A stretch of 64,000 bases of DNA from Paludibacteraceae bacterium (lineage in GTDB: Bacteria > Bacteroidota > Bacteroidia > Bacteroidales > Paludibacteraceae), in NCBI GenBank assembly GCA_024399495.1, contig JAKSNY010000003.1, positions 62,001 through 126,000 on the forward strand, written 5' to 3'. The notes under the pieces are model-generated. The model worked only from the letters and a program-made list of their open reading frames with translations, was not told the DNA's origin and searched no databases. A program made the position numbers and the translations under genes. The number at the start of each line of letters is the position of its first letter. Position 1 is the stretch's first letter. Below, piece by piece: positions 1 to 64,000 of the stretch.

Positions 1-331
1 TTGTATTATATTTGCAAGGTCATACAAGTATTTATACTTGTATAAATCACCGGATTATGAGTATTGCAATTGTGGAAAATGGTTATGTTGGTTTTGTGTC
101 TTGTATTTTTTGAGAAATATAAGGCTAGTTTGTTTTATTTTGTAGTCGATGGGCATGAGTACCCAACAACGTGGACAAAGTAATTGGCGAGACTACAATG
201 TTTATCAAATCAACTTGGCCATGTGAATCAAAACGAGTACACTAACTTCAACAATGGCAAGTTTATAGATTTGAATCATACTAAAAATCAGTAACATAAA
301 TCCTTATTGAATTTCAAAAAAAAATATAAAA
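1..331. other. Leader region upstream of Gabija; no supportable gene
   Basis: AT-rich intergenic DNA. A TATATTTG at 7-14 fits the Bacteroidota -7 element but lies more than 300 bases before gajA, and its -33 partner would fall at the window edge. The only ORFs are very short (25 codons at 149-226) and resemble nothing I know. The final 30 bases before gajA are almost pure A/T. Confidence 0.4.
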
Positions 332-2377
332 ATGTATATTAAAGAGATTAAAATTTCAAACTTCCGTAACTTCAAGAAAGTTTCAATTCCATTCCATGAA
401 GGAGTGAATGTCATAATAGGTCATAATAACACAGGTAAAAGCAACTTACTCCGTGCAATAGGATTAGTGCTTGGTTATAGTGGTGGCCATAGAATGGGGA
501 CGAGTGATTTGTTTTATGAGACAGATATGGAAACGCTCCAACAGCAATCGCCACGAATTCATATAACTCTTGTCCTACGTAGAAGTGTAGGTGAAGACTT
601 GGATTCTACAGAAATGGGGCTGTTCTATAGTATGATGACAGATCCTACATTAAGTAAAGAAGCAGAATTAATATATGAGTTTAAATTAAATGATGCGCAA
701 GAGGACAACTATAAGGCAGATGTTGCCAATGCAACTACAGCTAAGGAGATATGGAGAATTATAGATCATGACTACATCAGACTCTATAGAAGTATTCGCT
801 ATGGTGGAAATCAAACTGCAGATATCAGCGTTAATGATGTTTTGGGGCAGATTGATTTCCAGTTCCTTGATGCCATTCGCGATGTCAGCCATGACCTATA
901 CGCCGGTTATAATCCGCTCCTACGGGATGTGCTGAATTTCTTCATTGATTACTCAATTAAGAATGATAGCACAATGACAGAGGATGAGATAAAGGAACAA
1001 TTGAAAACCATAAGATATGATTTTGCCCAAAAAACTATTCCACTGATGCAAACTTTACAAGAAAGATTGCAGAATGGCAAAAACGTTTTTCTAAAATACG
1101 CACTTGATACAGGTGCAACATTCAATGGTGCCGAGCCAGATTTTGACGGAGAGGTGACTGAGAATGAAATGTTTGCAGTATTGAGAATGATTATCAAGTA
1201 TGCTATTGGTATAGAAGTACCAGCAACATATAATGGGTTAGGTTATAATAACCTAATCTATATGTCGCTTTTGCTTGCAAAGATGCAGGCTGATAGCAGC
1301 ATCACATATATGAAACGCAGTGCCAAGGTCCTATCATTCCTTGCTATAGAGGAATGTGAAGCACACCTGCATCCAGCCATGCAGTATAAGTTTCTACAGT
1401 TTCTGCAGGACAACAATTTCAATGGACATGTACGCCAAATATTCATGACTTCACATTCTACTCAGATTGTCTCAGCTGTGAAACTGGATGATTTAATATG
1501 CCTAACCTCACCTGTATTAGGACAAATCAATGTAAGTTATCCACGCGACGTATATAAAGAAAATAATAAAGAAGATATGGCATCTAAGCAATATGTTCAG
1601 AGATTTCTGGATGCAACTAAAGCAGATATATTTTTTGCCAATAAATTGATATTCGTTGAGGGTATTGCCGAGGAATTATTACTTCCTGTTTTTGCCAGAT
1701 ATATGAATAAGAACCTTACGGATGAGCATGTGTTGGTGGTAAATATGGGCGGTCGCTATTTTAATCATTTTCTAAAGTTGTTTGATACTTACAATCCATA
1801 CACCATCAACAAGAAGGTTGTTTGCTTGACGGACATTGATCCATGTAGGAAAAAGAAGAATTTTGATGAGGATTTTGAGTCCTGTTACCCTTACGAGTAC
1901 AATATGGATACTGTCCAGTACGAATATAAGCATCATGCAGATACGGAGGACACTCAATATAGAGACCATCCAAACATTAGGTTCTATCGTCAAGATGATA
2001 TATACGGAAAAACACTAGAGTATGACATAATGCGTGAAAATCCTGATTGTGAACTGTTGCTGACTAAATCTGTCTCCAATGTAAAAGAGATAAAATCTAT
2101 GATGGCAGAACCAGAGGTGAACAATATGATGAGTAAAATGCGAAATAGTGAAACTAATACCCGTATCAAGACATCCATATGTGCATCGAGGTGGACTAAT
2201 GAAGAAAAAAGAAAAGCTTTACTCGCATCACGTTATTTGAACTCCGTTTCAAAAGGCGGCAATGCGTTGGAGCTGAACATTGCACTTATGGATAATTTAG
2301 AAAAACCTGCCGCAGATAGGAAAGAGTTCCATGTACCACAATATATTGTTGAAGCATTAACATGGCTGTTATCATAA
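332..2377 (+). CDS. gajA: GajA-like OLD-family ATPase/TOPRIM nuclease (Gabija)
   Basis: Predicted nuclease subunit of a Gabija anti-phage system: an ABC-type ATPase joined to a TOPRIM nuclease domain (class 2 OLD family), acting in the cytoplasm on phage or nicked DNA. Visible are the Walker A motif GHNNTGKS (about residues 30-37), the ABC-like signature region YNGLGYNNL, Walker B LSFLAIEECEAHLHP (about 333-347), an H-loop TSHSTQ, then TOPRIM motifs FVEGIAEE (about 442) and LTDID (about 500). Its stop overlaps the start of the UvrD-like helicase by 16 bases, the arrangement that separates Gabija from solitary OLD proteins. At 681 residues it is longer than the roughly 580-residue Bacillus prototype as I recall it, mostly through the C-terminal part. 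The flanking accessory genes and absence of the local CATCGGG motif suggest transfer. Confidence 0.9.
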   Translation: MYIKEIKISNFRNFKKVSIPFHEGVNVIIGHNNTGKSNLLRAIGLVLGYSGGHRMGTSDLFYETDMETLQQQSPRIHITLVLRRSVGEDLDSTEMGLFYSMMTDPTLSKEAELIYEFKLNDAQEDNYKADVANATTAKEIWRIIDHDYIRLYRSIRYGGNQTADISVNDVLGQIDFQFLDAIRDVSHDLYAGYNPLLRDVLNFFIDYSIKNDSTMTEDEIKEQLKTIRYDFAQKTIPLMQTLQERLQNGKNVFLKYALDTGATFNGAEPDFDGEVTENEMFAVLRMIIKYAIGIEVPATYNGLGYNNLIYMSLLLAKMQADSSITYMKRSAKVLSFLAIEECEAHLHPAMQYKFLQFLQDNNFNGHVRQIFMTSHSTQIVSAVKLDDLICLTSPVLGQINVSYPRDVYKENNKEDMASKQYVQRFLDATKADIFFANKLIFVEGIAEELLLPVFARYMNKNLTDEHVLVVNMGGRYFNHFLKLFDTYNPYTINKKVVCLTDIDPCRKKKNFDEDFESCYPYEYNMDTVQYEYKHHADTEDTQYRDHPNIRFYRQDDIYGKTLEYDIMRENPDCELLLTKSVSNVKEIKSMMAEPEVNNMMSKMRNSETNTRIKTSICASRWTNEEKRKALLASRYLNSVSKGGNALELNIALMDNLEKPAADRKEFHVPQYIVEALTWLLS

Positions 2378-4020
2378 CATCAGAACAATCTATACCTATA
2401 GACGAACCCTTTAAAGTGAGTGCTGGTCCTGGTGCTGGAAAGACACATTGGCTAATAAGTCATATTAAGAATGTGGTGCTAAATAGTCACAAACTTGATG
2501 TGGTGAAGAAGGTGGTTTGTATTACTTATACCAATGTGGGGGCAGATACCGTTACATCACGTTTGAATATAGGTAAAGATGTGGTGGAGGTATGTACCAT
2601 CCACAGTTTCTTGTATGCCAATGTGTTAAGACCTTATATTCATCTGATATCTGAAGATTTCGGACTGAAATTGGACAATCTTGTGGTTATAGATGACTCT
2701 AATTTCCAATCCAAAGGAACATCGGAATTAGTATTAAAACTTAATGGTAAAGCGTGGTTAGATGCTAATATCTATCTTAGTGGATTAACACGTGCCATGT
2801 GGCGTTATGAAAACCACGAATATAAACATTACAAACCTAAATATCCGGTAAAAAACGGCAAGTGGTATATTAGTAATGATTCATATATATGGTTTAGAAA
2901 ATGGCTATGGAGTAGTGGATATATATCGTTTGATGACATTCTCTATTTCTCTTATGTTCTGCTTTCGAAGTTCCCCAACATATACAAATTAATAAAAGCC
3001 AAATACCCATATATCTTCGTAGACGAATTTCAAGATACAGTTCCTTTTGTGGTTGATTTCCTTTCCCAATTGGGTAATGAGGGTGTGATTGTCGGTGTAG
3101 TTGGCGATAAGGCTCAATCAATCTATGATTTTCTTGGTGCTACGGTACAGCAATTTGAAAAATTCACAGTGCCTGGGATGCAGGAGTATGAGATACGGGG
3201 AAATAGGCGTAGCTCGAAGCAGATTGTTGAATTGCTGAATATTGTTAGAACCGATTTTACACAAGAATGGCTTAACGGTTTAGAGGGCATGGTACCAGAA
3301 CTACTCGTGGGTAATATGCTTGACTGCTATCAACAGAGTATTAATATAGTTGGGACAGACGACATACAATCACTAGCCTATCAAAACATACTTGCCAATT
3401 CGATGCGGAACAAAAATGGGGTACAATATGTTGAAAAAATATTAGATAGGGATTTTGACAACAACACAGAGCGTCAGATGATTATTAAAGCGTTGGTAAA
3501 GGCTGTGGAATATACGAGAATGAATGACCTTCGAAATGCTTGGCATCAGTTAGACATCATTGATCGCGATAGGGCAAAAACCATAGTAGTTCTAAGACTC
3601 TTACTTGACGGTTATCAAGAATATAAAAACGGCAGTATGATGGATTTCTACAATTTCGTGCTAAAAAATGTAAAAATCAAATTAAATAAGATTGTCAAAA
3701 AGGAAACAAAGGATTATTATTTGAATCATACATATTCTGAGGCTGCACTTGGTGTGAAATATAGCGATTCGGATGACAAACATAAGACTATTCATAAGTC
3801 AAAAGGAGAAGAGTATGATAATGTGTTTGTCATTTTGAAAGAGGAAAATGATATAGAATTCCTGCTGTCCCCAGACTTGAATGGCAACAATGTGCATCGT
3901 GTATATTATGTAGCTGCCAGTCGTGCTATTAAAAGATTGTTTATCAATGTGCCTACATTGAGTTCCGAGAATCGAGATAAGTTGGCTGATAAACCTATTA
4001 TTGTCCAATATTGCGTATAA
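2362..4020 (+). CDS. gajB: GajB-like UvrD/Rep-type SF1 helicase (Gabija)
   Basis: Second Gabija gene, a superfamily 1A helicase-like ATPase thought to sense DNA termini and activate GajA. Helicase motifs appear in order: Walker A GPGAGKT (about residue 22), CITYTNVGADTV (Ia), the Walker B/DEAD-like box VDEFQDT (about 220), GDKAQSIYDFLG (III), RGNRRS (IV), TIHKSKGEEYD (V) and YYVAASRA (VI). The 552 residues are about the size expected for GajB. The ATG overlaps the end of gajA, so translation is probably coupled. A generic UvrD annotation would also fit, but the pairing with an OLD-TOPRIM protein makes Gabija much the best reading. Confidence 0.9.
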   Translation: MAVIITSEQSIPIDEPFKVSAGPGAGKTHWLISHIKNVVLNSHKLDVVKKVVCITYTNVGADTVTSRLNIGKDVVEVCTIHSFLYANVLRPYIHLISEDFGLKLDNLVVIDDSNFQSKGTSELVLKLNGKAWLDANIYLSGLTRAMWRYENHEYKHYKPKYPVKNGKWYISNDSYIWFRKWLWSSGYISFDDILYFSYVLLSKFPNIYKLIKAKYPYIFVDEFQDTVPFVVDFLSQLGNEGVIVGVVGDKAQSIYDFLGATVQQFEKFTVPGMQEYEIRGNRRSSKQIVELLNIVRTDFTQEWLNGLEGMVPELLVGNMLDCYQQSINIVGTDDIQSLAYQNILANSMRNKNGVQYVEKILDRDFDNNTERQMIIKALVKAVEYTRMNDLRNAWHQLDIIDRDRAKTIVVLRLLLDGYQEYKNGSMMDFYNFVLKNVKIKLNKIVKKETKDYYLNHTYSEAALGVKYSDSDDKHKTIHKSKGEEYDNVFVILKEENDIEFLLSPDLNGNNVHRVYYVAASRAIKRLFINVPTLSSENRDKLADKPIIVQYCV

Positions 4021-4371
4021 ATTTCAGATATATTCAGTGGTTTTAGCTGCAAACAATATGCATTATTCAATCAAAGCGGTTTTATCTCCTTTTCTGTAGT
4101 TTTTATATTGCTAAGTTTTTCGAAGCATTGCCACCCACTATCGTAGTTGCTTTTTAAATAGAGGTTAGGAAACTTAAGTAGTAACTAGTAGTTTTCTATA
4201 GAATTGATAACTTTTCGTTAAAAATTAAATATGTTAATAACTTAAGCAAAATACGAACTTTTTTACAAATAATTTTAATGTACATTTGTAAAAAATACAA
4301 CAACATTTTTTTAGTGTTAAGCCTTTAAAATTAAATTTAAGGATAATTGTTTATTTATCAATATTTTTCAA
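4021..4371. other. AT-rich intergenic region with a candidate promoter
   Basis: No ORF or repeat that I can support. TACATTTG at 4281-4288 matches the Bacteroidota -7 element and lies 84 bases upstream of the next start codon, so the membrane-protein gene may be transcribed separately from Gabija. I do not see a clear -33 TTG. Confidence 0.35.
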
Positions 4372-5220
4372 ATGGACAAAGAATTATTATACAATGCAGT
4401 AGTAACGATATTGTCTGCCATAATCACTGGTGGATTTGTTTTGGTGTATGTTGAAATAGGGAACAGAAAGAATAGAAAAAATGATAATTATGAAAGATTG
4501 ATGCGACCATTTTTAAAAAAGTTAACAGCATATTTTAAATTTGTATGTTGGTGTTCCATTTCATGCCCCAAAAATGGTATGTCTAATGCAGAAAAAGAAT
4601 TTAAAAAAGTAACAGAAGAATTGTCTCGCTATGGAGGGCAGGCAATAATATCTGGAGGAAATTATGAAGTTGATTATTTTAGTGCAAATGAATTATATGA
4701 ACTTAATTGTAATAAAATCAACCATTTGTGGTATCTGCATGATAGAAATACATTGTCTCATTTATCTTTGAACTATTCAACAACTATAGAAAATGAGATT
4801 CGTAAAGAATTAACTAATATAAAACCTGAGTACGCCTTGATGACTATTGATTTGAACCGATTAGCTATTGTGTCGGGCGATTTCTTTTGCGAAATATATC
4901 AACCTGTTGAATCTGACACTTACTATTATGAATCCTCTATGAAACTATATAGAATACATACTCTATTTGTTTTATGTTCTGTATTATTTGTTTTATTATT
5001 AATATGTATGATGCTATGCATTCCGTTAACTGATTTGTTTTTAAAGTTATCAACCATAATTATTATCTGTATGTTGGCTCTCAGCATATTAATGCTTGGA
5101 ATTGATGAAAAAAAACAAATAAAATGGTTGTTTAAAATAAATAAATTAATACATACAATAAATTTAAGAATTAAACATTGTTGCAAATTTTCAATAAAAA
5201 AATATAAGTTTGAAATGTAG
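4372..5220 (+). CDS. Membrane protein of unknown function in a defence neighbourhood
   Basis: I do not recognise this 282-residue protein. It has one predicted transmembrane segment near the N-terminus (about residues 7-28), a hydrophilic middle of about 160 residues, and two closely spaced transmembrane segments near the C-terminus (about 203-246), followed by a basic tail rich in Lys. It is very AT-rich, like its neighbours. It lies between Gabija and a DUF4062 protein, each of which is a known or suspected defence component, so a membrane effector or sensor role is possible, but this rests on position only. Confidence 0.6.
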   Translation: MDKELLYNAVVTILSAIITGGFVLVYVEIGNRKNRKNDNYERLMRPFLKKLTAYFKFVCWCSISCPKNGMSNAEKEFKKVTEELSRYGGQAIISGGNYEVDYFSANELYELNCNKINHLWYLHDRNTLSHLSLNYSTTIENEIRKELTNIKPEYALMTIDLNRLAIVSGDFFCEIYQPVESDTYYYESSMKLYRIHTLFVLCSVLFVLLLICMMLCIPLTDLFLKLSTIIIICMLALSILMLGIDEKKQIKWLFKINKLIHTINLRIKHCCKFSIKKYKFEM

Positions 5221-5314
5221 TTATGATAAATAATTCATATCATACTGATATATTTATCAATATTTTTATATCTTTGTATATAATATTAATTATAAGTTTA
5301 TAAACGCAAACCAT

Positions 5315-6799
5315 ATGCGTATCAAACTTTTTATAAGTAGTGTTCAGAAGGAATTTGCCAAAGAACGTCAGTTGTTGTATGATTATATTAAAACTGATGC
5401 GTTGTTGGGGCAATTCTTTGATGTGTTCTTATTTGAAAGACAACCAGCACAAGATACATCTGCCCAGAGAGCGTATATTGATAAGGTTAAGCAATGTGAT
5501 GTGTATGTAGGAATATTTGGAACTGAATACGGAGCAATAAATGAAAATGGTATTTCTCCAACTGAAGAAGAATATGATGTTGCCACCGCTTTATCTAAGT
5601 ATCGTCTGGCTTTCATTTTAAGAAATGATAATAGAGATAAGCAAGAAGATTTGTTTGTTAAAAAAGTCTCAAAAGATATTGTGAGGAAATCATTTTCAAA
5701 TTATGATGAACTTAGAACTATTATTTATGCGGCTCTGATTCATTATTTGGTAATAAAGGAAATTATACGAGTAACTCCATTTGATGCAACTTGGAATCAT
5801 AATGCATCAATGGATGATATCAGTGATGAGAAATTGAGGGTATTTGTTGAGACCGCCAAAGCAAAAAGAAGTTTCCCACTAACAATGGAAGCGGGTAAAA
5901 TTGCTATCTTGAAAAGTCTGAATCTGTTGTCTGATAACGGAGAACTGTCTAATTCAGCATTATTGCTTTTTGGAAACAATCCGCAAAAATTTTTCTGCAC
6001 TTCAGAAGTTAAGTGTGTTCAATTTTATGGTGATGAGGTTCAAAAACCTGCTCCGTATTATCAAGTATTCAGAGGTACTGTTTTTGAATTGGTTGATCAG
6101 GCAAAAGCGTTTGTAATGTCCCATATCAATGCAAAGATAGGTGACCATTCAACTGATGACAATGTGGAATATGAACTTCCTGAATCTGCTGTGCACGAGG
6201 CAATTGTTAATGCTGTGGTTCATAGGGACTATACTAGTACAGCAAGTGTTCAGGTAATGTTATTTAAAAATAGGCTGGAGATTCACAATCCCGGTCAACT
6301 GCCATACGGAATTACGGTTGAGGCTTTGAAGAAAATTCATTCATCAATTCCTGCTAATCCTATATTGGCTCATCCAATGTATTTGGCAGCATATATTGAA
6401 GAATTAGGCACTGGTACCACTGATATGGTGAAAAAATGTGTTAAAAAAGGATTGAAATCACCAGAGTTTATTCAAGATGCTGATTTTACTACCATAATTT
6501 GGCGTCAACAAGAAGTAGGGGAACAAGTAACCCAACAAGTAACCCAACAAGTAACCCAACAAGTAACCCAACAAGTAAATAAACTTGTATTGTGTTTAGG
6601 TACAGATATCTGCTCTATGAAAGATATTATGCAGCGATTAAACTTAAAGGATAGAACTAATGTGCTATATAAATATTTAATGCCCGCAATTGAGGCTGGT
6701 TTTGTATGTCCAACACAACCTAGTTCTGCAAATAGTCCTACGCAAACGTACAAGCTTACAAACAAAGGTATTGAATTTTATAATAAAATACATGGTTAA
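5315..6799 (+). CDS. DUF4062 - ATP-binding (RecG-like/HATPase) - winged-helix protein
   Basis: The N-terminal region (about residues 1-110) matches DUF4062: it opens MRIKLFISSVQKEF and carries CDVYVGIFGTEYG and SPTEEEYDVA. DUF4062 is a TIR-like Rossmann domain common in defence-associated NTPases. The middle (about 150-390) resembles the C-terminal half of AlbA/RecG-like transcriptional regulators, with the ATP-binding motif HEAIVNAVVHRDY, NPGQLPYG and GTGTTDMV. Four exact VTQQ units plus a degenerate fifth follow, then a winged-helix tail. No catalytic residue can be assigned with certainty. TATCTTTG at 5269-5276 is a plausible -7 box. Likely a DNA-binding regulator or defence sensor; target unknown. 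Confidence 0.7.
   Translation: MRIKLFISSVQKEFAKERQLLYDYIKTDALLGQFFDVFLFERQPAQDTSAQRAYIDKVKQCDVYVGIFGTEYGAINENGISPTEEEYDVATALSKYRLAFILRNDNRDKQEDLFVKKVSKDIVRKSFSNYDELRTIIYAALIHYLVIKEIIRVTPFDATWNHNASMDDISDEKLRVFVETAKAKRSFPLTMEAGKIAILKSLNLLSDNGELSNSALLLFGNNPQKFFCTSEVKCVQFYGDEVQKPAPYYQVFRGTVFELVDQAKAFVMSHINAKIGDHSTDDNVEYELPESAVHEAIVNAVVHRDYTSTASVQVMLFKNRLEIHNPGQLPYGITVEALKKIHSSIPANPILAHPMYLAAYIEELGTGTTDMVKKCVKKGLKSPEFIQDADFTTIIWRQQEVGEQVTQQVTQQVTQQVTQQVNKLVLCLGTDICSMKDIMQRLNLKDRTNVLYKYLMPAIEAGFVCPTQPSSANSPTQTYKLTNKGIEFYNKIHG
6524..6583 (+). repeat. 12-bp tandem repeat inside the DUF4062 gene
   Basis: CAAGTAACCCAA is repeated four times exactly (6524-6571) and a fifth time imperfectly (6572-6583). 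Because the unit is 12 bases, changes in copy number keep the frame and lengthen or shorten the Val-Thr-Gln-Gln linker between the ATP-binding and winged-helix domains. Confidence 0.95.
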
Positions 6800-6933
6800 T
6801 ACCGCTTAATCTACAAAATTCCACAAAAACGTTCTCTTAATCGACAAAAATCCACACTTTGGGGATGTTAAGGTAAATTAAATTACAAAATATTTTGTTG
6901 CGATATGTATTTATTGCATTATTTGTAATTTTA

Positions 6934-6965
6934 TTTTGTTATTTGAAATTATTGTTGTATCTTTG
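6934..6965 (+). promoter_or_regulatory. Bacteroidota-type promoter of higBA
   Basis: TTTTG at 6934-6938 and TATCTTTG at 6958-6965 are spaced by 19 bases, matching the -33/-7 pattern. Transcription would begin near 6970, only a few bases before the ATG at 6973, so the HigB message may be almost leaderless. This argues against the longer in-frame upstream extension. Confidence 0.6.
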
Positions 6966-6972
6966 TGGGGTG

Positions 6973-7272
6973 ATGAGGATTTTTACTGAACAGAAATTAA
7001 AGGAATACATAACTGAGCACCCTGAAAGCAGGGTGGCATTACAGGACTGGGTACAGAGGGTCAAGAGGGCTGAATGGAGAGATTTTGCTGACATCAGGCG
7101 GTCTTTTAGCGGAAGCGTGGATTGTGTTGGGAATCAGCGTTTTGTATTTAACATCAGAGGAAATAATTATAGATTGATTGCTGTGGTTAGGTTTACTATA
7201 AAATATGTGTATATAAGGTTTATAGGGACTCATGCTGAATATGAACGGATTAAGGACATTACAACAATATAG
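6973..7272 (+). CDS. higB: HigB-type mRNA interferase toxin
   Basis: A 99-residue toxin of the HigB family (RelE/ParE superfamily), predicted to cleave ribosome-bound mRNA. Features typical of the family are the early ALQDWVQRVKRAEW segment, VFNIRGNNYRLIAVV in the central sheet and the C-terminal FIGTHAEYERI. I chose the ATG at 6973 because the promoter lies immediately upstream; the reading frame stays open farther upstream but that stretch is hydrophobic and spans the promoter. The antitoxin starts 3 bases after the stop, giving the toxin-first order normal for higBA. Confidence 0.88.
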   Translation: MRIFTEQKLKEYITEHPESRVALQDWVQRVKRAEWRDFADIRRSFSGSVDCVGNQRFVFNIRGNNYRLIAVVRFTIKYVYIRFIGTHAEYERIKDITTI

Positions 7273-7274
7273 TT

Positions 7275-7739
7275 ATGACTGAGATTACTAACATAAAGGA
7301 ATATAATTGGGCAGTGGAGAGGGTAGAGCAAATTCTAAAGAAACTTGATGCTTTGGAACGCTTTTCTCCTGAATCTCCAACTACAATGGTTGCTGAAGAG
7401 GCTGTGCCATATAACTCACATAGCGGGTCGGCTAAGTTTGTAAATGAAACTTCATTAAGCACTAAAGAGGAATTGGAGATTGAACTTAAATTGCTATCTG
7501 ACCTGGTTTCTGATTACTCTGATAAGCATTTTGATGTGGGTATGCCTAAATTATCGGAGGTTATTCAACTTAGAATGTATGAGAGGGGACTAAGCCAAAA
7601 GGCTGTGGCTGAGCTTATTGGTGTATCACCGGCACGTGTCTGCGAGTATTTGAGCGGGAAAACAGAGCCTACGCTGCAAATTGCCCGTGAGATATGCCGC
7701 AAACTTGATATAGACCCGTCTATAGTTATTGGTGCATAA
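7275..7739 (+). CDS. higA: HigA-type XRE-family antitoxin
   Basis: The C-terminal half is a helix-turn-helix of the XRE/HTH_3 type (about residues 95-150), with the recognition segment GLSQKAVAELIGVSPARV and the following EYLSGKTEP. The N-terminal half is a helical region likely to wrap the toxin. It would neutralise HigB and repress the shared promoter. The gene starts 3 bases after higB and ends just before the polysaccharide locus. Confidence 0.87.
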   Translation: MTEITNIKEYNWAVERVEQILKKLDALERFSPESPTTMVAEEAVPYNSHSGSAKFVNETSLSTKEELEIELKLLSDLVSDYSDKHFDVGMPKLSEVIQLRMYERGLSQKAVAELIGVSPARVCEYLSGKTEPTLQIAREICRKLDIDPSIVIGA

Positions 7740-7769
7740 AATAAAAATAGTTTGTGTCATTTGGTGTCA

Positions 7770-8561
7770 ATGAGTATGCTTGCAATATACACAGTAATTA
7801 CCGGGAATTATGATGAGATACATCAGCCGCAGGTGGTGATGCCTGGGGCTGGGTATTTTTTGTTTACTAATAATGCTGGGATTGCGGATTTATGTGATAC
7901 GAATAATCTGTATAGGTGGAGACCGACGGATGGTTGTAGGTTTTGTGGGAACATCGGGGTATGGAATGTAATACTTTTAGATACTGAGACAGAGATAGAG
8001 ATATCCCAAAATTTTAATTTGTGTAAAAATTTACATAGTGATACAGACTTAAGTAATATTAAGAATATTATCCTTTCCCGAAAGATTAAAATGCTGCCCC
8101 ATAAATATATTGATAATAAGTATGATACAAGTATTTATATAGACGCCGATATGCTTATTACAGGGGATTTTACAGAACTGATTAAAAATCTTGATAACAA
8201 CATATCTATGGCGGCGTTCATGCATAGTTATTGCCACAGCGTGCGTGAGGAGATTGATGATTTGATAGGAAGTGGAGTTGTGGACAAAGATATGGCAGAG
8301 AAACAGTGGCAGAGATATGTGGAGTGGGGTTTTAAAGATGATATGGGGATAACAGAGAACGGATGCTTGATACGGAAACACAATGAAACACACGTTGTAG
8401 AGTTGATGGAATTGTGGTGGAATGAGTTTAAAAACGGTTGCCAGCGTGACCAGGTAAGCCTTATGCCATGTATTCATCGGGTAAAGTTTGGTGGGCTTAA
8501 AATATTAGATGGCAATATCCATAATAATAAGTGGATTAAGATTTGCAAACACAAAAAATAA
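7770..8561 (+). CDS. DUF616-like glycosyltransferase-fold protein
   Basis: Resembles the DUF616 (TOD1/MUCI70-like) family of glycosyltransferase-fold proteins, which usually open with AIYTVITGxYD as here. A DxD-like YIDADML motif near residue 130 would bind the metal-nucleotide sugar, and RDQVSLMPC near the C-terminus is typical. I take the start at 7770 (MSMLAIYT); an in-frame TTG at 7752 and the ATG at 7776 are alternatives. It is the first gene of the polysaccharide block, and CATCGGG appears at 7952, the first occurrence in the window. Donor and acceptor sugars are unknown. Confidence 0.7.
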   Translation: MSMLAIYTVITGNYDEIHQPQVVMPGAGYFLFTNNAGIADLCDTNNLYRWRPTDGCRFCGNIGVWNVILLDTETEIEISQNFNLCKNLHSDTDLSNIKNIILSRKIKMLPHKYIDNKYDTSIYIDADMLITGDFTELIKNLDNNISMAAFMHSYCHSVREEIDDLIGSGVVDKDMAEKQWQRYVEWGFKDDMGITENGCLIRKHNETHVVELMELWWNEFKNGCQRDQVSLMPCIHRVKFGGLKILDGNIHNNKWIKICKHKK

Positions 8562-8598
8562 TTGTTATCTTCGTGGAATATTATAGTTAGTCGATATT

Positions 8599-8659
8599 CG
8601 TCATATCGAACGAAGTGAGATATCTTTATTAAGATCTCTCGCTAACGCTCGAGATGACG
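8599..8659. repeat. Imperfect palindromic intergenic repeat
   Basis: The arms begin and end with CGTCAT...ATGACG and pair over about 27 bases with several mismatches, around an AT loop near 8630. Elements of this form (TCGAACGAAGTGAGA ... TCTCGCTNNGCTCGA) are scattered in many Bacteroidota genomes. It may act as a transcript-end hairpin for the upstream gene or be a REP-like repeat. Confidence 0.6.
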
Positions 8660-8686
8660 GAAGAATCAACTTTCAATTAATTTATT

Positions 8687-10042
8687 ATGCAACTAATTCT
8701 ATTATCCGGAGGAAGCGGAAAAAGATTGTGGCCGCTAAGTAATTACGCAAGGTCTAAACAGTTTTTGCCATTGCTACAGGCACCCGATGGGGCTAAAGAG
8801 AGCATGCTGCAACGTGTTATAAGGCAAATAAAGGAATCAGGGATAGATGCCTGCATTACAATTGCCGCCAATAATCAGCAAAAAGATGCCATTGAGAATC
8901 AGGTTCACGATAAGATTACTTTTGTGCAGGAACCTGAACGCAGAGGTACTTTTGCCGCCATAGCACTTTCTGTTATGCATTTAGCGTTAGAAGATAAGAT
9001 ATCCCCCGATGAAACCGTAGTGGTTATGCCTTGCGATGCCTATACAGGCAAAGAGTATTATTCTGTAATTAAACAGATGGCTGATACTGTGGATAACAAT
9101 GCAGCTGATTTAGTGCTTATGGGCATAAAACCAACGTATCCATCGCCAAAATATGGGTACATAATACCTGAGTTTAGGAGTTCAGAAGTTAAGGAGTTCA
9201 GGAGTTTAGGAGTTAAGGAGTTTGTGGAGAAGGCGGAGATTAAGGATGCGGAAGAGTTGCTGAAAGAGGGGGCATATTGGAATGGTGGGGTGTTTGCATT
9301 TAAGTTAGGTTATATGGTGAATGCCGTAAAACACTATCTGAATGCAGACTCATACACAGAATTTAGAAATAAATACAATTTATTACCTAAAGGCAGTTTT
9401 GATTATGAGTTTGTACGGTCTGCCAAAAATGTGGCAATGGTTCCGTTTAATGGAGAGTGGAAGGATTTGGGAACTTGGAACACACTTACAGAAGAGTTAC
9501 CGGACAACGTAATGGGTAATGCAATATTAGGAAATAAGAATACCAATACACACGTAATAAATGAGTTAGGTACGCCTATCTTCTGTAATGGTTTAAGTGA
9601 TGTAGTAGTGGCTGCATGCCCCGATGGCATACTTGTGTGCGGTAAAAAAGTATCGGAGACCATTAAGGATTACGCAGATAAACTTATTAACCGCCCGATG
9701 TATGAAGAGAGACGTTGGGGTAGTTATCAAGTTCTTAATACACAAGAGTTTGATGATGGATTTAAGGCTCTTACAAAGACCATTACACTGAATCCTGGCA
9801 AGAATATAAGCTATCAGGTTCACCATCATAGAAGTGAGGTTTGGAGTTTTATAGATGGTGAGGGACTATTTGTATTGGATGGTAAAGTAACCAAAGTGAA
9901 GCGAGGCGATGTAGTAAACATACCTGCAGAGCACTTGCACGCAGTAAAAGCCATCACAAAACTTACCTTTATAGAGGTTCAGGAGGGAGGTCCGCTGATA
10001 GAGGAGGATATTGAAAGATTCCCATTTGAATGGATACTTTGA
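8687..10042 (+). CDS. manC: Mannose-1-phosphate guanylyltransferase with C-terminal cupin
   Basis: Makes GDP-mannose from mannose-1-phosphate and GTP for surface polysaccharide. The N-terminal pyrophosphorylase domain starts with the signature LSGGSGKRLWPLS and has KQFLPLL and EKAEIKDAEELL. The C-terminal region has a mannose-6-phosphate isomerase type cupin: RRWGSYQVL, YQVHHHRSEVW and GDVVNIPAEHLH, so the protein may be bifunctional. An unusual in-frame insertion at about residues 163-179, made of KEFRS-type units, is encoded by a short DNA repeat also found elsewhere in the window. The stop overlaps the start of the deacetylase gene. Confidence 0.93.
   Translation: MQLILLSGGSGKRLWPLSNYARSKQFLPLLQAPDGAKESMLQRVIRQIKESGIDACITIAANNQQKDAIENQVHDKITFVQEPERRGTFAAIALSVMHLALEDKISPDETVVVMPCDAYTGKEYYSVIKQMADTVDNNAADLVLMGIKPTYPSPKYGYIIPEFRSSEVKEFRSLGVKEFVEKAEIKDAEELLKEGAYWNGGVFAFKLGYMVNAVKHYLNADSYTEFRNKYNLLPKGSFDYEFVRSAKNVAMVPFNGEWKDLGTWNTLTEELPDNVMGNAILGNKNTNTHVINELGTPIFCNGLSDVVVAACPDGILVCGKKVSETIKDYADKLINRPMYEERRWGSYQVLNTQEFDDGFKALTKTITLNPGKNISYQVHHHRSEVWSFIDGEGLFVLDGKVTKVKRGDVVNIPAEHLHAVKAITKLTFIEVQEGGPLIEEDIERFPFEWIL
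9170..9221 (+). repeat. AGGAGTT micro-repeat embedded in manC
   Basis: Several near copies of an AGGAGTTNAGGAGT-type unit follow one another inside the coding sequence. The same unit occurs at 48521-48549, where it forms the end of a lipoprotein gene. It has the character of an intergenic micro-repeat rather than an enzyme-domain sequence. Confidence 0.75.
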
Positions 10043-10818
10043 TGGATTTCACACTAAATAAATACGCGGAATTGGTGAAAACCCTGATTTCATCGGGGTA
10101 TGAAACCATTACTTTTGAGGAGTATATGAACGGTTCACGTCCAGATAAGTTTGTAATACTAAGACATGATGTGGACTTAAAGGCGAATAACTCATTACAA
10201 ACTGCAAAAATAGAGCATTCGCAAGGTGCTAAAGCGGTTTATTACTTTAGAGTAATACCTGAGAGTAACCAGCCTGAAATAATAAAAGGCATAGCAGATT
10301 TAGGGCATGAAATAGGGTATCATTATGAGGATATGAGCATTTGCAACGGCGATACAGACAAGGCTTATACACACTTCAAAAATCAGTTGGAATATTTCCG
10401 AACATTTTACCCTGTAAAGACCATTTGTATGCACGGAGCACCTACCAGCAAGTATGACGGTAAGGATTTATGGAAAAAATATGACTACAAAGAATCAGGG
10501 ATAATAGGAGAGCCATATTTTGACATAGATTTCGGCACAATGTTCTACCTTACAGATACCGGACGTATGTGGGACGGATATAAAGTTAGCGTAAGAGACA
10601 AAATACCTGAATATCAAGATATTTGGACAAGAGAGGGGCTTGTATATCACACTACAGACCAAGTGATTGCAGCCATAAAGGAAGGCACACTGCCTAAGCG
10701 TCTTATGATAACCACACACCCACAACGATGGACAAACTCTAAACCACAATGGTTTAAGGAGTTAACATTGCAAACCGCTAAAAATGTAATTAAATTCGCA
10801 TTGCTGAAACTAAAATGA
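10030..10818 (+). CDS. Polysaccharide deacetylase-like (NodB-fold) protein
   Basis: A carbohydrate-esterase-4-like protein of about 260 residues. RHDVD (about residue 47) would supply the catalytic Asp and metal ligand, and HEIGYHYEDM (about 97) the His pair; TTHPQRW near the C-terminus resembles the last motif of the family. It likely removes acetyl groups from, or binds, a surface glycan precursor. The start at 10030 overlaps manC by 13 bases; an ATG at 10042 overlapping the manC stop (TGATG) is equally reasonable. It is followed by a FemAB-like gene with a 4-base overlap. Confidence 0.8.
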   Translation: MDTLMDFTLNKYAELVKTLISSGYETITFEEYMNGSRPDKFVILRHDVDLKANNSLQTAKIEHSQGAKAVYYFRVIPESNQPEIIKGIADLGHEIGYHYEDMSICNGDTDKAYTHFKNQLEYFRTFYPVKTICMHGAPTSKYDGKDLWKKYDYKESGIIGEPYFDIDFGTMFYLTDTGRMWDGYKVSVRDKIPEYQDIWTREGLVYHTTDQVIAAIKEGTLPKRLMITTHPQRWTNSKPQWFKELTLQTAKNVIKFALLKLK

Positions 10819-11714
10819 GTTTCTTTCAGAGTGACATAGCGTATGCTTTCTACAGTAGCCTAAAATGTGTTAAAGCATTTAAGGTGACTACAGATAAAGG
10901 CTATGTGCAAGGCTATATTCAGCAGGAGAAAGGTCTGCTGAAGGGTTTCTTTTCACGCAGGGCTATAGTTTTGGGTGGTCCTGTTTTATACCCCGATGCC
11001 ACCGAAGAAGATGTTACAAAATTGTTACAAAAACTGAAACAAGCCACTAAATCAGCCATTTATACAGAGATTAGGGCAGAGAAGGATTACTCTGAATATA
11101 AAGAGGCATTCACTGACATCGGGTTTGGATATACGCCACATCTGAACGTGCTTATCAAGTGTGATACGGAGGAGAAAACCTTTGATAGAATGGACGAAAA
11201 CCGCAGACGACAGATAAGGCGTGCTGCAGAGAGTGGAGTCAGTTGCCGTTATGCTACAAATTTAGATGAGGTCAGAACATTCTACGGCTTGCTGAAAAAT
11301 CACTACAAGAAAAAAGTCAAAAAACCTCTGTTTACATGGGAGTTTTTTGAGAAAATGTTTACATCGGGTACAGGAAAATATCTGCTTGCCATAAAAGATG
11401 AAAAAATAATAGGAGGCATGCTACAAGTATCTACAGACAGTACTGTTTATGATTATTATGCATGTGGCCTTGACGCTGAATATCAGGCGGAAAGCCCTTC
11501 CGCCATAATTTATTGGGAGACCATAAAAAGAGCCATATCCGATGGTCGGAAAATTTTTGACACGATGGGAGCCGGAACACCCGAAATTCCATACGGTGTA
11601 AGGGATTTTAAGCTCCGTTTTGGCGGTGAATTGACGGAATTTGGCAGATACACCTCAATAAACAAACCTGTTCTGTACAAATTGGGGTGCCTTGCTATTA
11701 AAATAATCTCGTAA
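10815..11714 (+). CDS. FemAB/GNAT-like acyltransferase of the polysaccharide locus
   Basis: Resembles the FemAB-related family (Acetyltransf_6 type, GNAT fold) that transfers aminoacyl or acyl groups to cell-wall or surface glycan precursors. Typical sequences are the NRRRQIRRAAESGV block, GGMLQVSTDSTVYDYYACG and the C-terminal GAGTPEIPYGVRDFKLRFGG. It overlaps the deacetylase gene by 4 bases, so both probably act on the same glycan. The acceptor cannot be deduced. Confidence 0.8.
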   Translation: MSFFQSDIAYAFYSSLKCVKAFKVTTDKGYVQGYIQQEKGLLKGFFSRRAIVLGGPVLYPDATEEDVTKLLQKLKQATKSAIYTEIRAEKDYSEYKEAFTDIGFGYTPHLNVLIKCDTEEKTFDRMDENRRRQIRRAAESGVSCRYATNLDEVRTFYGLLKNHYKKKVKKPLFTWEFFEKMFTSGTGKYLLAIKDEKIIGGMLQVSTDSTVYDYYACGLDAEYQAESPSAIIYWETIKRAISDGRKIFDTMGAGTPEIPYGVRDFKLRFGGELTEFGRYTSINKPVLYKLGCLAIKIIS

Positions 11715-11750
11715 TTTTAGTTTAGTTGCTTTTATTTCAAAAAATTGTAT

Positions 11751-11758
11751 TACCTTTG
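11751..11758 (+). promoter_or_regulatory. Candidate -7 promoter element for the sugar transferase gene
   Basis: TACCTTTG at about this position fits TAnnTTTG and lies about 24 bases upstream of the ATG at 11782. A convincing -33 partner is less clear. Confidence 0.4.
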
Positions 11759-11781
11759 CAATATACTAACACCCCTTGAAG

Positions 11782-13299
11782 ATGAAATTATTTTCTTTTG
11801 AAATAAAGCAACTGTTGTTTGACCTTTTTGCACTGGTCATTTCATTCTTTTTGGTGATTTGGATAGCACCGCTTCATGCAGACGACCCAATCAATAAGTA
11901 TGAAGTTGTTTATGGACAGTACGCCCTTGTATGGATTCTAATTGCTTGGATATCCGGTAGATACAGAAAAGAACTTAGAGCACAAACATACGGGGAGGCA
12001 ATGAAAGTGGTGTTTGTGACATCTATAATTACATACGCTATAGGTGCCACCGTAATATATTTATGGTTTCCGAATTATTCATTACTGCTGATTCTTGCAA
12101 TAACAATAACGGTATTTTTATTTCTTGCCATAATTCAATCATTATATTTTGCAATAAGATATGCCTCTGACCCTGAGTCTGATGTGCATCCTATAGACAA
12201 ACGTGAACCTAAAAGTGTATTGCAAAAACCAGGTATCATCACCGATGAGGGCTATGAGGCACGTAAGCAGGCTATGCTGGCGTGGATGGGGGAGAAGGCA
12301 TATAATTGGCTTGATTCACAGATAGATATACACAGTACAAACACTCAGATTCTATCCACTACAGAGTTGTTTAATTTTGAGCAGTTGGAGCCTTATAAAT
12401 ATAGCACCATAGTTAATGTACGCAGTCTCAATAACATACGTGGTATTAACCGTATGTTTTCCATTATAAATGAGAAATTACCCGATGATGGGCTGTTTGT
12501 GGGTGTTTTTAAGGATAAAAGTGTGAAGAAACACGCTATACTGCAAAAATATCCCAAAGGGCTTAATTGGATAGTTTACACTTTCTACTACTTTATAAAA
12601 AGAGTGATACCTAAACTATTCTTAACCAAACGTTTATACTACGATATAACAGGCGGCAAGCATCGTGTGCTATCCAAGACAGAGGTGTTAGGCAGACTAT
12701 ATTATTGTGGTTTTGAGATAGTTACAGAGAAGAAAATAGAGAAATACACCTATTTTGTGGCTAAACGTATAAAGGAGCCGCCAATGTACAAGAAACGCCG
12801 CTACGGTCTGCTTATAAAACTGAACAGAGTAGGTAAGAACGGTGAGGTTTTCAAGTTTTACAAAACCCGTACCATGTACCCTTATTCTGAATTTATACAG
12901 GACTATATGTACAAGACCTACGGCATTCAGAAGGGTGGCAAGTTTAATCACGATATAAGGGTAAGCACCGTTGGCTCTATTATGCGTAAATGCTGGTTAG
13001 ATGAACTACCGATGTTTATAAATTTCTTTAAGGGTGATATGAAATTTGTGGGTGTAAGACCTATAAGCAATCAGTATTTTAATTTATACTGCGATGAGTT
13101 GCAAGAACTTAGAGTTAAGTTTAAGCCAGGTCTTTTTCCACCTTTCTACGCAGATATGCCGGAGACCCTTGAGGAGATTCAGGCATCTGAGATGAAATAC
13201 CTTAAAGCATGCGAGAAGAACGGTACATTCATCACCGATGTGAAGTACATGTGGATGATAATGTACAATATAATCTTTAAGAGGGCGAGGTCTAAATGA
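11782..13299 (+). CDS. Membrane-bound sugar-phosphate transferase (WcaJ/WbaP-like)
   Basis: Initiating transferase that would load a sugar-1-phosphate onto undecaprenyl phosphate at the inner membrane. About four transmembrane segments lie in the first 130 residues. The C-terminal bacterial sugar transferase domain has FKFYKTRTMYP, DIRVSTVGSIMRK, WLDELPMFINFFKGDMKF and VGVRPIS. A middle region of about 170 residues is unlike the usual CoA-binding-type linker and is not recognised. The start chosen is the ATG at 11782; an in-frame TTG lies 6 bases upstream. Confidence 0.85.
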   Translation: MKLFSFEIKQLLFDLFALVISFFLVIWIAPLHADDPINKYEVVYGQYALVWILIAWISGRYRKELRAQTYGEAMKVVFVTSIITYAIGATVIYLWFPNYSLLLILAITITVFLFLAIIQSLYFAIRYASDPESDVHPIDKREPKSVLQKPGIITDEGYEARKQAMLAWMGEKAYNWLDSQIDIHSTNTQILSTTELFNFEQLEPYKYSTIVNVRSLNNIRGINRMFSIINEKLPDDGLFVGVFKDKSVKKHAILQKYPKGLNWIVYTFYYFIKRVIPKLFLTKRLYYDITGGKHRVLSKTEVLGRLYYCGFEIVTEKKIEKYTYFVAKRIKEPPMYKKRRYGLLIKLNRVGKNGEVFKFYKTRTMYPYSEFIQDYMYKTYGIQKGGKFNHDIRVSTVGSIMRKCWLDELPMFINFFKGDMKFVGVRPISNQYFNLYCDELQELRVKFKPGLFPPFYADMPETLEEIQASEMKYLKACEKNGTFITDVKYMWMIMYNIIFKRARSK

Positions 13300-13330
13300 T
13301 GTATTATGTATTATGTATGATGTATAGTTA
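13300..13330. repeat. Short ATGTATTATGT/ATGATGTA micro-repeats
   Basis: A run of TGTATTATGT-type units between the sugar transferase and the Wzi-like gene. On the opposite strand it reads as the ATACATCATACAT-type repeat found at 48484-48511 and 57690-57713. Confidence 0.6.
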
Positions 13331-13351
13331 AAAGTGGAAAATCATTTAATT

Positions 13352-15154
13352 ATGTTTTTGTTTAATGGATTTCATATTAGTAACAGGTGTAGAAAGTTGA
13401 TAATTTTCAATTTAATGTTGATGCTGAACATCAACATTAACGCTCAGGACATTCCGGAGAACACAAGTTACACTCGTATCTATGATTTCTTGGATGAGTT
13501 GGCTATGGATGGCATTATTGATATAAATTCTGCACTGAAACCTTATAGCAGAAATATGATAGCCGCCAAACTTAAAGAGGCTCAAAGCAAAGATTCTCTG
13601 CTGTTTAAGCGTCAGAAAAAGGATTTGGATTTCTTTATCAGCGAGTTTGCCAATGAACTTGACACCATGCCTAAGGCTTACGTTCACTATACTAACAAAA
13701 AGACTTTTGACCTCTCTCTGCTGCAGCCTCAATTCATTTTTCATAATAAGCATTTTAAGGCTTCAATCAGACCTATCTTGGGTATGCACGTCTATATGAA
13801 CGGCAACGGACCTATTCTGAAGCGTTGGTACGGTGCTGATTTGCAGATGGATATAGTTAATCATATATCTATTTGGGGTAGCATACGTGATAACTCTTGG
13901 ACTGGCAAGTATCTTAATAAAAACAAGGTTAAAACCGAGGCGGAGCGTAGTTATATGGCTCGTATGTCGCAGCCTGAGTTCCTGTATAACCTGCCTGGAG
14001 TTGAGTACAAGGAGGCTAACTATGGCGGTGATTACAGCGATGTTAGGGCTGGTATCCGTGCCTACGCTTGGTTTGGTAGCATCGGGTTTGTAAAGGATAA
14101 CTTGGAGTGGGGCGATACTTACACTTGCAGTAACATTATATCGGGTAGGCAGCCTTCTTTCCCGATGATTGAGTTAAAGCTTACACCTTGTGAATGGTTC
14201 CGTTTTGACTACATACACGGATTTATGATAAGTAATGTGCTTGACAGCACAAAATGGTATTGGGAGGAGAATTACACCGATATAGGTGAAGGCACAAAGC
14301 ACTACAGACCTATGAATAAGTATATAGCAGCCAATATGTTCACTTTTATACCTATCAAGGGTCTGCATTTGGCTTTTGGTAATTCTGTGGTGTATTCAGG
14401 TGAATTCCAGCCTATATATCTGATTCCGTTTGCATTCTTTAAATCGTTGGACCACCTTACCACAAAAGGTATGCAAGACAGTGAAAATCAGAACTCTCAA
14501 GTATTTATAAATCTTAGTACATACAATATTCCTCACACTCATCTGTTCTGCTCTTTCTACATAGATGAGTTTAGTCTTGAACGTTGGAAACCAGGTAACA
14601 AACAGCGTAACCTTGTTAGTTACAAGGCTGGTTTTAGTGTAAGCAACTGGCCACTTAAGAATGTGTCTGTAGGTTTTGAATATACAAGGTCCAATATTTT
14701 GTGCTACAAGCACTCAATACAATCTATCACTTGGGCTTCCAATGATTATAATATGGGACACTATCTTGGCGATAACTCTCAGCAATTCTTTGCTTTTATT
14801 AACTATAAGCCTATCCGTCAGCTAAACCTGAATCTCTCTTATACCAAAGACCAGAAGGGTAATGACTATGAGTATTTACGTAGAAACACTAAGGAGACAC
14901 TTAGCCAAAAAGTGCTTAAGGATATAGTTTGGGAGAACGATATTGTATCTTTCAAGGCTCTTTATGAGGTTTGGCCTAATGCCTACGCCATTGTAAACGT
15001 GGATTGGAACTATGCTCGTGGACACAATCCTACATCAAAGCCCATCTTGGGTGAGAATAGGCTTGATGCCAAAGGTTATGAGGACCTCTACACACCATCA
15101 TTCTACAAAGGCTCCAACGTTACCTGCACCATAGGACTCTCCATCGGGTTCTGA
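13352..15154 (+). CDS. Wzi-like capsule assembly outer-membrane protein
   Basis: About 600 residues with an N-terminal signal peptide (hydrophobic stretch ending ININAQD) and a beta-barrel pattern of alternating residues to the terminal aromatic-rich strand GLSIGF. The order of motifs resembles the Wzi family of Bacteroidota, which helps anchor capsule or exopolysaccharide at the outer membrane. The ATG at 13352 is preferred; a GTG at 13334 would extend the leader. It closes the first polysaccharide block. Confidence 0.75.
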   Translation: MFLFNGFHISNRCRKLIIFNLMLMLNININAQDIPENTSYTRIYDFLDELAMDGIIDINSALKPYSRNMIAAKLKEAQSKDSLLFKRQKKDLDFFISEFANELDTMPKAYVHYTNKKTFDLSLLQPQFIFHNKHFKASIRPILGMHVYMNGNGPILKRWYGADLQMDIVNHISIWGSIRDNSWTGKYLNKNKVKTEAERSYMARMSQPEFLYNLPGVEYKEANYGGDYSDVRAGIRAYAWFGSIGFVKDNLEWGDTYTCSNIISGRQPSFPMIELKLTPCEWFRFDYIHGFMISNVLDSTKWYWEENYTDIGEGTKHYRPMNKYIAANMFTFIPIKGLHLAFGNSVVYSGEFQPIYLIPFAFFKSLDHLTTKGMQDSENQNSQVFINLSTYNIPHTHLFCSFYIDEFSLERWKPGNKQRNLVSYKAGFSVSNWPLKNVSVGFEYTRSNILCYKHSIQSITWASNDYNMGHYLGDNSQQFFAFINYKPIRQLNLNLSYTKDQKGNDYEYLRRNTKETLSQKVLKDIVWENDIVSFKALYEVWPNAYAIVNVDWNYARGHNPTSKPILGENRLDAKGYEDLYTPSFYKGSNVTCTIGLSIGF

Positions 15155-15195
15155 TACCCTCCACAACCATTTGAATTTTTTTATATATGCTAAAG

Positions 15196-15329
15196 TAATA
15201 TGTATGCCCCCAGAGGACTCATACCTTCTGTGAAGGTATTCGGCCCTCCCGTACGGCTCTGTGAGCCTACGGGCCCCTCCCACTGTACGTCCGCGTGGGT
15301 GCGGACGCCTCTTTGGGGCACACATATTA
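15196..15329 (-). repeat. Structured intergenic element, copy 1
   Basis: Bounded by imperfect inverted arms (TAATATGTATGCCCC and its near complement). Read on the minus strand it has hairpin H1 (CGTCCGC/GCGGACG), a joint AGTGGGAGGGGCCC, hairpin H2 (GGCTC-ACA-GAGCC within CCCGTA/TACGGG), a joint GGGAGGGCC and hairpin H3 (ATACCTTC-ACA-GAAGGTAT). Confidence 0.85.
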
Positions 15330-15342
15330 CTTTCTGTAAATA

Positions 15343-15485
15343 GGTTTTATATATACACCCTAAGGAGGCGTTGTTACCCGTGACACGTGCACGGGAGGGA
15401 CCCATAGTGGTCACAGACCACGTATGGGAGGGACTCTGACCATCACAGATGGTCATGAGCCCTCCGAGGGTGTATATATAAAACC
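15343..15485 (+). repeat. Structured intergenic element, copy 2
   Basis: Outer arms GGTTTTATATATACACCCT and its exact complement form a perfect 19-bp inverted repeat (15343-15361 with 15467-15485). Inside, H2 is GTGGTC-ACA-GACCAC within CCCATA/TATGGG and H3 is TGACCATC-ACA-GATGGTCA. The first hairpin differs from that of the other copies (CCCGTG/CACGGG). Confidence 0.88.
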
Positions 15486-15516
15486 ATAACTTACCTCAAA
15501 ATGTTAATAAAAAAAC

Positions 15517-15547
15517 TTGCGTATGTGATTAAACATCAGTAAATTTG
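15517..15547 (+). promoter_or_regulatory. Promoter of wbpE
   Basis: TTG at 15517-15519 and TAAATTTG at 15540-15547 with a 20-base spacer fit the Bacteroidota consensus. Transcription would start near 15554, 33 bases before the wbpE ATG and downstream of the two structured elements. Confidence 0.6.
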
Positions 15548-15586
15548 CATCATTATTGTAATCAAACAAACAAATAACCAAACGTT

Positions 15587-16717
15587 ATGAAAAAAATTCA
15601 AATGGTTGACTTGAAAAGTCAATACGAGAAAATCAGAGAGCAAGTAAATTCCGGCATTCAGGAAGTAATTGACACCACATCATTTGTAAAAGGTGGTAAA
15701 GTAACAGAGTTCCAGGCAGAACTGGAGAAATACCTTGGCGTAAAGCATGTAATTCCTACAGGAAACGGCACAGACGCACTTCAAATTGCCCTTATGGGAC
15801 TCGGCTTAAAGCCTGGCGATGAGGTGATTACACCAACATTCACATTTATTGCAACAGCAGAGGTTGTTGCATTGCTTGGGCTTACCCCTGTAGTTGTAGA
15901 TGTTGATATGGACACATTCAACATGAGCATCGAGTCTGTAAAAAAAGCAATTACACCTAAAACCAAAGCAATAGTGCCTGTTCATCTATTTGGTCAAAAC
16001 GCCAATATGGAGGAACTTCTTAAAATTGCAAAAGAGCATAATTTATACATAGTAGAGGACGCTTGCCAGTCAATTGGTGCTGAATACACATTCTCTGACG
16101 GCAGAAAAGTTAAATCAGGCTGTATAGGAAACATCGGGTGTACATCATTCTTCCCATCTAAGAATCTGGGTTGCTACGGCGATGGCGGTGCCATTTTTAC
16201 CAACGATGATGACCTTGCCGCTAAAATGCGTGCCATTGCAAACCATGGTATGGTAGTCCGCTATCATCACGATTTGATAGGTGTAAACAGCCGTCTTGAC
16301 AGCATTCAGGCAGCAGTATTGCTTGCTAAGCTTCCACATCTTGATGAGTATATTGCCGCACGTCAGAAAGCCGCCGCTTATTATAATAAGGCATTTGCTT
16401 CATGCTCAAAAATTACAACGCCTGTTTGCAAGGACTTTACAACACACGTATTCCATCAATATACACTTAAACTTGACGCTTCTGTTGACAGAAATGCACT
16501 TCAGGCAGGACTTAAAGAGAAGGGCATACCTGCAATGATTTATTATCCTGTTCCATTGCACCTACAGAAAGCATATCAGGACCCACGCTATAAGAAAGGC
16601 GATTTCCCTGTAGCAGAGAAACTTATGGACTGCGTTCTCTCATTACCAATGCACACAGAGCTTGATGATGAGCAACTGAAATTCATTACAGATGCTGTTT
16701 TGGAACTTCTCAAATAA
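15587..16717 (+). CDS. wbpE: WbpE-like UDP-3-keto sugar aminotransferase
   Basis: A PLP-dependent DegT/DnrJ/EryC1 aminotransferase, most like WbpE/WlbC, which aminates C3 of the 3-keto derivative of UDP-GlcNAcA. The family motifs are PTGNGTDALQIAL, VEDACQSIGA and the PLP-lysine region TSFFPSKNLGCYGDGGA. Its neighbours encode the matching acetyltransferase (WbpD) and oxidoreductase (WbpB), giving the 3-oxidation, 3-amination, 3-N-acetylation route to UDP-GlcNAc(3NAc)A. WbpA and WbpI homologues are not in the window. Confidence 0.88.
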   Translation: MKKIQMVDLKSQYEKIREQVNSGIQEVIDTTSFVKGGKVTEFQAELEKYLGVKHVIPTGNGTDALQIALMGLGLKPGDEVITPTFTFIATAEVVALLGLTPVVVDVDMDTFNMSIESVKKAITPKTKAIVPVHLFGQNANMEELLKIAKEHNLYIVEDACQSIGAEYTFSDGRKVKSGCIGNIGCTSFFPSKNLGCYGDGGAIFTNDDDLAAKMRAIANHGMVVRYHHDLIGVNSRLDSIQAAVLLAKLPHLDEYIAARQKAAAYYNKAFASCSKITTPVCKDFTTHVFHQYTLKLDASVDRNALQAGLKEKGIPAMIYYPVPLHLQKAYQDPRYKKGDFPVAEKLMDCVLSLPMHTELDDEQLKFITDAVLELLK

Positions 16718-16722
16718 TGTTT

Positions 16723-16881
16723 TTAATTAAATTTGAAGTTCACATCAGTGCTCCCGCACAAAACGCTTCCACTTGGAGGAGCACAGCATTGTTTGAGCGA
16801 AGCGAGTTTGCGAGCACCGCAACAAGTTTGGCGTTTTGAAGGGAAATAAGCACGTTCTAGTGAACGAGAATTTAATTAAAA
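16723..16881. repeat. Second kind of palindrome-bounded intergenic element
   Basis: Between wbpE and wbpD. Outer arms TTAATTAAAT and ATTTAATTAA, then GTTCAC and GTGAAC, pair with each other. Inside, GTGCTCC pairs with GGAGCAC and ACAAAACGC is complementary to a later GCGTTTTG. It does not share the H1-H3 joints of the five-copy family but has the same nested design. Confidence 0.55.
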
Positions 16882-16900
16882 ATTAATATTATTATCAATT

Positions 16901-17473
16901 ATGAGTTACTTTAAGCACGAATCCTCCTACGTTGACGAGAATTGCGTCATCGGGGAAGGTACAAAGATATGGCACTTCAGCCACGTTATGAGTGGTTGTA
17001 AGATTGGTGAGAACTGCAATATAGGTCAGAATGTAGTTATAAGCCCCGATGTAGTTCTTGGTAATAACGTCAAGATTCAGAACAATGTATCTGTTTACAC
17101 AGGTGTTATTGCAGAAGATGACGTATTTATGGGTCCGTCTATGGTATTTACAAACGTGATTAACCCACGTAGCCATGTAAGCCGTAAAGATGAGTACAAG
17201 CAGACAATACTTAAAAAAGGTTGCTCTGTAGGTGCCAATGCCACTGTAGTGTGCGGACACACGATAGGAGAGTATGCTCTGATAGGTGCCGGCACTGTGG
17301 TTACAAAAGACGTTAAGCCGTTTGCCCTGATGGTAGGTAACCCTGCCCGCCAACTTGGTTGGGTTAGCGAGAACGGACAAAAACTCCATTTTGATGCTGA
17401 CGGCAATGCCACATGCCCAGCCACCGGACAAGAGTATAAACTTAAAGATGGTTTTGTTACAAGAATTAAATAA
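16901..17473 (+). CDS. wbpD: WbpD-like UDP-amino-uronate N-acetyltransferase
   Basis: A left-handed beta-helix acetyltransferase with hexapeptide repeats throughout (IGENCNIGQNVVIS, LGNNVKIQNNVSV, VGANATVVCGHTIG, IGAGTVVTKDV). The opening with CVIGEGTKIWHFSHV matches the WbpD/WlbB family, which uses acetyl-CoA to acetylate the 3-amino group made by WbpE. The gene is separated from both operon partners by hairpin-rich spacers. Confidence 0.88.
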   Translation: MSYFKHESSYVDENCVIGEGTKIWHFSHVMSGCKIGENCNIGQNVVISPDVVLGNNVKIQNNVSVYTGVIAEDDVFMGPSMVFTNVINPRSHVSRKDEYKQTILKKGCSVGANATVVCGHTIGEYALIGAGTVVTKDVKPFALMVGNPARQLGWVSENGQKLHFDADGNATCPATGQEYKLKDGFVTRIK

Positions 17474-17498
17474 TAATAGTAATGAATAAGAGTTTGGA

Positions 17499-17622
17499 TA
17501 TACCTATGACAGTGCGTCTGCACCCACGCAGTCGTATAGTGGGAGGGACCCGTAGGCTCACAGAGCCGTTACGGGAGGGCCGAATACCTTCACAGAAGGT
17601 ATGAGCCACTGGAATAGGTATA
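17499..17622 (+). repeat. Structured intergenic element, copy 3
   Basis: Outer arms TATACCTATGACAGTG and CACTGGAATAGGTATA pair except at two positions. Inside are a variant H1, H2 (GGCTC-ACA-GAGCC within CCCGTA/TACGGG) and H3 (ATACCTTC-ACA-GAAGGTAT), with joints GGGAGGGACCC and GGGAGGGCC. It ends 25 bases before the wbpB start and so lies inside the wbp operon. Confidence 0.87.
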
Positions 17623-17647
17623 GCTAAACTATTTAAAATTTAATAAT

Positions 17648-18661
17648 ATGATTAATTTTGCAGTAGTGGGCTTGGGGCATATAGGAAAGCGCCATGCCGA
17701 GATGATAAGACGTAATCCAAACGCACAGCTTGTTGCAGTTTGTGACGTACTTCCAAAAGAGAAGATAGACCCTGAAATTACAGAGGACTATTACAATGAC
17801 TATAATGAGCTACTCAAACGCTCTGATATAGACGTAGTTAATATCTGTAACCTGAATGGTTACCATGCAGAATATGCCATAAAGGCATTGGAGGCAAAAA
17901 AACATGTGGTACTTGAGAAACCTATAGCACTTACAAAATCAGATGCAGAGAAAATAGTTTTCAAGTCACTTGAGATGAGCCGCTCAGTATTCTGTGTTAT
18001 GCAGAACCGTTACTCTCCACCAATGGCTTGGCTAAAGAGCCTTGTTGATGAGAAAAAACTTGGTGAGATATACTTTGTTAAGGTTGATGCATTCTGGAAT
18101 CGTGACGGCAAATACTATCAAAAGGGTAGTTGGCATGGTACAAACGCCCTTGACGGTGGTACATTGTTTACACAGTTCAGCCACTATATAGATATGATTT
18201 ATTGGCTGTTTGGTGACATTACCAACATTCGAGGCAAGTTTGCAAACTGCTCACACGGTGATTTAATAGAGTTTGAAGATACCGGTTGTGTTGATTTTGA
18301 CTTTATAAATGGTGGTATCGGGTCATTAAATTATTCTACATCTGTATGGGATAAGAACCTTGAAAGTTCAGTTACAATTATTGGCTCAAAGGGTACAGTT
18401 AAGGTTGCCGGTCAGTATATGGACACCGTAGTTCACTGTCATATAGAGGATTACGAAATGCCAGAGCTTAAAGAACCTACACATGAGAATGATTTTGGTG
18501 CATACAAGGGTGCCGCTCAAAACCACGGATTTGTGATTCAAAACGTTATTGAGACTCTTAATTCAAAGGGTGCCATTGCCACAAACCTGCTTGAGGGCAT
18601 GAAGGTGGTTGATATAATTGAACGCATCTACCAAGAGCGTGATAGAAATTTTAGAAGGTAA
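17648..18661 (+). CDS. wbpB: WbpB-like UDP-GlcNAcA 3-dehydrogenase (Gfo/Idh/MocA)
   Basis: An NAD-dependent oxidoreductase with the Rossmann start FAVVGLGHIGKRHAE and the family motif EKPIALTKSDAE (about residues 94-105). WbpB oxidises C3 of UDP-2-acetamido-2-deoxyglucuronate to the 3-keto form used by WbpE. Length (337) and the region YYQKGSWHGTNALDGGTLF suit the WbpB/WlbA group. Copy 3 of the structured element lies immediately upstream and a strong terminator follows. Confidence 0.88.
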   Translation: MINFAVVGLGHIGKRHAEMIRRNPNAQLVAVCDVLPKEKIDPEITEDYYNDYNELLKRSDIDVVNICNLNGYHAEYAIKALEAKKHVVLEKPIALTKSDAEKIVFKSLEMSRSVFCVMQNRYSPPMAWLKSLVDEKKLGEIYFVKVDAFWNRDGKYYQKGSWHGTNALDGGTLFTQFSHYIDMIYWLFGDITNIRGKFANCSHGDLIEFEDTGCVDFDFINGGIGSLNYSTSVWDKNLESSVTIIGSKGTVKVAGQYMDTVVHCHIEDYEMPELKEPTHENDFGAYKGAAQNHGFVIQNVIETLNSKGAIATNLLEGMKVVDIIERIYQERDRNFRR

Positions 18662-18682
18662 TTTCTTCGTTAGGCTTGTTTT

Positions 18683-18718
18683 CATCGGGGTAGAAAAAAT
18701 CTGCCCCGATTTTTTTAC
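18683..18718 (+). terminator. Rho-independent terminator after wbpB
   Basis: ATCGGGGTAGA and TCTGCCCCGAT pair over 11 positions (one G-T wobble) around five As, followed by seven or more Ts. The stem contains the overrepresented CATCGGGG motif on one side and its complement on the other. Confidence 0.85.
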
Positions 18719-18811
18719 CATAAAATTTTAATATTTTTTACAAAAAAAAATACTTTATTATTCAAGTTTTTGTTGTATATTTGTAGTGTAATAATTTAAA
18801 TATAAAGTTTT

Positions 18812-19129
18812 ATGTATGAGAATTTGTATTTTATGACTGATAAAGCCATTGTTCAAAGAATGGGGAAAAAGATTCAGGAAGTTAGATTGAGACAGAATAT
18901 TACACAGCAGAAACTTGCCACAGATGCAGGCACGTCACTATCTACAGTTCAGAAGATTGAGCGTGGCGAGATAGGCTCAATTATGTCTTATATCCAAGTT
19001 ATTAGAGTATTACGTATGCTTGATTCATTATATTTATTAGTAGAGGAGGAGAAACTTTCACCCAGTCAGATATTAGAGGCACAGGAGAAGGCGGCAAAGT
19101 ATAAACGCAAGCACGCATCAAATAAATAA
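18812..19129 (+). CDS. hipB: HipB-like XRE antitoxin
   Basis: 105 residues with an XRE helix-turn-helix (about residues 18-70): RLRQNITQQKLATDAGTSL and VQKIERGEIG. It would repress its promoter (a TATATTTG lies at 18776-18783) and neutralise the HipA kinase encoded 8 bases downstream. The C-terminal Lys-rich tail may be disordered. Confidence 0.83.
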   Translation: MYENLYFMTDKAIVQRMGKKIQEVRLRQNITQQKLATDAGTSLSTVQKIERGEIGSIMSYIQVIRVLRMLDSLYLLVEEEKLSPSQILEAQEKAAKYKRKHASNK

Positions 19130-19137
19130 TTAAGGAT

Positions 19138-20409
19138 ATGATAACCGCAATTAAAGTAATGCTGTATGGCAGACAGATTGCCACAGCAGCGTATGAGAGA
19201 AACAGTCCTATTGTATCATTAGAATACACTAATGACATAATTGAAAGTGGAGTGGAGCCGTCGCCACTACTGATGCCTGTAAAAAAAGGTGTTTCATATT
19301 CATTTGCCAACATCGGGGAAGAAACATTCAAAGGTCTTCCAGGATTGCTAGCCGATTCACTGCCAGACACATACGGTAGAAAATTATTTGAACAATGGTT
19401 AAGAATTACAGGTCGCACATCAGGCAATACATTGGAGAGCCTCTGTTTTATGGGGAAAAGATGTATGGGTGCACTTGAATTTGAACCTGCCGCTGACTAT
19501 GCTGTAAACAAAGACCAACTGTTTGAAATGGAGAGTCTTATAGATGTTGCAGACAAGGCTTTGAACAATAAGATGGAGTTCTCATCCAATATGAAAAATG
19601 ACTCTGCAATAGCAGATATTATTCAATTAGGTACATCTGCAGGAGGGCAGAGAGCGAAGGCTGTAATAGCATACAACAGTAAGACAGGAGAGATAAGAAG
19701 CGGTCAGACAGATGCCCCAGATGGCTTTGAACACTATTTGATTAAACTTGATGGCGTTAATGGTACAACAGGGTTAAGGGAGACAAATAATTACGGCAGG
19801 GTGGAATACTCTTTCTATAAATTGGCTAAAGCGTGCGGAATTGATATATCTGATTGCAGTTTGCTTGAGGAGAACGGACGTGCACACTTTATGACAAAGC
19901 GTTTTGACAGAATGAATGGTAAAAAAATTCACATGCAAACGCTTTGCGGAATAGCCCATTATGACTACAGAAGTAGCGGCACATATAGTTATGAACAGGC
20001 ATTCCAGATAATGAGAGGCTTACATTTGACATATTCAGAGATGAGTGAGATGTTCAAACGTCTTGTACTGAATATTGTTATTAGAAACCAAGATGACCAC
20101 ACTAAAAACATATCATTTCTAATGAATGAAAAAGGTGAATGGAGACTATCTCCAGCATACGATGTTGGTTTTGCATACAATCCCCACGGACTATGGACAA
20201 ACCAGCACCAAATGTCTGTGAACAATAAATTCTCAAATATAACAAGAAAAGATTTACTTAAACTTGCCTCAGATATAAATATAAATGGTGCGTCAGAAAT
20301 AATTGATTACATTTGCCGTGTAGCAAAACAATGGCCGGACATTGCCAATCTATGTGGTGTTCCGGCCGATAAAAGTGACGCTATTTATAACTATTTTGAA
20401 TGGCTGTAA
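19138..20409 (+). CDS. hipA: HipA-family serine/threonine kinase toxin
   Basis: A full-length HipA-like kinase (423 residues) that would phosphorylate a translation factor or tRNA ligase to induce dormancy. Visible are the glycine-rich loop LGTSAGGQRAKA, the catalytic segment NQDDHTKN and the metal-binding SPAYDVGF, plus the N-terminal HipS-like subdomain (SFANIGEETFKGLPG, LPDTYGRKL). It follows the HTH antitoxin gene and forms a classical hipBA pair, unlike the split hipBST system at 50.8-52.3 kb. Confidence 0.88.
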   Translation: MITAIKVMLYGRQIATAAYERNSPIVSLEYTNDIIESGVEPSPLLMPVKKGVSYSFANIGEETFKGLPGLLADSLPDTYGRKLFEQWLRITGRTSGNTLESLCFMGKRCMGALEFEPAADYAVNKDQLFEMESLIDVADKALNNKMEFSSNMKNDSAIADIIQLGTSAGGQRAKAVIAYNSKTGEIRSGQTDAPDGFEHYLIKLDGVNGTTGLRETNNYGRVEYSFYKLAKACGIDISDCSLLEENGRAHFMTKRFDRMNGKKIHMQTLCGIAHYDYRSSGTYSYEQAFQIMRGLHLTYSEMSEMFKRLVLNIVIRNQDDHTKNISFLMNEKGEWRLSPAYDVGFAYNPHGLWTNQHQMSVNNKFSNITRKDLLKLASDININGASEIIDYICRVAKQWPDIANLCGVPADKSDAIYNYFEWL

Positions 20410-20425
20410 ATAGAGCCTGTCTTAA

Positions 20426-21646
20426 TTATGGCTTAGGTTTAAGCGTTAGCTTGTATGGGGTGTAGATTTGCTTCTTTGTAAGCGGAGACACCCCGATTTT
20501 TACATCATTGACCTTGATAGAGCCTGTCTGCTTAAAGTTTATATGGTTGCCTTTACGCTCCTGAATGTGGATATTTGTAAGCACATTCTTCTCCTGAACC
20601 ACCATTCGGTTATTGTTCTCAGTGTATAGAATGTTCCTCTTAATATCTATATGAGCCTTTTTTACCCGATATTTTTTAAGAGCGTCACTGCCTATAAGCA
20701 GAGTGTTAAGCATTGAAAGTTGCTCCTTGGTAAGCTTGTAACCGAATGGAATATCCAAATCCACAACAAGAGACTGCGATAATTTATAGACCCTGTAAGA
20801 GTAGGGGTTAAGTATGTAGTTAAGCACCAACTCACCTTTAGCGATACCTAATATATTATGGCTCTCTGTGTATGTCAGCACCAAAACAGAATCAACCTCT
20901 TGCGTATCCCATCTGCCTGGAGTGTCAGACATTCTGTTAAACAAGTACTTAACGCCACTTCCCCATAAGAATTTATGCACCCAACGGCTTGAGTCTGCAT
21001 AGTGAATAAGTTTGGCATTTTGCTTTTTCTTAAGAGTGGAGTCCAACTTCTCATAATTAGACTGAATATGGTCATCGCGGTATCGGTTAATCCAATTTAG
21101 TCTTAACTGAACCAAATCCTTGCCTTTATCACCAGCACCCGGAATCTCAACAATATCGGCTCCAACATCTTCTACAGCCATAGCGGCACCCTCATTATAT
21201 ACGCCGTAGTCTGACACCACATTATACATAATGTTATCATCGGGGAAATCCTTGTCCATCTGAGCCTTAACATCTTTTAATATAGCCTTCATCTGCTTAC
21301 GGTGGCTCATTTTCTTATTTTTGGCATTGACAGAGGTCTCTGCAAGCAGAATAGGCTGCTCCACAAGCGTTATATTTATGGTATCCTTGGGCTGCTTCTT
21401 AAATTTTAGTTCCATAGTCCTGTACCCGATAAAGGAGACAACGATACTTTGCCCCTCATTAAAATCGGGGATGTCAAAGACACCATTGAAATCAGAGATT
21501 GTTCCGTTTTGCGGATTCTCCTTTACATAAATACTTGTATATGGAACCGGATTAGTCCCATCAGACACCTTACCTGTCAGCGTGAATGCTGACGCCATTT
21601 GGATTTGTGATAATAAAATCACAATCGGGAATAATAGCTTTTTCAT
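20426..21646 (-). CDS. Secreted carboxypeptidase-regulatory-like domain protein
   Basis: 406 residues with a signal peptide ending SQIQMASA and a CarboxypepD_reg-like beta-sandwich (about residues 22-105: LTGKVSDGTNPVPYTSIYVK, IVVSFIGYRTMEL). The remaining 300 residues are of an unnamed Bacteroidota type, reminiscent of DUF5686-like proteins without the TonB-type barrel. It probably works in the periplasm or at the outer membrane. It is transcribed alone, divergently from clpB, with structured element copy 4 between them. Confidence 0.72.
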   Translation of the reverse strand: MKKLLFPIVILLSQIQMASAFTLTGKVSDGTNPVPYTSIYVKENPQNGTISDFNGVFDIPDFNEGQSIVVSFIGYRTMELKFKKQPKDTINITLVEQPILLAETSVNAKNKKMSHRKQMKAILKDVKAQMDKDFPDDNIMYNVVSDYGVYNEGAAMAVEDVGADIVEIPGAGDKGKDLVQLRLNWINRYRDDHIQSNYEKLDSTLKKKQNAKLIHYADSSRWVHKFLWGSGVKYLFNRMSDTPGRWDTQEVDSVLVLTYTESHNILGIAKGELVLNYILNPYSYRVYKLSQSLVVDLDIPFGYKLTKEQLSMLNTLLIGSDALKKYRVKKAHIDIKRNILYTENNNRMVVQEKNVLTNIHIQERKGNHINFKQTGSIKVNDVKIGVSPLTKKQIYTPYKLTLKPKP

Positions 21647-22044
21647 ATTCTCTTAAGGCACCATTTGAGCTGCCTTCATATTCATTAGAGCAATAATTAT
21701 GCCAAAAAAAATTGTGGTATGCCATTTTGTCAGTCTGGGATTTGGAATAGTTTTTGTAGATATAAAAATGAGGTTCTTTTAGATTTTGGATTGTGTAACT
21801 GTCCGCTTGTGTAAGAATTTACTCTATTACCCTTGGCGGTCCTCAAGAATCTTTTAATTTTTTTTAAATAAAAGTTTTTATGGTATGTAAATTGAGGCGT
21901 CCGCACCCCCGCGGACGTACAGGGGGAGGGACCCATTGGGGTTACAAACCCTAATGGGAGGGGCTGAAACCCTTTACAAAAGGGTTGAAGTCCGAAAGTA
22001 CATACCATAAAAACTTTAAAAATAAACTAAAATAATATAAAATT
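21647..22044. other. Divergent intergenic region with a structured element
   Basis: 398 bases between the secreted-protein gene and clpB. The distal part holds structured element copy 4; the rest has no credible gene. It does not encode the missing N-terminal domain of ClpB in any frame I can see. Confidence 0.65.
21871..22017 (+). repeat. Structured intergenic element, copy 4
   Basis: Perfect 19-bp outer inverted repeat (AAAGTTTTTATGGTATGTA, 21871-21889 with 21999-22017). H1 is CGTCCGC-ACCCC-GCGGACG (21898-21917); H2 is GGGTT-ACA-AACCC within CCCATT/AATGGG; H3 is an AACCCTT/AAGGGTT hairpin. The joints GGGAGGGACCC and GGGAGGGGC match the other copies. It ends 27 bases before the clpB ATG, a position suited to a 5' UTR structure. 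Confidence 0.9.
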
Positions 22045-24183
22045 ATGGAAGCAAAGAATTATGAAGCATTGAGCAAGTACGCCATAAATTTGAATGAGCG
22101 TGCAAAGAGCGGGAAACTTGACCCTGTAATAGGGCGTGACGAGGAAATAAGGCGTGTGCTGCAAATCCTTAGCCGTAGAACAAAAAACAACCCAATATTA
22201 ATAGGTGAACCAGGTGTAGGAAAAACCGCTATAGCAGAAGGTTTGGCACACCGTATTATAAGAGGTGATGTGCCTGAGAACCTAAAGGATAAAGTACTAT
22301 TCTCACTTGATATGGGAGCACTTATCGCAGGAGCAAAATATCAGGGAGAGTTTGAGGAGAGATTGAAAGCCGTTATAAATGAGGTGATTAAATCTAATGG
22401 AGAGATTATACTGTTTATAGATGAAATTCATACATTGGTAGGTGCAGGAGGCAACGGTGGTGGAGCGATGGATGCCGCCAATATACTTAAGCCAGCCCTT
22501 GCAAGAGGAGAACTGCGAGCCATCGGGGCTACAACCCTTAATGAGTATCAAAAGTATTTTGAGAAAGATAAGGCATTGGAGCGTAGGTTCCAGATAGTTA
22601 TGGTTAATGAACCCGATGAGGCGGCAACTATCTCTATATTAAGAGGTTTGAAAGAGCGTTATGAGAACCATCACAAGGTGCGTATCAAGGACGATGCCAT
22701 TATTGCCGCAGTAGAACTGAGTAACCGATACATATCAGACCGTTTCTTACCCGATAAGGCAATAGACCTTATTGATGAGGCGGCAGCACGTCTAAGGCTT
22801 GAAATGGACTCTGTACCAGAGGAATTGGATACAATAGAACGTAACATTAAGCAACTTGAGATTGAGCGTGAAGCCATCAAGCGTGAGAATAATGAGAGCA
22901 AACTGAAACAACTCAATGAAGAAATAGATGCCCTCAAGAAACGTGATGCCGAAGGCAAGACCAAATGGCAGACCGAAAAGCATTATATAGATGGTATTCA
23001 GCAAGATAAGATTGATATAGAGAACCTTAAATTTGAGGCTGAAAGGGCAGAGCGTAATGGCGATTACGGTAAGGTGGCAGAAATACGTTATGGCAAAATC
23101 CAGCAAAAGGAGAAGGATATTGCAGACCTGCAAAAGAAGTTGCAAGACCTTGACGGAGAGCCATTTATACGTGAAGAGGTTAGCGATGAGGACATTGCGG
23201 AGATAGTCAGCAAATGGACTGGCATACCTGTAAGCAAAATGAATCAGAGTGAGCAGGATAAACTGTTGCACCTTGAAGAAGAGTTGCATAAAAGGGTAGT
23301 GGGACAGGAGGAAGCAATCAAAAGCGTATCTGATGCCATAAGACGTAGCCGAGCCGGATTAAACGACCCTAAGAGACCTATCGGGTCATTTATATTCTTG
23401 GGAACAACAGGTGTAGGAAAAACCGAGCTTGCAAAGGCATTGGCTGAGTTCCTGTTTGATGATGAAAATATGATTACCCGTATTGATATGAGTGAGTATC
23501 AAGAGAAATTCTCCGCCACAAGGCTTATAGGAGCGCCTCCGGGATATGTAGGTTACGATGAGGGAGGTCAACTGACAGAGGCAATACGCCGCAAGCCTTA
23601 TTCAGTGGTGCTTTTTGATGAGATTGAAAAGGCTCACCCCGATGTGTTCAACATTCTGTTACAGGTGCTTGACGATGGTCGTCTGACAGATAACAAGGGT
23701 AGAACCGTCAACTTTAAGAACACCATTATAATAATGACATCTAATCTGGGTTCTCAACTTATTAGAGAGAATATGGAGAAGATGAACGGCGATAATAGGG
23801 CAGAAGTGCTTGAAAACACAAGAAATCAGGTATTTGGGCTGCTTAAACAGACTATAAAGCCTGAGTTCCTGAACCGTATAGATGACCTTATAATGTTTAC
23901 GCCGCTTGGTCAGGAAGAGATTACAAAGATAGTGAATCTGCAAATCAACGCTGTAGCCCGTATGCTTATGGCAAATGGCATTGAGCTTAGAGTTACAGAT
24001 GCCGCCACAGATTACATTGCGTCAGTAGGTTATGACCCACAATTTGGTGCAAGACCTGTCAAGCGAGCCTTGCAGAACCTTGTTCTCAATGAACTCTCAG
24101 AGCAAATCATTGCCGGCAAAGTTGACCGCACCAAACCTGTAATGGTTGACTACAAAAACGGCGAGATGGTGTTTGGGAACTAA
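22045..24183 (+). CDS. clpB: ClpB disaggregase lacking the N-terminal domain
   Basis: AAA+ disaggregase that works with DnaK/DnaJ/GrpE. NBD1 starts at once (Walker A GEPGVGKT near residue 58, Walker [10 protein letters not shown]), followed by the coiled-coil middle domain (about 250-375, [19 protein letters not shown] onward) that marks ClpB rather than ClpA/C, then NBD2 ([25 protein letters not shown]). At 712 residues it lacks the usual Clp_N domain of about 150 residues, beginning at the linker equivalent to [20 protein letters not shown]. It ends 3 bases from the convergent WYL gene. Confidence 0.93.
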
Positions 24184-24186
24184 AGA

Positions 24187-25197
24187 TTATTTTCTTGGTT
24201 CATACTCAGGAGGAAGTGGAGTCTTAAGGGTTTTACGGTCATAGCCTTTGTAGGCATTGACCACCTTTAAGGCTTCTTCTTTCATCTCTTTTCTGAACCA
24301 CGATGGAGACAACACCTCAACATAGTCTCCGTGAGAGCGTAGTTCCATCTCAAAATCAAGTGTAGGTTGCAATATATACTGAAATATGCTGTAACCCTCT
24401 TCATCACAAGTATATACCTCTTTTTGTGAGTGATGTAACGGAACACTGCGTAGGTAAAAATTTTGCGGAGCCCATACCAAAATCTGTATAGCCTCTGTTT
24501 TCATCTGTTCAGCCGGCAACTTTATAGTAGAGTAGTTTTCAGAATAAAACTCTGCAGGATTAAACATTGACGGATACCGGAACTCAATATTTGTAACCTC
24601 AAGATTTGAAATCCTGTCGTCCATACCGTATGAGCGTATTGTGGCACTCTCATCAGGCTCTAATCTTAACTTTAGGCTTTTATTGAATTTTTCATCATAC
24701 ACAGGACCTATTACATGCCATCTTTGTCGGAACATCTTTACAAAAAACGGCTTAATGGTAATGCGTTTAGCCTCTCCCCAATAGTCTGTATATGTGAACG
24801 TTATACACAAATTCTGTTTAATGGCGGTTAGAACCTCCTGTAAATAGTTGCAGTTAGGCACATCTTCCAACACTATTCTGTCTTTTATAGACATATTGTT
24901 GGAAATGGTTTGCTGCACAGATATTGTGCTTGAAAGCCATTCAGAGATTTTAGTATTGTCTTCCTTTATTCTATAGACATACGCATGCTCTGAACGGTCA
25001 CAATATATCTCTATTCCGTAGGTATCCTTTATCTCCTGTCGCCAAAAATGGAATGTACGCTCACTAAATTCCTTTGGTAGTGAACGATACATCTGGCTAC
25101 GTCTATATTGCCTTTTTAGCTCCTCAAGGGTGAGTCCGTTATTCATCCTTAAAGTATCCAATAGCCATGTGTATTTATATGCCGTACTTGTTACCAC
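24187..25197 (-). CDS. WYL-domain transcriptional regulator
   Basis: An N-terminal helix-turn-helix-like region (about residues 15-60) is followed by a WYL domain (YTDYWGEAKRITIKPFFVK, RQRWHVIG) and the C-terminal WCX extension (EMELRSHGDYVEVLSPSWFR). WYL proteins bind nucleic acid or nucleotide ligands and often regulate DNA-damage or phage-defence genes. I choose the GTG at 25197; a longer frame to 25332 would cross the divergent promoter region. A perfect inverted repeat at 25223-25247 lies just upstream. Confidence 0.8.
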   Translation of the reverse strand: MVTSTAYKYTWLLDTLRMNNGLTLEELKRQYRRSQMYRSLPKEFSERTFHFWRQEIKDTYGIEIYCDRSEHAYVYRIKEDNTKISEWLSSTISVQQTISNNMSIKDRIVLEDVPNCNYLQEVLTAIKQNLCITFTYTDYWGEAKRITIKPFFVKMFRQRWHVIGPVYDEKFNKSLKLRLEPDESATIRSYGMDDRISNLEVTNIEFRYPSMFNPAEFYSENYSTIKLPAEQMKTEAIQILVWAPQNFYLRSVPLHHSQKEVYTCDEEGYSIFQYILQPTLDFEMELRSHGDYVEVLSPSWFRKEMKEEALKVVNAYKGYDRKTLKTPLPPEYEPRK

Positions 25198-25222
25198 GAT
25201 GCAAAAATATAAAAAAAAATTA

Positions 25223-25247
25223 TGTTCTGCAACTTTTTTGCAGAACA
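25223..25247. promoter_or_regulatory. Perfect 10-bp inverted repeat, candidate WYL operator
   Basis: TGTTCTGCAA-CTTTT-TTGCAGAACA sits in the divergent spacer, 26 bases upstream of the WYL regulator start and about 70 upstream of the UDG-fold gene. It is followed by TATCTTTG (25254-25261), a -7 element for the plus-strand gene. The symmetry and position suit an autoregulatory operator; a terminator role is unlikely because both genes point away. Confidence 0.6.
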
Positions 25248-25315
25248 CGCAATTATCTTTGCACAATGAAACAGGGAACGAACCCTGTTTGAAAAAGCAA
25301 CCAATTATATAAACT

Positions 25316-25915
25316 ATGAGAGTAAATTTCAAACCGTGGATAGGGGATAACTACCTGCAAGGCATCAATGGTAAAAAAGTATTAGTGCTTGGAGAAAGTC
25401 ACTACTGTGCCTCTCCTGATGATGCCGTAGAGTCAATTACTATCGGTATCATATCAGACTTATTTGACCCGTCATCGGAGTTTGAGGCTTACAAGAACAC
25501 TTACACCAAGTTCGCCAAGGCTTTATCAGGGTGCTTTGGTAAAATGACTGTCTCTGATAAAAGGACTCTATGGCACTCTGTTGCGTTTTACAACTATGTA
25601 CAAGAACCTATTACAGGTCCACGCACATCGCCTACAGAGGCTCAGTTCAAGTGCTCGGAGCAAGCGTTCAAGGAAGTTCTTGAAATGTTGAACCCAGATG
25701 TTATTATAGCGTGGGGGCATAGGCTGTATAACCATTTGCCAGGCTACGGCTCACAGGGTAAAGACATTACAGGCTCTGACGGTACATCGTTTGAGACTTG
25801 GGTATATCCCTTAAAAAATGGTTCCACCGCAAGAGTGCTTGGCATAGACCACCCGTCTGTGGGCTTCACACCAGAATATTGGAACGATGTAATTAACAGA
25901 TTTATAAATAATTAA
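25316..25915 (+). CDS. Uracil-DNA glycosylase-fold family protein
   Basis: A 199-residue protein with UDG-superfamily landmarks: KVLVLGESHYC near the N-terminus, the central VAFYNYVQEPITGPR, DVIIAWGHRLY, and a C-terminal GIDHPSVGFTPEYW resembling the HPS motif of motif 2. Proteins of this group are often annotated only as uracil-DNA glycosylase family, with unproven activity. It is divergent from the WYL regulator and may be its target. Confidence 0.68.
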   Translation: MRVNFKPWIGDNYLQGINGKKVLVLGESHYCASPDDAVESITIGIISDLFDPSSEFEAYKNTYTKFAKALSGCFGKMTVSDKRTLWHSVAFYNYVQEPITGPRTSPTEAQFKCSEQAFKEVLEMLNPDVIIAWGHRLYNHLPGYGSQGKDITGSDGTSFETWVYPLKNGSTARVLGIDHPSVGFTPEYWNDVINRFINN

Positions 25916-25932
25916 AAACAAATTAAATTATT

Positions 25933-26415
25933 ATGAAAACAAAAATTTTACTTTTAGGAGCATTGGCTGCAGTAGTTTTAAGCAGTTGTAAAACATCTAC
26001 AAGTTACTCTTATTCAGAGTTTAAGACATCAGACCCTACGGTCAATGTATTTGCTGTGCCACAAATAGCGGAATTGGCAGTGTCTGCCACTAAAATCACC
26101 TATTCTGAACGATTAAACAAAGACATAAGGGAGATGTCCTCATCAGCGGCGGAATCATTTGCTATGACAGAAAAAGAGACTGTGCTGAACAATGCAATCA
26201 AGGCAAATAATGCCGATGTACTAATTGCCCCTAACATAACTGTAACAACTGATAATCAGGGTCGTTTGGTTATAACGGTTACGGGATACCCTGCAAACTA
26301 CACCGGATTCCGTAATGCAACATCGGGTGATGAATGGATTATAAAAAATTCAGAATCTGTAAATGACCCAATGCCAAAAACTAAAGCTAAAAAATCATTG
26401 TTTAACCTATTCTAA
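25933..26415 (+). CDS. Small outer-membrane lipoprotein
   Basis: 160 residues with a lipoprotein signal: a Lys-rich start, hydrophobic stretch and lipobox LSSC (Cys about residue 19). The rest is unrecognised. The sequence ANNADVLIAPNITVTTDNQG suggests a small beta-rich domain. It starts a run of small envelope or unknown genes in the same direction and is followed 10 bases later by another exported protein. Confidence 0.65.
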   Translation: MKTKILLLGALAAVVLSSCKTSTSYSYSEFKTSDPTVNVFAVPQIAELAVSATKITYSERLNKDIREMSSSAAESFAMTEKETVLNNAIKANNADVLIAPNITVTTDNQGRLVITVTGYPANYTGFRNATSGDEWIIKNSESVNDPMPKTKAKKSLFNLF

Positions 26416-26425
26416 AAATAAAATT

Positions 26426-27022
26426 ATGAAAAAGATTCTTCTATTGACATTTTCAATATTAATGATTTGCGGTTCTGTTTATGCTAAAAGATTTGTCAGT
26501 AGGGCAGAGAGTGGAGAAAGCGTATCAAGAACCGTTATTTCAAATGTTGCGGTTCCTGTAAAACAAAATAAGGAGACGGCAAACACGCCTACATCAGTGG
26601 TCGCAAAACAAAATCCCAGACAGGAATACGCTTACCTTTATTCCAAATCTGATTTTGAAAAGGCTAAGGCTCTCAGCGATGAGGAGTTTACAAAAGACGT
26701 AAACCTACGCAAAGATCATAAGGCACGAGCAGATAGATTCATTAAAAAGGTTAAGGGAACATTTGCCGGTGACGATCTTATGTCAGCAAAATCATCTTTA
26801 GATGAGAGGGTTATAACATTTATACAAATGTATGATTTGTTTAAGGACAACATATACATATCAGACATTAAGCATCAACTAATTTCTTCAAACTCAAAGA
26901 TGATACGTGACTATGCCAAATACAGTTCTCTTTACAGTTCTGAATCAGAGTTTGTAGATGCTTACCTTTCAAAAGACTTTAAGGCGGACGTAAAAGAAAG
27001 AAAGCAGTCTCAAATCCAGTAA
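26426..27022 (+). CDS. Exported protein of unknown function
   Basis: 198 residues with a cleavable signal peptide (KKILLLTFSILMICGSVYA). The mature part has a flexible N-terminal region followed by a helical, charged domain (AKALSDEEFTKDVN to the C-terminus). I recognise no family. The start is the ATG at 26426, 10 bases after the preceding stop; the frame open farther upstream overlaps the lipoprotein gene. Confidence 0.6.
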   Translation: MKKILLLTFSILMICGSVYAKRFVSRAESGESVSRTVISNVAVPVKQNKETANTPTSVVAKQNPRQEYAYLYSKSDFEKAKALSDEEFTKDVNLRKDHKARADRFIKKVKGTFAGDDLMSAKSSLDERVITFIQMYDLFKDNIYISDIKHQLISSNSKMIRDYAKYSSLYSSESEFVDAYLSKDFKADVKERKQSQIQ

Positions 27023-27077
27023 AACCGGACCTAAATGTTATTAACCGTTACAAACAAAACAAACCTAAGAATAGTTA

Positions 27078-27365
27078 ATGAAAAAGAACAGCAGAAAAGG
27101 TCAAAGTATCCCATTGGTGGAAATCTGGAACACAAACGCATACATTGCCGGTGACATTGTTCCCAGATTAAAGGCATTTAAGGATTATACCGTAAATTAT
27201 CCGTTAGACTTTAAGAATGGAGAAGAGTGGGATAAGGCAATAGACAAAATGATATACGCCTTTGAGTTAATAAGCGAATGCAAACCACATTCTGATGATA
27301 AACAGAAGGATATAAAAGAGGGCTTTGAACTTTTCTGCAAATATTTTTTTCAATTATGGGATTAA
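27078..27365 (+). CDS. Small protein of unknown function
   Basis: 95 residues, soluble, with no signal peptide. NTNAYIAGDIVPRLKAFKDY and the acidic-aromatic helical tail GFELFCKYFFQLWD are reminiscent of small proteins of unknown function in Bacteroidota plasmids and phages, but I cannot name a family. The stop overlaps the next gene by 10 bases, so they are probably co-translated. Confidence 0.55.
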   Translation: MKKNSRKGQSIPLVEIWNTNAYIAGDIVPRLKAFKDYTVNYPLDFKNGEEWDKAIDKMIYAFELISECKPHSDDKQKDIKEGFELFCKYFFQLWD

Positions 27366-28075
27366 AATCAGAAATAGAACTGAAAAACAAAATCAAGCAG
27401 TTAGAGAGGCGGATAATTGATTTGGCTTGGCCAGACAAGTCAGATTCAATCTATGGCTCCGTTGAGGATTTGGTGTTTGCTGACAGCAAATTAAACGAAA
27501 AACTTGACGGTCTGTTAAGGGAAAGGAAATTTTGCCTTAATAAACTATTCAGAGGCACAGACCTTGAATATGACCGTTTAGAAATGGTTAACAACACTTT
27601 AAGGGAGAACACCATCAGGCTTGACAGTATGGTCAGTGACCTTTATAAGTCATTAAATAACCTTAATCTGAATTGGTTAGGCAATCTATGCGTTGAAGGT
27701 GAAATGACACTGCCCACATTTGATGTAGAGTATGACATTTTACCCGATGATATGTATTATGGCTCAGACTTCAACACCATAATAAACATAGAGTGTGCCT
27801 ACTGCATTGCGGAAAACAGTAATAGAATACACGATATAGTCCATGCAGAACTCCGTGAGGATGTCGATTTCAAGGCATCCGGACTTGATATGGAAATTGA
27901 CGATTGGAAAGAGGGAATATTTTACTATATGGACAAACAACGATACATTAAATGGTGTTATGCACTACATCATTTAGAAGACCATCTGTTTTTCCCGATT
28001 GCCGACATCATACACCTTAAAGAATTTGCCTTATCCGTAAAGAGTGAGGCGGAACATATTGCTAAAGTGAAATAA
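27356..28075 (+). CDS. Protein of unknown function, coiled-coil N-terminus
   Basis: 239 residues. The first 100 are predicted helical and partly coiled-coil (KSEIELKNKIKQLERRI; NTLRENTIRLDSMVSDLYK). The acidic C-terminal domain is rich in Tyr, His and Asp and includes WCYALHHLEDHLFFPIADI; clustered His residues could bind metal. No family recognised. It overlaps the upstream small gene and precedes a DUF1232 protein. Confidence 0.55.
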   Translation: MGLKSEIELKNKIKQLERRIIDLAWPDKSDSIYGSVEDLVFADSKLNEKLDGLLRERKFCLNKLFRGTDLEYDRLEMVNNTLRENTIRLDSMVSDLYKSLNNLNLNWLGNLCVEGEMTLPTFDVEYDILPDDMYYGSDFNTIINIECAYCIAENSNRIHDIVHAELREDVDFKASGLDMEIDDWKEGIFYYMDKQRYIKWCYALHHLEDHLFFPIADIIHLKEFALSVKSEAEHIAKVK

Positions 28076-28097
28076 ATAACTTTAAATTTGAAAATAT

Positions 28098-28394
28098 ATG
28101 GAAAATAATGAAGTATCACACACAGGTGCTTGGGTAGGAGCTATCCTTGCCGCCATCTATCTATTCTCACCAATTGACATTGTGCCAGATGTTGTTCCAA
28201 TAGCCGGCTGGCTTGATGACGCACTCATTGCTGTAACAGGAGGACTTAACCTTATTCAGTCATACCTAAAAGAGAGTAATGAATTCCTTGCCAGCATAGT
28301 CAAGTTCCTTAAATGGGGAATACTCCTATTAGGCATACTTATAATAGGTATATTAGCCCTTACTGGGGCATTGATATATAGTGCGGTAAAATAA
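28098..28394 (+). CDS. DUF1232 (YkvA-like) membrane protein
   Basis: 98 residues. The motif YLFSPIDIVPDVVPIAGWLD is the hallmark of DUF1232/YkvA proteins, small membrane-associated proteins of unknown function. A second hydrophobic stretch at about residues 68-95 forms a transmembrane helix. It is the last gene before the second accessory island. Confidence 0.8.
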   Translation: MENNEVSHTGAWVGAILAAIYLFSPIDIVPDVVPIAGWLDDALIAVTGGLNLIQSYLKESNEFLASIVKFLKWGILLLGILIIGILALTGALIYSAVK

Positions 28395-28429
28395 AATAAG
28401 CAGTCCACCCTAAAAAAAGGGAATATTAC

Positions 28430-28461
28430 TTGTGAAGATTAATTTTATTTATTATCTTTGC
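28430..28461 (+). promoter_or_regulatory. Promoter ahead of the 28.5-kb RNA candidate
   Basis: A TTG at about 28430 and TATCTTTG ending near 28460, about 20 bases apart, fit the Bacteroidota consensus. Transcription would begin near 28467. The nearest start codon is about 375 bases downstream, which supports a non-coding RNA or a very long leader for the GTPase operon. Confidence 0.55.
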
Positions 28462-28465
28462 AATA

Positions 28466-28655
28466 AGGTTGCGGTGGCAACACATTTATTTTGAAATGTT
28501 TTTGACGAGTCAAAACTAATGGATAAAGTCTGGAAAACTTTGTAAATCTTGAAATTAGGTTATGACAAATCAGAGGCATCTATTCCCTTCAACGGGCGTG
28601 GACTGCTTTTGTTTGTTCTCTAATTTCAGGTTTTTCCAGAGCCTTTCCATTAAGA
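28466..28655 (+). ncRNA. Candidate rod-shaped structured RNA (6S-like), copy A
   Basis: Successive complementary segments make one long interrupted helix: AATGGA (28518) with TCCATT (28646), TCTGGAAAA (28529) with TTTTCCAGA (28632), and TGAAATTAG (28550) with CTAATTTCA (28620). The central part holds GCGTGGACT (28596-28604) on the 3' side, and a small TTTTGAC-GA-GTCAAAA hairpin precedes the rod. The same motif and architecture recur at 53.4 kb. A rod with an open centre resembles 6S RNA, but I cannot confirm a family; a 5' leader of the GTPase operon is the alternative. Confidence 0.5.
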
Positions 28656-28841
28656 CCAAATATAAAGTGTTCACGCCTGAATTATGTTGCTAGATTAACA
28701 ATAAACGAACTGTTGTCAGTTTAAATAGCACTGTTTTTATGTTTTCAAATGACCAGTAGGCACTATGCCCGTTTTGGTCTGCTATGTATGTTATTTTATT
28801 GAGATTTAAATATTTATAATTTTTTTTAACGAACTATTGAC

Positions 28842-30710
28842 ATGAATATCAATTTATTAAAAGAGGTCGCTCGGTTTATAGAATCTGCGACAATTGAAAG
28901 AGATTTAACTTTTTTAGAAAGTAAAAAAGAAGATTGTCCGTTGGTATTACCAGTTATGGGGGAGTTTTCATCTGGAAAAACAACATTGATTAATGCGTTA
29001 ACAGATAGCAAACAATTAGAAACCGCTACAAAACCCACAACAGCTACTATATATGAAGTTCATTTTGGAAGTGAAAAATGTTGTGCTGAAATTTATTATA
29101 CTGGCAAACAAAAAGTGGAGGTGGACAACATCTCAGATTTACACAATGAAGAAATTGCAGATGCCGCAGTTGTTGAAGTCTATGATACAAGTAATAAAGT
29201 TCCATCGTCAATAGTATTAGTGGATACTCCAGGTCTGTCTTCGCCTGACCCCAGACATAAACAAACTCTTATTGATTTTTTACCAGAGTCTGATGGAATT
29301 TTATTGGTTTCTGATATTAACCAACCTGGGTTGACAAAATCTCTTACAGATTTCATAAAAACAATGGAATTGTCAAAAAGAAGAATATATTTAATTTTGA
29401 CAAAATGTGATACCAAGTCTGAAAAAGAAATTTGTGAGGCGAAAAGATATATAGAGGCTAATAATGGAATCAAACAGTGTAATATAGTGGCTGTTTCGGC
29501 AAAAGAAAACAACATTGATGAATTGTTTGCCCTACTTTCAAACATTCAACATGACAAAGCAGATATACTAGAGCAAGTAAACAAGCAAAGAGTTGTCAAT
29601 ATTGCTCAAAGTTTAATCAATTCGATTACAACCTTGAAGAAAGCTAGTCTTTCTGATGACGAGTTGGACGATGCAATTGCAGGTCAAGAACATAAATTAA
29701 GTAATTTAAATAATTCGATTCAGAACTTAATAAGTTCATTATCTAGTGATATTGAAGAAATAACTCGAAAAGCAGAACGTACCTTTGAAGACACAGTTTC
29801 ATGCAGGTTGGAAATATTGACAGGTAGCAGGGGCGTTGATTTCGATGCAGAAGCGACATCAATAATTAACAATTCTGCTTCTATGATAATCTCTAGTGTA
29901 TGTGCTGAAATACAAAATCTTGTTCATACCCATGCTTTAAAATCAAATGCCGATTTTGATTTTTCGTCATTAAACAGTGTTGATTTAAGTTCCTTTGCTC
30001 TTGACGGTTTAGAATATAATTTGAATTTGAATAGTATTGGACATAACTATGATAGAGCAATTGCTACTGGTTTGAAAATTGCTACTGCGGCTGCCGTAGT
30101 TTACACGGCACATGCTTTATCTGGTGTCGGAGCAGCATTAAATAACGGCGGATCGGCAGAATTTGGTGAGAGTGCAAATAGTGACTCTATTGTAAATAAC
30201 TATGGAACCGCTGATTTGGTTGTGGATGCAGCACAAACTGCTATGATATTGAAGAATAGGAGTGACATCAGTCAAAATAATGTTCAAAATGAGGAACAAG
30301 GATCTAAAATGCAACAAATTGGATGTAAATATAATGAATATGAACAACACAATCAAGAAATAGGTCGGAAAATGGGACTGAATGGTGGTATCGTTGAATC
30401 TGTTGTTAGTTTAGTTACCGATAGCACAATGGGCAAGCCTCAAAGAAGAAGAGCAGTTTATGAATATATGGAATCAACTTTAATGCCAAGTTTCAAAGGC
30501 TCTATTAAAAGGAATTGCGATATTTTGCTAAATAATATTCATGAGAATTTACTTAATGACGCTACTACTGCAATTAATGAGATTAAAGAATCATTAAAAG
30601 GTTTAAAAGAAGAAAAGCAGACTAAGGAACAAGACTTTCAGGCAAAAATCAAAAAATTGAATGAATATAGTATAACTTTAAATCAGGAATTTTTATGTGG
30701 CAATTTTTAA
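28842..30710 (+). CDS. Dynamin-like GTPase 1 of a three-GTPase operon
   Basis: 622 residues. The GTPase domain shows G1 GEFSSGKT (about residues 39-46), a threonine-rich switch I, G3 DTPG (about 128) and G4 TKCD (about 187), the pattern of bacterial dynamin-like proteins. A hydrophobic, Ala-rich stretch near 409-433 (GLKIATAAAVVYTAHALSG) could be the membrane paddle. Helical segments at both ends suit a stalk. Its stop overlaps the next gene by 16 bases. Together with two further GTPases it resembles Eleos (LeoABC-like) anti-phage systems; this assignment rests on architecture. Confidence 0.85.
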   Translation: MNINLLKEVARFIESATIERDLTFLESKKEDCPLVLPVMGEFSSGKTTLINALTDSKQLETATKPTTATIYEVHFGSEKCCAEIYYTGKQKVEVDNISDLHNEEIADAAVVEVYDTSNKVPSSIVLVDTPGLSSPDPRHKQTLIDFLPESDGILLVSDINQPGLTKSLTDFIKTMELSKRRIYLILTKCDTKSEKEICEAKRYIEANNGIKQCNIVAVSAKENNIDELFALLSNIQHDKADILEQVNKQRVVNIAQSLINSITTLKKASLSDDELDDAIAGQEHKLSNLNNSIQNLISSLSSDIEEITRKAERTFEDTVSCRLEILTGSRGVDFDAEATSIINNSASMIISSVCAEIQNLVHTHALKSNADFDFSSLNSVDLSSFALDGLEYNLNLNSIGHNYDRAIATGLKIATAAAVVYTAHALSGVGAALNNGGSAEFGESANSDSIVNNYGTADLVVDAAQTAMILKNRSDISQNNVQNEEQGSKMQQIGCKYNEYEQHNQEIGRKMGLNGGIVESVVSLVTDSTMGKPQRRRAVYEYMESTLMPSFKGSIKRNCDILLNNIHENLLNDATTAINEIKESLKGLKEEKQTKEQDFQAKIKKLNEYSITLNQEFLCGNF

Positions 30711-31068
30711 TTGGTTTAGCAACAGGTGCATGTGGTGTGCTTGTTAAGGATTATTTTACTGGTAACAAAGAACAGCAAAACTGTCAGTCTCAATTAAACT
30801 CCATTTTGGAGGAGAATGATAAATTGAGAAAAAAAACAATGAGGCAGAACGTCTTATTGAAGATCTTCAAACAGAATTATCTCGAATAAAAAAACAAAAC
30901 AAATCAAACGAAGACACAAAAGATGACCTAAATGACGATTTGGATGCCGAAAAACGTAAGAATAAACATCTTTCCACCCAAGTTAGTGAATTAGTGACTC
31001 AAATTGAAGAATATAAAGCTGCGATTCAAAGTTTAGAATTAGAAATTAAACAATTAAGAACACACTAA
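30695..31068 (+). CDS. Membrane-anchored coiled-coil protein, read through a -1 frameshift
   Basis: The zero frame starts at 30695 (MWQFLIGLATGACGVLVKDY, a transmembrane or amphipathic anchor) and stops at 30889 after 64 residues. At an A8 run (30829-30836) the heptamer A AAA AAA is in the phase required for -1 slippage. The -1 frame continues as a Glu/Lys/Gln-rich coiled coil (ERLIEDLQTELSRIKKQNK onward) to a TAA at 31066-31068, one base before the next ATG, giving about 124 residues. The design (short membrane anchor plus coiled coil) copies the N-terminus of the next gene. Programmed frameshift, pseudogene or sequencing slip are all possible. Confidence 0.65.
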
Positions 31069-31069
31069 T

Positions 31070-32953
31070 ATGGAAATGCTTTCATGTATTCTTATCTCAG
31101 CAACTGCTTTGATAAGCGGGTTTCTTGTGTTTGTTCTTATGAAGTTTGTTTTTGGAAAAACGTGTAAAATAGAGGATGACAAAAATGCGCAAAAAAAAGA
31201 TGAAGCTATTTCAGCGTTAGAGATAAAGTTACAAGAAGCTCAAAAATCAAAAATTAGTCTTTCTGTTGAGTTGTCCTCCTGCAAAGAACAATTATCCGAT
31301 TTGCAACAGCAGTTAGCAAAAGCGTTAGAGGGAAATTTGGATACAAAAACCATTGCAAAAATGGCAGATGCTTTAACATTGCGTGAACAAATCGCGAAAT
31401 TAGAAAAAAAAATAAAGGAATTGGAAGATGAATCGGAAAATTACGAGGATGAAATAGATGACCTAAAGAAGGAATTGAAAAGGGGAAAAAGTGAAATTGA
31501 GGAGTTGGATGAACAGTTGCAGAGTTCCAAAAAGAAGAATAACGAATTAGAAGAAGAAGTCGCCACAATATCTGCCAAGTTGGATAATACACAAAAAACT
31601 TTATTCATTAAGGAAGAGTCATTATCTTTTGTTCAAGAAGTTTTGCAAGCCGAAAAAGCTTCTGATAGTAAAGAACTGGAGACTGCTATTGATCGTTTTG
31701 TCGATTTTATAAAAGGTGAGTTATCCGATGTTTTGAAAGACATTTCCAAATCGCCAATAGATGAGTCTTTATTACAAAACTGGTCTTTGTCAGCAAGGAA
31801 AATTTGGCTGAAAAACAAAACAACGATAGCATTTGTAGGTGAATTTTCAGCTGGTAAAACATCTATTGTAAATAGAATCTTATCTCAAGATGATAAAAAC
31901 ATACCACTTTTGCCCGTAAGTGCAAAAGCCACAACTGCAATCCCTACGTATATCTCAGGTGGAATAACTACTGCCTACCAGTTTTATTCACCGGATAATA
32001 ACTTGAAATCCATTTCAGAAACGACATTCAAGAAAGTTAATAAGGAAGTTCTTGACCAAGTAGAAGGATTATCTTCGTTGATTACTTATTTTGTGATGAA
32101 ATATAAAAATCCAAATTTGGATAAATTAAGTATTTTGGATACACCAGGGTTTAACTCAAACGATTCTGAAGATTATCGCCGCACAATTGAAGTCATAAAT
32201 GAATGCGATGCACTGTTTTGGGTGTTTGATGTAAATGCAGGTACTGTTAATAGAAGTTCTTTGAAAATCATAAAAGAGCATCTAGCCAAACCGTTATACA
32301 TAGTAATCAATAAGGTTGATACAAAATCAGATAAAGAAATTGATTCTGTAGAAATGTTAATTAAAAAAACTATTGAAGCAGAAGGTATTACCGTCAAAGA
32401 ATACATTCGGTTTTCATCTAATCCCAAATACGAATTAGACTCCATTATGAATCCGATTCGTAATGTGGTGCATGACACATCTAAAGAAGAATTTATCAAT
32501 GAATTAGAAAATCGCATTAATAGCTTGCAAAATGAATGGTGTAAGATAGCAAAAGAATCTACATCTTCATATGATAAGTCTCGAAAGGAATACGATGGTG
32601 TCGTAGATAAGTATATTAATGTGCAAAATCAGTTGTTCCAAGCATGTGAAAATGCTGTAAATATTCCACATTTTGAGAGCCACTTATTTAGAAAAGACAA
32701 TTATGAAATGTCTCAGCAAGAATATTCTCAATTGGAAAATATTCTTACTGATGATGTTCCAACTGAATGTAATAAATTGGCTACACTATTTGATGAAAGC
32801 AACGAAATTGTTGATAAAATGAATGATTTGTATAATAATAAATTCGAAGCAGAGCAATCATTAAGAAAACTTAACGACATTATTAAAAAATTCAAGAAAT
32901 ACGATGACGCATATAGAAGGGCAGCGTTAAATGTTTTACCCCTTAAAAAATAA
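31070..32953 (+). CDS. Dynamin-like GTPase 2 with membrane anchor and coiled coil
   Basis: 627 residues in three parts: a transmembrane segment (about residues 5-28), a long coiled coil (about 40-195, for example AKLEKKIKELEDESENYEDE) and a dynamin-like GTPase domain with G1 GEFSAGKT (about 257), G3 DTPG (about 357) and G4 NKVD (about 413). The tail is helical. The anchor and coiled coil would hold the GTPase at the membrane as an oligomer. It begins 1 base after the coiled-coil ORF ends and overlaps the region before GTPase 3. No CATCGGG motif occurs in this operon. Confidence 0.85.
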   Translation: MEMLSCILISATALISGFLVFVLMKFVFGKTCKIEDDKNAQKKDEAISALEIKLQEAQKSKISLSVELSSCKEQLSDLQQQLAKALEGNLDTKTIAKMADALTLREQIAKLEKKIKELEDESENYEDEIDDLKKELKRGKSEIEELDEQLQSSKKKNNELEEEVATISAKLDNTQKTLFIKEESLSFVQEVLQAEKASDSKELETAIDRFVDFIKGELSDVLKDISKSPIDESLLQNWSLSARKIWLKNKTTIAFVGEFSAGKTSIVNRILSQDDKNIPLLPVSAKATTAIPTYISGGITTAYQFYSPDNNLKSISETTFKKVNKEVLDQVEGLSSLITYFVMKYKNPNLDKLSILDTPGFNSNDSEDYRRTIEVINECDALFWVFDVNAGTVNRSSLKIIKEHLAKPLYIVINKVDTKSDKEIDSVEMLIKKTIEAEGITVKEYIRFSSNPKYELDSIMNPIRNVVHDTSKEEFINELENRINSLQNEWCKIAKESTSSYDKSRKEYDGVVDKYINVQNQLFQACENAVNIPHFESHLFRKDNYEMSQQEYSQLENILTDDVPTECNKLATLFDESNEIVDKMNDLYNNKFEAEQSLRKLNDIIKKFKKYDDAYRRAALNVLPLKK

Positions 32954-32966
32954 TGTTATTATAAAT

Positions 32967-35009
32967 ATGGATAAAAATTTTTTTGAAGATTTACAATCTC
33001 GCAAAATTACAGTAAAGCAATATGCTACCAAAGCCAAAGAGTATGGCTGGATTGATGAGCAGAGGATGAACGACATTATCAACAAACTTGATAATGATAC
33101 GTTAGTAATAGGTGTAATCGGGCAAATGAAGTGTGGTAAATCAACATTCCTTAATGCTTTTGTTTTTGAGGACGATATTTTGCCAGCTGCTACTACTCCA
33201 ATGACCGCTGCATTATCAGTGATAACCTATGGAGAAAACAAGAAAGTTGTTGCTGAGTTCTATACAGCAGATGAGTGGGCAGAACAACAAATGCAGGCGA
33301 AACGCAATTTGTCTGAAATTACTAATGAGTTGGAGATTTCAAAAGTTAAAGCAGCAAAAGAGTTGGTGGAAAAATCACATTTATTAGGTGGAGCTGTTAG
33401 TACTTATTTGGGAAAGATCCAAGAGGACACATTTGAGAATCTAATAGAATATGTGGGAGCAGATGGAAAATATGTGTCTATTACAAAATCCGTTACTATT
33501 TACTATCCAAAAGAATATCTCAAAGGAGTTGAAATTGTTGATACTCCAGGCTTTAATGATCCTATCGTATCTCGAGAAGAAAGGACAAAGGACTTCTTGA
33601 AAAAAGCGGATGTTGTGCTTTTGATGTTATATGCAGGAAGACCATTTGATGCTACTGATAGAACCATTCTTTTTCAAAATGTACGTTCGTGTGGCATTGG
33701 GAAGGTACTTGTTGGTGTAAATAAATATGATATTCCATACGAAAGTGGAGAACTACCAGAACAAATTAAGCAGTATGTAAAAGATGAAATTCAGAAAGCA
33801 TGTGCGGATTGTAATGATAGTCGGCTTATTGATATTTTACAAGAAACAACTCCAATACTGCTTTCTGCTAATATGGCATTACTTTCTGAAATATCAATGA
33901 GGAAGATAACCACAATAGAAGAATATAAAAAAGCATGGGACAGGGGATGCGATATTTTTGAAATCAGTAATCAAAACCAATTTAGAGAATGTAGCCATAT
34001 TGATGAATTAACTCAGGCGGTTAAGGATATGGTAGAAAAAGAAAAAGGTCAGATTCTTTTTGCAAAACCAATCAATTCCATTTTAGCAGCGGGCAATAAA
34101 ATCCTTGAAGCAAAAGAAAAGGAACTAAAAGATTGTGATGCCAAAATTGTAGTATATAGTACTCCTGATGAAGAAATAGAAGAAAAACAGGAAATTTTGC
34201 AAAAGGCGATTAAGCGTATGAATCGCAAAATTGCTAGTTTAGAGGATACATTAGACGAGGAGTTTGAAAACATACTACGGAAGACACGCAATGAAATGGA
34301 AGATTTAGTAGATGCAACCGTCAAAAGATTAAATCAAATTGTGGACAACTGGGGTAAACTCCAAGATTATGAAAATATAAAACCGAAAATTAACAATGAA
34401 CTAGATAAATTGCAGACCCGAGATTTAAAGCGTTGCTTGGAAGAACAGCAAAATTCTGCTCAACGGAAATTGCGTTCTGTGTTAGATGACTTTTTTGCTG
34501 AAGCAGATGAAATTATTTGGAAATATCTGCCAGATTTTGATCAAAAAGGATTCCTTAATGAGGTTAAAAAAGAAATCAAATTGACAGTAGATAAAGACTT
34601 GTTCAAAATCGAACTAGCCTCACAAGAAGAACAATCGTATGGCTTTTGGGATTTCGTAGGCGACTTTTTAAGCAAAACTCCTTTTGGTATGGTTGGGAAA
34701 GCCTTCAGCCATAACGAAAAAGTTTGTGAATTAAAAGAAGCATTTAATAGTATTTCAAGTCAGTTTGATGCTACTGAATATCTACAAACTATATTACAAA
34801 ACAAGTCAACCATCATAAATAAAGTAAAAGAAAAATATCAGACAGAATTTTTATTGCCTATACAAAATGAATTTGACGAATTAGTGGTCAATGCCGACAA
34901 CAAAGAAAAAATTTTGGCTGAGTCCAAAGAGAAAAAAGAATCTTTAAGTGTTGCAAGAAGTAAAATCTTGGAGCAAATAGATGAGATGGACTCCATCTTA
35001 ACTGTTTAG
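32967..35009 (+). CDS. Dynamin-like GTPase 3 of the operon
   Basis: 680 residues from the ATG at 32967 (MDKNFFEDLQSRKITV); an upstream in-frame stretch overlaps the previous gene and is not needed. GTPase motifs are G1 GQMKCGKST (about residues 51-59), G3 DTPGFNDP (about 192) and G4 NKYD (about 252). The C-terminal half is predicted coiled-coil and helical, with an aromatic-glycine stretch GFWDFVGDFLSKTPFGMVG (about 560-578) that may contact membrane. It is the last gene of the three-GTPase operon and is followed by a palindrome containing its stop codon. Confidence 0.85.
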   Translation: MDKNFFEDLQSRKITVKQYATKAKEYGWIDEQRMNDIINKLDNDTLVIGVIGQMKCGKSTFLNAFVFEDDILPAATTPMTAALSVITYGENKKVVAEFYTADEWAEQQMQAKRNLSEITNELEISKVKAAKELVEKSHLLGGAVSTYLGKIQEDTFENLIEYVGADGKYVSITKSVTIYYPKEYLKGVEIVDTPGFNDPIVSREERTKDFLKKADVVLLMLYAGRPFDATDRTILFQNVRSCGIGKVLVGVNKYDIPYESGELPEQIKQYVKDEIQKACADCNDSRLIDILQETTPILLSANMALLSEISMRKITTIEEYKKAWDRGCDIFEISNQNQFRECSHIDELTQAVKDMVEKEKGQILFAKPINSILAAGNKILEAKEKELKDCDAKIVVYSTPDEEIEEKQEILQKAIKRMNRKIASLEDTLDEEFENILRKTRNEMEDLVDATVKRLNQIVDNWGKLQDYENIKPKINNELDKLQTRDLKRCLEEQQNSAQRKLRSVLDDFFAEADEIIWKYLPDFDQKGFLNEVKKEIKLTVDKDLFKIELASQEEQSYGFWDFVGDFLSKTPFGMVGKAFSHNEKVCELKEAFNSISSQFDATEYLQTILQNKSTIINKVKEKYQTEFLLPIQNEFDELVVNADNKEKILAESKEKKESLSVARSKILEQIDEMDSILTV

Positions 35010-35025
35010 TTTTTATAAAAACTAA
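35006..35025. terminator. AT-rich perfect palindrome at the end of the GTPase operon
   Basis: TTAGTTTTTATAAAAACTAA is a perfect 20-base palindrome that includes the stop codon of GTPase 3 and is followed by a short T run. Such AT-rich hairpins can terminate in either direction, but the stem is weak. Confidence 0.4.
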
Positions 35026-35505
35026 TACCATTTTTGTTAATTACGCTTAATTGGATTGTCGCAGTCTATAACAACTTATAGTTGCGACGCAGTAAAGTTA
35101 TATTACAAAACTAATTCTGTTAGACTCTTTTATGCAACTCTCAATTTCATATCCATAACTTAATGCCTTGATTTAAGTAAAGACTAACAATTGATTTGAT
35201 ATTTCCAAGACAAAGTATGTGTATATCAACTTTGAAATTCTCTCTAAATTGGTATCTATAGTCAAAGTTGCGATAACGCTTGTCAAAATGTTTAGTCCCA
35301 AATTCAGAGACAGTTAAGTTGGCAAGATTGTTGATATTCAGGGCAAGAATGGCTTGATATTGCATCTTGCCGATATAACAACTGCAAAAAATGTTTTAAA
35401 CAACATTGAGATTCAAAGTGTTATCCCAACTTATGATTCTGCAGTAGTGCAATTTGCTCTTAAGATTTAGTTATCAAAGGCTATCGTAATCTAAACTTTG
35501 ATATT
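35010..35505. other. Gene-poor stretch with a hairpin and decayed coding remnants
   Basis: A strong hairpin (GTCGCA...CTATAA with TTATAG...TGCGAC) spans about 35056-35086. The minus strand at 35147-35365 has a 72-codon frame of unknown affinity. The plus strand at 35318-35470 reads like the end of a STAS-domain protein without a start. This is best read as decayed DNA. Confidence 0.45.
35318..35470 (+). pseudogene. Possible 3' remnant of a STAS (anti-anti-sigma-like) gene
   Basis: An open stretch without a start codon translates to about 50 residues including NGLILHLADITTAKNVLNNI and SVIPTYDSAVVQFALKI, then a stop at 35468-35470. The hydrophobic pattern and the terminal PTYDS...A resemble the last two strands and helix of STAS domains. 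This is a weak resemblance from memory. Confidence 0.25.
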
Positions 35506-35684
35506 ATGAGTCGTTATCCTTGGTCATCCGCTATCACAAATTATATTCGTGATGAAGAGGAGGCGGATGTTTATATTAAAGTTGATCTTGCGAGAGCAAT
35601 GTACGAGGTGGGGTTGACCAGGAGCATGAGGCTTATTGGATGGCTCGGTTCAAGGATTTTAAGAATTGTTACTCTAAAATGTAA
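35506..35684 (+). pseudogene. Small gene with an apparent frameshift
   Basis: Begins MSRYPWSSAITNYIRDEEEA and continues YIKVDLARAMYEVG; after a GGGG run at 35610-35613 the -1 frame gives DQEHEAYWMARFKDFKNCYS and stops at 35682-35684, 5 bases before the zinc-ribbon gene. The unshifted frame runs on into that gene and looks implausible. If corrected it would make a protein of about 59 residues of unknown function. Confidence 0.4.
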
Positions 35685-35689
35685 TTGCT

Positions 35690-35863
35690 ATGTTTCGCGG
35701 AGAATCTGTTTTTATATGCCCTAATTGCGGCAAGAAGTTTGTTGCTCCTGACATTGAGTTGGGGGCAACCGCTAAATCTCAACCTATGCCATGCCCACAC
35801 TGTGGCACTTTGACTGACAAGAAATCCGTAATCCCTGCATCGGTGTTCAAGTGGTTTAATTAA
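35690..35863 (+). CDS. Small zinc-ribbon protein
   Basis: A complete 57-residue ORF starting MFRGESVFICPNCGKKF and ending VFKWFN. Two CPxC knuckles (CPNCG, CPHCG) about 22 residues apart would bind one zinc ion. Zinc ribbons of this size usually bind nucleic acid or another protein. It is too short to be found by a length cut-off. Its last 26 codons recur at 36693-36770, and its final 30 or so bases recur at 37804-37837. Confidence 0.7.
   Translation: MFRGESVFICPNCGKKFVAPDIELGATAKSQPMPCPHCGTLTDKKSVIPASVFKWFN
35787..35863 (+). repeat. Zinc-ribbon tail, direct repeat copy 1
   Basis: The 3' end of the zinc-ribbon gene, beginning ATGCCATGCCCACACTGTGG and ending GTTCAAGTGGTTTAATTAA. A near-identical copy lies at 36693-36770 and a short decayed copy at 37804-37837, so that two toxin-antitoxin modules are bracketed by copies. 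Confidence 0.85.
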
Positions 35864-35938
35864 AGTAGAAAATTGCGATTGTTGTGCTATAACTCATTTT
35901 TTTTTATGGTTAAAGCACCGTAATCGCAATTTTTTATT

Positions 35939-35946
35939 TATATTTG
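35939..35946 (+). promoter_or_regulatory. -7 element upstream of the MNT/HEPN module
   Basis: TATATTTG, 25 bases before the ATG at 35972, fits TAnnTTTG and gives a short leader for the two-gene operon. Confidence 0.45.
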
Positions 35947-35971
35947 CAGAAACAACAATACGCATCAGTTT

Positions 35972-36286
35972 ATGAGACGTCCCAAAATAGTAAATAGTAT
36001 AAAAATGGCAATGAAACCATTTGGAGACTATGTTCAGACTATTATGTTTGGGTCTGAGGCAAGGGGGGATGCTCGTCGGGATAGCGATATTGATTTGTTA
36101 CTCCTTGTGGATACTGACTACTTGAATTTATCAAAAGAGCAGGAACTAACTATGCCTCTATATAATATTGAGGTAGAGACTGGTGTCAGCATTAATTCAG
36201 TGGTTATGACAAAGAATCAATGGAATAGCAGACCTTTTAAGACTCCTTTTTATATTAATATTATAAATGAGGGCATTACGTTATGA
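35972..36286 (+). CDS. mntA: MNT-type minimal nucleotidyltransferase antitoxin
   Basis: 104 residues with the nucleotidyltransferase signature FGSEARGDARRDSDIDLLLL broken here as FGSEARGDARRDS and DIDLLLLV, in which Gly-Ser and the Asp-x-Asp pair bind NTP and metal. In MNT/HEPN modules this protein inactivates the partner HEPN RNase, by AMPylation in the characterised HepT/MntA case. The 4-base overlap with the HEPN gene supports the pairing. Confidence 0.85.
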   Translation: MRRPKIVNSIKMAMKPFGDYVQTIMFGSEARGDARRDSDIDLLLLVDTDYLNLSKEQELTMPLYNIEVETGVSINSVVMTKNQWNSRPFKTPFYINIINEGITL

Positions 36287-36690
36287 TTGAGACATTATCA
36301 CCTGATGACAGACAATCATTGATTGATTATAGATTAGAGCGTTCCAAAGAATCATTGGAAGAAGCTGATTATATGATTAATAGTGAACATTATTTGGCGG
36401 CTGTAAACAGGTTGTATTATGCGTGTTATTATGCAACTATAGCCTTATTCCTAAAGAAAAATATAACTGCTCAAACGCACAGTGGTGTGAAACAAATGTT
36501 AGGTATGCATTTTATAAAGACTGGAATTTTACCTATGGAACAAGGTAAGGCTTTTGCTACATTGTTTGAAAAACGTCAGAGTGGAGACTATGATGATTTT
36601 TTCTTTTGTGACAAAAAACTCGCTTTAGAACTTAAACAACAAGCATTATCCTATATTGAAGCCGTAAAGGCATTGATTAATCAACAATAA
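36283..36690 (+). CDS. HEPN-domain toxin partner
   Basis: 135 residues, all-helical HEPN fold: RLERSKESLEEADYMI, NRLYYACYYATIALFL and FEKRQSGDYDDFFF. HEPN proteins paired with MNT genes are RNases or RNase-like toxins. I do not see the canonical R-X4-6-H pair; this subgroup has an RQSGDYD motif instead, so catalysis is uncertain. Its ATG overlaps the MNT stop. Confidence 0.82.
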   Translation: MIETLSPDDRQSLIDYRLERSKESLEEADYMINSEHYLAAVNRLYYACYYATIALFLKKNITAQTHSGVKQMLGMHFIKTGILPMEQGKAFATLFEKRQSGDYDDFFFCDKKLALELKQQALSYIEAVKALINQQ

Positions 36691-36692
36691 TA

Positions 36693-36770
36693 AATGCCTT
36701 GCCCACACTGTGGCACTTTGACTGACAAGAAATCAATAATCCCCACATCGGTGTTCAAGTGGTTTAATTA
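36693..36770 (+). pseudogene. Zinc-ribbon tail, direct repeat copy 2 (5'-truncated gene copy)
   Basis: An open frame of 26 codons reading MPCPHCGTLTDKKS...VFKWFN, nearly identical to the last 26 codons of the 35690 gene, including the same TAA. It starts 2 bases after the HEPN stop. One zinc knuckle is left, so it is a fragment rather than a working zinc ribbon. Confidence 0.75.
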
Positions 36771-36855
36771 AGGTGGAGTAGGGTGTTTTTTGTTTTTCAC
36801 AATTTGCTATTGTTGCTCGCTGTCAAAATGACCTTAACGCAAATTTAAAGATTTC

Positions 36856-36886
36856 TTGCAATAGTGAAAATTAATTTCTATTTTTG
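36856..36886 (+). promoter_or_regulatory. Promoter of the AbiE-like module
   Basis: TTG at about 36856-36858 and TATTTTTG at 36879-36886, 20 bases apart, lie just before the ATG at 36899 and fit the Bacteroidota consensus. Confidence 0.5.
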
Positions 36887-36898
36887 CAGTAGGAAATT

Positions 36899-37204
36899 AT
36901 GAGCCAAAACGAGTGTAAATATAAATTTTCCAACAACCTATTTTGGGACACATCGTTGGAGAACATTGATTTGGAAAAGCATGCTCCGTATGTTATTCAA
37001 AGAACATTGGAGTATGGTATGACAGAGGATTGGAAACTTCTCTTGGCGTACTATGGGCTTGATAGAATTAAGAATGAAGCCATTCAACTACGTACTTTAG
37101 AACCTAAGGCACTGTCATATATTTCTGCTTTAACTAATACTCCTAAAAACAAATTCAGATGCTACACCTTGAAACAATCAATGCCGACACATTGGAATTA
37201 TTGA
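36899..37204 (+). CDS. Small antitoxin-like partner of AbiEii (DUF6922-like)
   Basis: 101 residues. The pattern NLFWDTSLENIDLEKHAPYVIQ followed by RTLEYGMTEDWKLLLAYYG is common to small Bacteroidota proteins encoded directly before AbiEii-type nucleotidyltransferases (DUF6922-like, from memory). It would be the antitoxin and probable autorepressor. It overlaps the next gene by 46 bases. Confidence 0.65.
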   Translation: MSQNECKYKFSNNLFWDTSLENIDLEKHAPYVIQRTLEYGMTEDWKLLLAYYGLDRIKNEAIQLRTLEPKALSYISALTNTPKNKFRCYTLKQSMPTHWNY

Positions 37205-37776
37205 AAAAGCTTCAATCATTGGAAGAGTTGAAAAGTGCAAGGTTAGTAGGAGGTACTGCATTGGCTCTGCAATTGGGTCATAGAAAATCCGTTGACCTTG
37301 ATTTATTTACTTCTGAAGCAAATAATATTGACAATCTGACATCTGAGATTATATCTATTTCAGCTAACACAAAGCTTTTATCATCAAGTAAAAATATGCG
37401 TTTTTATTTTGTTGATGGTGTTAAGGTTGACATAGTGACATATCCGTATAAATGGTTGTCAAATCCTGTCTGTACTGACAATGTAACATTGGCTTCTTTA
37501 GAGGATATAGCGGCAATGAAAATTTCTGCCATCACCAATAGGGGTACAAAGAAAGATTTTGTTGATTTATTCTTTTTACTTAAAAAGTTCTCAATGAACC
37601 AAATAATGGAATGGTATAAACAAAAATACCCCGATGCAGTACTTTTTTCCACAATTAAAAGCCTTACTTATTTTGATGACGCAGAGCATGACCCTATGCC
37701 TACAATGTTATGCGACTGCTCTTGGGAACAAATCAAATCAAAAATCATTAAGCAAGCATTAAAGTACAAGATTTAG
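37159..37776 (+). CDS. abiEii: AbiEii-family nucleotidyltransferase toxin
   Basis: 205 residues with the signature LVGGTALALQLGHRKSVDLD (GG, then D-x-D) at about residues 29-48, and KISAITNRGTKKDFVDLFFL, both diagnostic of the AbiEii/DUF1814 group. These toxins transfer nucleotides to tRNA or other targets and act in abortive infection or as type IV toxins. The long overlap with the preceding gene suggests coupled expression. It contains a CCCGATG at 37630. Confidence 0.87.
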   Translation: MLHLETINADTLELLKKLQSLEELKSARLVGGTALALQLGHRKSVDLDLFTSEANNIDNLTSEIISISANTKLLSSSKNMRFYFVDGVKVDIVTYPYKWLSNPVCTDNVTLASLEDIAAMKISAITNRGTKKDFVDLFFLLKKFSMNQIMEWYKQKYPDAVLFSTIKSLTYFDDAEHDPMPTMLCDCSWEQIKSKIIKQALKYKI

Positions 37777-37803
37777 TATGACATTCCATTAAATTCTCAT
37801 CCT

Positions 37804-37837
37804 AGCATCAGTGTTCAAGTGGCTTAACTAGAGTAGG
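37804..37837 (+). repeat. Zinc-ribbon tail, decayed direct repeat copy 3
   Basis: GCATCAGTGTTCAAGTGGCT followed by TAACTAGAGTAGG matches the last bases of copies 1 and 2 (CATCGGTGTTCAAGTGGTTTAATTAA) with a few changes. It overlaps the 3' end of the minus-strand zeta-like gene. Confidence 0.7.
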
Positions 37838-38432
37838 GGGCTATAAACCCGGCAGCCCAGACAGGGATGTTGGCTGTGTATTTTTTAATAAGCTTGCCAT
37901 CTGAGAATCTGGCTACGGCGGTAGCGGAATGCCCATCTATAGAGTTATCATATAAATAACATCTGTCCACCATAGATATTGCCCTGGCACAATTCTCAAT
38001 GGATTTGTAGTATCTTGATATTATTTTGGGAATAGGAACATCGTGGCCGCCCTTAAACACCCTGTCTGCAACACGTGCGGCATTGATAGTGGGGGAGTTG
38101 GTGGATATGAAAAAGAGACGTATAAAATAGCCTGCCTGCTTTGCCCTATATATAAAATCCAATTTATCGGGGGCAGACAATACGGTCTCAAATATCATAC
38201 TTTGTTTCTCTTTTAGATATTGTTCACGCAATTGAGATGCGTATTGAGCCGCCTTAATTACTGATTCTGTAGAGTTCCAGTCACCAAATACATCTTGAGC
38301 AATATTATCAGAATTTATATATTTACAGTTCTCCAACCAACTGTGATGCAGTATTTGGTTGGTTATTGTTGTCTTGCCTGAACCATTTGGTCCAGCTATC
38401 AGTATTAATATAGGTCTATGATTGTTTGCCAT
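37824..38432 (-). CDS. Zeta-toxin-like P-loop kinase
   Basis: 202 residues. Walker A AGPNGSGKT near the N-terminus, NSDNIAQDVFG and MIFETVLS follow the zeta/AAA_33 kinase pattern; zeta toxins phosphorylate UDP-N-acetyl sugars. The start is the ATG at 38432 (MANNHRPILIL). It overlaps the upstream HTH gene by 17 bases, forming a two-gene module. A metabolic kinase role cannot be excluded. Confidence 0.78.
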   Translation of the reverse strand: MANNHRPILILIAGPNGSGKTTITNQILHHSWLENCKYINSDNIAQDVFGDWNSTESVIKAAQYASQLREQYLKEKQSMIFETVLSAPDKLDFIYRAKQAGYFIRLFFISTNSPTINAARVADRVFKGGHDVPIPKIISRYYKSIENCARAISMVDRCYLYDNSIDGHSATAVARFSDGKLIKKYTANIPVWAAGFIAPYSS

Positions 38433-38781
38433 ATTCAGCGCATTCCTCCATACATTGCATAATATGTTTGTTAAATTTATCCCATTTATCAATCCAAATC
38501 TGATTTTGTGCATTTACATCAGATATGGCATCTTCCATAACCATATTTAATTGAGCATCAGTTGGTTCTGTAGATGTATCAGTTAATGAATATGCTTTTG
38601 GAACTAATTGGACTTCACAATCCAATGCATCAGCAATTCTGTTAAGCGTATTCAGTCTGACATTACTGTTACTTTTTATTTTACTTAAATTACCTGCATC
38701 CATACTCAGTTTTTCTGCCAATTCATTATTTGTCAGTCCCTTAATTTGTGAATGGTGTAGTATTTCTTTTCCTAAATTCAT
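38416..38781 (-). CDS. XRE-type antitoxin of the zeta-like module
   Basis: 121 residues with an N-terminal helix-turn-helix (LTNNELAEKLSMDAGNLSKI, about residues 16-35) and a C-terminal acidic helical tail that could bind the kinase. It precedes and overlaps the zeta-like gene. The promoter is clear on the minus strand: TATCTTTG (complement of 38809-38816) with a TTG about 21 bases farther upstream. Confidence 0.8.
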   Translation of the reverse strand: MNLGKEILHHSQIKGLTNNELAEKLSMDAGNLSKIKSNSNVRLNTLNRIADALDCEVQLVPKAYSLTDTSTEPTDAQLNMVMEDAISDVNAQNQIWIDKWDKFNKHIMQCMEECAEYGKQS

Positions 38782-39318
38782 AATACTATATTAAATTATA
38801 TTATGATACAAAGATACAAATAAATTGTTATATTATACAAATTATTTTTATTTTTTAATTATATTAGAGTATTAAGTATATATCCTTATATTTTCTATTT
38901 AACATAATGCTAATTATAACACAAGCCGAATACAAAATAAATCCAATCAGGGATTGGATTTAAATGTAAAAGGATTGGAATATAAAGGAATTTATTTCTT
39001 TATATGACAAGACTTTTATATTAAAGACAAACGAAGTTTGGATTTGTTTTGCTGAGGCGAAGTTTATAATCACGGCGGAACGTAGTGAAGCCGTAATTAT
39101 AGCACAAACTGATTTAATCACGGCGGAACGCAGTGAAGCCGTAATTATAATACAAGCCGTTATTATATTCCAAGACAGATACATTTTAAAAGACAAAACG
39201 AAGTTTGGTATACTATGACCCGATGCAATATATAAGTTATTTATTATAAATAAACAAATTTATTAAATTTTATTTACTAATAATAAATAAAAAATTGACT
39301 TATGAATTTTAAAACCCT
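38782..39318. other. Hairpin-rich intergenic region
   Basis: 537 bases without a credible gene. It holds the minus-strand promoter of the HTH/zeta module, a perfect hairpin AAATCCAATC-AGG-GATTGGATTT near 38938, and two tandem GC-richer hairpin units at 39069-39150. A CCCGATG motif occurs at 39219. Confidence 0.6.
39069..39150. repeat. Two tandem hairpin units
   Basis: The unit ATCACGGCGGAACG(T/C)AGTG followed by AAGCCGTAATTATA occurs twice (39069-39101 and about 39117-39150). Each folds with ACGGC against GCCGT, extended by flanking A/T pairs, around a GGAACGNAGTGA loop. Confidence 0.75.
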
Positions 39319-40158
39319 CTAATGCAGCGTCATAAAATTTTCTATTGTGCAATCCTTGATTGGCAACACAATCATTGGAAGTTTGGCATGATAAGCCAAT
39401 TTTTTTGCAAGCGATGACTTGAACAATCTGCTAACAAGATTTCTTTTTACACTGCGGACAATCAGCAAATCAAATGCAGATGTTGTAAAAAAATTTATAA
39501 GGTCTGTAGAGATTGATTTTTCTGCCGGAATTATAGAATACGAAGTTTTAATTTTACTACACTCCTTATTTATATAGGAGTCTATTTGATTTATCACATC
39601 CTGATACTCTGCCACATTATCGTTTTTTCCCAATATGTGTACAATATTCAAATCAAACTGATAATCAGGGAATAAATCCATAAATGATTTATAAGACTCA
39701 TCATCAAACTCTTTTAGAGATTCCGCTATGCCTATTGTCTTAAAATCCTTAAAATCACTGATTTTACAGTCGTCAGGTATGGCAAGCACCGTAACTTTTC
39801 CTGAATCTATTACTTCTGCCGTAACGCTACCTATAAGTTCTGATTGCTTTGTTTCCTTACTCCGGGTCTCCATTACAGTAACTGTAACGGCATTATGAAC
39901 GGCATAGTTAATAATCTCGTTTTCCGGCACACCTTTCTTTAAAACAAACTGATAATGAACATCTTGCAATTCCTTTGATTTTATCATATTCTCAATATGT
40001 TCACTCACAGGTGCAAACCTTGCGTCAGAAATACTCTTGTTTTCTGATACATTAAGTATTGAAACACTGGCATTTATAGACTTGGCAAGCGAGAAAGAGA
40101 GTTTCAGTATATTATCAGAAACCTTTTCAAAATCTAACGGAAGCAGAACTTGTTTCAT
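39319..40158 (-). CDS. Tandem universal stress protein
   Basis: 279 residues with two Usp-type alpha/beta domains: the first starts MKQVLLPLDFEKVSDNILKL, the second ends AYHAKLPMIVLPIKD. The GxxGx9GS nucleotide-binding motif is not clearly conserved, so ATP binding is uncertain. The start is the ATG at 40158, next to a repeated GGGTCAAGGG spacer. Confidence 0.8.
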   Translation of the reverse strand: MKQVLLPLDFEKVSDNILKLSFSLAKSINASVSILNVSENKSISDARFAPVSEHIENMIKSKELQDVHYQFVLKKGVPENEIINYAVHNAVTVTVMETRSKETKQSELIGSVTAEVIDSGKVTVLAIPDDCKISDFKDFKTIGIAESLKEFDDESYKSFMDLFPDYQFDLNIVHILGKNDNVAEYQDVINQIDSYINKECSKIKTSYSIIPAEKSISTDLINFFTTSAFDLLIVRSVKRNLVSRLFKSSLAKKLAYHAKLPMIVLPIKDCTIENFMTLH

Positions 40159-40162
40159 AATA

Positions 40163-40192
40163 GGGTCAAGGGACAAGGGTCAAGGTTAAAGG
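40163..40192. repeat. GGGTCAAGGG micro-repeat
   Basis: Short repeats of (G)GGTCAAGG and GGACAAGG type upstream of the universal stress gene. A longer version with both strands represented lies at 45459-45520. Confidence 0.6.
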
Positions 40193-40344
40193 CTTACATT
40201 AAAGCCGTAACAAAACATCTAATATTGTAATTATATTACAAAGATATGAAAATTTTACAGTTATTTGATATTGAATGGTAAAAATCTTTTTTATTTTGGT
40301 TCATTTTTAGTAATTTTGTGGAAATTTTTAAAAAGGCATATAAA

Positions 40345-40572
40345 ATGGCTAAGTTTAAAGGTGCTGTAGAAGTAAATAAAGACCGCTGCAAAGGTTGTAA
40401 TTTGTGCGTTGTAGCGTGTCCTCTAAAGGTTTTGGAGTTATCAAAACAAGTTAATGCCAAAGGCTACCGTTATGCTCAAATGGCTAACGAGGATGCCTGT
40501 ATCGGGTGTGCAAGTTGCGGTATAGTTTGCCCCGATGGCTGTATTTCTGTATATAAAGTTACACTGAATTAA
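40345..40572 (+). CDS. vorD: 2-oxoacid:ferredoxin oxidoreductase delta (ferredoxin) subunit
   Basis: 75 residues with two [4Fe-4S] motifs: CKGCNLCVVACP and CIGCASCGIVCP. It carries electrons from the thiamine-pyrophosphate subunit to ferredoxin. The ATG at 40345 is chosen because it gives the normal MAKFKGAVEV start. It opens the vorDBAC operon, which oxidises branched-chain 2-oxoacids to acyl-CoA in anaerobic metabolism. Confidence 0.88.
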   Translation: MAKFKGAVEVNKDRCKGCNLCVVACPLKVLELSKQVNAKGYRYAQMANEDACIGCASCGIVCPDGCISVYKVTLN

Positions 40573-40584
40573 ATATCGGGTATT

Positions 40585-41667
40585 ATGAGTGAAGAAGTTA
40601 GATTAATGAAAGGTAATGAGGCTCTTGCCGAGGCTGCCATCCGTTGCGGGTGTGACGGCTATTTTGGTTACCCTATTACCCCACAGTCAGAGGTGATGGA
40701 GACACTTATGAAACTAAAGCCTTGGGAGACCACTGGTATGGTTGTTCTACAGGCTGAGAGTGAGGTTGCCTCTATAAATATGGTTTATGCAGGTGCAGGA
40801 TGTGGAAAAAGAATTATGACATCTACATCAAGTCCTGGTTTCAGCCTTATGCAAGAAGGTGTCTCTTACATAGCAGGTGCTGATATTCCTGCACTTGTTG
40901 TGAATGTTATGCGTGGAGGTCCCGGTCTTGGCACAATCCAACCATCTCAGGCAGATTATTTCCAAACAGTTAAAGGTGGCGGTCATGGTGATTACAAGCA
41001 GATTACACTTGCCCCTAACAGTGTTCAGGAGATGGCTGATTTTGTGGGTCTTGGCTTTGATTTGGCATTCAAATACAATATATTGTGCGTGATTCTTGCA
41101 GACGGTCTTATAGGACAGATGATGGAGAAAGTGGTATTGCCACCCTATCAGCCTCGTAGAACAGAGGAGGAAATACGTAAACAGTGCCCTTGGGCTACCC
41201 TTGGCAGAACTCCTGACAGAGATATAAACGTAATTACATCTTTGGAGTTGGAGCCGGAGCCAATGGAACGCCGTAATATTGCATTGCAAGCCAAATATGC
41301 CCTTATAGAGAAAAACGAAGTCAGATATGATGAGTTTATGACAGACGATGCCGAGTATCTGATTATGGCATTCGGTTCAGCCGCACGTATTTGCCAAAAG
41401 GCTGTTGAAGTATCACGCAAACAGGGTATTAAGGTTGGATTACTCCGCCCTATCACCCTATTCCCATTCCCTTACAACAGAATTAAAGAGCATTTGAGCC
41501 ACATCAAAGGTATTTTATCTGTTGAATATAATGCAGGACAAATGGTTGAGGATATAAGACTTGCTGTAGAAGGCAAAGTTAAAGTTGAGCATTTTGGGCG
41601 TACAGGCGGTATAGTTCCTACCCCTGGCGAGGTTGTAGATGCCCTGAAAAATCAAATTATTAAGTAA
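40585..41667 (+). CDS. vorB: 2-oxoacid:ferredoxin oxidoreductase alpha subunit (VorB-like)
   Basis: 360 residues. MKGNEALAEAAIRCGCDGY, GYPITPQSEVME and TSTSSPGFSLMQEG are typical of the alpha subunit, which binds CoA and forms the active site with the TPP subunit. Best match by memory is VorB (3-methyl-2-oxobutanoate specific), but KorA-like specificity cannot be excluded. It follows vorD by 12 bases. Confidence 0.88.
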   Translation: MSEEVRLMKGNEALAEAAIRCGCDGYFGYPITPQSEVMETLMKLKPWETTGMVVLQAESEVASINMVYAGAGCGKRIMTSTSSPGFSLMQEGVSYIAGADIPALVVNVMRGGPGLGTIQPSQADYFQTVKGGGHGDYKQITLAPNSVQEMADFVGLGFDLAFKYNILCVILADGLIGQMMEKVVLPPYQPRRTEEEIRKQCPWATLGRTPDRDINVITSLELEPEPMERRNIALQAKYALIEKNEVRYDEFMTDDAEYLIMAFGSAARICQKAVEVSRKQGIKVGLLRPITLFPFPYNRIKEHLSHIKGILSVEYNAGQMVEDIRLAVEGKVKVEHFGRTGGIVPTPGEVVDALKNQIIK

Positions 41668-41676
41668 CTAAGCATT

Positions 41677-42444
41677 ATGACAAAAGAAGATATAATAAAA
41701 GAGGAGAATCTGGTTTATAAGAAACCTACCCTACTCAATGACAAGACAATGCACTACTGCCCTGGTTGCAGTCATGGCGTTGTACATAAGTTAATTGCCG
41801 AGGTTATAGAAGAGATGGGCTTGCAGGATAAGGCTATAGGAATCTCTCCTGTGGGTTGTGCTGTGTTTGCCTACAAGTATATAGATATAGACTGGCAAGA
41901 GGCTGCTCACGGTCGTGCCCCTGCGATGGCTACCGCTATCAAGCGTCTGTTGCCTGACCGTCTTGTTTTTACATATCAAGGAGACGGAGACCTTGCCGCT
42001 ATTGGTACAGCAGAGACAATTCATGCCTGCAACCGTGGTGAGAACATTGTGGTGATATTCATAAACAATGCAATCTACGGAATGACAGGAGGACAGATGG
42101 CTCCTACCACACTTGAGGGAATGAAGACATCTACATGCCCTTACGGACGTGATGTTACCCTTAACGGTTATCACTTGCCTATTACAAACCTTATAGCCCA
42201 ACTTGAGGGTGCAAGATACGTTACACGTCAGAGTGTTCATACTGCGGCTGCCGTACGTAATGCTAAGAAAGCCATACGCAAGGCATTTGAAAACGCTATG
42301 GAGCCTGTAAAGAAGGGTGCATCGTTTGTTGAGATTGTATCTACTTGTAATTCAGGCTGGAAAATGAGTCCTGAAGATGCCAACAAGTGGATGACAGAAA
42401 ATATGTTCAAAGCATATCCGATAGGAGACTTAAAGAATAATTGA
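41677..42444 (+). CDS. vorA: 2-oxoacid:ferredoxin oxidoreductase beta (TPP) subunit
   Basis: 255 residues with the TPP-binding signature GDGDLAAIG...FINNAIYGMTGGQ and the N-terminal HYCPGCSHGVVHKL. It decarboxylates the 2-oxoacid on thiamine pyrophosphate. It starts 9 bases after vorB. A structured spacer of nearly 200 bases then separates it from vorC, unusual in an otherwise tight operon. Confidence 0.88.
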   Translation: MTKEDIIKEENLVYKKPTLLNDKTMHYCPGCSHGVVHKLIAEVIEEMGLQDKAIGISPVGCAVFAYKYIDIDWQEAAHGRAPAMATAIKRLLPDRLVFTYQGDGDLAAIGTAETIHACNRGENIVVIFINNAIYGMTGGQMAPTTLEGMKTSTCPYGRDVTLNGYHLPITNLIAQLEGARYVTRQSVHTAAAVRNAKKAIRKAFENAMEPVKKGASFVEIVSTCNSGWKMSPEDANKWMTENMFKAYPIGDLKNN

Positions 42445-42642
42445 AAGTTGAAAATTGAAAGTTGAACAATTTATGACTGTTTGGAGTAGCGAGAGCAGAA
42501 TCTGCGTAGCAGATTTTAAGTTTTACAAAGGGTCCAGCCAGAATTTATTCTGAGATGGACACATTGGAAAACTTAGGAATCAGGTAAACCTGATTATGCC
42601 GAGTCACGAACAAACATGCATAAAATTTTAGAATAAAATTTT
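42445..42642 (+). promoter_or_regulatory. Hairpin-rich spacer between vorA and vorC
   Basis: Opens with TTGAAAGTTGAAAATTGAAA micro-repeats. It then forms AATCTGC-GTA-GCAGATT, GTCCA...TGGAC enclosing CAGAAT/ATTCTG, AATCAGG-TAAA-CCTGATT and finally a hairpin over the vorC start codon. The role may be internal processing, differential expression of the gamma subunit or a repeat insertion. Confidence 0.5.
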
Positions 42643-42645
42643 ATG
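42619..42645 (+). promoter_or_regulatory. Hairpin sequestering the vorC start codon
   Basis: CATAAAATTTTA-GAA-TAAAATTTTATG is a perfect 12-bp inverted repeat with a 3-base loop, whose last three bases are the vorC ATG (42643-42645). In RNA the start codon would be paired. The stem is A/U-only apart from its ends, so it could melt easily. Confidence 0.6.
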
Positions 42646-43185
42646 AAAGAAGAGATAATAATCGCTGGATTTGGAGGACAGGGTGTACTGTCTATGGGTA
42701 AAATACTTGCCTATGCAGGTCTTATGCAAGGCAAGGAAGTAAGTTGGCTGCCTGCATACGGACCGGAACAACGTGGCGGCACTGCAAATGTTACAGTAAT
42801 TATAAGTGATGACAAGATTTCATCACCTATTCTTAACACATATAACACTGCTATAATTCTTAACCAACAGTCTCTTGACAAGTTTGAGTCTAAGGTTAAG
42901 CCTGGTGGCAGACTTATTTACGACCCATACGGAATAACAAAGGCTCCTACACGTACAGATATTGAGGTTTACAGTACTGCCGCAATGGATAAGGCTCTTG
43001 AACTCAATGCCGCCAAATCATTTAATATGTTTATTTTAGGCGGTTTCCTAAAACTTTGCCCTATTGTAGATATAGAGCATGTAATGCTTGGTCTTAAGAA
43101 ATCATTGCCGGAGCGTCACTGGAATCTGCTTCCACAAAATGAAGAAGCCATTAAGACGGGAATGGAAATCATATCTAAAAGATAA
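42643..43185 (+). CDS. vorC: 2-oxoacid:ferredoxin oxidoreductase gamma subunit
   Basis: 180 residues. [21 protein letters not shown] and [14 protein letters not shown] are standard for the gamma subunit that completes the CoA-binding site. The ATG lies at the end of a perfect hairpin. Its last 11 bases overlap the convergent mnmA gene. Confidence 0.88.
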
Positions 43186-44245
43186 TCACACTGCTTCCCA
43201 AACAAATCCGTTTATCTGCGGAATAGATGACTCCATACTGCCCTGGTGCAATGCCTTGGATTGGTTTATCGGAGTCAATCAAATAACCACCGCCACATCT
43301 TGTAAGTTTACCGTTTGTAAACTCAGGGGTGTGGCGAATTTTAAATGTAATATCCACACCTTCTGACGGAATCTCACCCCAAGGATTTTCTGTTATAAAA
43401 TGAATACCCTCAAGAGGTATTTTTGTGCCGTACTGTTTCTCTGTATCGTAGCCTTGTGATACATAAACTATGTTTTCTGCAGCACTCTTCCCTACTACAT
43501 ACCAAGGGCCTCCACTAAGTCCAAGTCCTTTACGCTGACCTATTGTATGAAACCAAAAACCATTATGGTGTCCAAGAATCTTGCCGCTCTCCTGCTCTAT
43601 TATAAGCCCGTCTTTCTCTCCTAAGTACTTCTTAATAAAGTCATTATAGTTTATTTTACCAAGAAAGCAGATACCTTGGCTGTCTTTACGTTTTGCATTA
43701 GGCAGTACCGCTCTTGCGGCTATTTCACGAACTTGTGATTTTGGCATCGGGCCAAGAGGGAAAAGAATCTTCTGAAGTTGTGAGTATGAAATCTGTGCAA
43801 GAAAATCTGTCTGGTCCTTTACAGGGTCAACCGCTGTACCAAGCCAATCCTTACCATTCTCAAATATATTTGTGGCATAATGCCCTGTGGCTATCTTATC
43901 AAAGTCATTACCCCACTTATCTATGAATGCCCCAAACTTTATAAGTTTATTGCACATTATATCAGGATTAGGGGTAAGTCCCTCTTTTACAGTATATAAC
44001 GTATATTTAACAACTGTATTCCAATACTCTTCCTGTAGTGATACAACCTCTAATTCAAGCCCGTAATGCTTTGCTATAAGGGTAACCATCTCTATATCCT
44101 CTTCTGCGGAGCAACCCATATAGCCGTTCTCATCTTCCATTCCTATGCGTATGTAGAATAGCGTAGGCTTATACCCCGATTCTACCAATTGGTGTATAAC
44201 AACAGAGCTGTCAACTCCACCTGATGCGAGAACTGCGATATTCAT
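43175..44245 (-). CDS. mnmA: tRNA-specific 2-thiouridylase MnmA
   Basis: Thiolates U34 of Lys, Glu and Gln tRNAs. The PP-loop ASGGVDSSV is at the N-terminus; the catalytic cysteines lie in [13 protein letters not shown] and [17 protein letters not shown] and the C-terminal beta-barrel are also typical. Length (356) is normal. It is encoded convergently with vorC with an 11-base overlap. Confidence 0.93.
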
Positions 44246-44289
44246 AGTTGAAAGTTGAAAGTTGAAAGTTAATTTTCAATTTTCAATTT
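44246..44289. repeat. GAAAGTTGAAAGTT / TTTTCAATTTTCAA micro-repeat hairpin
   Basis: Three GAAAGTT units are followed by TTTTCAA units in the opposite sense, giving a weak AT-rich hairpin in the dnaJ-mnmA spacer. The same units occur at 42443-42470. Confidence 0.6.
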
Positions 44290-45441
44290 TTAATTAAAAT
44301 AGTTTCGTTTTGTGGATTCTGATGGTTTGAAGGAATCTGAATCCTTAATACGTTCAAAGAATTCACGTTCCTCCTTATTTAGGTGTTCCGGTACATATAC
44401 CGCTATATTCACCAGCAAATCTCCTGTACCGTATCTGTTTACATCCGGCAAACCTTTACCTCTGAGCCTTAATATCTTACCTGTCTGCGTACCTGGATCT
44501 ATCTTTATTTTAACCTTACCGTCAACTGTAGGTATCTCTACATCGCCGCCAAGTACGGCAGTCGGCATAGGCAACAAAAGGTTATATATCAAATCACGCT
44601 CATCACGTATGAATGTCTTGTCCTCCTCCTCTTCTATAAGTATATATAAATCACCAGATTCGCCACCTCTGCGTGCCGCATTGCCTTTGCCACGCAATGT
44701 AAATTTCATACCCTCTGCAACACCTGCAGGTATGTTTATTGGTATAACCTCTTCTGATACCACTATACCCTCGCCACCACACTTAGGACACTTGTTGGTT
44801 ATAATCTTTCCTATACCGCCACAATCGGGACAAACGCCTTGTGTCTGCATCGGACCGAATATGGAGTTTACAACCTTAGTAATCCTACCTGTACCATGGC
44901 AACGTTCACAGGTCTTCAAATCAGAGTCTGACTTTGCACCTTTGCCGCCACAATCGGGACATGTCACATAACGTTTCAACTTTATTTTCTTCTCACAACC
45001 TTTGGCAATCTCTTGTAAGTTCACCTTTACACGTATTCTAAGGTCTGAGCCACGACGTACAGCAGGACCTGAATCCCCACCAAAACCGCCAAAACTGCTA
45101 AAGCCGCTAAAACTGCCACGTCCTCCGTTTCCAAATAAATCTGAGAATACACTGCCGAACTGAGAGAAAATATCGTCCATTGAGAATCCGCCGGCACCGC
45201 CAAATCCACCTGCTCCATTTACGCCTGCATGACCGAATTGGTCATAACGCTGACGTTTTTCAGGGTCAGACAGAACTGCGTATGCCTCGGCAGCCTCCTT
45301 AAATTTCTCTTCGGCTGTCTTGTCACCAGGATTCTTGTCTGGATGGTATTTTATGGCAAGTTTCCTGTATGCTTTCTTTATGTCATCGGCAGAGGCGTTC
45401 TTCTCAACGCCTAACACCTCGTAATAATCTCGTTTCTCCAT
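44290..45441 (-). CDS. dnaJ: Chaperone DnaJ
   Basis: Type I J-protein, 383 residues: J-domain with YHPDKNPGD (HPD motif), a Gly/Phe-rich region with many GGFGG units, four zinc motifs ([32 protein letters not shown]) and the C-terminal substrate-binding domain. It stimulates DnaK and co-operates with GrpE, encoded just upstream, and with ClpB at 22 kb. Confidence 0.95.
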
Positions 45442-45458
45442 AAAAAACTTTGTTTTTT

Positions 45459-45520
45459 AGGGTCAAGGGTCAGGAGTCAAGGTTAAAGGAATCCTTGTCC
45501 CTTGTTCCTTGTCCCTTTAA
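45459..45520. repeat. Inverted GGGTCAAGG micro-repeat between grpE and dnaJ
   Basis: GGGTCAAGGGTCAGGAGTCAAGG faces CCTTGTCCCTTGTTCCTTGTCCC, giving a hairpin of imperfect repeats between the two genes. It could attenuate transcription into dnaJ. Confidence 0.6.
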
Positions 45521-46053
45521 TTTGCAACAACAACTTTTGCGTACCTAATGACTTTGTCATTGTATGTGTAACCTTTTTGTACACAGTCTATTATCTTGTT
45601 TTTCTGACTCTCGTCAGCGGCAGGGAACATAGTGGCAGCCTCATGAAAATCTGTGTTGAACTCCTCATTCTCTGTGGCTATAACCTTTACATTGTTCTGC
45701 TCAAGGAATGTAGTGAATTTCTTATAGATTAGCAACACACCCTCTTTAATAGGGTCATCGCCATCGGGTAAGTTATCTACAGCACGCTCAAAGTCATCTA
45801 CAATGGGCAAAATGTTCTTTATGACATTCTCTCCACCATATTTCAGTAAATCAGATTTCTCTTTAAGTGTACGTTTTTTGTAGTTGTCAAACTCTGCCAA
45901 AAGATAGGCATATTGATTTTTTGATTCTGCCAATTTTTCTAAAACAGACTCTACGGTCTCCTCTTTCTGTTCTTCTGGCTGTGCCTCACTTTTAATCTCT
46001 TCTTTCTCAACGTTTTGTTCTTTAATTTCCTCTTTTTGCTCTTTGTTTTTCAT
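45517..46053 (-). CDS. grpE: Nucleotide exchange factor GrpE
   Basis: 178 residues. The long N-terminal helix is Glu/Lys-rich (KEEIKEQNVEKEEIKSEAQ), followed by LAEFDNYKKRTLKEKSDL, LPIVDDFERAVDNLP and HEAATMFPAADES near the C-terminal beta domain; the ending KVIRYAKVVVAN is typical. It exchanges ADP on DnaK. It lies upstream of dnaJ, about 75 bases away. Confidence 0.93.
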   Translation of the reverse strand: MKNKEQKEEIKEQNVEKEEIKSEAQPEEQKEETVESVLEKLAESKNQYAYLLAEFDNYKKRTLKEKSDLLKYGGENVIKNILPIVDDFERAVDNLPDGDDPIKEGVLLIYKKFTTFLEQNNVKVIATENEEFNTDFHEAATMFPAADESQKNKIIDCVQKGYTYNDKVIRYAKVVVAN

Positions 46054-46087
46054 ATCTGTTGGTGATATTTATTTACAAATAATGGTA

Positions 46088-46110
46088 TTAGCAAAAACCG
46101 TGCCACGATG
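46088..46110 (-). promoter_or_regulatory. Sigma-54-like promoter or yidC terminator upstream of grpE
   Basis: On the minus strand TGGCACGGTTTTTGCT matches the sigma-54 pattern TGGCACG-N4-TTGC(A/T). The same bases form the right arm of an AAACGTGC...GCACGGTTT hairpin followed by Ts, as a terminator after yidC would. I cannot decide between the two. Confidence 0.35.
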
Positions 46111-48018
46111 TCAACGTTTAGCACGTTTTTTAGCCAGTTCACGTTGTTGTACCATCTGTGCCTTCTGCATTTTCTCCAAACGTTCCATAAAGCCCGATTT
46201 CTTTTTAGGTTTCTTTTTGTTCTCCTCCAGTTTGGCAAGTACTTTCTTATCATCAACAAAAAGACGGAAGAGGTAGGTCTGCCCTATTGTTATCAGCAAG
46301 GATACAAGATAATAGTAGCTAAGACCTGCGGCATAATCGTTGAATATGAACAGGAACATAACGGGCATCAGGTACATCATCCATTTCATGGCAGGCATTT
46401 GGCTGTTGCCAGGCTGGTCTTTCATGGTTATATGAGTATATACAATGTTTGTTATACACATAAGCAGACAGAACAGTGATACATGATTTCCGTAGATGGA
46501 TGATATGATAGGTATGTATGTATCCCAACTCAGTATGCTATCGTAAGTGGATAGGTCATCTGCCCACAGGAACCCTTGCTGACGTAACTCTATACATGCA
46601 GGGAAGAATGTGAACATGGCAAACAGAATAGGCATCTGTAGTAACATTGGCAGACACCCGCCCATCGGGCTAACACCTGCACTACGATAAAGACCCATAG
46701 TGGCTTGCTGACGCTCCATAGCCTTATCCTCTGGGATTTTGGACGTGATTTCCTCTATCTGCGGCCTAAGCACTCTCATCTTGGCTGTTGACATATAAGA
46801 CTTGAATGTGAACGGCAACAGAATAATCTTAATTATAAGGGTAAGCAGGAATATTATAAGTCCGTAACTTACAAGGAATCTGCCTAAGAAATTAAAGATA
46901 GGTATAATAAGATACTTGTTCACCCACCCAAATATACCCCAGCCAAGTGGCAGTATATCAACTAATTGTAACTCTTCTACACCCTCTTTGTCATCATCTA
47001 TACCTTTAAGTATCTTATATTGGTTTGGACCAAAAAAGTATTGTAGTTCAGTATCTTCGGCACCCGATGGGTCAAAATTAACTACCATACGGCTGTTGCA
47101 ATGTTTAAGATACTTACTTCCGTCTCCGCTTGCAATATCGCTAAGCATTGATGACTCTAAATCAGTGCTTGTAAAATAGCCATCGCCGTCTGCAATTATT
47201 ATAGATGAGAAGAATTGGTCCTTAAACCCTATCCATTTAACCTTATTGGTTAATTTTTGGCTATCATCTTTCTCTGTTTCAAGGTTTTCAACATCATCTT
47301 CCAAGAACTTGTAGTAAAGCCCGGAATAGCGGTTTTCAAACTTACGCCCACGCTCCTGCTGACGTATCATCATATCCCACTCCATATCAAGTCCGTTCTC
47401 ACGTTGGCTAAGATATTGTGACATATTGTCTGCCTTTATTTTGAAACCAAGCATATAAGAGCCTTGAGGTAGTGTATATGTGAATCTCAACGCTCCGTCT
47501 GCCATTGGCAATGACATCTCCAATGTGCTGTCATTAAGGTATGATGCCTTAAAGTAAAGGTCTTTAGTATCTATAACCCTGTTATTTGTAGTTATTAGGG
47601 TCATATTCTGCTCTGAGTCTGTCCCGTCAAACAATATTAAAGGCTTGCCACTGCTTGTGGTATAGTCTTTAACCTCAACGCTTTGCACTGCTCCACCCTT
47701 ATTTGATACCGTTACCCTTAGAAGGTCATTCTCAAGGGTGAAACCTTTGCTCTCTCCTTGTGAAAATTGTGCAAAATCACCTAATTTGTTTGCCAACAAC
47801 TCTTGATTTACGCTATCTGACTGCTGGCTTATCTGCTGACTCTCTGCTGCTTGCAATTCCGCCTCTGCCAATGCCTGCTGTGCCGCCTGTTCTGTACGTA
47901 TTGAATCCTGAATCTGACGTTGACGCTCCAACTCCTCCTCAGACGGGCGATTAAGGTAGGAGAAGCCTACCATTATGCCTATTATCAATAGGAATCCGAT
48001 TAGTGTGTGTTTATCCAT
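46111..48018 (-). CDS. yidC: Membrane protein insertase YidC
   Basis: 635 residues. An N-terminal transmembrane helix (HTLIGFLLIIGIMVGFSYL) is followed by a large periplasmic domain (about 60-350) and the C-terminal Oxa1-like core with several membrane helices, including GRFLVSYGLIIFLLTLIIKI and SPMGGCLPMLLQMPILFAMF; the basic tail ends RAKKRAKR. The start is the ATG at 48018, overlapping the thioredoxin stop by one base. Confidence 0.94.
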   Translation of the reverse strand: MDKHTLIGFLLIIGIMVGFSYLNRPSEEELERQRQIQDSIRTEQAAQQALAEAELQAAESQQISQQSDSVNQELLANKLGDFAQFSQGESKGFTLENDLLRVTVSNKGGAVQSVEVKDYTTSSGKPLILFDGTDSEQNMTLITTNNRVIDTKDLYFKASYLNDSTLEMSLPMADGALRFTYTLPQGSYMLGFKIKADNMSQYLSQRENGLDMEWDMMIRQQERGRKFENRYSGLYYKFLEDDVENLETEKDDSQKLTNKVKWIGFKDQFFSSIIIADGDGYFTSTDLESSMLSDIASGDGSKYLKHCNSRMVVNFDPSGAEDTELQYFFGPNQYKILKGIDDDKEGVEELQLVDILPLGWGIFGWVNKYLIIPIFNFLGRFLVSYGLIIFLLTLIIKIILLPFTFKSYMSTAKMRVLRPQIEEITSKIPEDKAMERQQATMGLYRSAGVSPMGGCLPMLLQMPILFAMFTFFPACIELRQQGFLWADDLSTYDSILSWDTYIPIISSIYGNHVSLFCLLMCITNIVYTHITMKDQPGNSQMPAMKWMMYLMPVMFLFIFNDYAAGLSYYYLVSLLITIGQTYLFRLFVDDKKVLAKLEENKKKPKKKSGFMERLEKMQKAQMVQQRELAKKRAKR

Positions 48019-48446
48019 CAATGTTTAATGTTATTGTTAAAGAAAAAAGAATCTATCACTTGTTTTAGTTCATCTTGTGTGCGGTAACCCATTGTGGCTG
48101 TGTATTTTCCATCGGGTTTAATAAAATATAGCGTTGGAATGGACTGTACTCCGAATATACGTGCCAATTCCTCCTCCTGCTCTATGTTTATTTTATAGAT
48201 AAGCACTTTACCCTTATAGTCTTTCTGCAACTGTATAAGTTCAGGTGCAAGCATCTTACACGGACGGCACCAATCTGCGTAAAAATCAAGGATTACAGGT
48301 ACTTTTGATTTCATTACCAAGGCTTGGGAGTTCTTTGTGTAATCCCAAATCTTATTCTTAAAATCTTGTGTACTAAGATGTTCCTGTGCCACGATGGGGA
48401 GTACCATCATGCTTACAGCCACTAATGCTAATGCTTTGAGTTTCAT
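48018..48446 (-). CDS. Exported thioredoxin-like protein
   Basis: 142 residues with a signal peptide (LKALALVAVSMMVLPIVAQ) and a thioredoxin domain with the active site ADWCRPCK and the cis-Pro region SIPTLYF. Likely a periplasmic disulphide reductase or oxidase. The start is the ATG at 48446; the frame open upstream spans a micro-repeat. Overlap with yidC suggests co-translation. Confidence 0.87.
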   Translation of the reverse strand: MKLKALALVAVSMMVLPIVAQEHLSTQDFKNKIWDYTKNSQALVMKSKVPVILDFYADWCRPCKMLAPELIQLQKDYKGKVLIYKINIEQEEELARIFGVQSIPTLYFIKPDGKYTATMGYRTQDELKQVIDSFFFNNNIKH

Positions 48447-48459
48447 AATTATTATATTT

Positions 48460-48512
48460 GGTGAATTGGTGAATCGGTGAATCGAATACATCATACATCA
48501 TACATCATACAT
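48460..48512. repeat. Composite micro-repeat GGTGAATNGGTGAAT / CATACATCATACAT
   Basis: About three GGTGAAT-type units are followed by four ATACATC-type units. The same two-part composite occurs at 57655-57713, upstream of the PorT-like gene. Confidence 0.75.
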
Positions 48513-48515
48513 TTA

Positions 48516-49316
48516 TTACTGTACTCCTATACTCCTCAACTCCTTCAACACCCCAGACAATTCCACCGCCTCTTTGATTGCAATGCGGTCCAGCGGGTCC
48601 AGAAAATAAGTATAAGTATTCGCCTTCTTGCCTTTCTTAGTCTCAATGGAATCAGCAATCAGAGTAACTTTTAGCTGATTATCAGCATTTTCCGCTATAA
48701 AAGACGGCAAATCGCCCATATTGTAATCAAGGAATGTAACATACTCCCATTGAGTGCCATAATCTTCAAAACGGTTATTATACGGACTGTCCAAATCTAT
48801 AGACGCTGTTTCTACAAAAAGGTTTTCTTTATTAGTTACTTTAACCTGTTTATGATTAAGCTTACGCCCTGAATACACGCTGATAATACTCAATTCACCA
48901 TTATCCTTAACCTCTGCTATAAGAGATATTCTTGGAGCACCTGCACACTGGTTCTTATGCGTATATTTGGTATAGTTATGGTATGCTGTGTCTGACGTAA
49001 TTCTGAAATTCTTTACAAGAGATTCAAATTCAGCCTCCTTGTATGGTCTTAGACTATCAAAATAGGCTCTTGTACGCTCATCTTCAACCGCCTTTATCTG
49101 TTTCATAAGACTATCGGCACGCTTACGCACGTCAACCTTTAGCCTATACTCTGTATGTATGCTGTCTATCAGTATTTTACTGCGGTTATAATTACCATCG
49201 GCAAAACACTTTTCAGCCTCTGCATAGAGTGTTTCAGCACCATTTTCCTCTTGCTGACCGCCATTACACGATGTCAACAGAAAGCATAAAAACAATATTA
49301 CTCCCAGTTTCTGCAT
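48516..49316 (-). CDS. Lipoprotein of unknown function
   Basis: 266 residues with a lipoprotein signal (LGVILFLCFLLTSC, Cys about residue 17). A short helical, TPR-like part (YAEAEKCFADGNYNRSKILI) is followed by a beta-rich domain. I recognise no named family. The last nine residues, KELRSIGVQ, are encoded by the AGGAGTT micro-repeat also seen inside manC, so the C-terminus may have been extended by repeat insertion. Confidence 0.7.
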   Translation of the reverse strand: MQKLGVILFLCFLLTSCNGGQQEENGAETLYAEAEKCFADGNYNRSKILIDSIHTEYRLKVDVRKRADSLMKQIKAVEDERTRAYFDSLRPYKEAEFESLVKNFRITSDTAYHNYTKYTHKNQCAGAPRISLIAEVKDNGELSIISVYSGRKLNHKQVKVTNKENLFVETASIDLDSPYNNRFEDYGTQWEYVTFLDYNMGDLPSFIAENADNQLKVTLIADSIETKKGKKANTYTYFLDPLDRIAIKEAVELSGVLKELRSIGVQ

Positions 49317-49345
49317 TAAGGGGGCAAAGTTAATAAAAAATTTCG

Positions 49346-50758
49346 TTATTTCAGACCTTTTTCCGCAGCAAGTTTGAACATTAAGGCTTTGGCTGCCTCA
49401 TATTCATTCTCAATGGTGCCGTCAAGTATGGCATCCTTTATGGCTGATTTGATTTCACCGACTATGCTGCAAGGCGGCAAATTAAAGGTTTTCATTATCT
49501 CATCACCCGATATAGGCGGTTGGAAGTTACGTATATGGTCCTTCTCCTCAATATCCTTCATCTTTTGCTTTACAAGTTCCAGATTCTCAATATAGCGTTT
49601 TACCTTAGCCTCATTACGTGATGTTATATCGGCGTGGCATAGTGTCATAAGGTCATCAACATCATCTCCTGCCTCAAACAGCAAACGGCGTACTGCACTG
49701 TCAGTAACCTCATCTTCTACCAAGGCTATAGGTCTCATGTGCAGTTCCACCATCTTCTGAATATATTTCATACGCTCATTAAGAGGAAATTTAATGCGTT
49801 TGAATATACCTGGTATCATTTTCATTCCCACATAGTTATGGTTATGGAAAGTCCACCCTACACGGCTGTCAAAACGTTTGGTTGATATTTTGCCTACATC
49901 GTGGAATAAGGCTGCATACCTAAGGTCAAGTGAGCCACCTGCAAATGCAACATTATCAACCACTTGTAGTGTATGGTAAAAAATATCCTTGTGACCTCTA
50001 CCCGCTATGGTCTCAATGCCTTTCATATTACTGATTTCAGGCAGAAAACGTTGCATCAAGCCTGTATCGTCAAGCATAATAAGCCCTGTAGATGGACGTG
50101 GACTCATCATAATCTTGTCCAACTCCTGCACAATACGCTCCTTTGATATAATGTCAAGCCTCTCTGCGTTGCGTGCAATGGCATCGTAAGTATCTTGCTC
50201 AATATAGAACTCCAACTGAGTTGCGAAGCGTATGCATCGCATCATACGGAGAGGGTCGTCGCTAAAGGTAATATCGGGATTTAACGGTGTACGGATAATT
50301 TTCTGCTCCAAATCTTTTTGACCGTTAAACGGGTCTAAAATTTTACCGTAATTATTGCTGTTAAGGCATATTGCCATAGCGTTTATTGTAAAGTCACGGC
50401 GGTTCTGGTCATCTTCAAGTGTGCCGTCCTCCACTATAGGCTTGCGGCTCTCTCTATGATACGATTCTTTTCTTGCCCCCACAAACTCCAACTCTATATC
50501 CTTATACTTTATCTGTGCGGTTCCAAAGTTCTTAAACACGCTTAGATACGCATGTTTACCCAATGCCTCCTGCACTTTCTCCGCTATCTCTATTCCGCTG
50601 CCAATAACCACTATGTCTATATCGTTGTTAGGACGTTTAAGAAAATAATCCCTTACATAACCCCCAATCACATAACACTCCACCCCTACGCTGTCAGCAC
50701 AGGCAGAGACGGTCTTAAATATTGGATGTTCCCAAGTGTTTTGCATAAAACAAATCAT
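49346..50758 (-). CDS. cca: CCA-adding tRNA nucleotidyltransferase / poly(A) polymerase with HD domain
   Basis: 470 residues. The N-terminal nucleotidyltransferase motif is YVIGGYVRDYFLKR with the DIDIVV metal site, then the RRDFTINAMA motif and DPLRMMRCIRFATQ of the neck. The HD phosphohydrolase domain (LRYAALFHDVGK) follows at about 280. It adds or repairs the CCA end of tRNA. An ATG at 50746 is an alternative start. The 5' end touches hipT. Confidence 0.9.
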   Translation of the reverse strand: MICFMQNTWEHPIFKTVSACADSVGVECYVIGGYVRDYFLKRPNNDIDIVVIGSGIEIAEKVQEALGKHAYLSVFKNFGTAQIKYKDIELEFVGARKESYHRESRKPIVEDGTLEDDQNRRDFTINAMAICLNSNNYGKILDPFNGQKDLEQKIIRTPLNPDITFSDDPLRMMRCIRFATQLEFYIEQDTYDAIARNAERLDIISKERIVQELDKIMMSPRPSTGLIMLDDTGLMQRFLPEISNMKGIETIAGRGHKDIFYHTLQVVDNVAFAGGSLDLRYAALFHDVGKISTKRFDSRVGWTFHNHNYVGMKMIPGIFKRIKFPLNERMKYIQKMVELHMRPIALVEDEVTDSAVRRLLFEAGDDVDDLMTLCHADITSRNEAKVKRYIENLELVKQKMKDIEEKDHIRNFQPPISGDEIMKTFNLPPCSIVGEIKSAIKDAILDGTIENEYEAAKALMFKLAAEKGLK

Positions 50759-51759
50759 TAATTTCTATTAAATCTTGCAATCCGTTCTGTTATAATACGT
50801 TTATAGTTACGTTTAGTACTATCATTAAAAAAGAATGAATTTTCTATTAGATTCAAGGTTAAAGATGGCATAACAGTAAATTGTGAGATTATTTTATTTA
50901 CACGAGCCTCCACTATCCCGATAGAGAGACCAAAATTATAAAAATCTTCTTTGCAAGGATGTCCCGTTCTGTGGTAAGTATCACTTTTATCAAAAGTTTC
51001 AGAAAATCCGAATTTCAAACCAAAATCTGTTCCGTTTATATGTACCATAGTGTTTATAAGGTCATACGCAGGAGCCAACTTCATCTCATTCCCGTTATCC
51101 AACACAGAAAAGTTTTTAAGATGTGCATCGCCGTTAGCATATATGTAATTGAAAACAACCAACTTAAAAAAATGTTCCATAGCAATCTGCCACGCCGGCA
51201 CATATTTACGTATAGCATTGGCTATATCTAAATAAGAACCGTCATACTTAAACTCACTACCTCCATTGCTTTCTGTTTTTCCTATCAATGAACAAAAATC
51301 CTCTTGATGATATTTAGTTCCATCGGGCGCTATATCAAAACGCTTTGTAATATACACAGGATGTCCGCCAACATCAAAACACAATCCGTTTGCAGCAGTA
51401 TCAATACCATACACCTGATTTGCTATCTGCATAGTAAGATGCTCATTCATTGGAATTTGCTTTCTTTCCGAAATAATATCCACTGGAGCGGGTTTAAGAA
51501 TATGTGTACCCTGCTCTCCATCATAAGACAACCTAATCTTACCACCATCTATTACAGCTGACAATTTTTCTTGAGCACCAGATATAGATATGTTCTTCAT
51601 ATTTTGCTGAGCCTCATCAACGTTTAATGAATCCTCATCCAAACTAAAATCAAGCAAAGGAGAAACATTTTTACCATAAAAAAGTGTACGCAATGCCTTA
51701 GGGCTATATTTTTTATACCCCGATACCAACAATGACGGACATTTCTCTATTATTACCAT
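50758..51759 (-). CDS. hipT: HipT kinase of a tripartite HipBST system
   Basis: 333 residues: a HipA-like kinase without the N-terminal subdomain, which is encoded separately as HipS. The glycine-rich loop NISISGAQEKLS holds the Ser-Ile-Ser motif (about residues 58-60) whose serines are autophosphorylated in characterised HipT. The catalytic NYIYANGDAHLKN and LAPAYDLI follow. It would phosphorylate a tRNA synthetase (TrpS in the known case). It starts 3 bases after hipS. Confidence 0.87.
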   Translation of the reverse strand: MVIIEKCPSLLVSGYKKYSPKALRTLFYGKNVSPLLDFSLDEDSLNVDEAQQNMKNISISGAQEKLSAVIDGGKIRLSYDGEQGTHILKPAPVDIISERKQIPMNEHLTMQIANQVYGIDTAANGLCFDVGGHPVYITKRFDIAPDGTKYHQEDFCSLIGKTESNGGSEFKYDGSYLDIANAIRKYVPAWQIAMEHFFKLVVFNYIYANGDAHLKNFSVLDNGNEMKLAPAYDLINTMVHINGTDFGLKFGFSETFDKSDTYHRTGHPCKEDFYNFGLSIGIVEARVNKIISQFTVMPSLTLNLIENSFFFNDSTKRNYKRIITERIARFNRN

Positions 51760-51762
51760 AGT

Positions 51763-52077
51763 TTAAATTTTAAATGTGATATCCCCTATTACATCTTTGT
51801 TTGCAAATGACATAAGTAAACCAAACATATCATTTTCATCTATCTTATTCAATCTGCATACCGCCCTTCTGTTTGCTCCCTCCGGAAGCATATTCTGAAA
51901 TAATGGGAATAATGATTTTTCAATATACTCACCTTCTTTTTTAGGAAATGCTACCGATATGGCGGGCAAAGAGGTTAACAGATATGTGGCATCATACTTG
52001 AATTTATACATATCGGTTGAAACTTCTGTTAAAATTCCAGCCAAAACATCATTTTTATATACGTAAAGCTGTCTCAT
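51763..52077 (-). CDS. hipS: HipS, small subunit/antitoxin of HipBST
   Basis: 104 residues matching the N-terminal subdomain 1 of HipA (YVYKNDVLAGILTEVS, FPLFQNMLPEGANRR). In HipBST the HipS protein, rather than HipB, neutralises HipT. Position between hipB and hipT and one-base overlap with hipB support the assignment. Confidence 0.85.
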   Translation of the reverse strand: MRQLYVYKNDVLAGILTEVSTDMYKFKYDATYLLTSLPAISVAFPKKEGEYIEKSLFPLFQNMLPEGANRRAVCRLNKIDENDMFGLLMSFANKDVIGDITFKI

Positions 52078-52277
52078 TAGCTATTTTTTTTGATATGTAT
52101 ATCTATTTCCATACCCAATACATCAGCAATCTTTTCCATCATTTTTAAAGACGGATTTCCTGCACCACGCTCTATATCTTTAATCGTAGCAATGCCCACA
52201 CATGCCATCTCCGCTAAATCTGACTGTGAGATTTTGAGTTCTTGCCTACGTTGTTTCATTATGTCTGCAATGTTCAT
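52077..52277 (-). CDS. hipB: HipB, DNA-binding component of HipBST
   Basis: 66 residues with an XRE helix-turn-helix (LKISQSDLAEMACVGIATI, DIERGAGNPSL). The start is the ATG at 52277, immediately after a promoter and operator-like repeats; the frame open to 52322 crosses the -7 element. It would repress the operon. It is encoded first, in the canonical hipB-hipS-hipT order. Confidence 0.85.
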   Translation of the reverse strand: MNIADIMKQRRQELKISQSDLAEMACVGIATIKDIERGAGNPSLKMMEKIADVLGMEIDIHIKKNS

Positions 52278-52278
52278 T

Positions 52279-52355
52279 GTACAATATATTATACTTTTGA
52301 CCGCAAAGATAGCAAATTTCATTCAAAACAACAACAAAAGTACAATAAAATATAC
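52279..52355 (-). promoter_or_regulatory. hipBST promoter with two operator-like repeats
   Basis: Near-palindromes GTACAATATATTATAC (52279-52294) and GTACAATAAAATATAC (52340-52355), each followed by CTTTT, flank a minus-strand TATCTTTG (-7, complement of 52304-52311). One repeat sits in the leader and one upstream of the core promoter, as expected for HipB operators. Confidence 0.65.
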
Positions 52356-52368
52356 TTTTTGGTATAAA

Positions 52369-52713
52369 CTACTTATGAGAATATTTAACCGCATCTTCCG
52401 CTGCTGCCAAAATAGCGGTGTCAGGTGATTTATAAGAATAACTATCGCATGTTGGCTTGATAATATCATCATCTAAGGCAATAGCAAGTTTGGCTATGGT
52501 TGCAACGGTTAAATTGTGTGTACCACTAAGCCAACGGCTAACTTCCGTTTCTGTTTTACCAAGTTTTTGTGCAAGTTCCTTCTGACTCATATTTTTCTGC
52601 TCTAACAAATAATATACTCTATTTGCTATGCCAACACATAAATCCACTTGCTTTTGAATGTCAGGTGTCACAAACCTATTGCGGCATTCCTCCATTAAAC
52701 GGTTCTTTTTCAT
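52369..52713 (-). CDS. XRE antitoxin of a HigB-like/XRE pair
   Basis: 114 residues. The helix-turn-helix LEQKNMSQKELAQKLGKTET (about residues 37-56) continues EVSRWLSGTHNLTV. It follows its toxin gene by 7 bases and ends about 92 bases before the divergent hipB start. It would neutralise the toxin and repress the pair. Confidence 0.8.
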   Translation of the reverse strand: MKKNRLMEECRNRFVTPDIQKQVDLCVGIANRVYYLLEQKNMSQKELAQKLGKTETEVSRWLSGTHNLTVATIAKLAIALDDDIIKPTCDSYSYKSPDTAILAAAEDAVKYSHK

Positions 52714-52720
52714 AATGGTA

Positions 52721-53206
52721 CTATTTTATATAAAAAGATAAATCTCCTTCAAGATGACTACCTTTAACAACTATCAATTTCTTATTCTCTCTTACTTTAA
52801 TTTCAAAATCAATTTTTTGCAACGTCTCAACGCAACTATTCAAATAAGCATCCTCATTATAAGTTTCAGAATTTTTAATTCCGCCATTTCCTAAAACCAC
52901 AACTTTCTTGCTTACAACGATGCAATAAACCCTAAGTTTTGATGAATCTATATATTTTGCTGGCAATGCACGTACTCTGTCTTTTGTTGTACCCTCATAC
53001 CTAAAGTACCTGTCTTCAGCAAATTTTTCCTTAATTACATTTATTCTAGCAAATATAACACCCAAATCTGTTGAAAACTCATCTTTGTCTTTATATTCAA
53101 GTATAAATTTTTCAAATTCAGTATATATTTCACCTTCAAAACGTGGAGAATACAAACTTACATTTTCTCCATCCTCAAGCAATTCCAGCAATAAATTCTG
53201 TCTCAT
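52721..53206 (-). CDS. Toxin-like protein paired with an XRE antitoxin
   Basis: 161 residues. The second half (RALPAKYIDSSKLRVYCIVV, KKVVVLGNGGIKN) resembles a HigB/RelE-type beta-sheet core, preceded by an N-terminal helical region. Pairs of this kind with a downstream XRE gene are common in Bacteroidales. I cannot point to catalytic residues; it could also be an inactive relative. Confidence 0.65.
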   Translation of the reverse strand: MRQNLLLELLEDGENVSLYSPRFEGEIYTEFEKFILEYKDKDEFSTDLGVIFARINVIKEKFAEDRYFRYEGTTKDRVRALPAKYIDSSKLRVYCIVVSKKVVVLGNGGIKNSETYNEDAYLNSCVETLQKIDFEIKVRENKKLIVVKGSHLEGDLSFYIK

Positions 53207-53296
53207 ATTTTATCTAAATTTTATGCAAAAATAAACATATAAGTTGATTTTTGCAAATATTTTTTATATTATTTCTAAAAATTTCTGTAATTCAGA

Positions 53297-53327
53297 TTTT
53301 GCATAAAAGAAAAATTCTTTAACTTTG
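53297..53327 (+). promoter_or_regulatory. Promoter of the 53.4-kb RNA candidate
   Basis: TTTTG at 53297-53301 and TAACTTTG at 53320-53327, 18 bases apart, fit the -33/-7 consensus. Transcription would start near 53333. Confidence 0.6.
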
Positions 53328-53332
53328 TACCC

Positions 53333-53628
53333 GATGTCCACGCTGTGGCTCTGAAAAGAGATATTATGGGTGGGCAACGATGGGAGAAATCCCGATGACA
53401 TAAATTAGCGTTTATTGACGCTTTGTTTTGACGTTACAGAACTTCGCAAATTCTTTTTCATTGTCAAAAACATAGCAGCAGTAGATGTCCTGTGGGTGTG
53501 TAATAGATATTGCAATTGCAGTATTTTACATACAGCGTGGACTTCTGTGTTGCTCGTTCTGACAATGAGGGCAATGCGAAGGCCTTGTAACGTGGAACAG
53601 CAACAAAGTTGGTCCACGTTTTTTTATG
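53333..53628 (+). ncRNA. Candidate rod-shaped structured RNA (6S-like), copy B
   Basis: Promoter and terminator bracket a transcript of about 290 bases. The main rod pairs ACGTTACA (53431) with TGTAACGT (53586), CTTCGCA (53442) with TGCGAAG (53575) and CATTGTCA (53459) with TGACAATG (53560). GCGTGGACT (53535-53543) lies in the central part, as in copy A. The 5' segment adds GGGA-GAAA-TCCC and GCGTTTATTGACGC hairpins, and GTCCACGCTG (53336-53345) is fully complementary to CAGCGTGGAC (53533-53542). A 6S-type regulator of RNA polymerase is one possibility; the family is unconfirmed. Confidence 0.55.
53591..53625 (+). terminator. Rho-independent terminator of the 53.4-kb RNA
   Basis: CGTGGA pairs with TCCACG around a 16-base loop, followed by seven Ts. 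It ends about 30 bases before the aminotransferase start, so that gene needs its own transcript start or read-through. Confidence 0.7.
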
Positions 53629-53655
53629 TCATATCATATTCAACCAAGAACTGAT

Positions 53656-54789
53656 ATGAAAGAAAAAACACCTACAATTACCGTTACATCCCCTTTATTG
53701 CCACCAATAGAGGAATTTGTTCCGTATTTAAAGGAAATATGGAATAATAAATGGATAACAAACAATGGACAGTTCCACCAAAAACTAGAACAAGAATTAG
53801 CCAAATATTTAGGAGTGGAATACATCTCAGTATTTACCAACGGAACGCTTCCACTTATAACCGCATTACAAGCTCTTAATATCACTGGAGAGGTAATAAC
53901 AACTCCCTACTCTTTTGTTGCTACTACACATGCTATTTGGTGGAATGGATTAAAGCCAGTATTTGTTGACATCGACCCAATTACTGGTAACATAGATCCC
54001 ACAAAAATTGAAGCCGCCATAACCTCTAAAACATCGGCAATAATGCCTGTTCATGTTTATGGGTGTCCGTGTGATACAAATGCCATTCAAAAAATCGCTG
54101 AAAAGCACAAATTAAAAGTAATATATGATGCAGCACACGCCTTTGGCGTAAAAGTTAATGGACAAAGTATTTTAAATGCCGGCAATATTTCTACTCTATC
54201 GTTCCATGCTACAAAAACATACAACACAATAGAAGGAGGTGCATTAGTATGTCACTCTGCTGAAATGAAACAAAAAATAGATTACCTTAAAAACTTTGGT
54301 TTTGAAGATGAAATAACTATTGTTGCTCCTGGTATCAACAGTAAAATGGATGAAGTAAGAGCCGCATACGGATTATTAAATTTAAAATATGTTGATGAAG
54401 CCATTGCTAATAGGAAACATGTCGCCGAACAATATGTTAATGCACTATCAAACACAAAAGGTGTAAAATTATATCAACCTATTGTTGAATCTTTAAAAAA
54501 TGATTCAATAAAAATGAACTATTCTTATTTTCCAATTTTTATCGATGCTGAAAAGTTTGGAATAACTAGAGATGAACTATACTATAAGATGAAAGAACAA
54601 GGCATACTCGGTCGCAGATATTTTTATCCGTTAATCAGTTCTTTAAATCAATACAATACATACGAATCTTCTTCTATTGGAAATCTACCCATAGCAAATA
54701 ATTTTGCAAATTCAGTTATTTGTTTGCCAATGCATCAAAACCTAACAGATAATGATATTAATATGGTCCTTAAAAGTATAAAACTATGA
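53656..54789 (+). CDS. DegT/DnrJ/EryC1-type sugar aminotransferase
   Basis: A PLP-dependent nucleotide-sugar aminotransferase, 377 residues from the ATG at 53656. Motifs are NGTLPLITALQAL, IYDAAHAFGV and HATKTYNTIEGGA with the PLP lysine. The ATKTYNTIEGGA form resembles the VioA group (dTDP-4-amino-4,6-dideoxyglucose synthesis), but specificity is uncertain. It overlaps the ATP-grasp gene by 4 bases. High A/T content and absence of CATCGGG suggest a transferred cassette. Confidence 0.85.
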   Translation: MKEKTPTITVTSPLLPPIEEFVPYLKEIWNNKWITNNGQFHQKLEQELAKYLGVEYISVFTNGTLPLITALQALNITGEVITTPYSFVATTHAIWWNGLKPVFVDIDPITGNIDPTKIEAAITSKTSAIMPVHVYGCPCDTNAIQKIAEKHKLKVIYDAAHAFGVKVNGQSILNAGNISTLSFHATKTYNTIEGGALVCHSAEMKQKIDYLKNFGFEDEITIVAPGINSKMDEVRAAYGLLNLKYVDEAIANRKHVAEQYVNALSNTKGVKLYQPIVESLKNDSIKMNYSYFPIFIDAEKFGITRDELYYKMKEQGILGRRYFYPLISSLNQYNTYESSSIGNLPIANNFANSVICLPMHQNLTDNDINMVLKSIKL

Positions 54790-55736
54790 GAATTTTAGTT
54801 ACAGCCATCGGTTCTATGTCTGCCCCATACGTAATAAAATCATTACGCTCTTATGGTCATTTTGTTTTAGGAACAGATATATATCCAGGAAAATGGCACT
54901 TTGAAACAAGATTATGTGACGCTTTCAGGCAAGCACCGTTAGCAACCCAACAAGATGAATACATAAAATTTTTAACACAATGTTGTGATGATTATAATTT
55001 AGACACGATACTTCCTCTCACAGATTTAGAGATAGATATTATCAACACACATCGTGAGGCTTTTAAAAATAACATATTATTAGCGATGCCTGATGCTAAT
55101 GTACTTAACATCGCCAGAGACAAATATAAATTATATGAGCAATTTAAAAACGATGATTCAGTGCCCTCTATCAAAACCATTAGACTTATTGATTTTTTGA
55201 ACGATTCAACATTATTCACAACTTTCCCATGTGTTGCAAAAACATACAATGGTAGGAGTAGTGAAGGTTTAATCAAGAATGCTTTTTTTAAAGATATCAA
55301 AGCAGTAGAAAATCCAAATTCATACATTATACAGGAACAAATAGAAGGTTCTATAGTTACTGTGGATTATGTGCGTTCCAGTAAATATAATATCGATGTG
55401 TCAATAGCTAGAGAAGAATTACTGCGTACAAAAAATGGTGCAGGTATGACTGTTCGTGTTTTTAAAGATGACAAACTAGTTCAATTATCATCTCACATTG
55501 GTAATGTTCTAAACATTAATAGTGCTATTAATATGGAATTTATCAGTGCAAGTAATGGAAATTATTATCTTATTGATGTTAATCCTAGATTTTCTGCAGG
55601 AATAGCATATAGTAAAATTGCTGGCTATGATATGGTACGCAATCATTTCAATGCACTTTCCGGTCAGATTATTGAACCGCAAATACATATTAACGAACTA
55701 TATATAACAAAACATTGGGAAGAATCGATTTTATAA
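54786..55736 (+). CDS. ATP-grasp protein
   Basis: 316 residues. A preATP-grasp Rossmann start (RILVTAIGSMSAPYVIKSL), TILPLTDLEID, and an ATP-grasp domain with CVAKTYNGRSSEGL, IIQEQIEGSIVTVDY and the metal-binding YLIDVNPRFSAGI. Such proteins ligate an amino acid or other carboxylate. Between a sugar aminotransferase and a glycosyltransferase, it may attach an acyl or amino-acid group to the amino sugar; this is inference. Confidence 0.8.
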   Translation: MRILVTAIGSMSAPYVIKSLRSYGHFVLGTDIYPGKWHFETRLCDAFRQAPLATQQDEYIKFLTQCCDDYNLDTILPLTDLEIDIINTHREAFKNNILLAMPDANVLNIARDKYKLYEQFKNDDSVPSIKTIRLIDFLNDSTLFTTFPCVAKTYNGRSSEGLIKNAFFKDIKAVENPNSYIIQEQIEGSIVTVDYVRSSKYNIDVSIAREELLRTKNGAGMTVRVFKDDKLVQLSSHIGNVLNINSAINMEFISASNGNYYLIDVNPRFSAGIAYSKIAGYDMVRNHFNALSGQIIEPQIHINELYITKHWEESIL

Positions 55737-55749
55737 AAAACACAAAATT

Positions 55750-56691
55750 ATGACTACAAAAGATATTAAAGTTAGCATCGTTTGTGATGTATATAATCAC
55801 GAACCTTATTTACGAGATTGTTTTGAAGGATTTGTTAACCAAAAAGTGAATTTCAAATATGAAATTTTAGTGAATGATGATGCGTCTACTGATAATTCTG
55901 CAAAAATAATCAAGGAATACGAAGAGAAGTATCCAGAGTTATTTAAAGTAATTTATCAAAAAGAAAACCAATATTCTCAAGGTATAAAAATATGGGGTGA
56001 CATTCAATTTCCAAGAACAAATGGACAATATGTTGCAGTATGTGAAGGCGATGATTATTGGACAGATATGAGTAAACTACAAAAACAAGTTGACATCTTG
56101 GATTGTGATAATTCACTGATGGGTGTAGTTACCAATTCTTCTGTTGTCAGTTTTAATGGGGATCTCATAAAATCTATGCAAGAAAATGTTGTGCAAAACA
56201 ATGTTGAAGGAAAATATGATTTGAGAGATTTTTTAACGCCACCACAACATTCTTATCCAACAGCAACTGTGATGTTTAGAAATAATCCTAAAAATGAGAT
56301 TCTGCAAAAATTAAGTCATACAAGAAATAAATATTTGTCAGACTGGACATTATGGATTATTCTACTTTCTTATGGAAATTTTTATTATTTAGATGAAGTT
56401 ACTGCCGCATATAGAATAAATCCAACCTCTGTTACACACACATGTGATAGAGTTGGCAGAGCCAAAGCAAGCAGACAGATTTGTAATGCTGTTGCAGATA
56501 TTTTACCTGCAGAATACTCGGATATAGCAAAAGAATTTAGAGATACACGATGGATATGGATTTCTTTGTTCTTTGCATACAGACACGAAAAGAAATACAT
56601 AAAAATGTTTGGTAGTCTGTTTATGGCACTAATTTTGTGTCCTAGTGCAATGAAAACACACATTTCAAACTATTTGCACAAAACTAAATAA
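55750..56691 (+). CDS. Family 2 glycosyltransferase
   Basis: 313 residues with the GT-A start VSIVCDVYNHEPYLRDCFEG, EILVNDDASTDNS and the metal-binding CEGDDYW (ED/DxD-type). Helical C-terminus, no clear transmembrane segment. It ends the three-gene sugar cassette and would add the modified sugar to a surface glycan. Confidence 0.87.
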   Translation: MTTKDIKVSIVCDVYNHEPYLRDCFEGFVNQKVNFKYEILVNDDASTDNSAKIIKEYEEKYPELFKVIYQKENQYSQGIKIWGDIQFPRTNGQYVAVCEGDDYWTDMSKLQKQVDILDCDNSLMGVVTNSSVVSFNGDLIKSMQENVVQNNVEGKYDLRDFLTPPQHSYPTATVMFRNNPKNEILQKLSHTRNKYLSDWTLWIILLSYGNFYYLDEVTAAYRINPTSVTHTCDRVGRAKASRQICNAVADILPAEYSDIAKEFRDTRWIWISLFFAYRHEKKYIKMFGSLFMALILCPSAMKTHISNYLHKTK

Positions 56692-56699
56692 AAAAATAG

Positions 56700-56932
56700 G
56701 TATACTACTCACACCTTGCGGTGTTCGTGAAGATTGAGCTACGCTCGGCATAATCATTACTCGTACCTGACGGTACTCGTGATGATTGAGCTACGCTCGG
56801 CATAAGCCGTAGGCTAAGCCTACTTTAATCCCATCCTTTTCGCATAAAGCAAACGTAAGTAGACTTTCGTTTGCTTTACGCTTAAAGTATGTGCTTATGC
56901 CTCGCTTGTGACTTCTGCTCTCGCTTGCACAA
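56700..56932. repeat. Array of hairpins with two tandem units
   Basis: Two units share the tail TCGTGA(A/T)GATTGAGCTACG followed by CTCGGCATAA (ending 56753 and 56805). In front of each tail is a different hairpin: ACACC-TTGC-GGTGT and GTACC-TGAC-GGTAC. GTAGGC-TAA-GCCTAC and AAAGCAAACG...CGTTTGCTTT follow. It lies between two convergent genes and may also terminate both. Confidence 0.7.
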
Positions 56933-57634
56933 TCATTCAAAGTTAAATGTAATTGACAGCATGCGGGCGGTGAGGCGTTTGACGGATTGGGTGCAGATGA
57001 AGTCTGCGGTACCCTCCATCTCCGGGTGGTTGCGGTTAAGTTCATCAAGAAGCCCAAAGCCGAACTTGATTTCAGGGCATAGTTTGAAGTATTGCAGGTA
57101 TATGTCAAAGCCTATACCAAATGCTATCTGGACATCAAATGATTTTAGCAGAATGGGTACATCGGGGTCCAGATTCATATTAAACATAGGTCCACCACCT
57201 GCTATAAGGTACGGACGGAAATTACCGTAACGCTTGGCACTGAATTTAAGATAGAACGGAATATCCATTGTAACACCGTTTACAGAGGTGTTTTTTCTAT
57301 CAACAACCTCACCAGCTGAGTTAAAGGCAGAGTATTGGAAAGAGCGTTTACCTAACCCAAGATATGGAGTAAACCTGAGATTCAGATGGTTACACAATCT
57401 TAAATCTACTATCATACCAACCAAAAACGCTGGCTGAAGCCCACCCGATGCGGCATACCAAGTGTTTTCGTTCTCATCTACATAGCCATTTGGCTCCACA
57501 CGAAAATCGTTGAATCCCAGACCCAATATAAAGCCAAAATGCCAACGGTTATAATCCACCTTGGTAAGACGCTGAACTATATTACGGTCATACTGAGCAG
57601 ATGCAACAGATGCAAATGCACAAGTTAAAAGCAA
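56933..57634 (-). CDS. PorT-like outer-membrane beta-barrel protein
   Basis: About 233 residues resembling PorT-family barrels of Bacteroidota, linked to the type IX secretion pathway in Porphyromonas. A signal peptide (LLLTCAFASVASAQ) is followed by alternating strands and a terminal SITFNFE. The reading given starts at a TTG at 57634. The natural-looking start, seven codons upstream (57655-57653), reads ATC rather than ATG, at the edge of a repeat; the leader would then be (I)KRLLFILLLTCAFASVASAQ. Confidence 0.8.
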   Translation of the reverse strand: MLLTCAFASVASAQYDRNIVQRLTKVDYNRWHFGFILGLGFNDFRVEPNGYVDENENTWYAASGGLQPAFLVGMIVDLRLCNHLNLRFTPYLGLGKRSFQYSAFNSAGEVVDRKNTSVNGVTMDIPFYLKFSAKRYGNFRPYLIAGGGPMFNMNLDPDVPILLKSFDVQIAFGIGFDIYLQYFKLCPEIKFGFGLLDELNRNHPEMEGTADFICTQSVKRLTARMLSITFNFE

Positions 57635-57654
57635 TATGAATAATAGTCGTTTGA

Positions 57655-57713
57655 TGGTGATTCGGTGATTTGGTGATGCGGTGATGCGACATCATACATC
57701 ATACATCATACAT
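57655..57713. repeat. Composite micro-repeat GGTGATTNGGTGAT / CATACATCATACAT
   Basis: Four GGTGATN-type units followed by four ACATCAT units, the same two-part composite as at 48460-48512. It abuts the 5' end of the PorT-like gene and may have altered its start codon. Confidence 0.75.
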
Positions 57714-57730
57714 AAAAAACTCCTAAACTT

Positions 57731-59098
57731 TTATTTTATTGTGAACTTCTCTATAAGTTCTTCCGGAGTAAGGTTGGTTTGTGTGCCTGTAGTCATATCT
57801 TTTAGGGCTATTACACCATTTTGCAGTTCGCTCTCCCCTACAATGGCTACAAACGGTATCTGACGGTCACCGGCATAACCTATCTGTTTCTTGAATTTTG
57901 CCGCATCGGCGTACAACTCTGTGGCTACACCTGCCTGACGTAGGCGTTTTACTATAGGTAAAACAAACTCCACCTCTTTTTCTCCCAAATTAAGGAATAT
58001 AACCTTGGTCTGGCATGCAAGGGATTCCGGATAAAGATTAAGCCCGTTAAGAACATCGTAGATTCTGTCTGCTCCAAATGATATGCCCACGCCTGACAGC
58101 CCATCTACACCAAACACACCTGTAAGGTTATCGTATCTACCGCCACCTGTAATGCTGCCTATCTCAAAATCAAGGGCTTTGACCTCTATTATAGTGCCTG
58201 TATAGTAGTTCAGTCCACGTGCAAGTGTAAGGTCTGCATCCACTGTGCAACGGATACCTGCCTTATCTATCATAGAGAACAGTGTCTGCATCTCAGATAC
58301 ACCTTTCATTCCTATTTCTGAGCCTTTTAGTATATTAGACAACTCATTGATTTTATCAGTATTAGAACCTTGCATTAAAAGTATAGGTTGAAGTTTGGCT
58401 ACAGCATCGGGGCTTAAACCTTTTTCAAGTAATTCAGCATTCACGTTATCAATACCTATCTTGTCAAGTTTATCTATGGCAACGGTAATATCCACTATCT
58501 TATCCTCTGCACCCACCGTTTCTGCTATACCTGCAAGGATTTTACGGTTGTTCAGCTTTATTGCCACACGCATACCGAATCTTGCAAACACCTCATCTAT
58601 AATCTGCACTAATTCAAGCTCGTTAAGGAGTGAATCTGAGCCTACGATGTCGGCATCGCACTGGTAAAATTCACGATATCTACCCTTCTGTGGACGGTCT
58701 GCACGCCATACAGGCTGGATTTGAAATCTGCGGAAAGGGAATTTTATCTGGTCTCTGTATTGCACCACAAAACGGGCAAAAGGAACTGTAAGGTCATAGC
58801 GTAATCCCTTTTCTGATAGCTTAGATGTTAGTTTTACACTGTTTTTAGAAAGCAACTCCTCATCGGTGAGAGAGCCTAAGTAATCTCCTGAATTAAGTAT
58901 TTTAAATAAGAGTTTATCTCCCTCTTCTCCATATTTTCCCATAAGGGTTGAGAGGTTTTCCATTGCAGGAGTCTCTATCTGCTGGAATCCGTATAGTGAA
59001 TACACACTCTTTATTGTATCAAAGATGTAGTTTCTGCGTGCCATCTCGCTTGGCAGAAAATCACGAGTACCTTTTGGAATTGACGGTTTTGTAGCCAT
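57731..59098 (-). CDS. hisS: Histidyl-tRNA synthetase
   Basis: Class II synthetase, 455 residues. [12 protein letters not shown] opens the protein; [19 protein letters not shown] (motif 2), [14 protein letters not shown] and GGGRYDNL are diagnostic. The C-terminal anticodon-binding domain ends [16 protein letters not shown]. It is 78 bases from the PorT-like gene. Confidence 0.95.
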
Positions 59099-59141
59099 AA
59101 CGTTATTTGAAAATTAAAGTGCAAAGTTACAATTTATTTTA

Positions 59142-59939
59142 TTACCAACAAAGTACGTACAGGTCTCCTCTTGGGTTGATGCACATTACAGGAGTTGTAG
59201 CGGCACGCAGTACGTGTAACTCCTTGGGACCAAAGAATATATCGTCAAGTCCGTAGTCTCTTGACGTGGAAATAACAACCATACCGGCACCTATCTCTGA
59301 TGCCTTGTAGGCTGCCTCTTTCTCCACCTTGAAGCTATCTTTCTTGCCTTTCTCCACCTTATATTTAAGGTTGAACTTATCATATAGAGTCTTTATTGCC
59401 TCCACATTCTTAGGGGTCTTACTTCCGTAGTCATTTGCCTCAAGTATCAGCAATTCAGAGCCTAAGAATCTGCCCATATTTGATGTGTATGGGGCTTTCT
59501 CCTTCTCTTCCACAAGATAGCACACAGGAACTATCACTTTAGAGAAATCGGTTACGTCTGCGTCCATCTTAACTATCACAAACGGTATTCTAAGGTCTCT
59601 AAGCCCTTTAAACACTGTCATCGGGTCTGAAAACTTATCCCGATGTCCTGTTTCAAAAAACATTATAGGGGTTTCTGTACGCTCACTCATAAGGCATACC
59701 TCTTCAAGTGTGCCGTCTGAAATATAGTATTGGAACTGCACATCGGCGTTAGCCTGCTCCCAATCGCTCTCTTTTGCGGCAAAGGTGTCAGAGACTTTGT
59801 CGGTAAGTGCAAGCAGACACAACCCCTTCTGAAAGCCTCGTGCAAACTGCACTGCCGCTTTCATTGCCTTGGCTGGGAAGTAAATGCCATCTGTGACCAC
59901 CAAGAAATACCTTGAATATTTTATTTCTTCCAATAACAC
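59142..59939 (-). CDS. UspA-like universal stress protein
   Basis: 265 residues from a GTG at 59939, with a two-domain Usp-like pattern: RYFLVVTDGIYFPAKAMKAA at the N-terminus and HVLRAATTPVMCINPRGDLY at the C-terminus. A minus-strand TACCTTTG lies at the complement of 59943-59950, so the transcript would be nearly leaderless. The frame stays open to 60047, but that part reads through a structured element and is not credible. Confidence 0.72.
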   Translation of the reverse strand: MLLEEIKYSRYFLVVTDGIYFPAKAMKAAVQFARGFQKGLCLLALTDKVSDTFAAKESDWEQANADVQFQYYISDGTLEEVCLMSERTETPIMFFETGHRDKFSDPMTVFKGLRDLRIPFVIVKMDADVTDFSKVIVPVCYLVEEKEKAPYTSNMGRFLGSELLILEANDYGSKTPKNVEAIKTLYDKFNLKYKVEKGKKDSFKVEKEAAYKASEIGAGMVVISTSRDYGLDDIFFGPKELHVLRAATTPVMCINPRGDLYVLCW

Positions 59940-59985
59940 ATTGCAAAGGTAATAAATTTTTGTTTTACTATTAACTACATTAAAC

Positions 59986-60128
59986 AATTTTATATTAACC
60001 CAATTTAGGACTTCAACCCTTTTGTAAAGGGTTTCAGCCCCTCCCATATAGGTCTGTGACCAATATGGGTCCCTCCCCCTGTACGTCCGCGGGGGTGCGG
60101 ACGCCTAAATTTGGGTTAATATAAAATT
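59986..60128 (-). repeat. Structured intergenic element, copy 5
   Basis: Outer arms AATTTTATATTAACCC...TTTAGG and their complement pair along about 24 bases with one single-base indel. Read on the minus strand it has H1 CGTCCGC-ACCCC-GCGGACG, H2 GGTC-ACA-GACC within CCCATAT/ATATGGG and the same H3 as copy 4. It lies between the divergent usp and ftsK promoters. Confidence 0.9.
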
Positions 60129-60168
60129 TGTTCTATTTTGTTAATAAAATTAACTGCAACAAAACCTT

Positions 60169-60197
60169 TGCAAGCAGAAAAAATTATTAACTTTGTG
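60169..60197 (+). promoter_or_regulatory. Promoter of ftsK
   Basis: TTTG at 60169-60172 and TAACTTTG at 60190-60197 with a 17-base spacer fit the consensus. Transcription would start near 60203, 25 bases before the ATG at 60228. Confidence 0.6.
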
Positions 60198-60227
60198 CAA
60201 GAATTCAGAAAAGCACGTTGTAGCACT

Positions 60228-62750
60228 ATGGCAAAGCCCTCAAAACACGCTGAAAAACAGACAGAAGAGGCTTCTTCTCTTGGATTTTTCCAAAAGATTA
60301 AGGCTTTCTTCTCCAATGATACTGTGAAGTTTATCATTGGCGTCACGTTGTTTGCCGTAGGTATTTTTGTACTGCTTTCTGAAATCTCATTCATATTCAG
60401 TGGCAGAGAAGATTATAACCTGCTTACTAAAGGCGTAAGTGAATTGCAAGACGAGCCTAAAAAATTCTCCAATTTCTGCAGCAGCACAGGGGCAAACATT
60501 GCCAACATAATGATAAACAACTGGTTTGGTATTCCATCCATACTTGTTCCTATATTCCTGCTTATAGCCGGACACCGCTTGTGTAACCCAGATACCAAGT
60601 ATTCCGTTTTACGCCATTTCATAAATTGTTTCTTCTTAATGATTTGGACATCAGTACTTTTAGGTGCTGTAATTCCTAATGGACTGGTGCTTGATTTTAT
60701 CCGTCCTGGAGGCTTGCATGGAGTAATTGCGGCAGACTACATAAGCCTGCTGATAGGCCCCATCGGGTTATCACTGACATTGGCACTTACAATAATTATA
60801 TATTGTGCCATAACATTTGCATCGTTTGTTCCTAAAGTTCAATCATGGCTAAATGTAAAGAATTGGGAATCAAACAAATATGAAGATTTTGGGCAAGAAG
60901 GAATGCAGGAAGAACCTGCCGATGGCATAGGCGATGAAATTCAAGACTCAGACTTTAAGATTACTGATATACCGGAGGAGGAAAACCCTGTTGAAGACTC
61001 TCCTATCGATGATACTCCTGTTGAGGTTTCTCCTCTCGAGAATGTTCCTGTTGAAGACTCTCACGTTGAGGAAAACACCGCTATAATAGAGACTACAGAC
61101 GGACCACGTAATCCTGATTTGGAAGATACTGATACTGTTACAGATACAGATTCTGTAGGTTTTGCCGCTACCGTAGCCAAAAATGAAGAATCTGAGGCTG
61201 TAGAACAAAATACAGATTTATCTTTGGTGGAGAAATACGGAGAGTATGACCCTACATTGGAACTGCCTAATTATAAGCTGCCTACGTATGACTTGCTAAA
61301 GGATTACGGACAGATTGTATCTATTGATGAGGTGGAACAACAGCAGAATAAGGAGAAGATTATCTCCACCCTAAAGAGTTACAATGTGTTTGTAAAGGAT
61401 ATTCAAGCCACTATAGGACCTACCATAACACTATATGAGATAGTTCCTGTGGAGGGTACCCGTATTAATAAGATACGTAACCTTGGTGACGATATTGCTA
61501 TGAGTATTGCCGCTAAGGGTATCCGTATTATTGCCCCGATGCCAGGCAAAGGCACTATAGGAATTGAGGTGCCTAACAAGAAATCCCAAACGGTGTCAAT
61601 GCAGTCTGTATTGGCTTCAAAGAAATTCCAAGAGACCACATACGACCTTCCTGTAGCCCTTGGAAAGACCATTACAGATGAGGTATTTATGGTGGATTTG
61701 TGTAAGTTGCCGCACTTGCTTGTGGCTGGTGCTACAGGTCAAGGAAAATCCGTAGGACTCAATGCGATTATCACATCTTTATTGTATAAAAAGCACCCTT
61801 CGCAGTTGAAGATTGTACTTGTTGACCCTAAAAAGACCGAGTTCAGCATATATAGCGATATTGACAAGCATTTCCTTGCAAAATTACCTGAAAACGATGA
61901 TGCAGTTATTACAGATGTGGATAAAGTTATCCGCACTCTGCAATCTGTTTGTAAGGAGATGGACACACGTAATGATTTGCTTAAGAAAGCACATGTACGT
62001 AATATAAAGGAGTATAACGCCAAGTTTGTAAAGCGTGAACTGAATCCTGAAAACGGACACCACTACCTACCCTATATGGTTGTAATAATAGATGAGTACG
62101 GAGACCTTATTATGACCGCAGGCAAAGAGATAGAGGTGCCTATTGCACGTATTGCAGCGGTGGCACGTGCCGCAGGTATTCACATGGTTATTGCCACTCA
62201 GAGACCGTCCGCTAACATTGTAACGGGTCTTATTAAGGCTAACTTCCCTGCCCGTATGGCGTTTAAGGTTGCATCTATGGTGGATTCACGTACCATTTTG
62301 GACGCATCGGGTGCAAACCAATTGATTGGTAGAGGTGATATGCTGTTCCTGCAAGGCAGTGACATAACGCGTGTTCAATGTGCATTTGTAGATACTCCTG
62401 AGGTTGAAGATATCTGTAATTTTATAGCAGACCAAAAGGGCTACCCCGATGTTTTTGCATTGCCTGAGGTTGAAATGGCTGAAGATAGCGGAGACACTAA
62501 TATAAAAGGTGTGGATTTGACCAAAGACCGTGACCCGTTCTTTGCAGAGGTGGCAAGAATGATTGTCCTGAACCAAGATGCGTCTGTAAGTATGATTCAG
62601 CGTAAATTCAGCATCGGATTCAACCGTGCAGGCAGACTTATGGACCAAATGGAGGCGGCTGGCATTGTAGGACCGTCTAACGGAAGCAAGAAACGAGACA
62701 TATATGTGGGTACAGAGACAGAACTTGAAAATCTAATAAATAATTTATAA
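60228..62750 (+). CDS. ftsK: DNA translocase FtsK
   Basis: 840 residues from the ATG at 60228; the frame upstream spans the promoter. Four membrane segments (about residues 30-220) anchor it at the septum. An acidic linker (about 230-350) has imperfect six-residue repeats of PVEDSP/PIDDTP type. The motor domain has Walker A GATGQGKSVGLN, Walker B VVIIDEYGDL and ATQRPSANIVTGLIKANFP. The C-terminal winged helix (gamma domain, SVSMIQRKFSIGFNRAGRLM) reads DNA polarity motifs for chromosome dimer resolution. Confidence 0.95.
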   Translation: MAKPSKHAEKQTEEASSLGFFQKIKAFFSNDTVKFIIGVTLFAVGIFVLLSEISFIFSGREDYNLLTKGVSELQDEPKKFSNFCSSTGANIANIMINNWFGIPSILVPIFLLIAGHRLCNPDTKYSVLRHFINCFFLMIWTSVLLGAVIPNGLVLDFIRPGGLHGVIAADYISLLIGPIGLSLTLALTIIIYCAITFASFVPKVQSWLNVKNWESNKYEDFGQEGMQEEPADGIGDEIQDSDFKITDIPEEENPVEDSPIDDTPVEVSPLENVPVEDSHVEENTAIIETTDGPRNPDLEDTDTVTDTDSVGFAATVAKNEESEAVEQNTDLSLVEKYGEYDPTLELPNYKLPTYDLLKDYGQIVSIDEVEQQQNKEKIISTLKSYNVFVKDIQATIGPTITLYEIVPVEGTRINKIRNLGDDIAMSIAAKGIRIIAPMPGKGTIGIEVPNKKSQTVSMQSVLASKKFQETTYDLPVALGKTITDEVFMVDLCKLPHLLVAGATGQGKSVGLNAIITSLLYKKHPSQLKIVLVDPKKTEFSIYSDIDKHFLAKLPENDDAVITDVDKVIRTLQSVCKEMDTRNDLLKKAHVRNIKEYNAKFVKRELNPENGHHYLPYMVVIIDEYGDLIMTAGKEIEVPIARIAAVARAAGIHMVIATQRPSANIVTGLIKANFPARMAFKVASMVDSRTILDASGANQLIGRGDMLFLQGSDITRVQCAFVDTPEVEDICNFIADQKGYPDVFALPEVEMAEDSGDTNIKGVDLTKDRDPFFAEVARMIVLNQDASVSMIQRKFSIGFNRAGRLMDQMEAAGIVGPSNGSKKRDIYVGTETELENLINNL

Positions 62751-62762
62751 ATACTTTTAATT

Positions 62763-64000
62763 ATGAAACGCGATAACGCTATTTTTGACATCATTGCCCG
62801 TGAGAGAGAACGTCAGCTTAAGGGCATTGAACTTATTGCATCAGAGAACTTTGTAAGCGACCAAGTTATGGAGGCTATGGGTTCATGTCTTACAAACAAG
62901 TATGCAGAGGGCTACCCTGGACACCGTTATTATGGTGGTTGCCAAGTGGTTGATGAGAGTGAGCAACTTGCCATTGACCGTCTTAAAGAGATTTTTGGTG
63001 CTACTTGGGCTAATGTTCAGCCACATTCAGGTGCACAGGCTAACGCCGCTGTATTTCTTGCAGTCCTTAATCCAGGCGATAAGTTTATGGGTCTTAATCT
63101 TGCTCATGGCGGACACCTTTCTCACGGCTCGTTGGTTAATACATCGGGTTTGATATACACTCCTTGTGAGTATAACCTTAATGAGGCTACAGGACGTGTT
63201 GATTATGACCAAATGGAAGAGATAGCATTGCGTGAAAAACCAAAGATGATTATAGGTGGTGGTTCCGCTTACTCTCGTGAGTGGGATTACAAGCGTATGC
63301 GTGAGATTGCAGACAAGGTTGGTGCTATTCTTATGGTGGATATGGCTCACCCTGCAGGTCTTATTGCAGCAGGTCTGCTGAACAACCCTCTTGATTATGC
63401 TCACATTGTAACATCTACAACTCATAAGACACTACGTGGACCACGTGGCGGTGTAATTATGATGCGTACAGATTTCCCTAATCCTAAGGGCGTTAAGACT
63501 CCTAAGGGTGAAGTTAAGATGATGTCAGCTTGCCTTGATTCTGCCGTATTCCCTGGCATTCAAGGCGGTCCTCTTGAACACGTAATTGCCGCTAAAGCTG
63601 TTGCATTTGGAGAGTGCTTGCAACCAGAATATAAAGAGTATCAGAAACAGGTTAAGAAAAATGCAGCCAAACTTGCAGAGGAGTTAATCAAACGTGGATT
63701 CAAGATTATTTCAGGCGGTACAGACAACCACTCTATGCTTGTAGATTTGCGTACTAAATATCCTGAACTTACAGGTAAGGTTGCTGAGAAGGCTCTTGTT
63801 GCCGCAGACATTACCGTAAACAAGAATATGGTTCCGTTTGACAGCCGTTCCGCTTTCCAAACATCGGGTATCCGTCTTGGAACACCTGCAATAACAACTC
63901 GTGGTGCAAAAGAAGACCTTATGGTAGAAATTGCCGAGATGATTGAAGAGGTTCTCAATGCCCCTGAAGATGAGGCTGTTATTGCAAAAGTACGTGCTCG
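62763..64000 (+). CDS. glyA: Serine hydroxymethyltransferase (cut by window end)
   Basis: Interconverts serine and glycine with tetrahydrofolate. The first 412 codons are present: [27 protein letters not shown], the SHGS loop, [12 protein letters not shown] and the PLP-lysine motif [13 protein letters not shown]. The full family length is near 426 residues, so only about 14 residues are missing. It starts 12 bases after ftsK. It contains CATCGGG at 63142 and 63862. Confidence 0.95.

Follow-up and report, generated by a model that had tools for sequence, protein, structure and literature searches.

According to our analysis, the five structured intergenic elements of the window (the whole 64,000-nucleotide stretch of Paludibacteraceae DNA analysed here) are copies of one small mobile DNA repeat of gut Bacteroidales with a precise RNA-like fold. 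The repeat is about 125-150 bp long, with a unit of ~140 nt, and is MITE/ERIC/REP-like; its mechanism of movement we infer. All five copies lie where an earlier note on this DNA had placed them, copies 1 and 5 on the minus strand and copies 2-4 on the plus strand. Their parts are as follows.

15192-15333, minus strand: copy 1, whole including outer arms (covariance-model match L023:1501-1642, 141 bits; previously given as 15196-15329)
15315-15333, minus strand: copy 1, 5' arm of the outer stem P0 (partner 15192-15210, one G·U)
15192-15210, minus strand: copy 1, 3' arm of the outer stem P0
15288-15308, minus strand: copy 1, H1 hairpin (pseudoknot of loop CCCAC, 15295-15299, with GTGGG, 15279-15283)
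15248-15273, minus strand: copy 1, H2 hairpin (ACA loop)
15221-15239, minus strand: copy 1, H3 hairpin (ACA loop; base with tandem GA/GA)
15343-15485, plus strand: copy 2, whole (arms 15343-15361 and 15467-15485, 19 bp perfect)
15369-15395, plus strand: copy 2, H1 (15369-15387) and pseudoknot (CCCGTG, 15377-15382, with CACGGG, 15390-15395)
15401-15428, plus strand: copy 2, H2 hairpin
15437-15455, plus strand: copy 2, H3 hairpin
17491-17630, plus strand: copy 3, whole including outer arms (17491-17507 and 17614-17630; previously given as 17499-17622)
17514-17543, plus strand: copy 3, H1 (17514-17534) and pseudoknot (CCCAC, 17523-17527, with GTGGG, 17539-17543)
17549-17575, plus strand: copy 3, H2 hairpin
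17584-17602, plus strand: copy 3, H3 hairpin
21871-22017, plus strand: copy 4, whole (arms 21871-21889 and 21999-22017, 19 bp perfect)
21898-21926, plus strand: copy 4, H1 (21898-21917) and pseudoknot (CCCCC, 21906-21910, with GGGGG, 21922-21926)
21932-21958, plus strand: copy 4, H2 hairpin
21968-21986, plus strand: copy 4, H3 hairpin
59986-60128, minus strand: copy 5, whole (arms 60111-60128 and 59986-60003, 18 bp perfect)
60075-60103, minus strand: copy 5, H1 (60084-60103) and pseudoknot (CCCCC, 60091-60095, with GGGGG, 60075-60079)
60043-60069, minus strand: copy 5, H2 hairpin
60015-60033, minus strand: copy 5, H3 hairpin

Copies 3 and 4 had been described as ending 25-27 bases before start codons. 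For copy 4 the distance is 27, but since the arms of copy 3 extend to 17491-17630, that copy ends 17 bases, not 25, before its start (ATG at 17648). The joints are common to the copies in general, as the earlier note had it, except that the joint of copy 1 is GGGAGGGGCCC.

The plus-strand fold consists of an H-type pseudoknot (H1), the two ACA-loop hairpins H2 and H3, linked to each other by GGGAGGG, and a long outer stem. The pseudoknot is formed by CCCN of the H1 loop and NGGG of a joint. Covariation of stems H2 and H3 had been recognised correctly, but hairpin H1 and its pseudoknot had been overlooked. The ACA loops and GA/GA are conserved features. On the element strand, each of the five copies folds better than 200 of 200 dinucleotide shuffles (z -5.4 to -10.1); the opposite strand gives z -4.5 to -8.9 against such shuffles. 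Across 66 aligned copies, 92.4% of the cells of 37 core pairs are paired (77.1% in shuffles), changes on both sides are seen at 30 of the 37 pairs, and the covariation score is 0.418 (0.149 in shuffles). Each of these three measures was reached by 0 of 500 shuffles, and further pair types by 3 of 500; when partners were slid by 1-3 columns in the same alignment as a control, at most 49.7% of cells paired. Every helix and the pseudoknot covary, and the compensatory changes, which exceed both shuffles and slides, recur on the tree.

The pseudoknot helix is paired in 99.4% of its cells in the 66 copies. Its variable pair is GC in 28 copies, AU in 22, CG in 15 and UA in 1, is broken in none of the 66, and has undergone at least nine changes on a tree for which its two columns were left out of the alignment. 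The pseudoknot is present in 67 of 67 parsed copies (of 84), by a parsing pattern that itself included CCC and GGG. A G-quadruplex formed by the four GGG runs is ruled out as a requirement because several copies carry GGGAAGG or GGGTAGT.

The covariance-model search that the earlier note had proposed revealed a dispersed family, with 81 copies spread over 7 of 16 genomes of the source genus (Paludibacteraceae-type) and none in 342 further genomes of the same family. Beyond this family, the order holds rare, divergent relatives of the repeat, and at least three of its family codes (f1, f29 and f108) carry it. As the search model contained both the arms and the pseudoknot pair, broken copies are under-counted. 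In the 2.08-Mb own genome, a MAG with 82.5% completeness, GGGAGGGACCC has 17 matches, versus 0 for the reversed control, and all 17 fall within copies of the repeat. No repeat was found in phages and plasmids with one copy as the query, or in viral contigs with one pattern as the query; nor was any description of this family found in the open-licence literature, among the matches listed.

Inverted arms score in 77 of the 84 copies, and they are near-perfect, sometimes continuing into the flanks. The outer repeats had been considered unrelated between copies; some do share nothing obvious, but many have TATATACCC or a similar sequence at the inner end. No arm sequence is common to the whole family, but subfamilies do share arms. 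In 9 of 96 pairs of copies whose cores have an identity ≥0.94, arm identity is ≤0.6 (random 0.55). Sequence is exchanged between copies: L030 and L106, at the same site and with the same arms, have different H1 and H2. The outer inverted repeats running into the flanks also prompted the idea of target-palindrome insertion, that is, entry into the loop of a host hairpin. It was rejected as a general explanation: the clean empty site described below is non-palindromic, and the arms of filled sites were seen, by eye, at no element-free counterpart. Such insertion may apply to some copies because the element-free site L189 holds a different hairpin.

Insertion is documented at base level by one clean empty site (L037 filled, L179 empty). 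Clean empty sites numbered 1 of 15, 0 of 5 and 0 of 11 in three comparison sets, and further element-free sites were also not clean. The L037 site has an imperfect 9-bp direct repeat (AATAATATA/AATAATAAA), seen at that site only, and the conserved termini with target duplications that, according to the earlier note, would indicate a simple MITE were not observed as a family-wide feature. Sister copies are inverted at two orthologous sites, L021/L061 (support 95/79) and L106/L063 (99/89), as template switching between the arms predicts; because they come from MAG assemblies and their arms are unlike, these inversions may also represent separate insertions or assembly error. The pairs L117/L120 and L119/L107, each in opposite orientation at one spacer, were considered as inversions as well; their cores are unlike, and they are better read as independent insertions. 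One two-element block looks inverted.

On the element strand of the arms, G·U exceeds A·C by about 2.5-5 to 1. The counts are 41 versus 12 in distinct contexts, 30 versus 6, 17 versus 6 or 15 versus 6 by arm group, and 87 versus 36 as raw counts with flanks. The bias is weak in the whole core (39 versus 26 distinct contexts, p 0.07), with 15 versus 5 in the pseudoknot, H2 and H3 together, 9 versus 5 in H1 and 15 versus 16 in P1, the columns of which are poorly aligned. By orientation to the host genes, the arm counts are 20 versus 5 in sense copies, 20 versus 3 in antisense copies and 7 versus 3 in the others. This pattern, alike in sense and antisense copies, suggests that selection acts on the folded strand of the element itself, as RNA or single-stranded DNA, and not on host mRNA. 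G·U might also arise if deamination were strand-biased, acting on an exposed plus strand, and the wobbles of antisense copies may have been inherited from sense ancestors. With the lowest-scoring copies excluded, the median score is slightly lower in antisense copies (129.8 bits, n 20) than in sense copies (134.8 bits, n 33; p 0.09). Of the readings in the earlier note (a folded RNA or DNA cruciform under selection, or template-switch repair), that of a folded single strand is supported by the pseudoknot, the covariation beyond shuffles and slides and on the tree, and the asymmetry of arm wobbles.

We favour, at roughly an even chance, an apparently non-autonomous element whose folded plus strand is recognised when an enzyme copies or moves it and in which template switching later inverts the core and perfects the arms. 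Since the folded plus strand, as RNA or single-stranded DNA, would be the form recognised at copying or moving, selection on the fold would come from the life cycle of the element and not from host-gene regulation. After insertion, polymerase template switching between the arms would turn the core around and keep the arms near-perfect. That pairing is kept on one strand whatever the gene orientation hints that the folded strand is part of how the repeat spreads. Alternatively, the repeat might be a cis-acting intercistronic RNA of the ERIC/REP kind, folding in operon transcripts and altering the stability or translation of neighbouring mRNA under host selection. Its folds are strong, and of the 77 copies for which both neighbours were called, 61 are flanked by co-directional genes, in many cases with a stop or start at about 50 nt or less. 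However, tandem pairs are as frequent around the copies as in the window background (44 of 56 gene pairs), which rejects a preference for operon interiors. Orientation to host genes shows no significant bias either (37 sense versus 24 antisense, p 0.12), so that a role tied to the neighbouring genes is unsupported by orientation and by gene-pair types alike. Moreover, the arm wobble bias of antisense copies remains with the strand left untranscribed by the operon, and we consider this explanation unlikely.

Template switching and gene conversion could also, by themselves, maintain complementarity in a DNA palindrome whose folded strand is not under selection. Template-switch repair, already raised in the earlier note, is described in passages of PMC8604942 and PMC8794818 as homogenising inverted-repeat arms and inverting spacers; the resulting hairpins resemble ours in their near-perfect arms, spacer inversion and multibase compensatory change. 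It fits the inverted orthologous copies, the arms that reach into flanks and the apparently inverted block. It predicts, however, equal G·U and A·C, against the 41 versus 12 observed, and by itself yields neither a 5-6 bp loop-joint pseudoknot that passes through all four pair types nor the conserved ACA loops and GA/GA, which makes this palindrome account quite improbable. A conventional MITE mobilised by a DDE transposase, with a fold incidental to its long terminal inverted repeats, would agree with the full arms and imperfect direct repeat of the L037 insertion and with the arms common within subfamilies. Yet a DDE enzyme is not known to need an internal pseudoknot, the nine pairs with near-identical cores have arms close to random, and no insertion sequence with these ends was found in the 82.5%-complete own genome with one arm pattern. 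We regard a DDE origin as similarly improbable.

Searches with one arm pattern in the own genome, and for Y1 and reverse transcriptase in carrier genomes, revealed no partner enzyme. In the own genome, TTTATATATACC occurs at 11 places, 8 of which are arms of known copies by coordinates, 1 a truncated copy and 2 in apparent coding sequence. Y1 transposase was found in 0 of 6 element-rich genus genomes and 0 of 2 distant carriers (incomplete MAGs); among the seven element-bearing genus genomes, Y1_Tnp is confined to G009, and REP/RAYT mobilisation was rejected. The reverse transcriptase domain RVT_1 was found in 3 of 7 element-positive and 2 of 9 element-negative genus genomes and in 0 of 2 distant carriers; its presence is uncorrelated with the element, and it was dismissed as a partner. 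A bolder idea, possible though we hold it only tentatively, is that of a selfish bacterial element moving as a folded single strand, in which the plus-strand pseudoknot and hairpins would serve as the copying ticket and the arms would be re-made or perfected from local sequence, in a SINE-like or rolling-hairpin-like manner without Y1 or a dedicated reverse transcriptase.

MITEs and the ERIC, NEMIS and RUP repeats, as treated in passages of PMC2229807 and PMC10969869, are likewise 100-200 bp long, intergenic, dispersed and arm-bounded, with transcripts that would form long stems. In contrast to what those passages describe, our repeat has no family-wide terminal sequence, and it has covarying internal helices with a pseudoknot, strand-asymmetric wobble and no parent insertion sequence seen in its own genome by one arm pattern. 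The earlier contrast with MITEs was too sharp, because the elements live like MITEs (inserted, dispersed and arm-bounded), but the lack of a terminal sequence common to all copies stands. REP sequences of the GTAG and CGTC families, associated with RAYT Y1 transposases, are also intergenic palindromes, often in inverted pairs (cf. copies 1 and 2), with units of 20-40 bp (PMC3733652 and PMC8266576). The present element, unlike REP, is ~140 nt long with three hairpins, and the CGTC that starts H1 in many copies is base-paired. Integron attC sites are not known to have a pseudoknot of this kind. In these, too, structure is kept over sequence and the fold of one strand matters, according to sections of PMC2727003 and PMC6393395. 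The Bacteroidales structured RNAs of Rfam, e.g., Bacteroidales-1 (PMC2864571, in part), are likewise covarying intergenic structures; the window elements, in contrast, match no Rfam family, none reaching its gathering score in the 64-kb window and no match with E up to 5 overlapping any element in the 10 loci tried.

Small palindromic repeats are usually viewed as DNA debris, and any folding of their transcripts as accidental. In this family, the internal fold, including a pseudoknot, survives many compensatory changes, and the wobble bias keeps to the same strand irrespective of which one the host transcribes. This provides a clean system in which to ask whether a folded RNA or single-stranded DNA is the form in which such repeats move. 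Its orthologous sites, with copies in place, inverted or absent, also allow the part played by template switching in maintaining RNA-like stems to be tested in bacteria.

All five intergenic elements that the earlier note had claimed are present in the window; its ends for copies 2, 4 and 5 were kept, whereas copies 1 and 3 proved longer once their arms were extended.

Copies of the element in the window, with ends after arm extension
15192–15333, minus strand: copy 1, flanked by genes for a Wzi-like protein and a DegT aminotransferase
15343–15485, plus strand: copy 2, between the same two genes
17491–17630, plus strand: copy 3, with a hexapeptide transferase gene on one side and a Gfo/Idh/MocA gene on the other
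21871–22017, plus strand: copy 4, preceding a ClpA/B-type gene
59986–60128, minus strand: copy 5, preceding ftsK

From 5' to 3', the element strand consists of an outer stem or arm (P0), short inner stem (P1), hairpin H1, GGGAGGG, hairpin H2 (ACA loop), GGGAGGG, hairpin H3 (ACA loop), P1' and P0'. Each window copy, folded on both strands, surpassed 200 of 200 shuffles. The claim that the stems covary between copies is borne out by pairing, both-side changes and covariation score, all of which lie beyond shuffles, and pairing also beyond slides. For 66 distinct core copies, aligned with MAFFT without fitting to structure, pairing at 37 proposed pairs was 92.4% compared to 77.1% in shuffles, and in 30 of the pairs both partners had changed. 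The covariation score was 0.418 versus 0.149 (reached by 0 of 500 shuffles), further pair types were matched by 3 of 500 shuffles, and sliding the partner columns by 1–3 lowered pairing to 49.7% or less.

A pseudoknot joins the H1 loop (CCCN) to a joint (NGGG), with 99.4% of cells paired. Its variable pair is GC in 28, AU in 22, CG in 15 and UA in 1 of the 66 core copies and broken in none, a count in which broken copies are under-represented, since the copies were recruited by a model containing the arms and the pseudoknot pair. This pair required at least nine changes on a tree made without its two columns, and 12, 6 and 8 changes were needed for H3 pair 83–100, pair 54–62 and pair 15–24, all of these being rough figures from a poorly resolved tree (66 rows, 109 columns). 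Judged by known geometry, an H-type pseudoknot would accommodate the lengths seen here: about 7 bp in stem 1 and 5–6 bp in stem 2, with a single-base loop and a linker of about four bases. At the base of H3, GA facing GA is retained in most copies.

In the genome of the window, GGGAGGGACCC occurs 17 times, each within an element copy, and its reversed control does not occur. A covariance model built on 15 copies matched 23 copies there; together with L002, a copy carrying two nested inserts, and one truncated at a contig end, the total is 25. The covariance-model search of related genomes proposed earlier yielded further copies in the genus: across 61 relatives, 81 copies were found, all in 7 of the 16 genus genomes (23, 18, 5, 10, 2, 11 and 12 per carrier), and none in the 45 relatives outside those 7 carriers and 9 non-carriers. 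None of 342 genomes from other genera of the family had the element under stricter filters, with at most eight candidates per genome scored among those listed. Under strict filters, a core-only model run on 393 genomes of the order matched other families in two genomes (three copies and one copy), whose layout is that of the element but whose sequence and arms are unlike, as judged by eye. Divergent relatives with the shared layout in other Bacteroidales, also by eye, are L208, L211 and L213 (genome G563), L209 (G385), L070 and L073. The pseudoknot complement appears by eye to be kept in the distant carriers G563, G385 and RGIG3749, and not clearly kept in RGIG7207. The three G563 copies have almost identical cores and unlike arms (by eye). 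Carriers found by pattern scan were Paludibacteraceae MAGs from horse faeces, the rumen Bacteroidales RUG163 and RUG243, a goat-rumen MAG and a water-buffalo MAG. Short-pattern matches in actinobacteria and an archaeon (three among those listed) have no second joint and appear to be coincidental. One element copy as query had no match in phages and plasmids, one element pattern had none in viral contigs, and the matches listed from the open-licence literature held no description of the family.

Other repeats occur beside the element. A second dispersed family, hairpin-rich and with AT-rich inverted arms, lies at 16718–16885; six more copies were read in genomes G000 and G010. The arms of the window copy are unlike those of four others, and this copy is absent from the orthologous G010 spacer. 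Directly 3' of the element at L025, L033, L050, L066 and L030:905–1046 stand about 30 nt (GCCCGTTCTAGGTGTGACA..GTATAAATC and variants) that are the 3' terminus of this second repeat. The arrangement would suggest that part of one repeat was replaced by the other and that the composite then spread. Nested hairpins of about 60–75 nt, of AGCGAGAGCAGAA..TGCCGAGCG type, sit in a joint, H2 or H3 of L002, L036, L039, L128, L130, L131 and L190, and L042 was listed by its length only. Look-alikes also stand alone nearby, with stems that vary yet stay complementary. Many copies (e.g., L025, L033, L053, L059) are flanked by short tandem runs, for instance GTTGAAAGTTGAAAG or GATGTATGATGTATG, which also occupy some orthologous spacers without the element.

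The search for empty sites in close relatives, likewise proposed in the earlier note, gave one clean case: L037 (G000, C12:42654) reads AAGCGAATAATATA[element]GTAATAATAAAGCATGAG, whereas its G010 counterpart is the empty AAGCGAATAATATAGCATGAG. This comparison indicates that the arms arrived with the element and that the empty site was not a palindrome; an imperfect 9-bp direct repeat flanks the insertion. It was the only clean site among 15 in its set, the rest being element-free but rearranged, save one filled. No clean site was present in five additional stretches, among the other element-free sites examined, or in 11 comparisons between G001 and G012, where two sites carry apparent remnants of an element end. 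An ordinary MITE moved by a DDE transposase is one rival reading. In 96 copy pairs the cores were at least 0.94 identical; of these pairs, 9 had an arm identity of 0.6 or less, 43 one of 0.6–0.8 and 44 one above 0.8 (random arms: mean 0.55, 95th percentile 0.70). Judged by these identities, the arms are to some extent uncoupled from the core. Sequence exchange between copies evidently contributes, since L030 and L106 have their site and arms in common and differ in H1 and H2. Sister copies lie inverted at orthologous spacers in L021 (G000) and L061 (G010), with support 95/79 and flanks 95 and 93% identical, and in L106 (G010) and L063 (G002), with support 99/89 and flanks 87 and 89% identical. 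Both pairs may represent separate insertions or assembly errors, in keeping with the unlike arms within each; the remaining opposite-orientation pairs, their cores being unlike, may be separate insertions. By eye, the block of copies 1 and 2 (15130–15640) appears inverted in G010 (C122:5560–6090, L164), where an extra element copy is fused to a copy 1 remnant. Among candidate mobilisers, no Y1 transposase was found in G000–G003, G010, G012 or two distant carriers (carriers being MAGs, 78–96% complete); one is present in carrier G009 and one in element-free G005. Within the genus, 3 of 7 carriers and 2 of 9 non-carriers have a reverse transcriptase. In the genome of the window, TTTATATATACC, an arm pattern, was matched at 11 positions: eight are arms of known copies by coordinates, and the three that were inspected comprise a truncated copy and two matches within apparent coding sequence.

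Template switching without selection on a folded strand is another rival. One source describes switching between inverted-repeat arms that homogenises arms and inverts spacers (PMC8604942), and a second describes switching of this kind that creates and maintains RNA stems (PMC8794818). On the plus (element) strand, arm wobble in distinct contexts comprised 41 G.U versus 12 A.C (raw count including flanks, 87 and 36). For a palindrome maintained at the DNA level alone, pair loss to G.T and A.C is expected to be equal. Counted once per arm group and position under progressively looser grouping, the values were 30 versus 6, 17 versus 6 and 15 versus 6 (p = 3e-5, 0.02 and 0.04). Hairpin contexts gave 9 versus 0 (H2), 1 versus 0 (H3) and 15 versus 6 (H1). 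The bias was weak over the whole core alignment (39 versus 26, p = 0.07): 15 versus 16 in the noisy columns of P1, 9 versus 5 in H1, and 15 versus 5 in pseudoknot, H2 and H3 pooled.

A function in host mRNA, the third rival, would predict that the arm bias reverses in antisense copies; it was instead 20 versus 3 there and 20 versus 5 in sense copies. Simple ORF calls gave both neighbours for 77 of 84 copies, of which 37 were sense between co-directional genes, 24 antisense (p = 0.12), 10 divergent and 6 convergent; since 44 of 56 gene pairs in the window background are tandem, the element shows no preference for tandem pairs. At an orthologous site in G000, G003 and G002, antisense to its neighbours, an H3 pair changed from G-C to A-U, and H2 has one G.U and another G-C to A-U change. 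Because of these changes, compensation there seems to occur in place, although they may have come by gene conversion from an unsampled copy. On this sequence evidence, the wobble bias to the element's own strand does not track the direction of host transcription.

In conclusion, the element combines a MITE/ERIC-like lifestyle with structured-RNA-like constraint. We consider most likely, at even chances, a scenario in which the plus strand would fold as an intermediate in the element's own life cycle, selection would act on that fold, and template switching would act on the outer arms.
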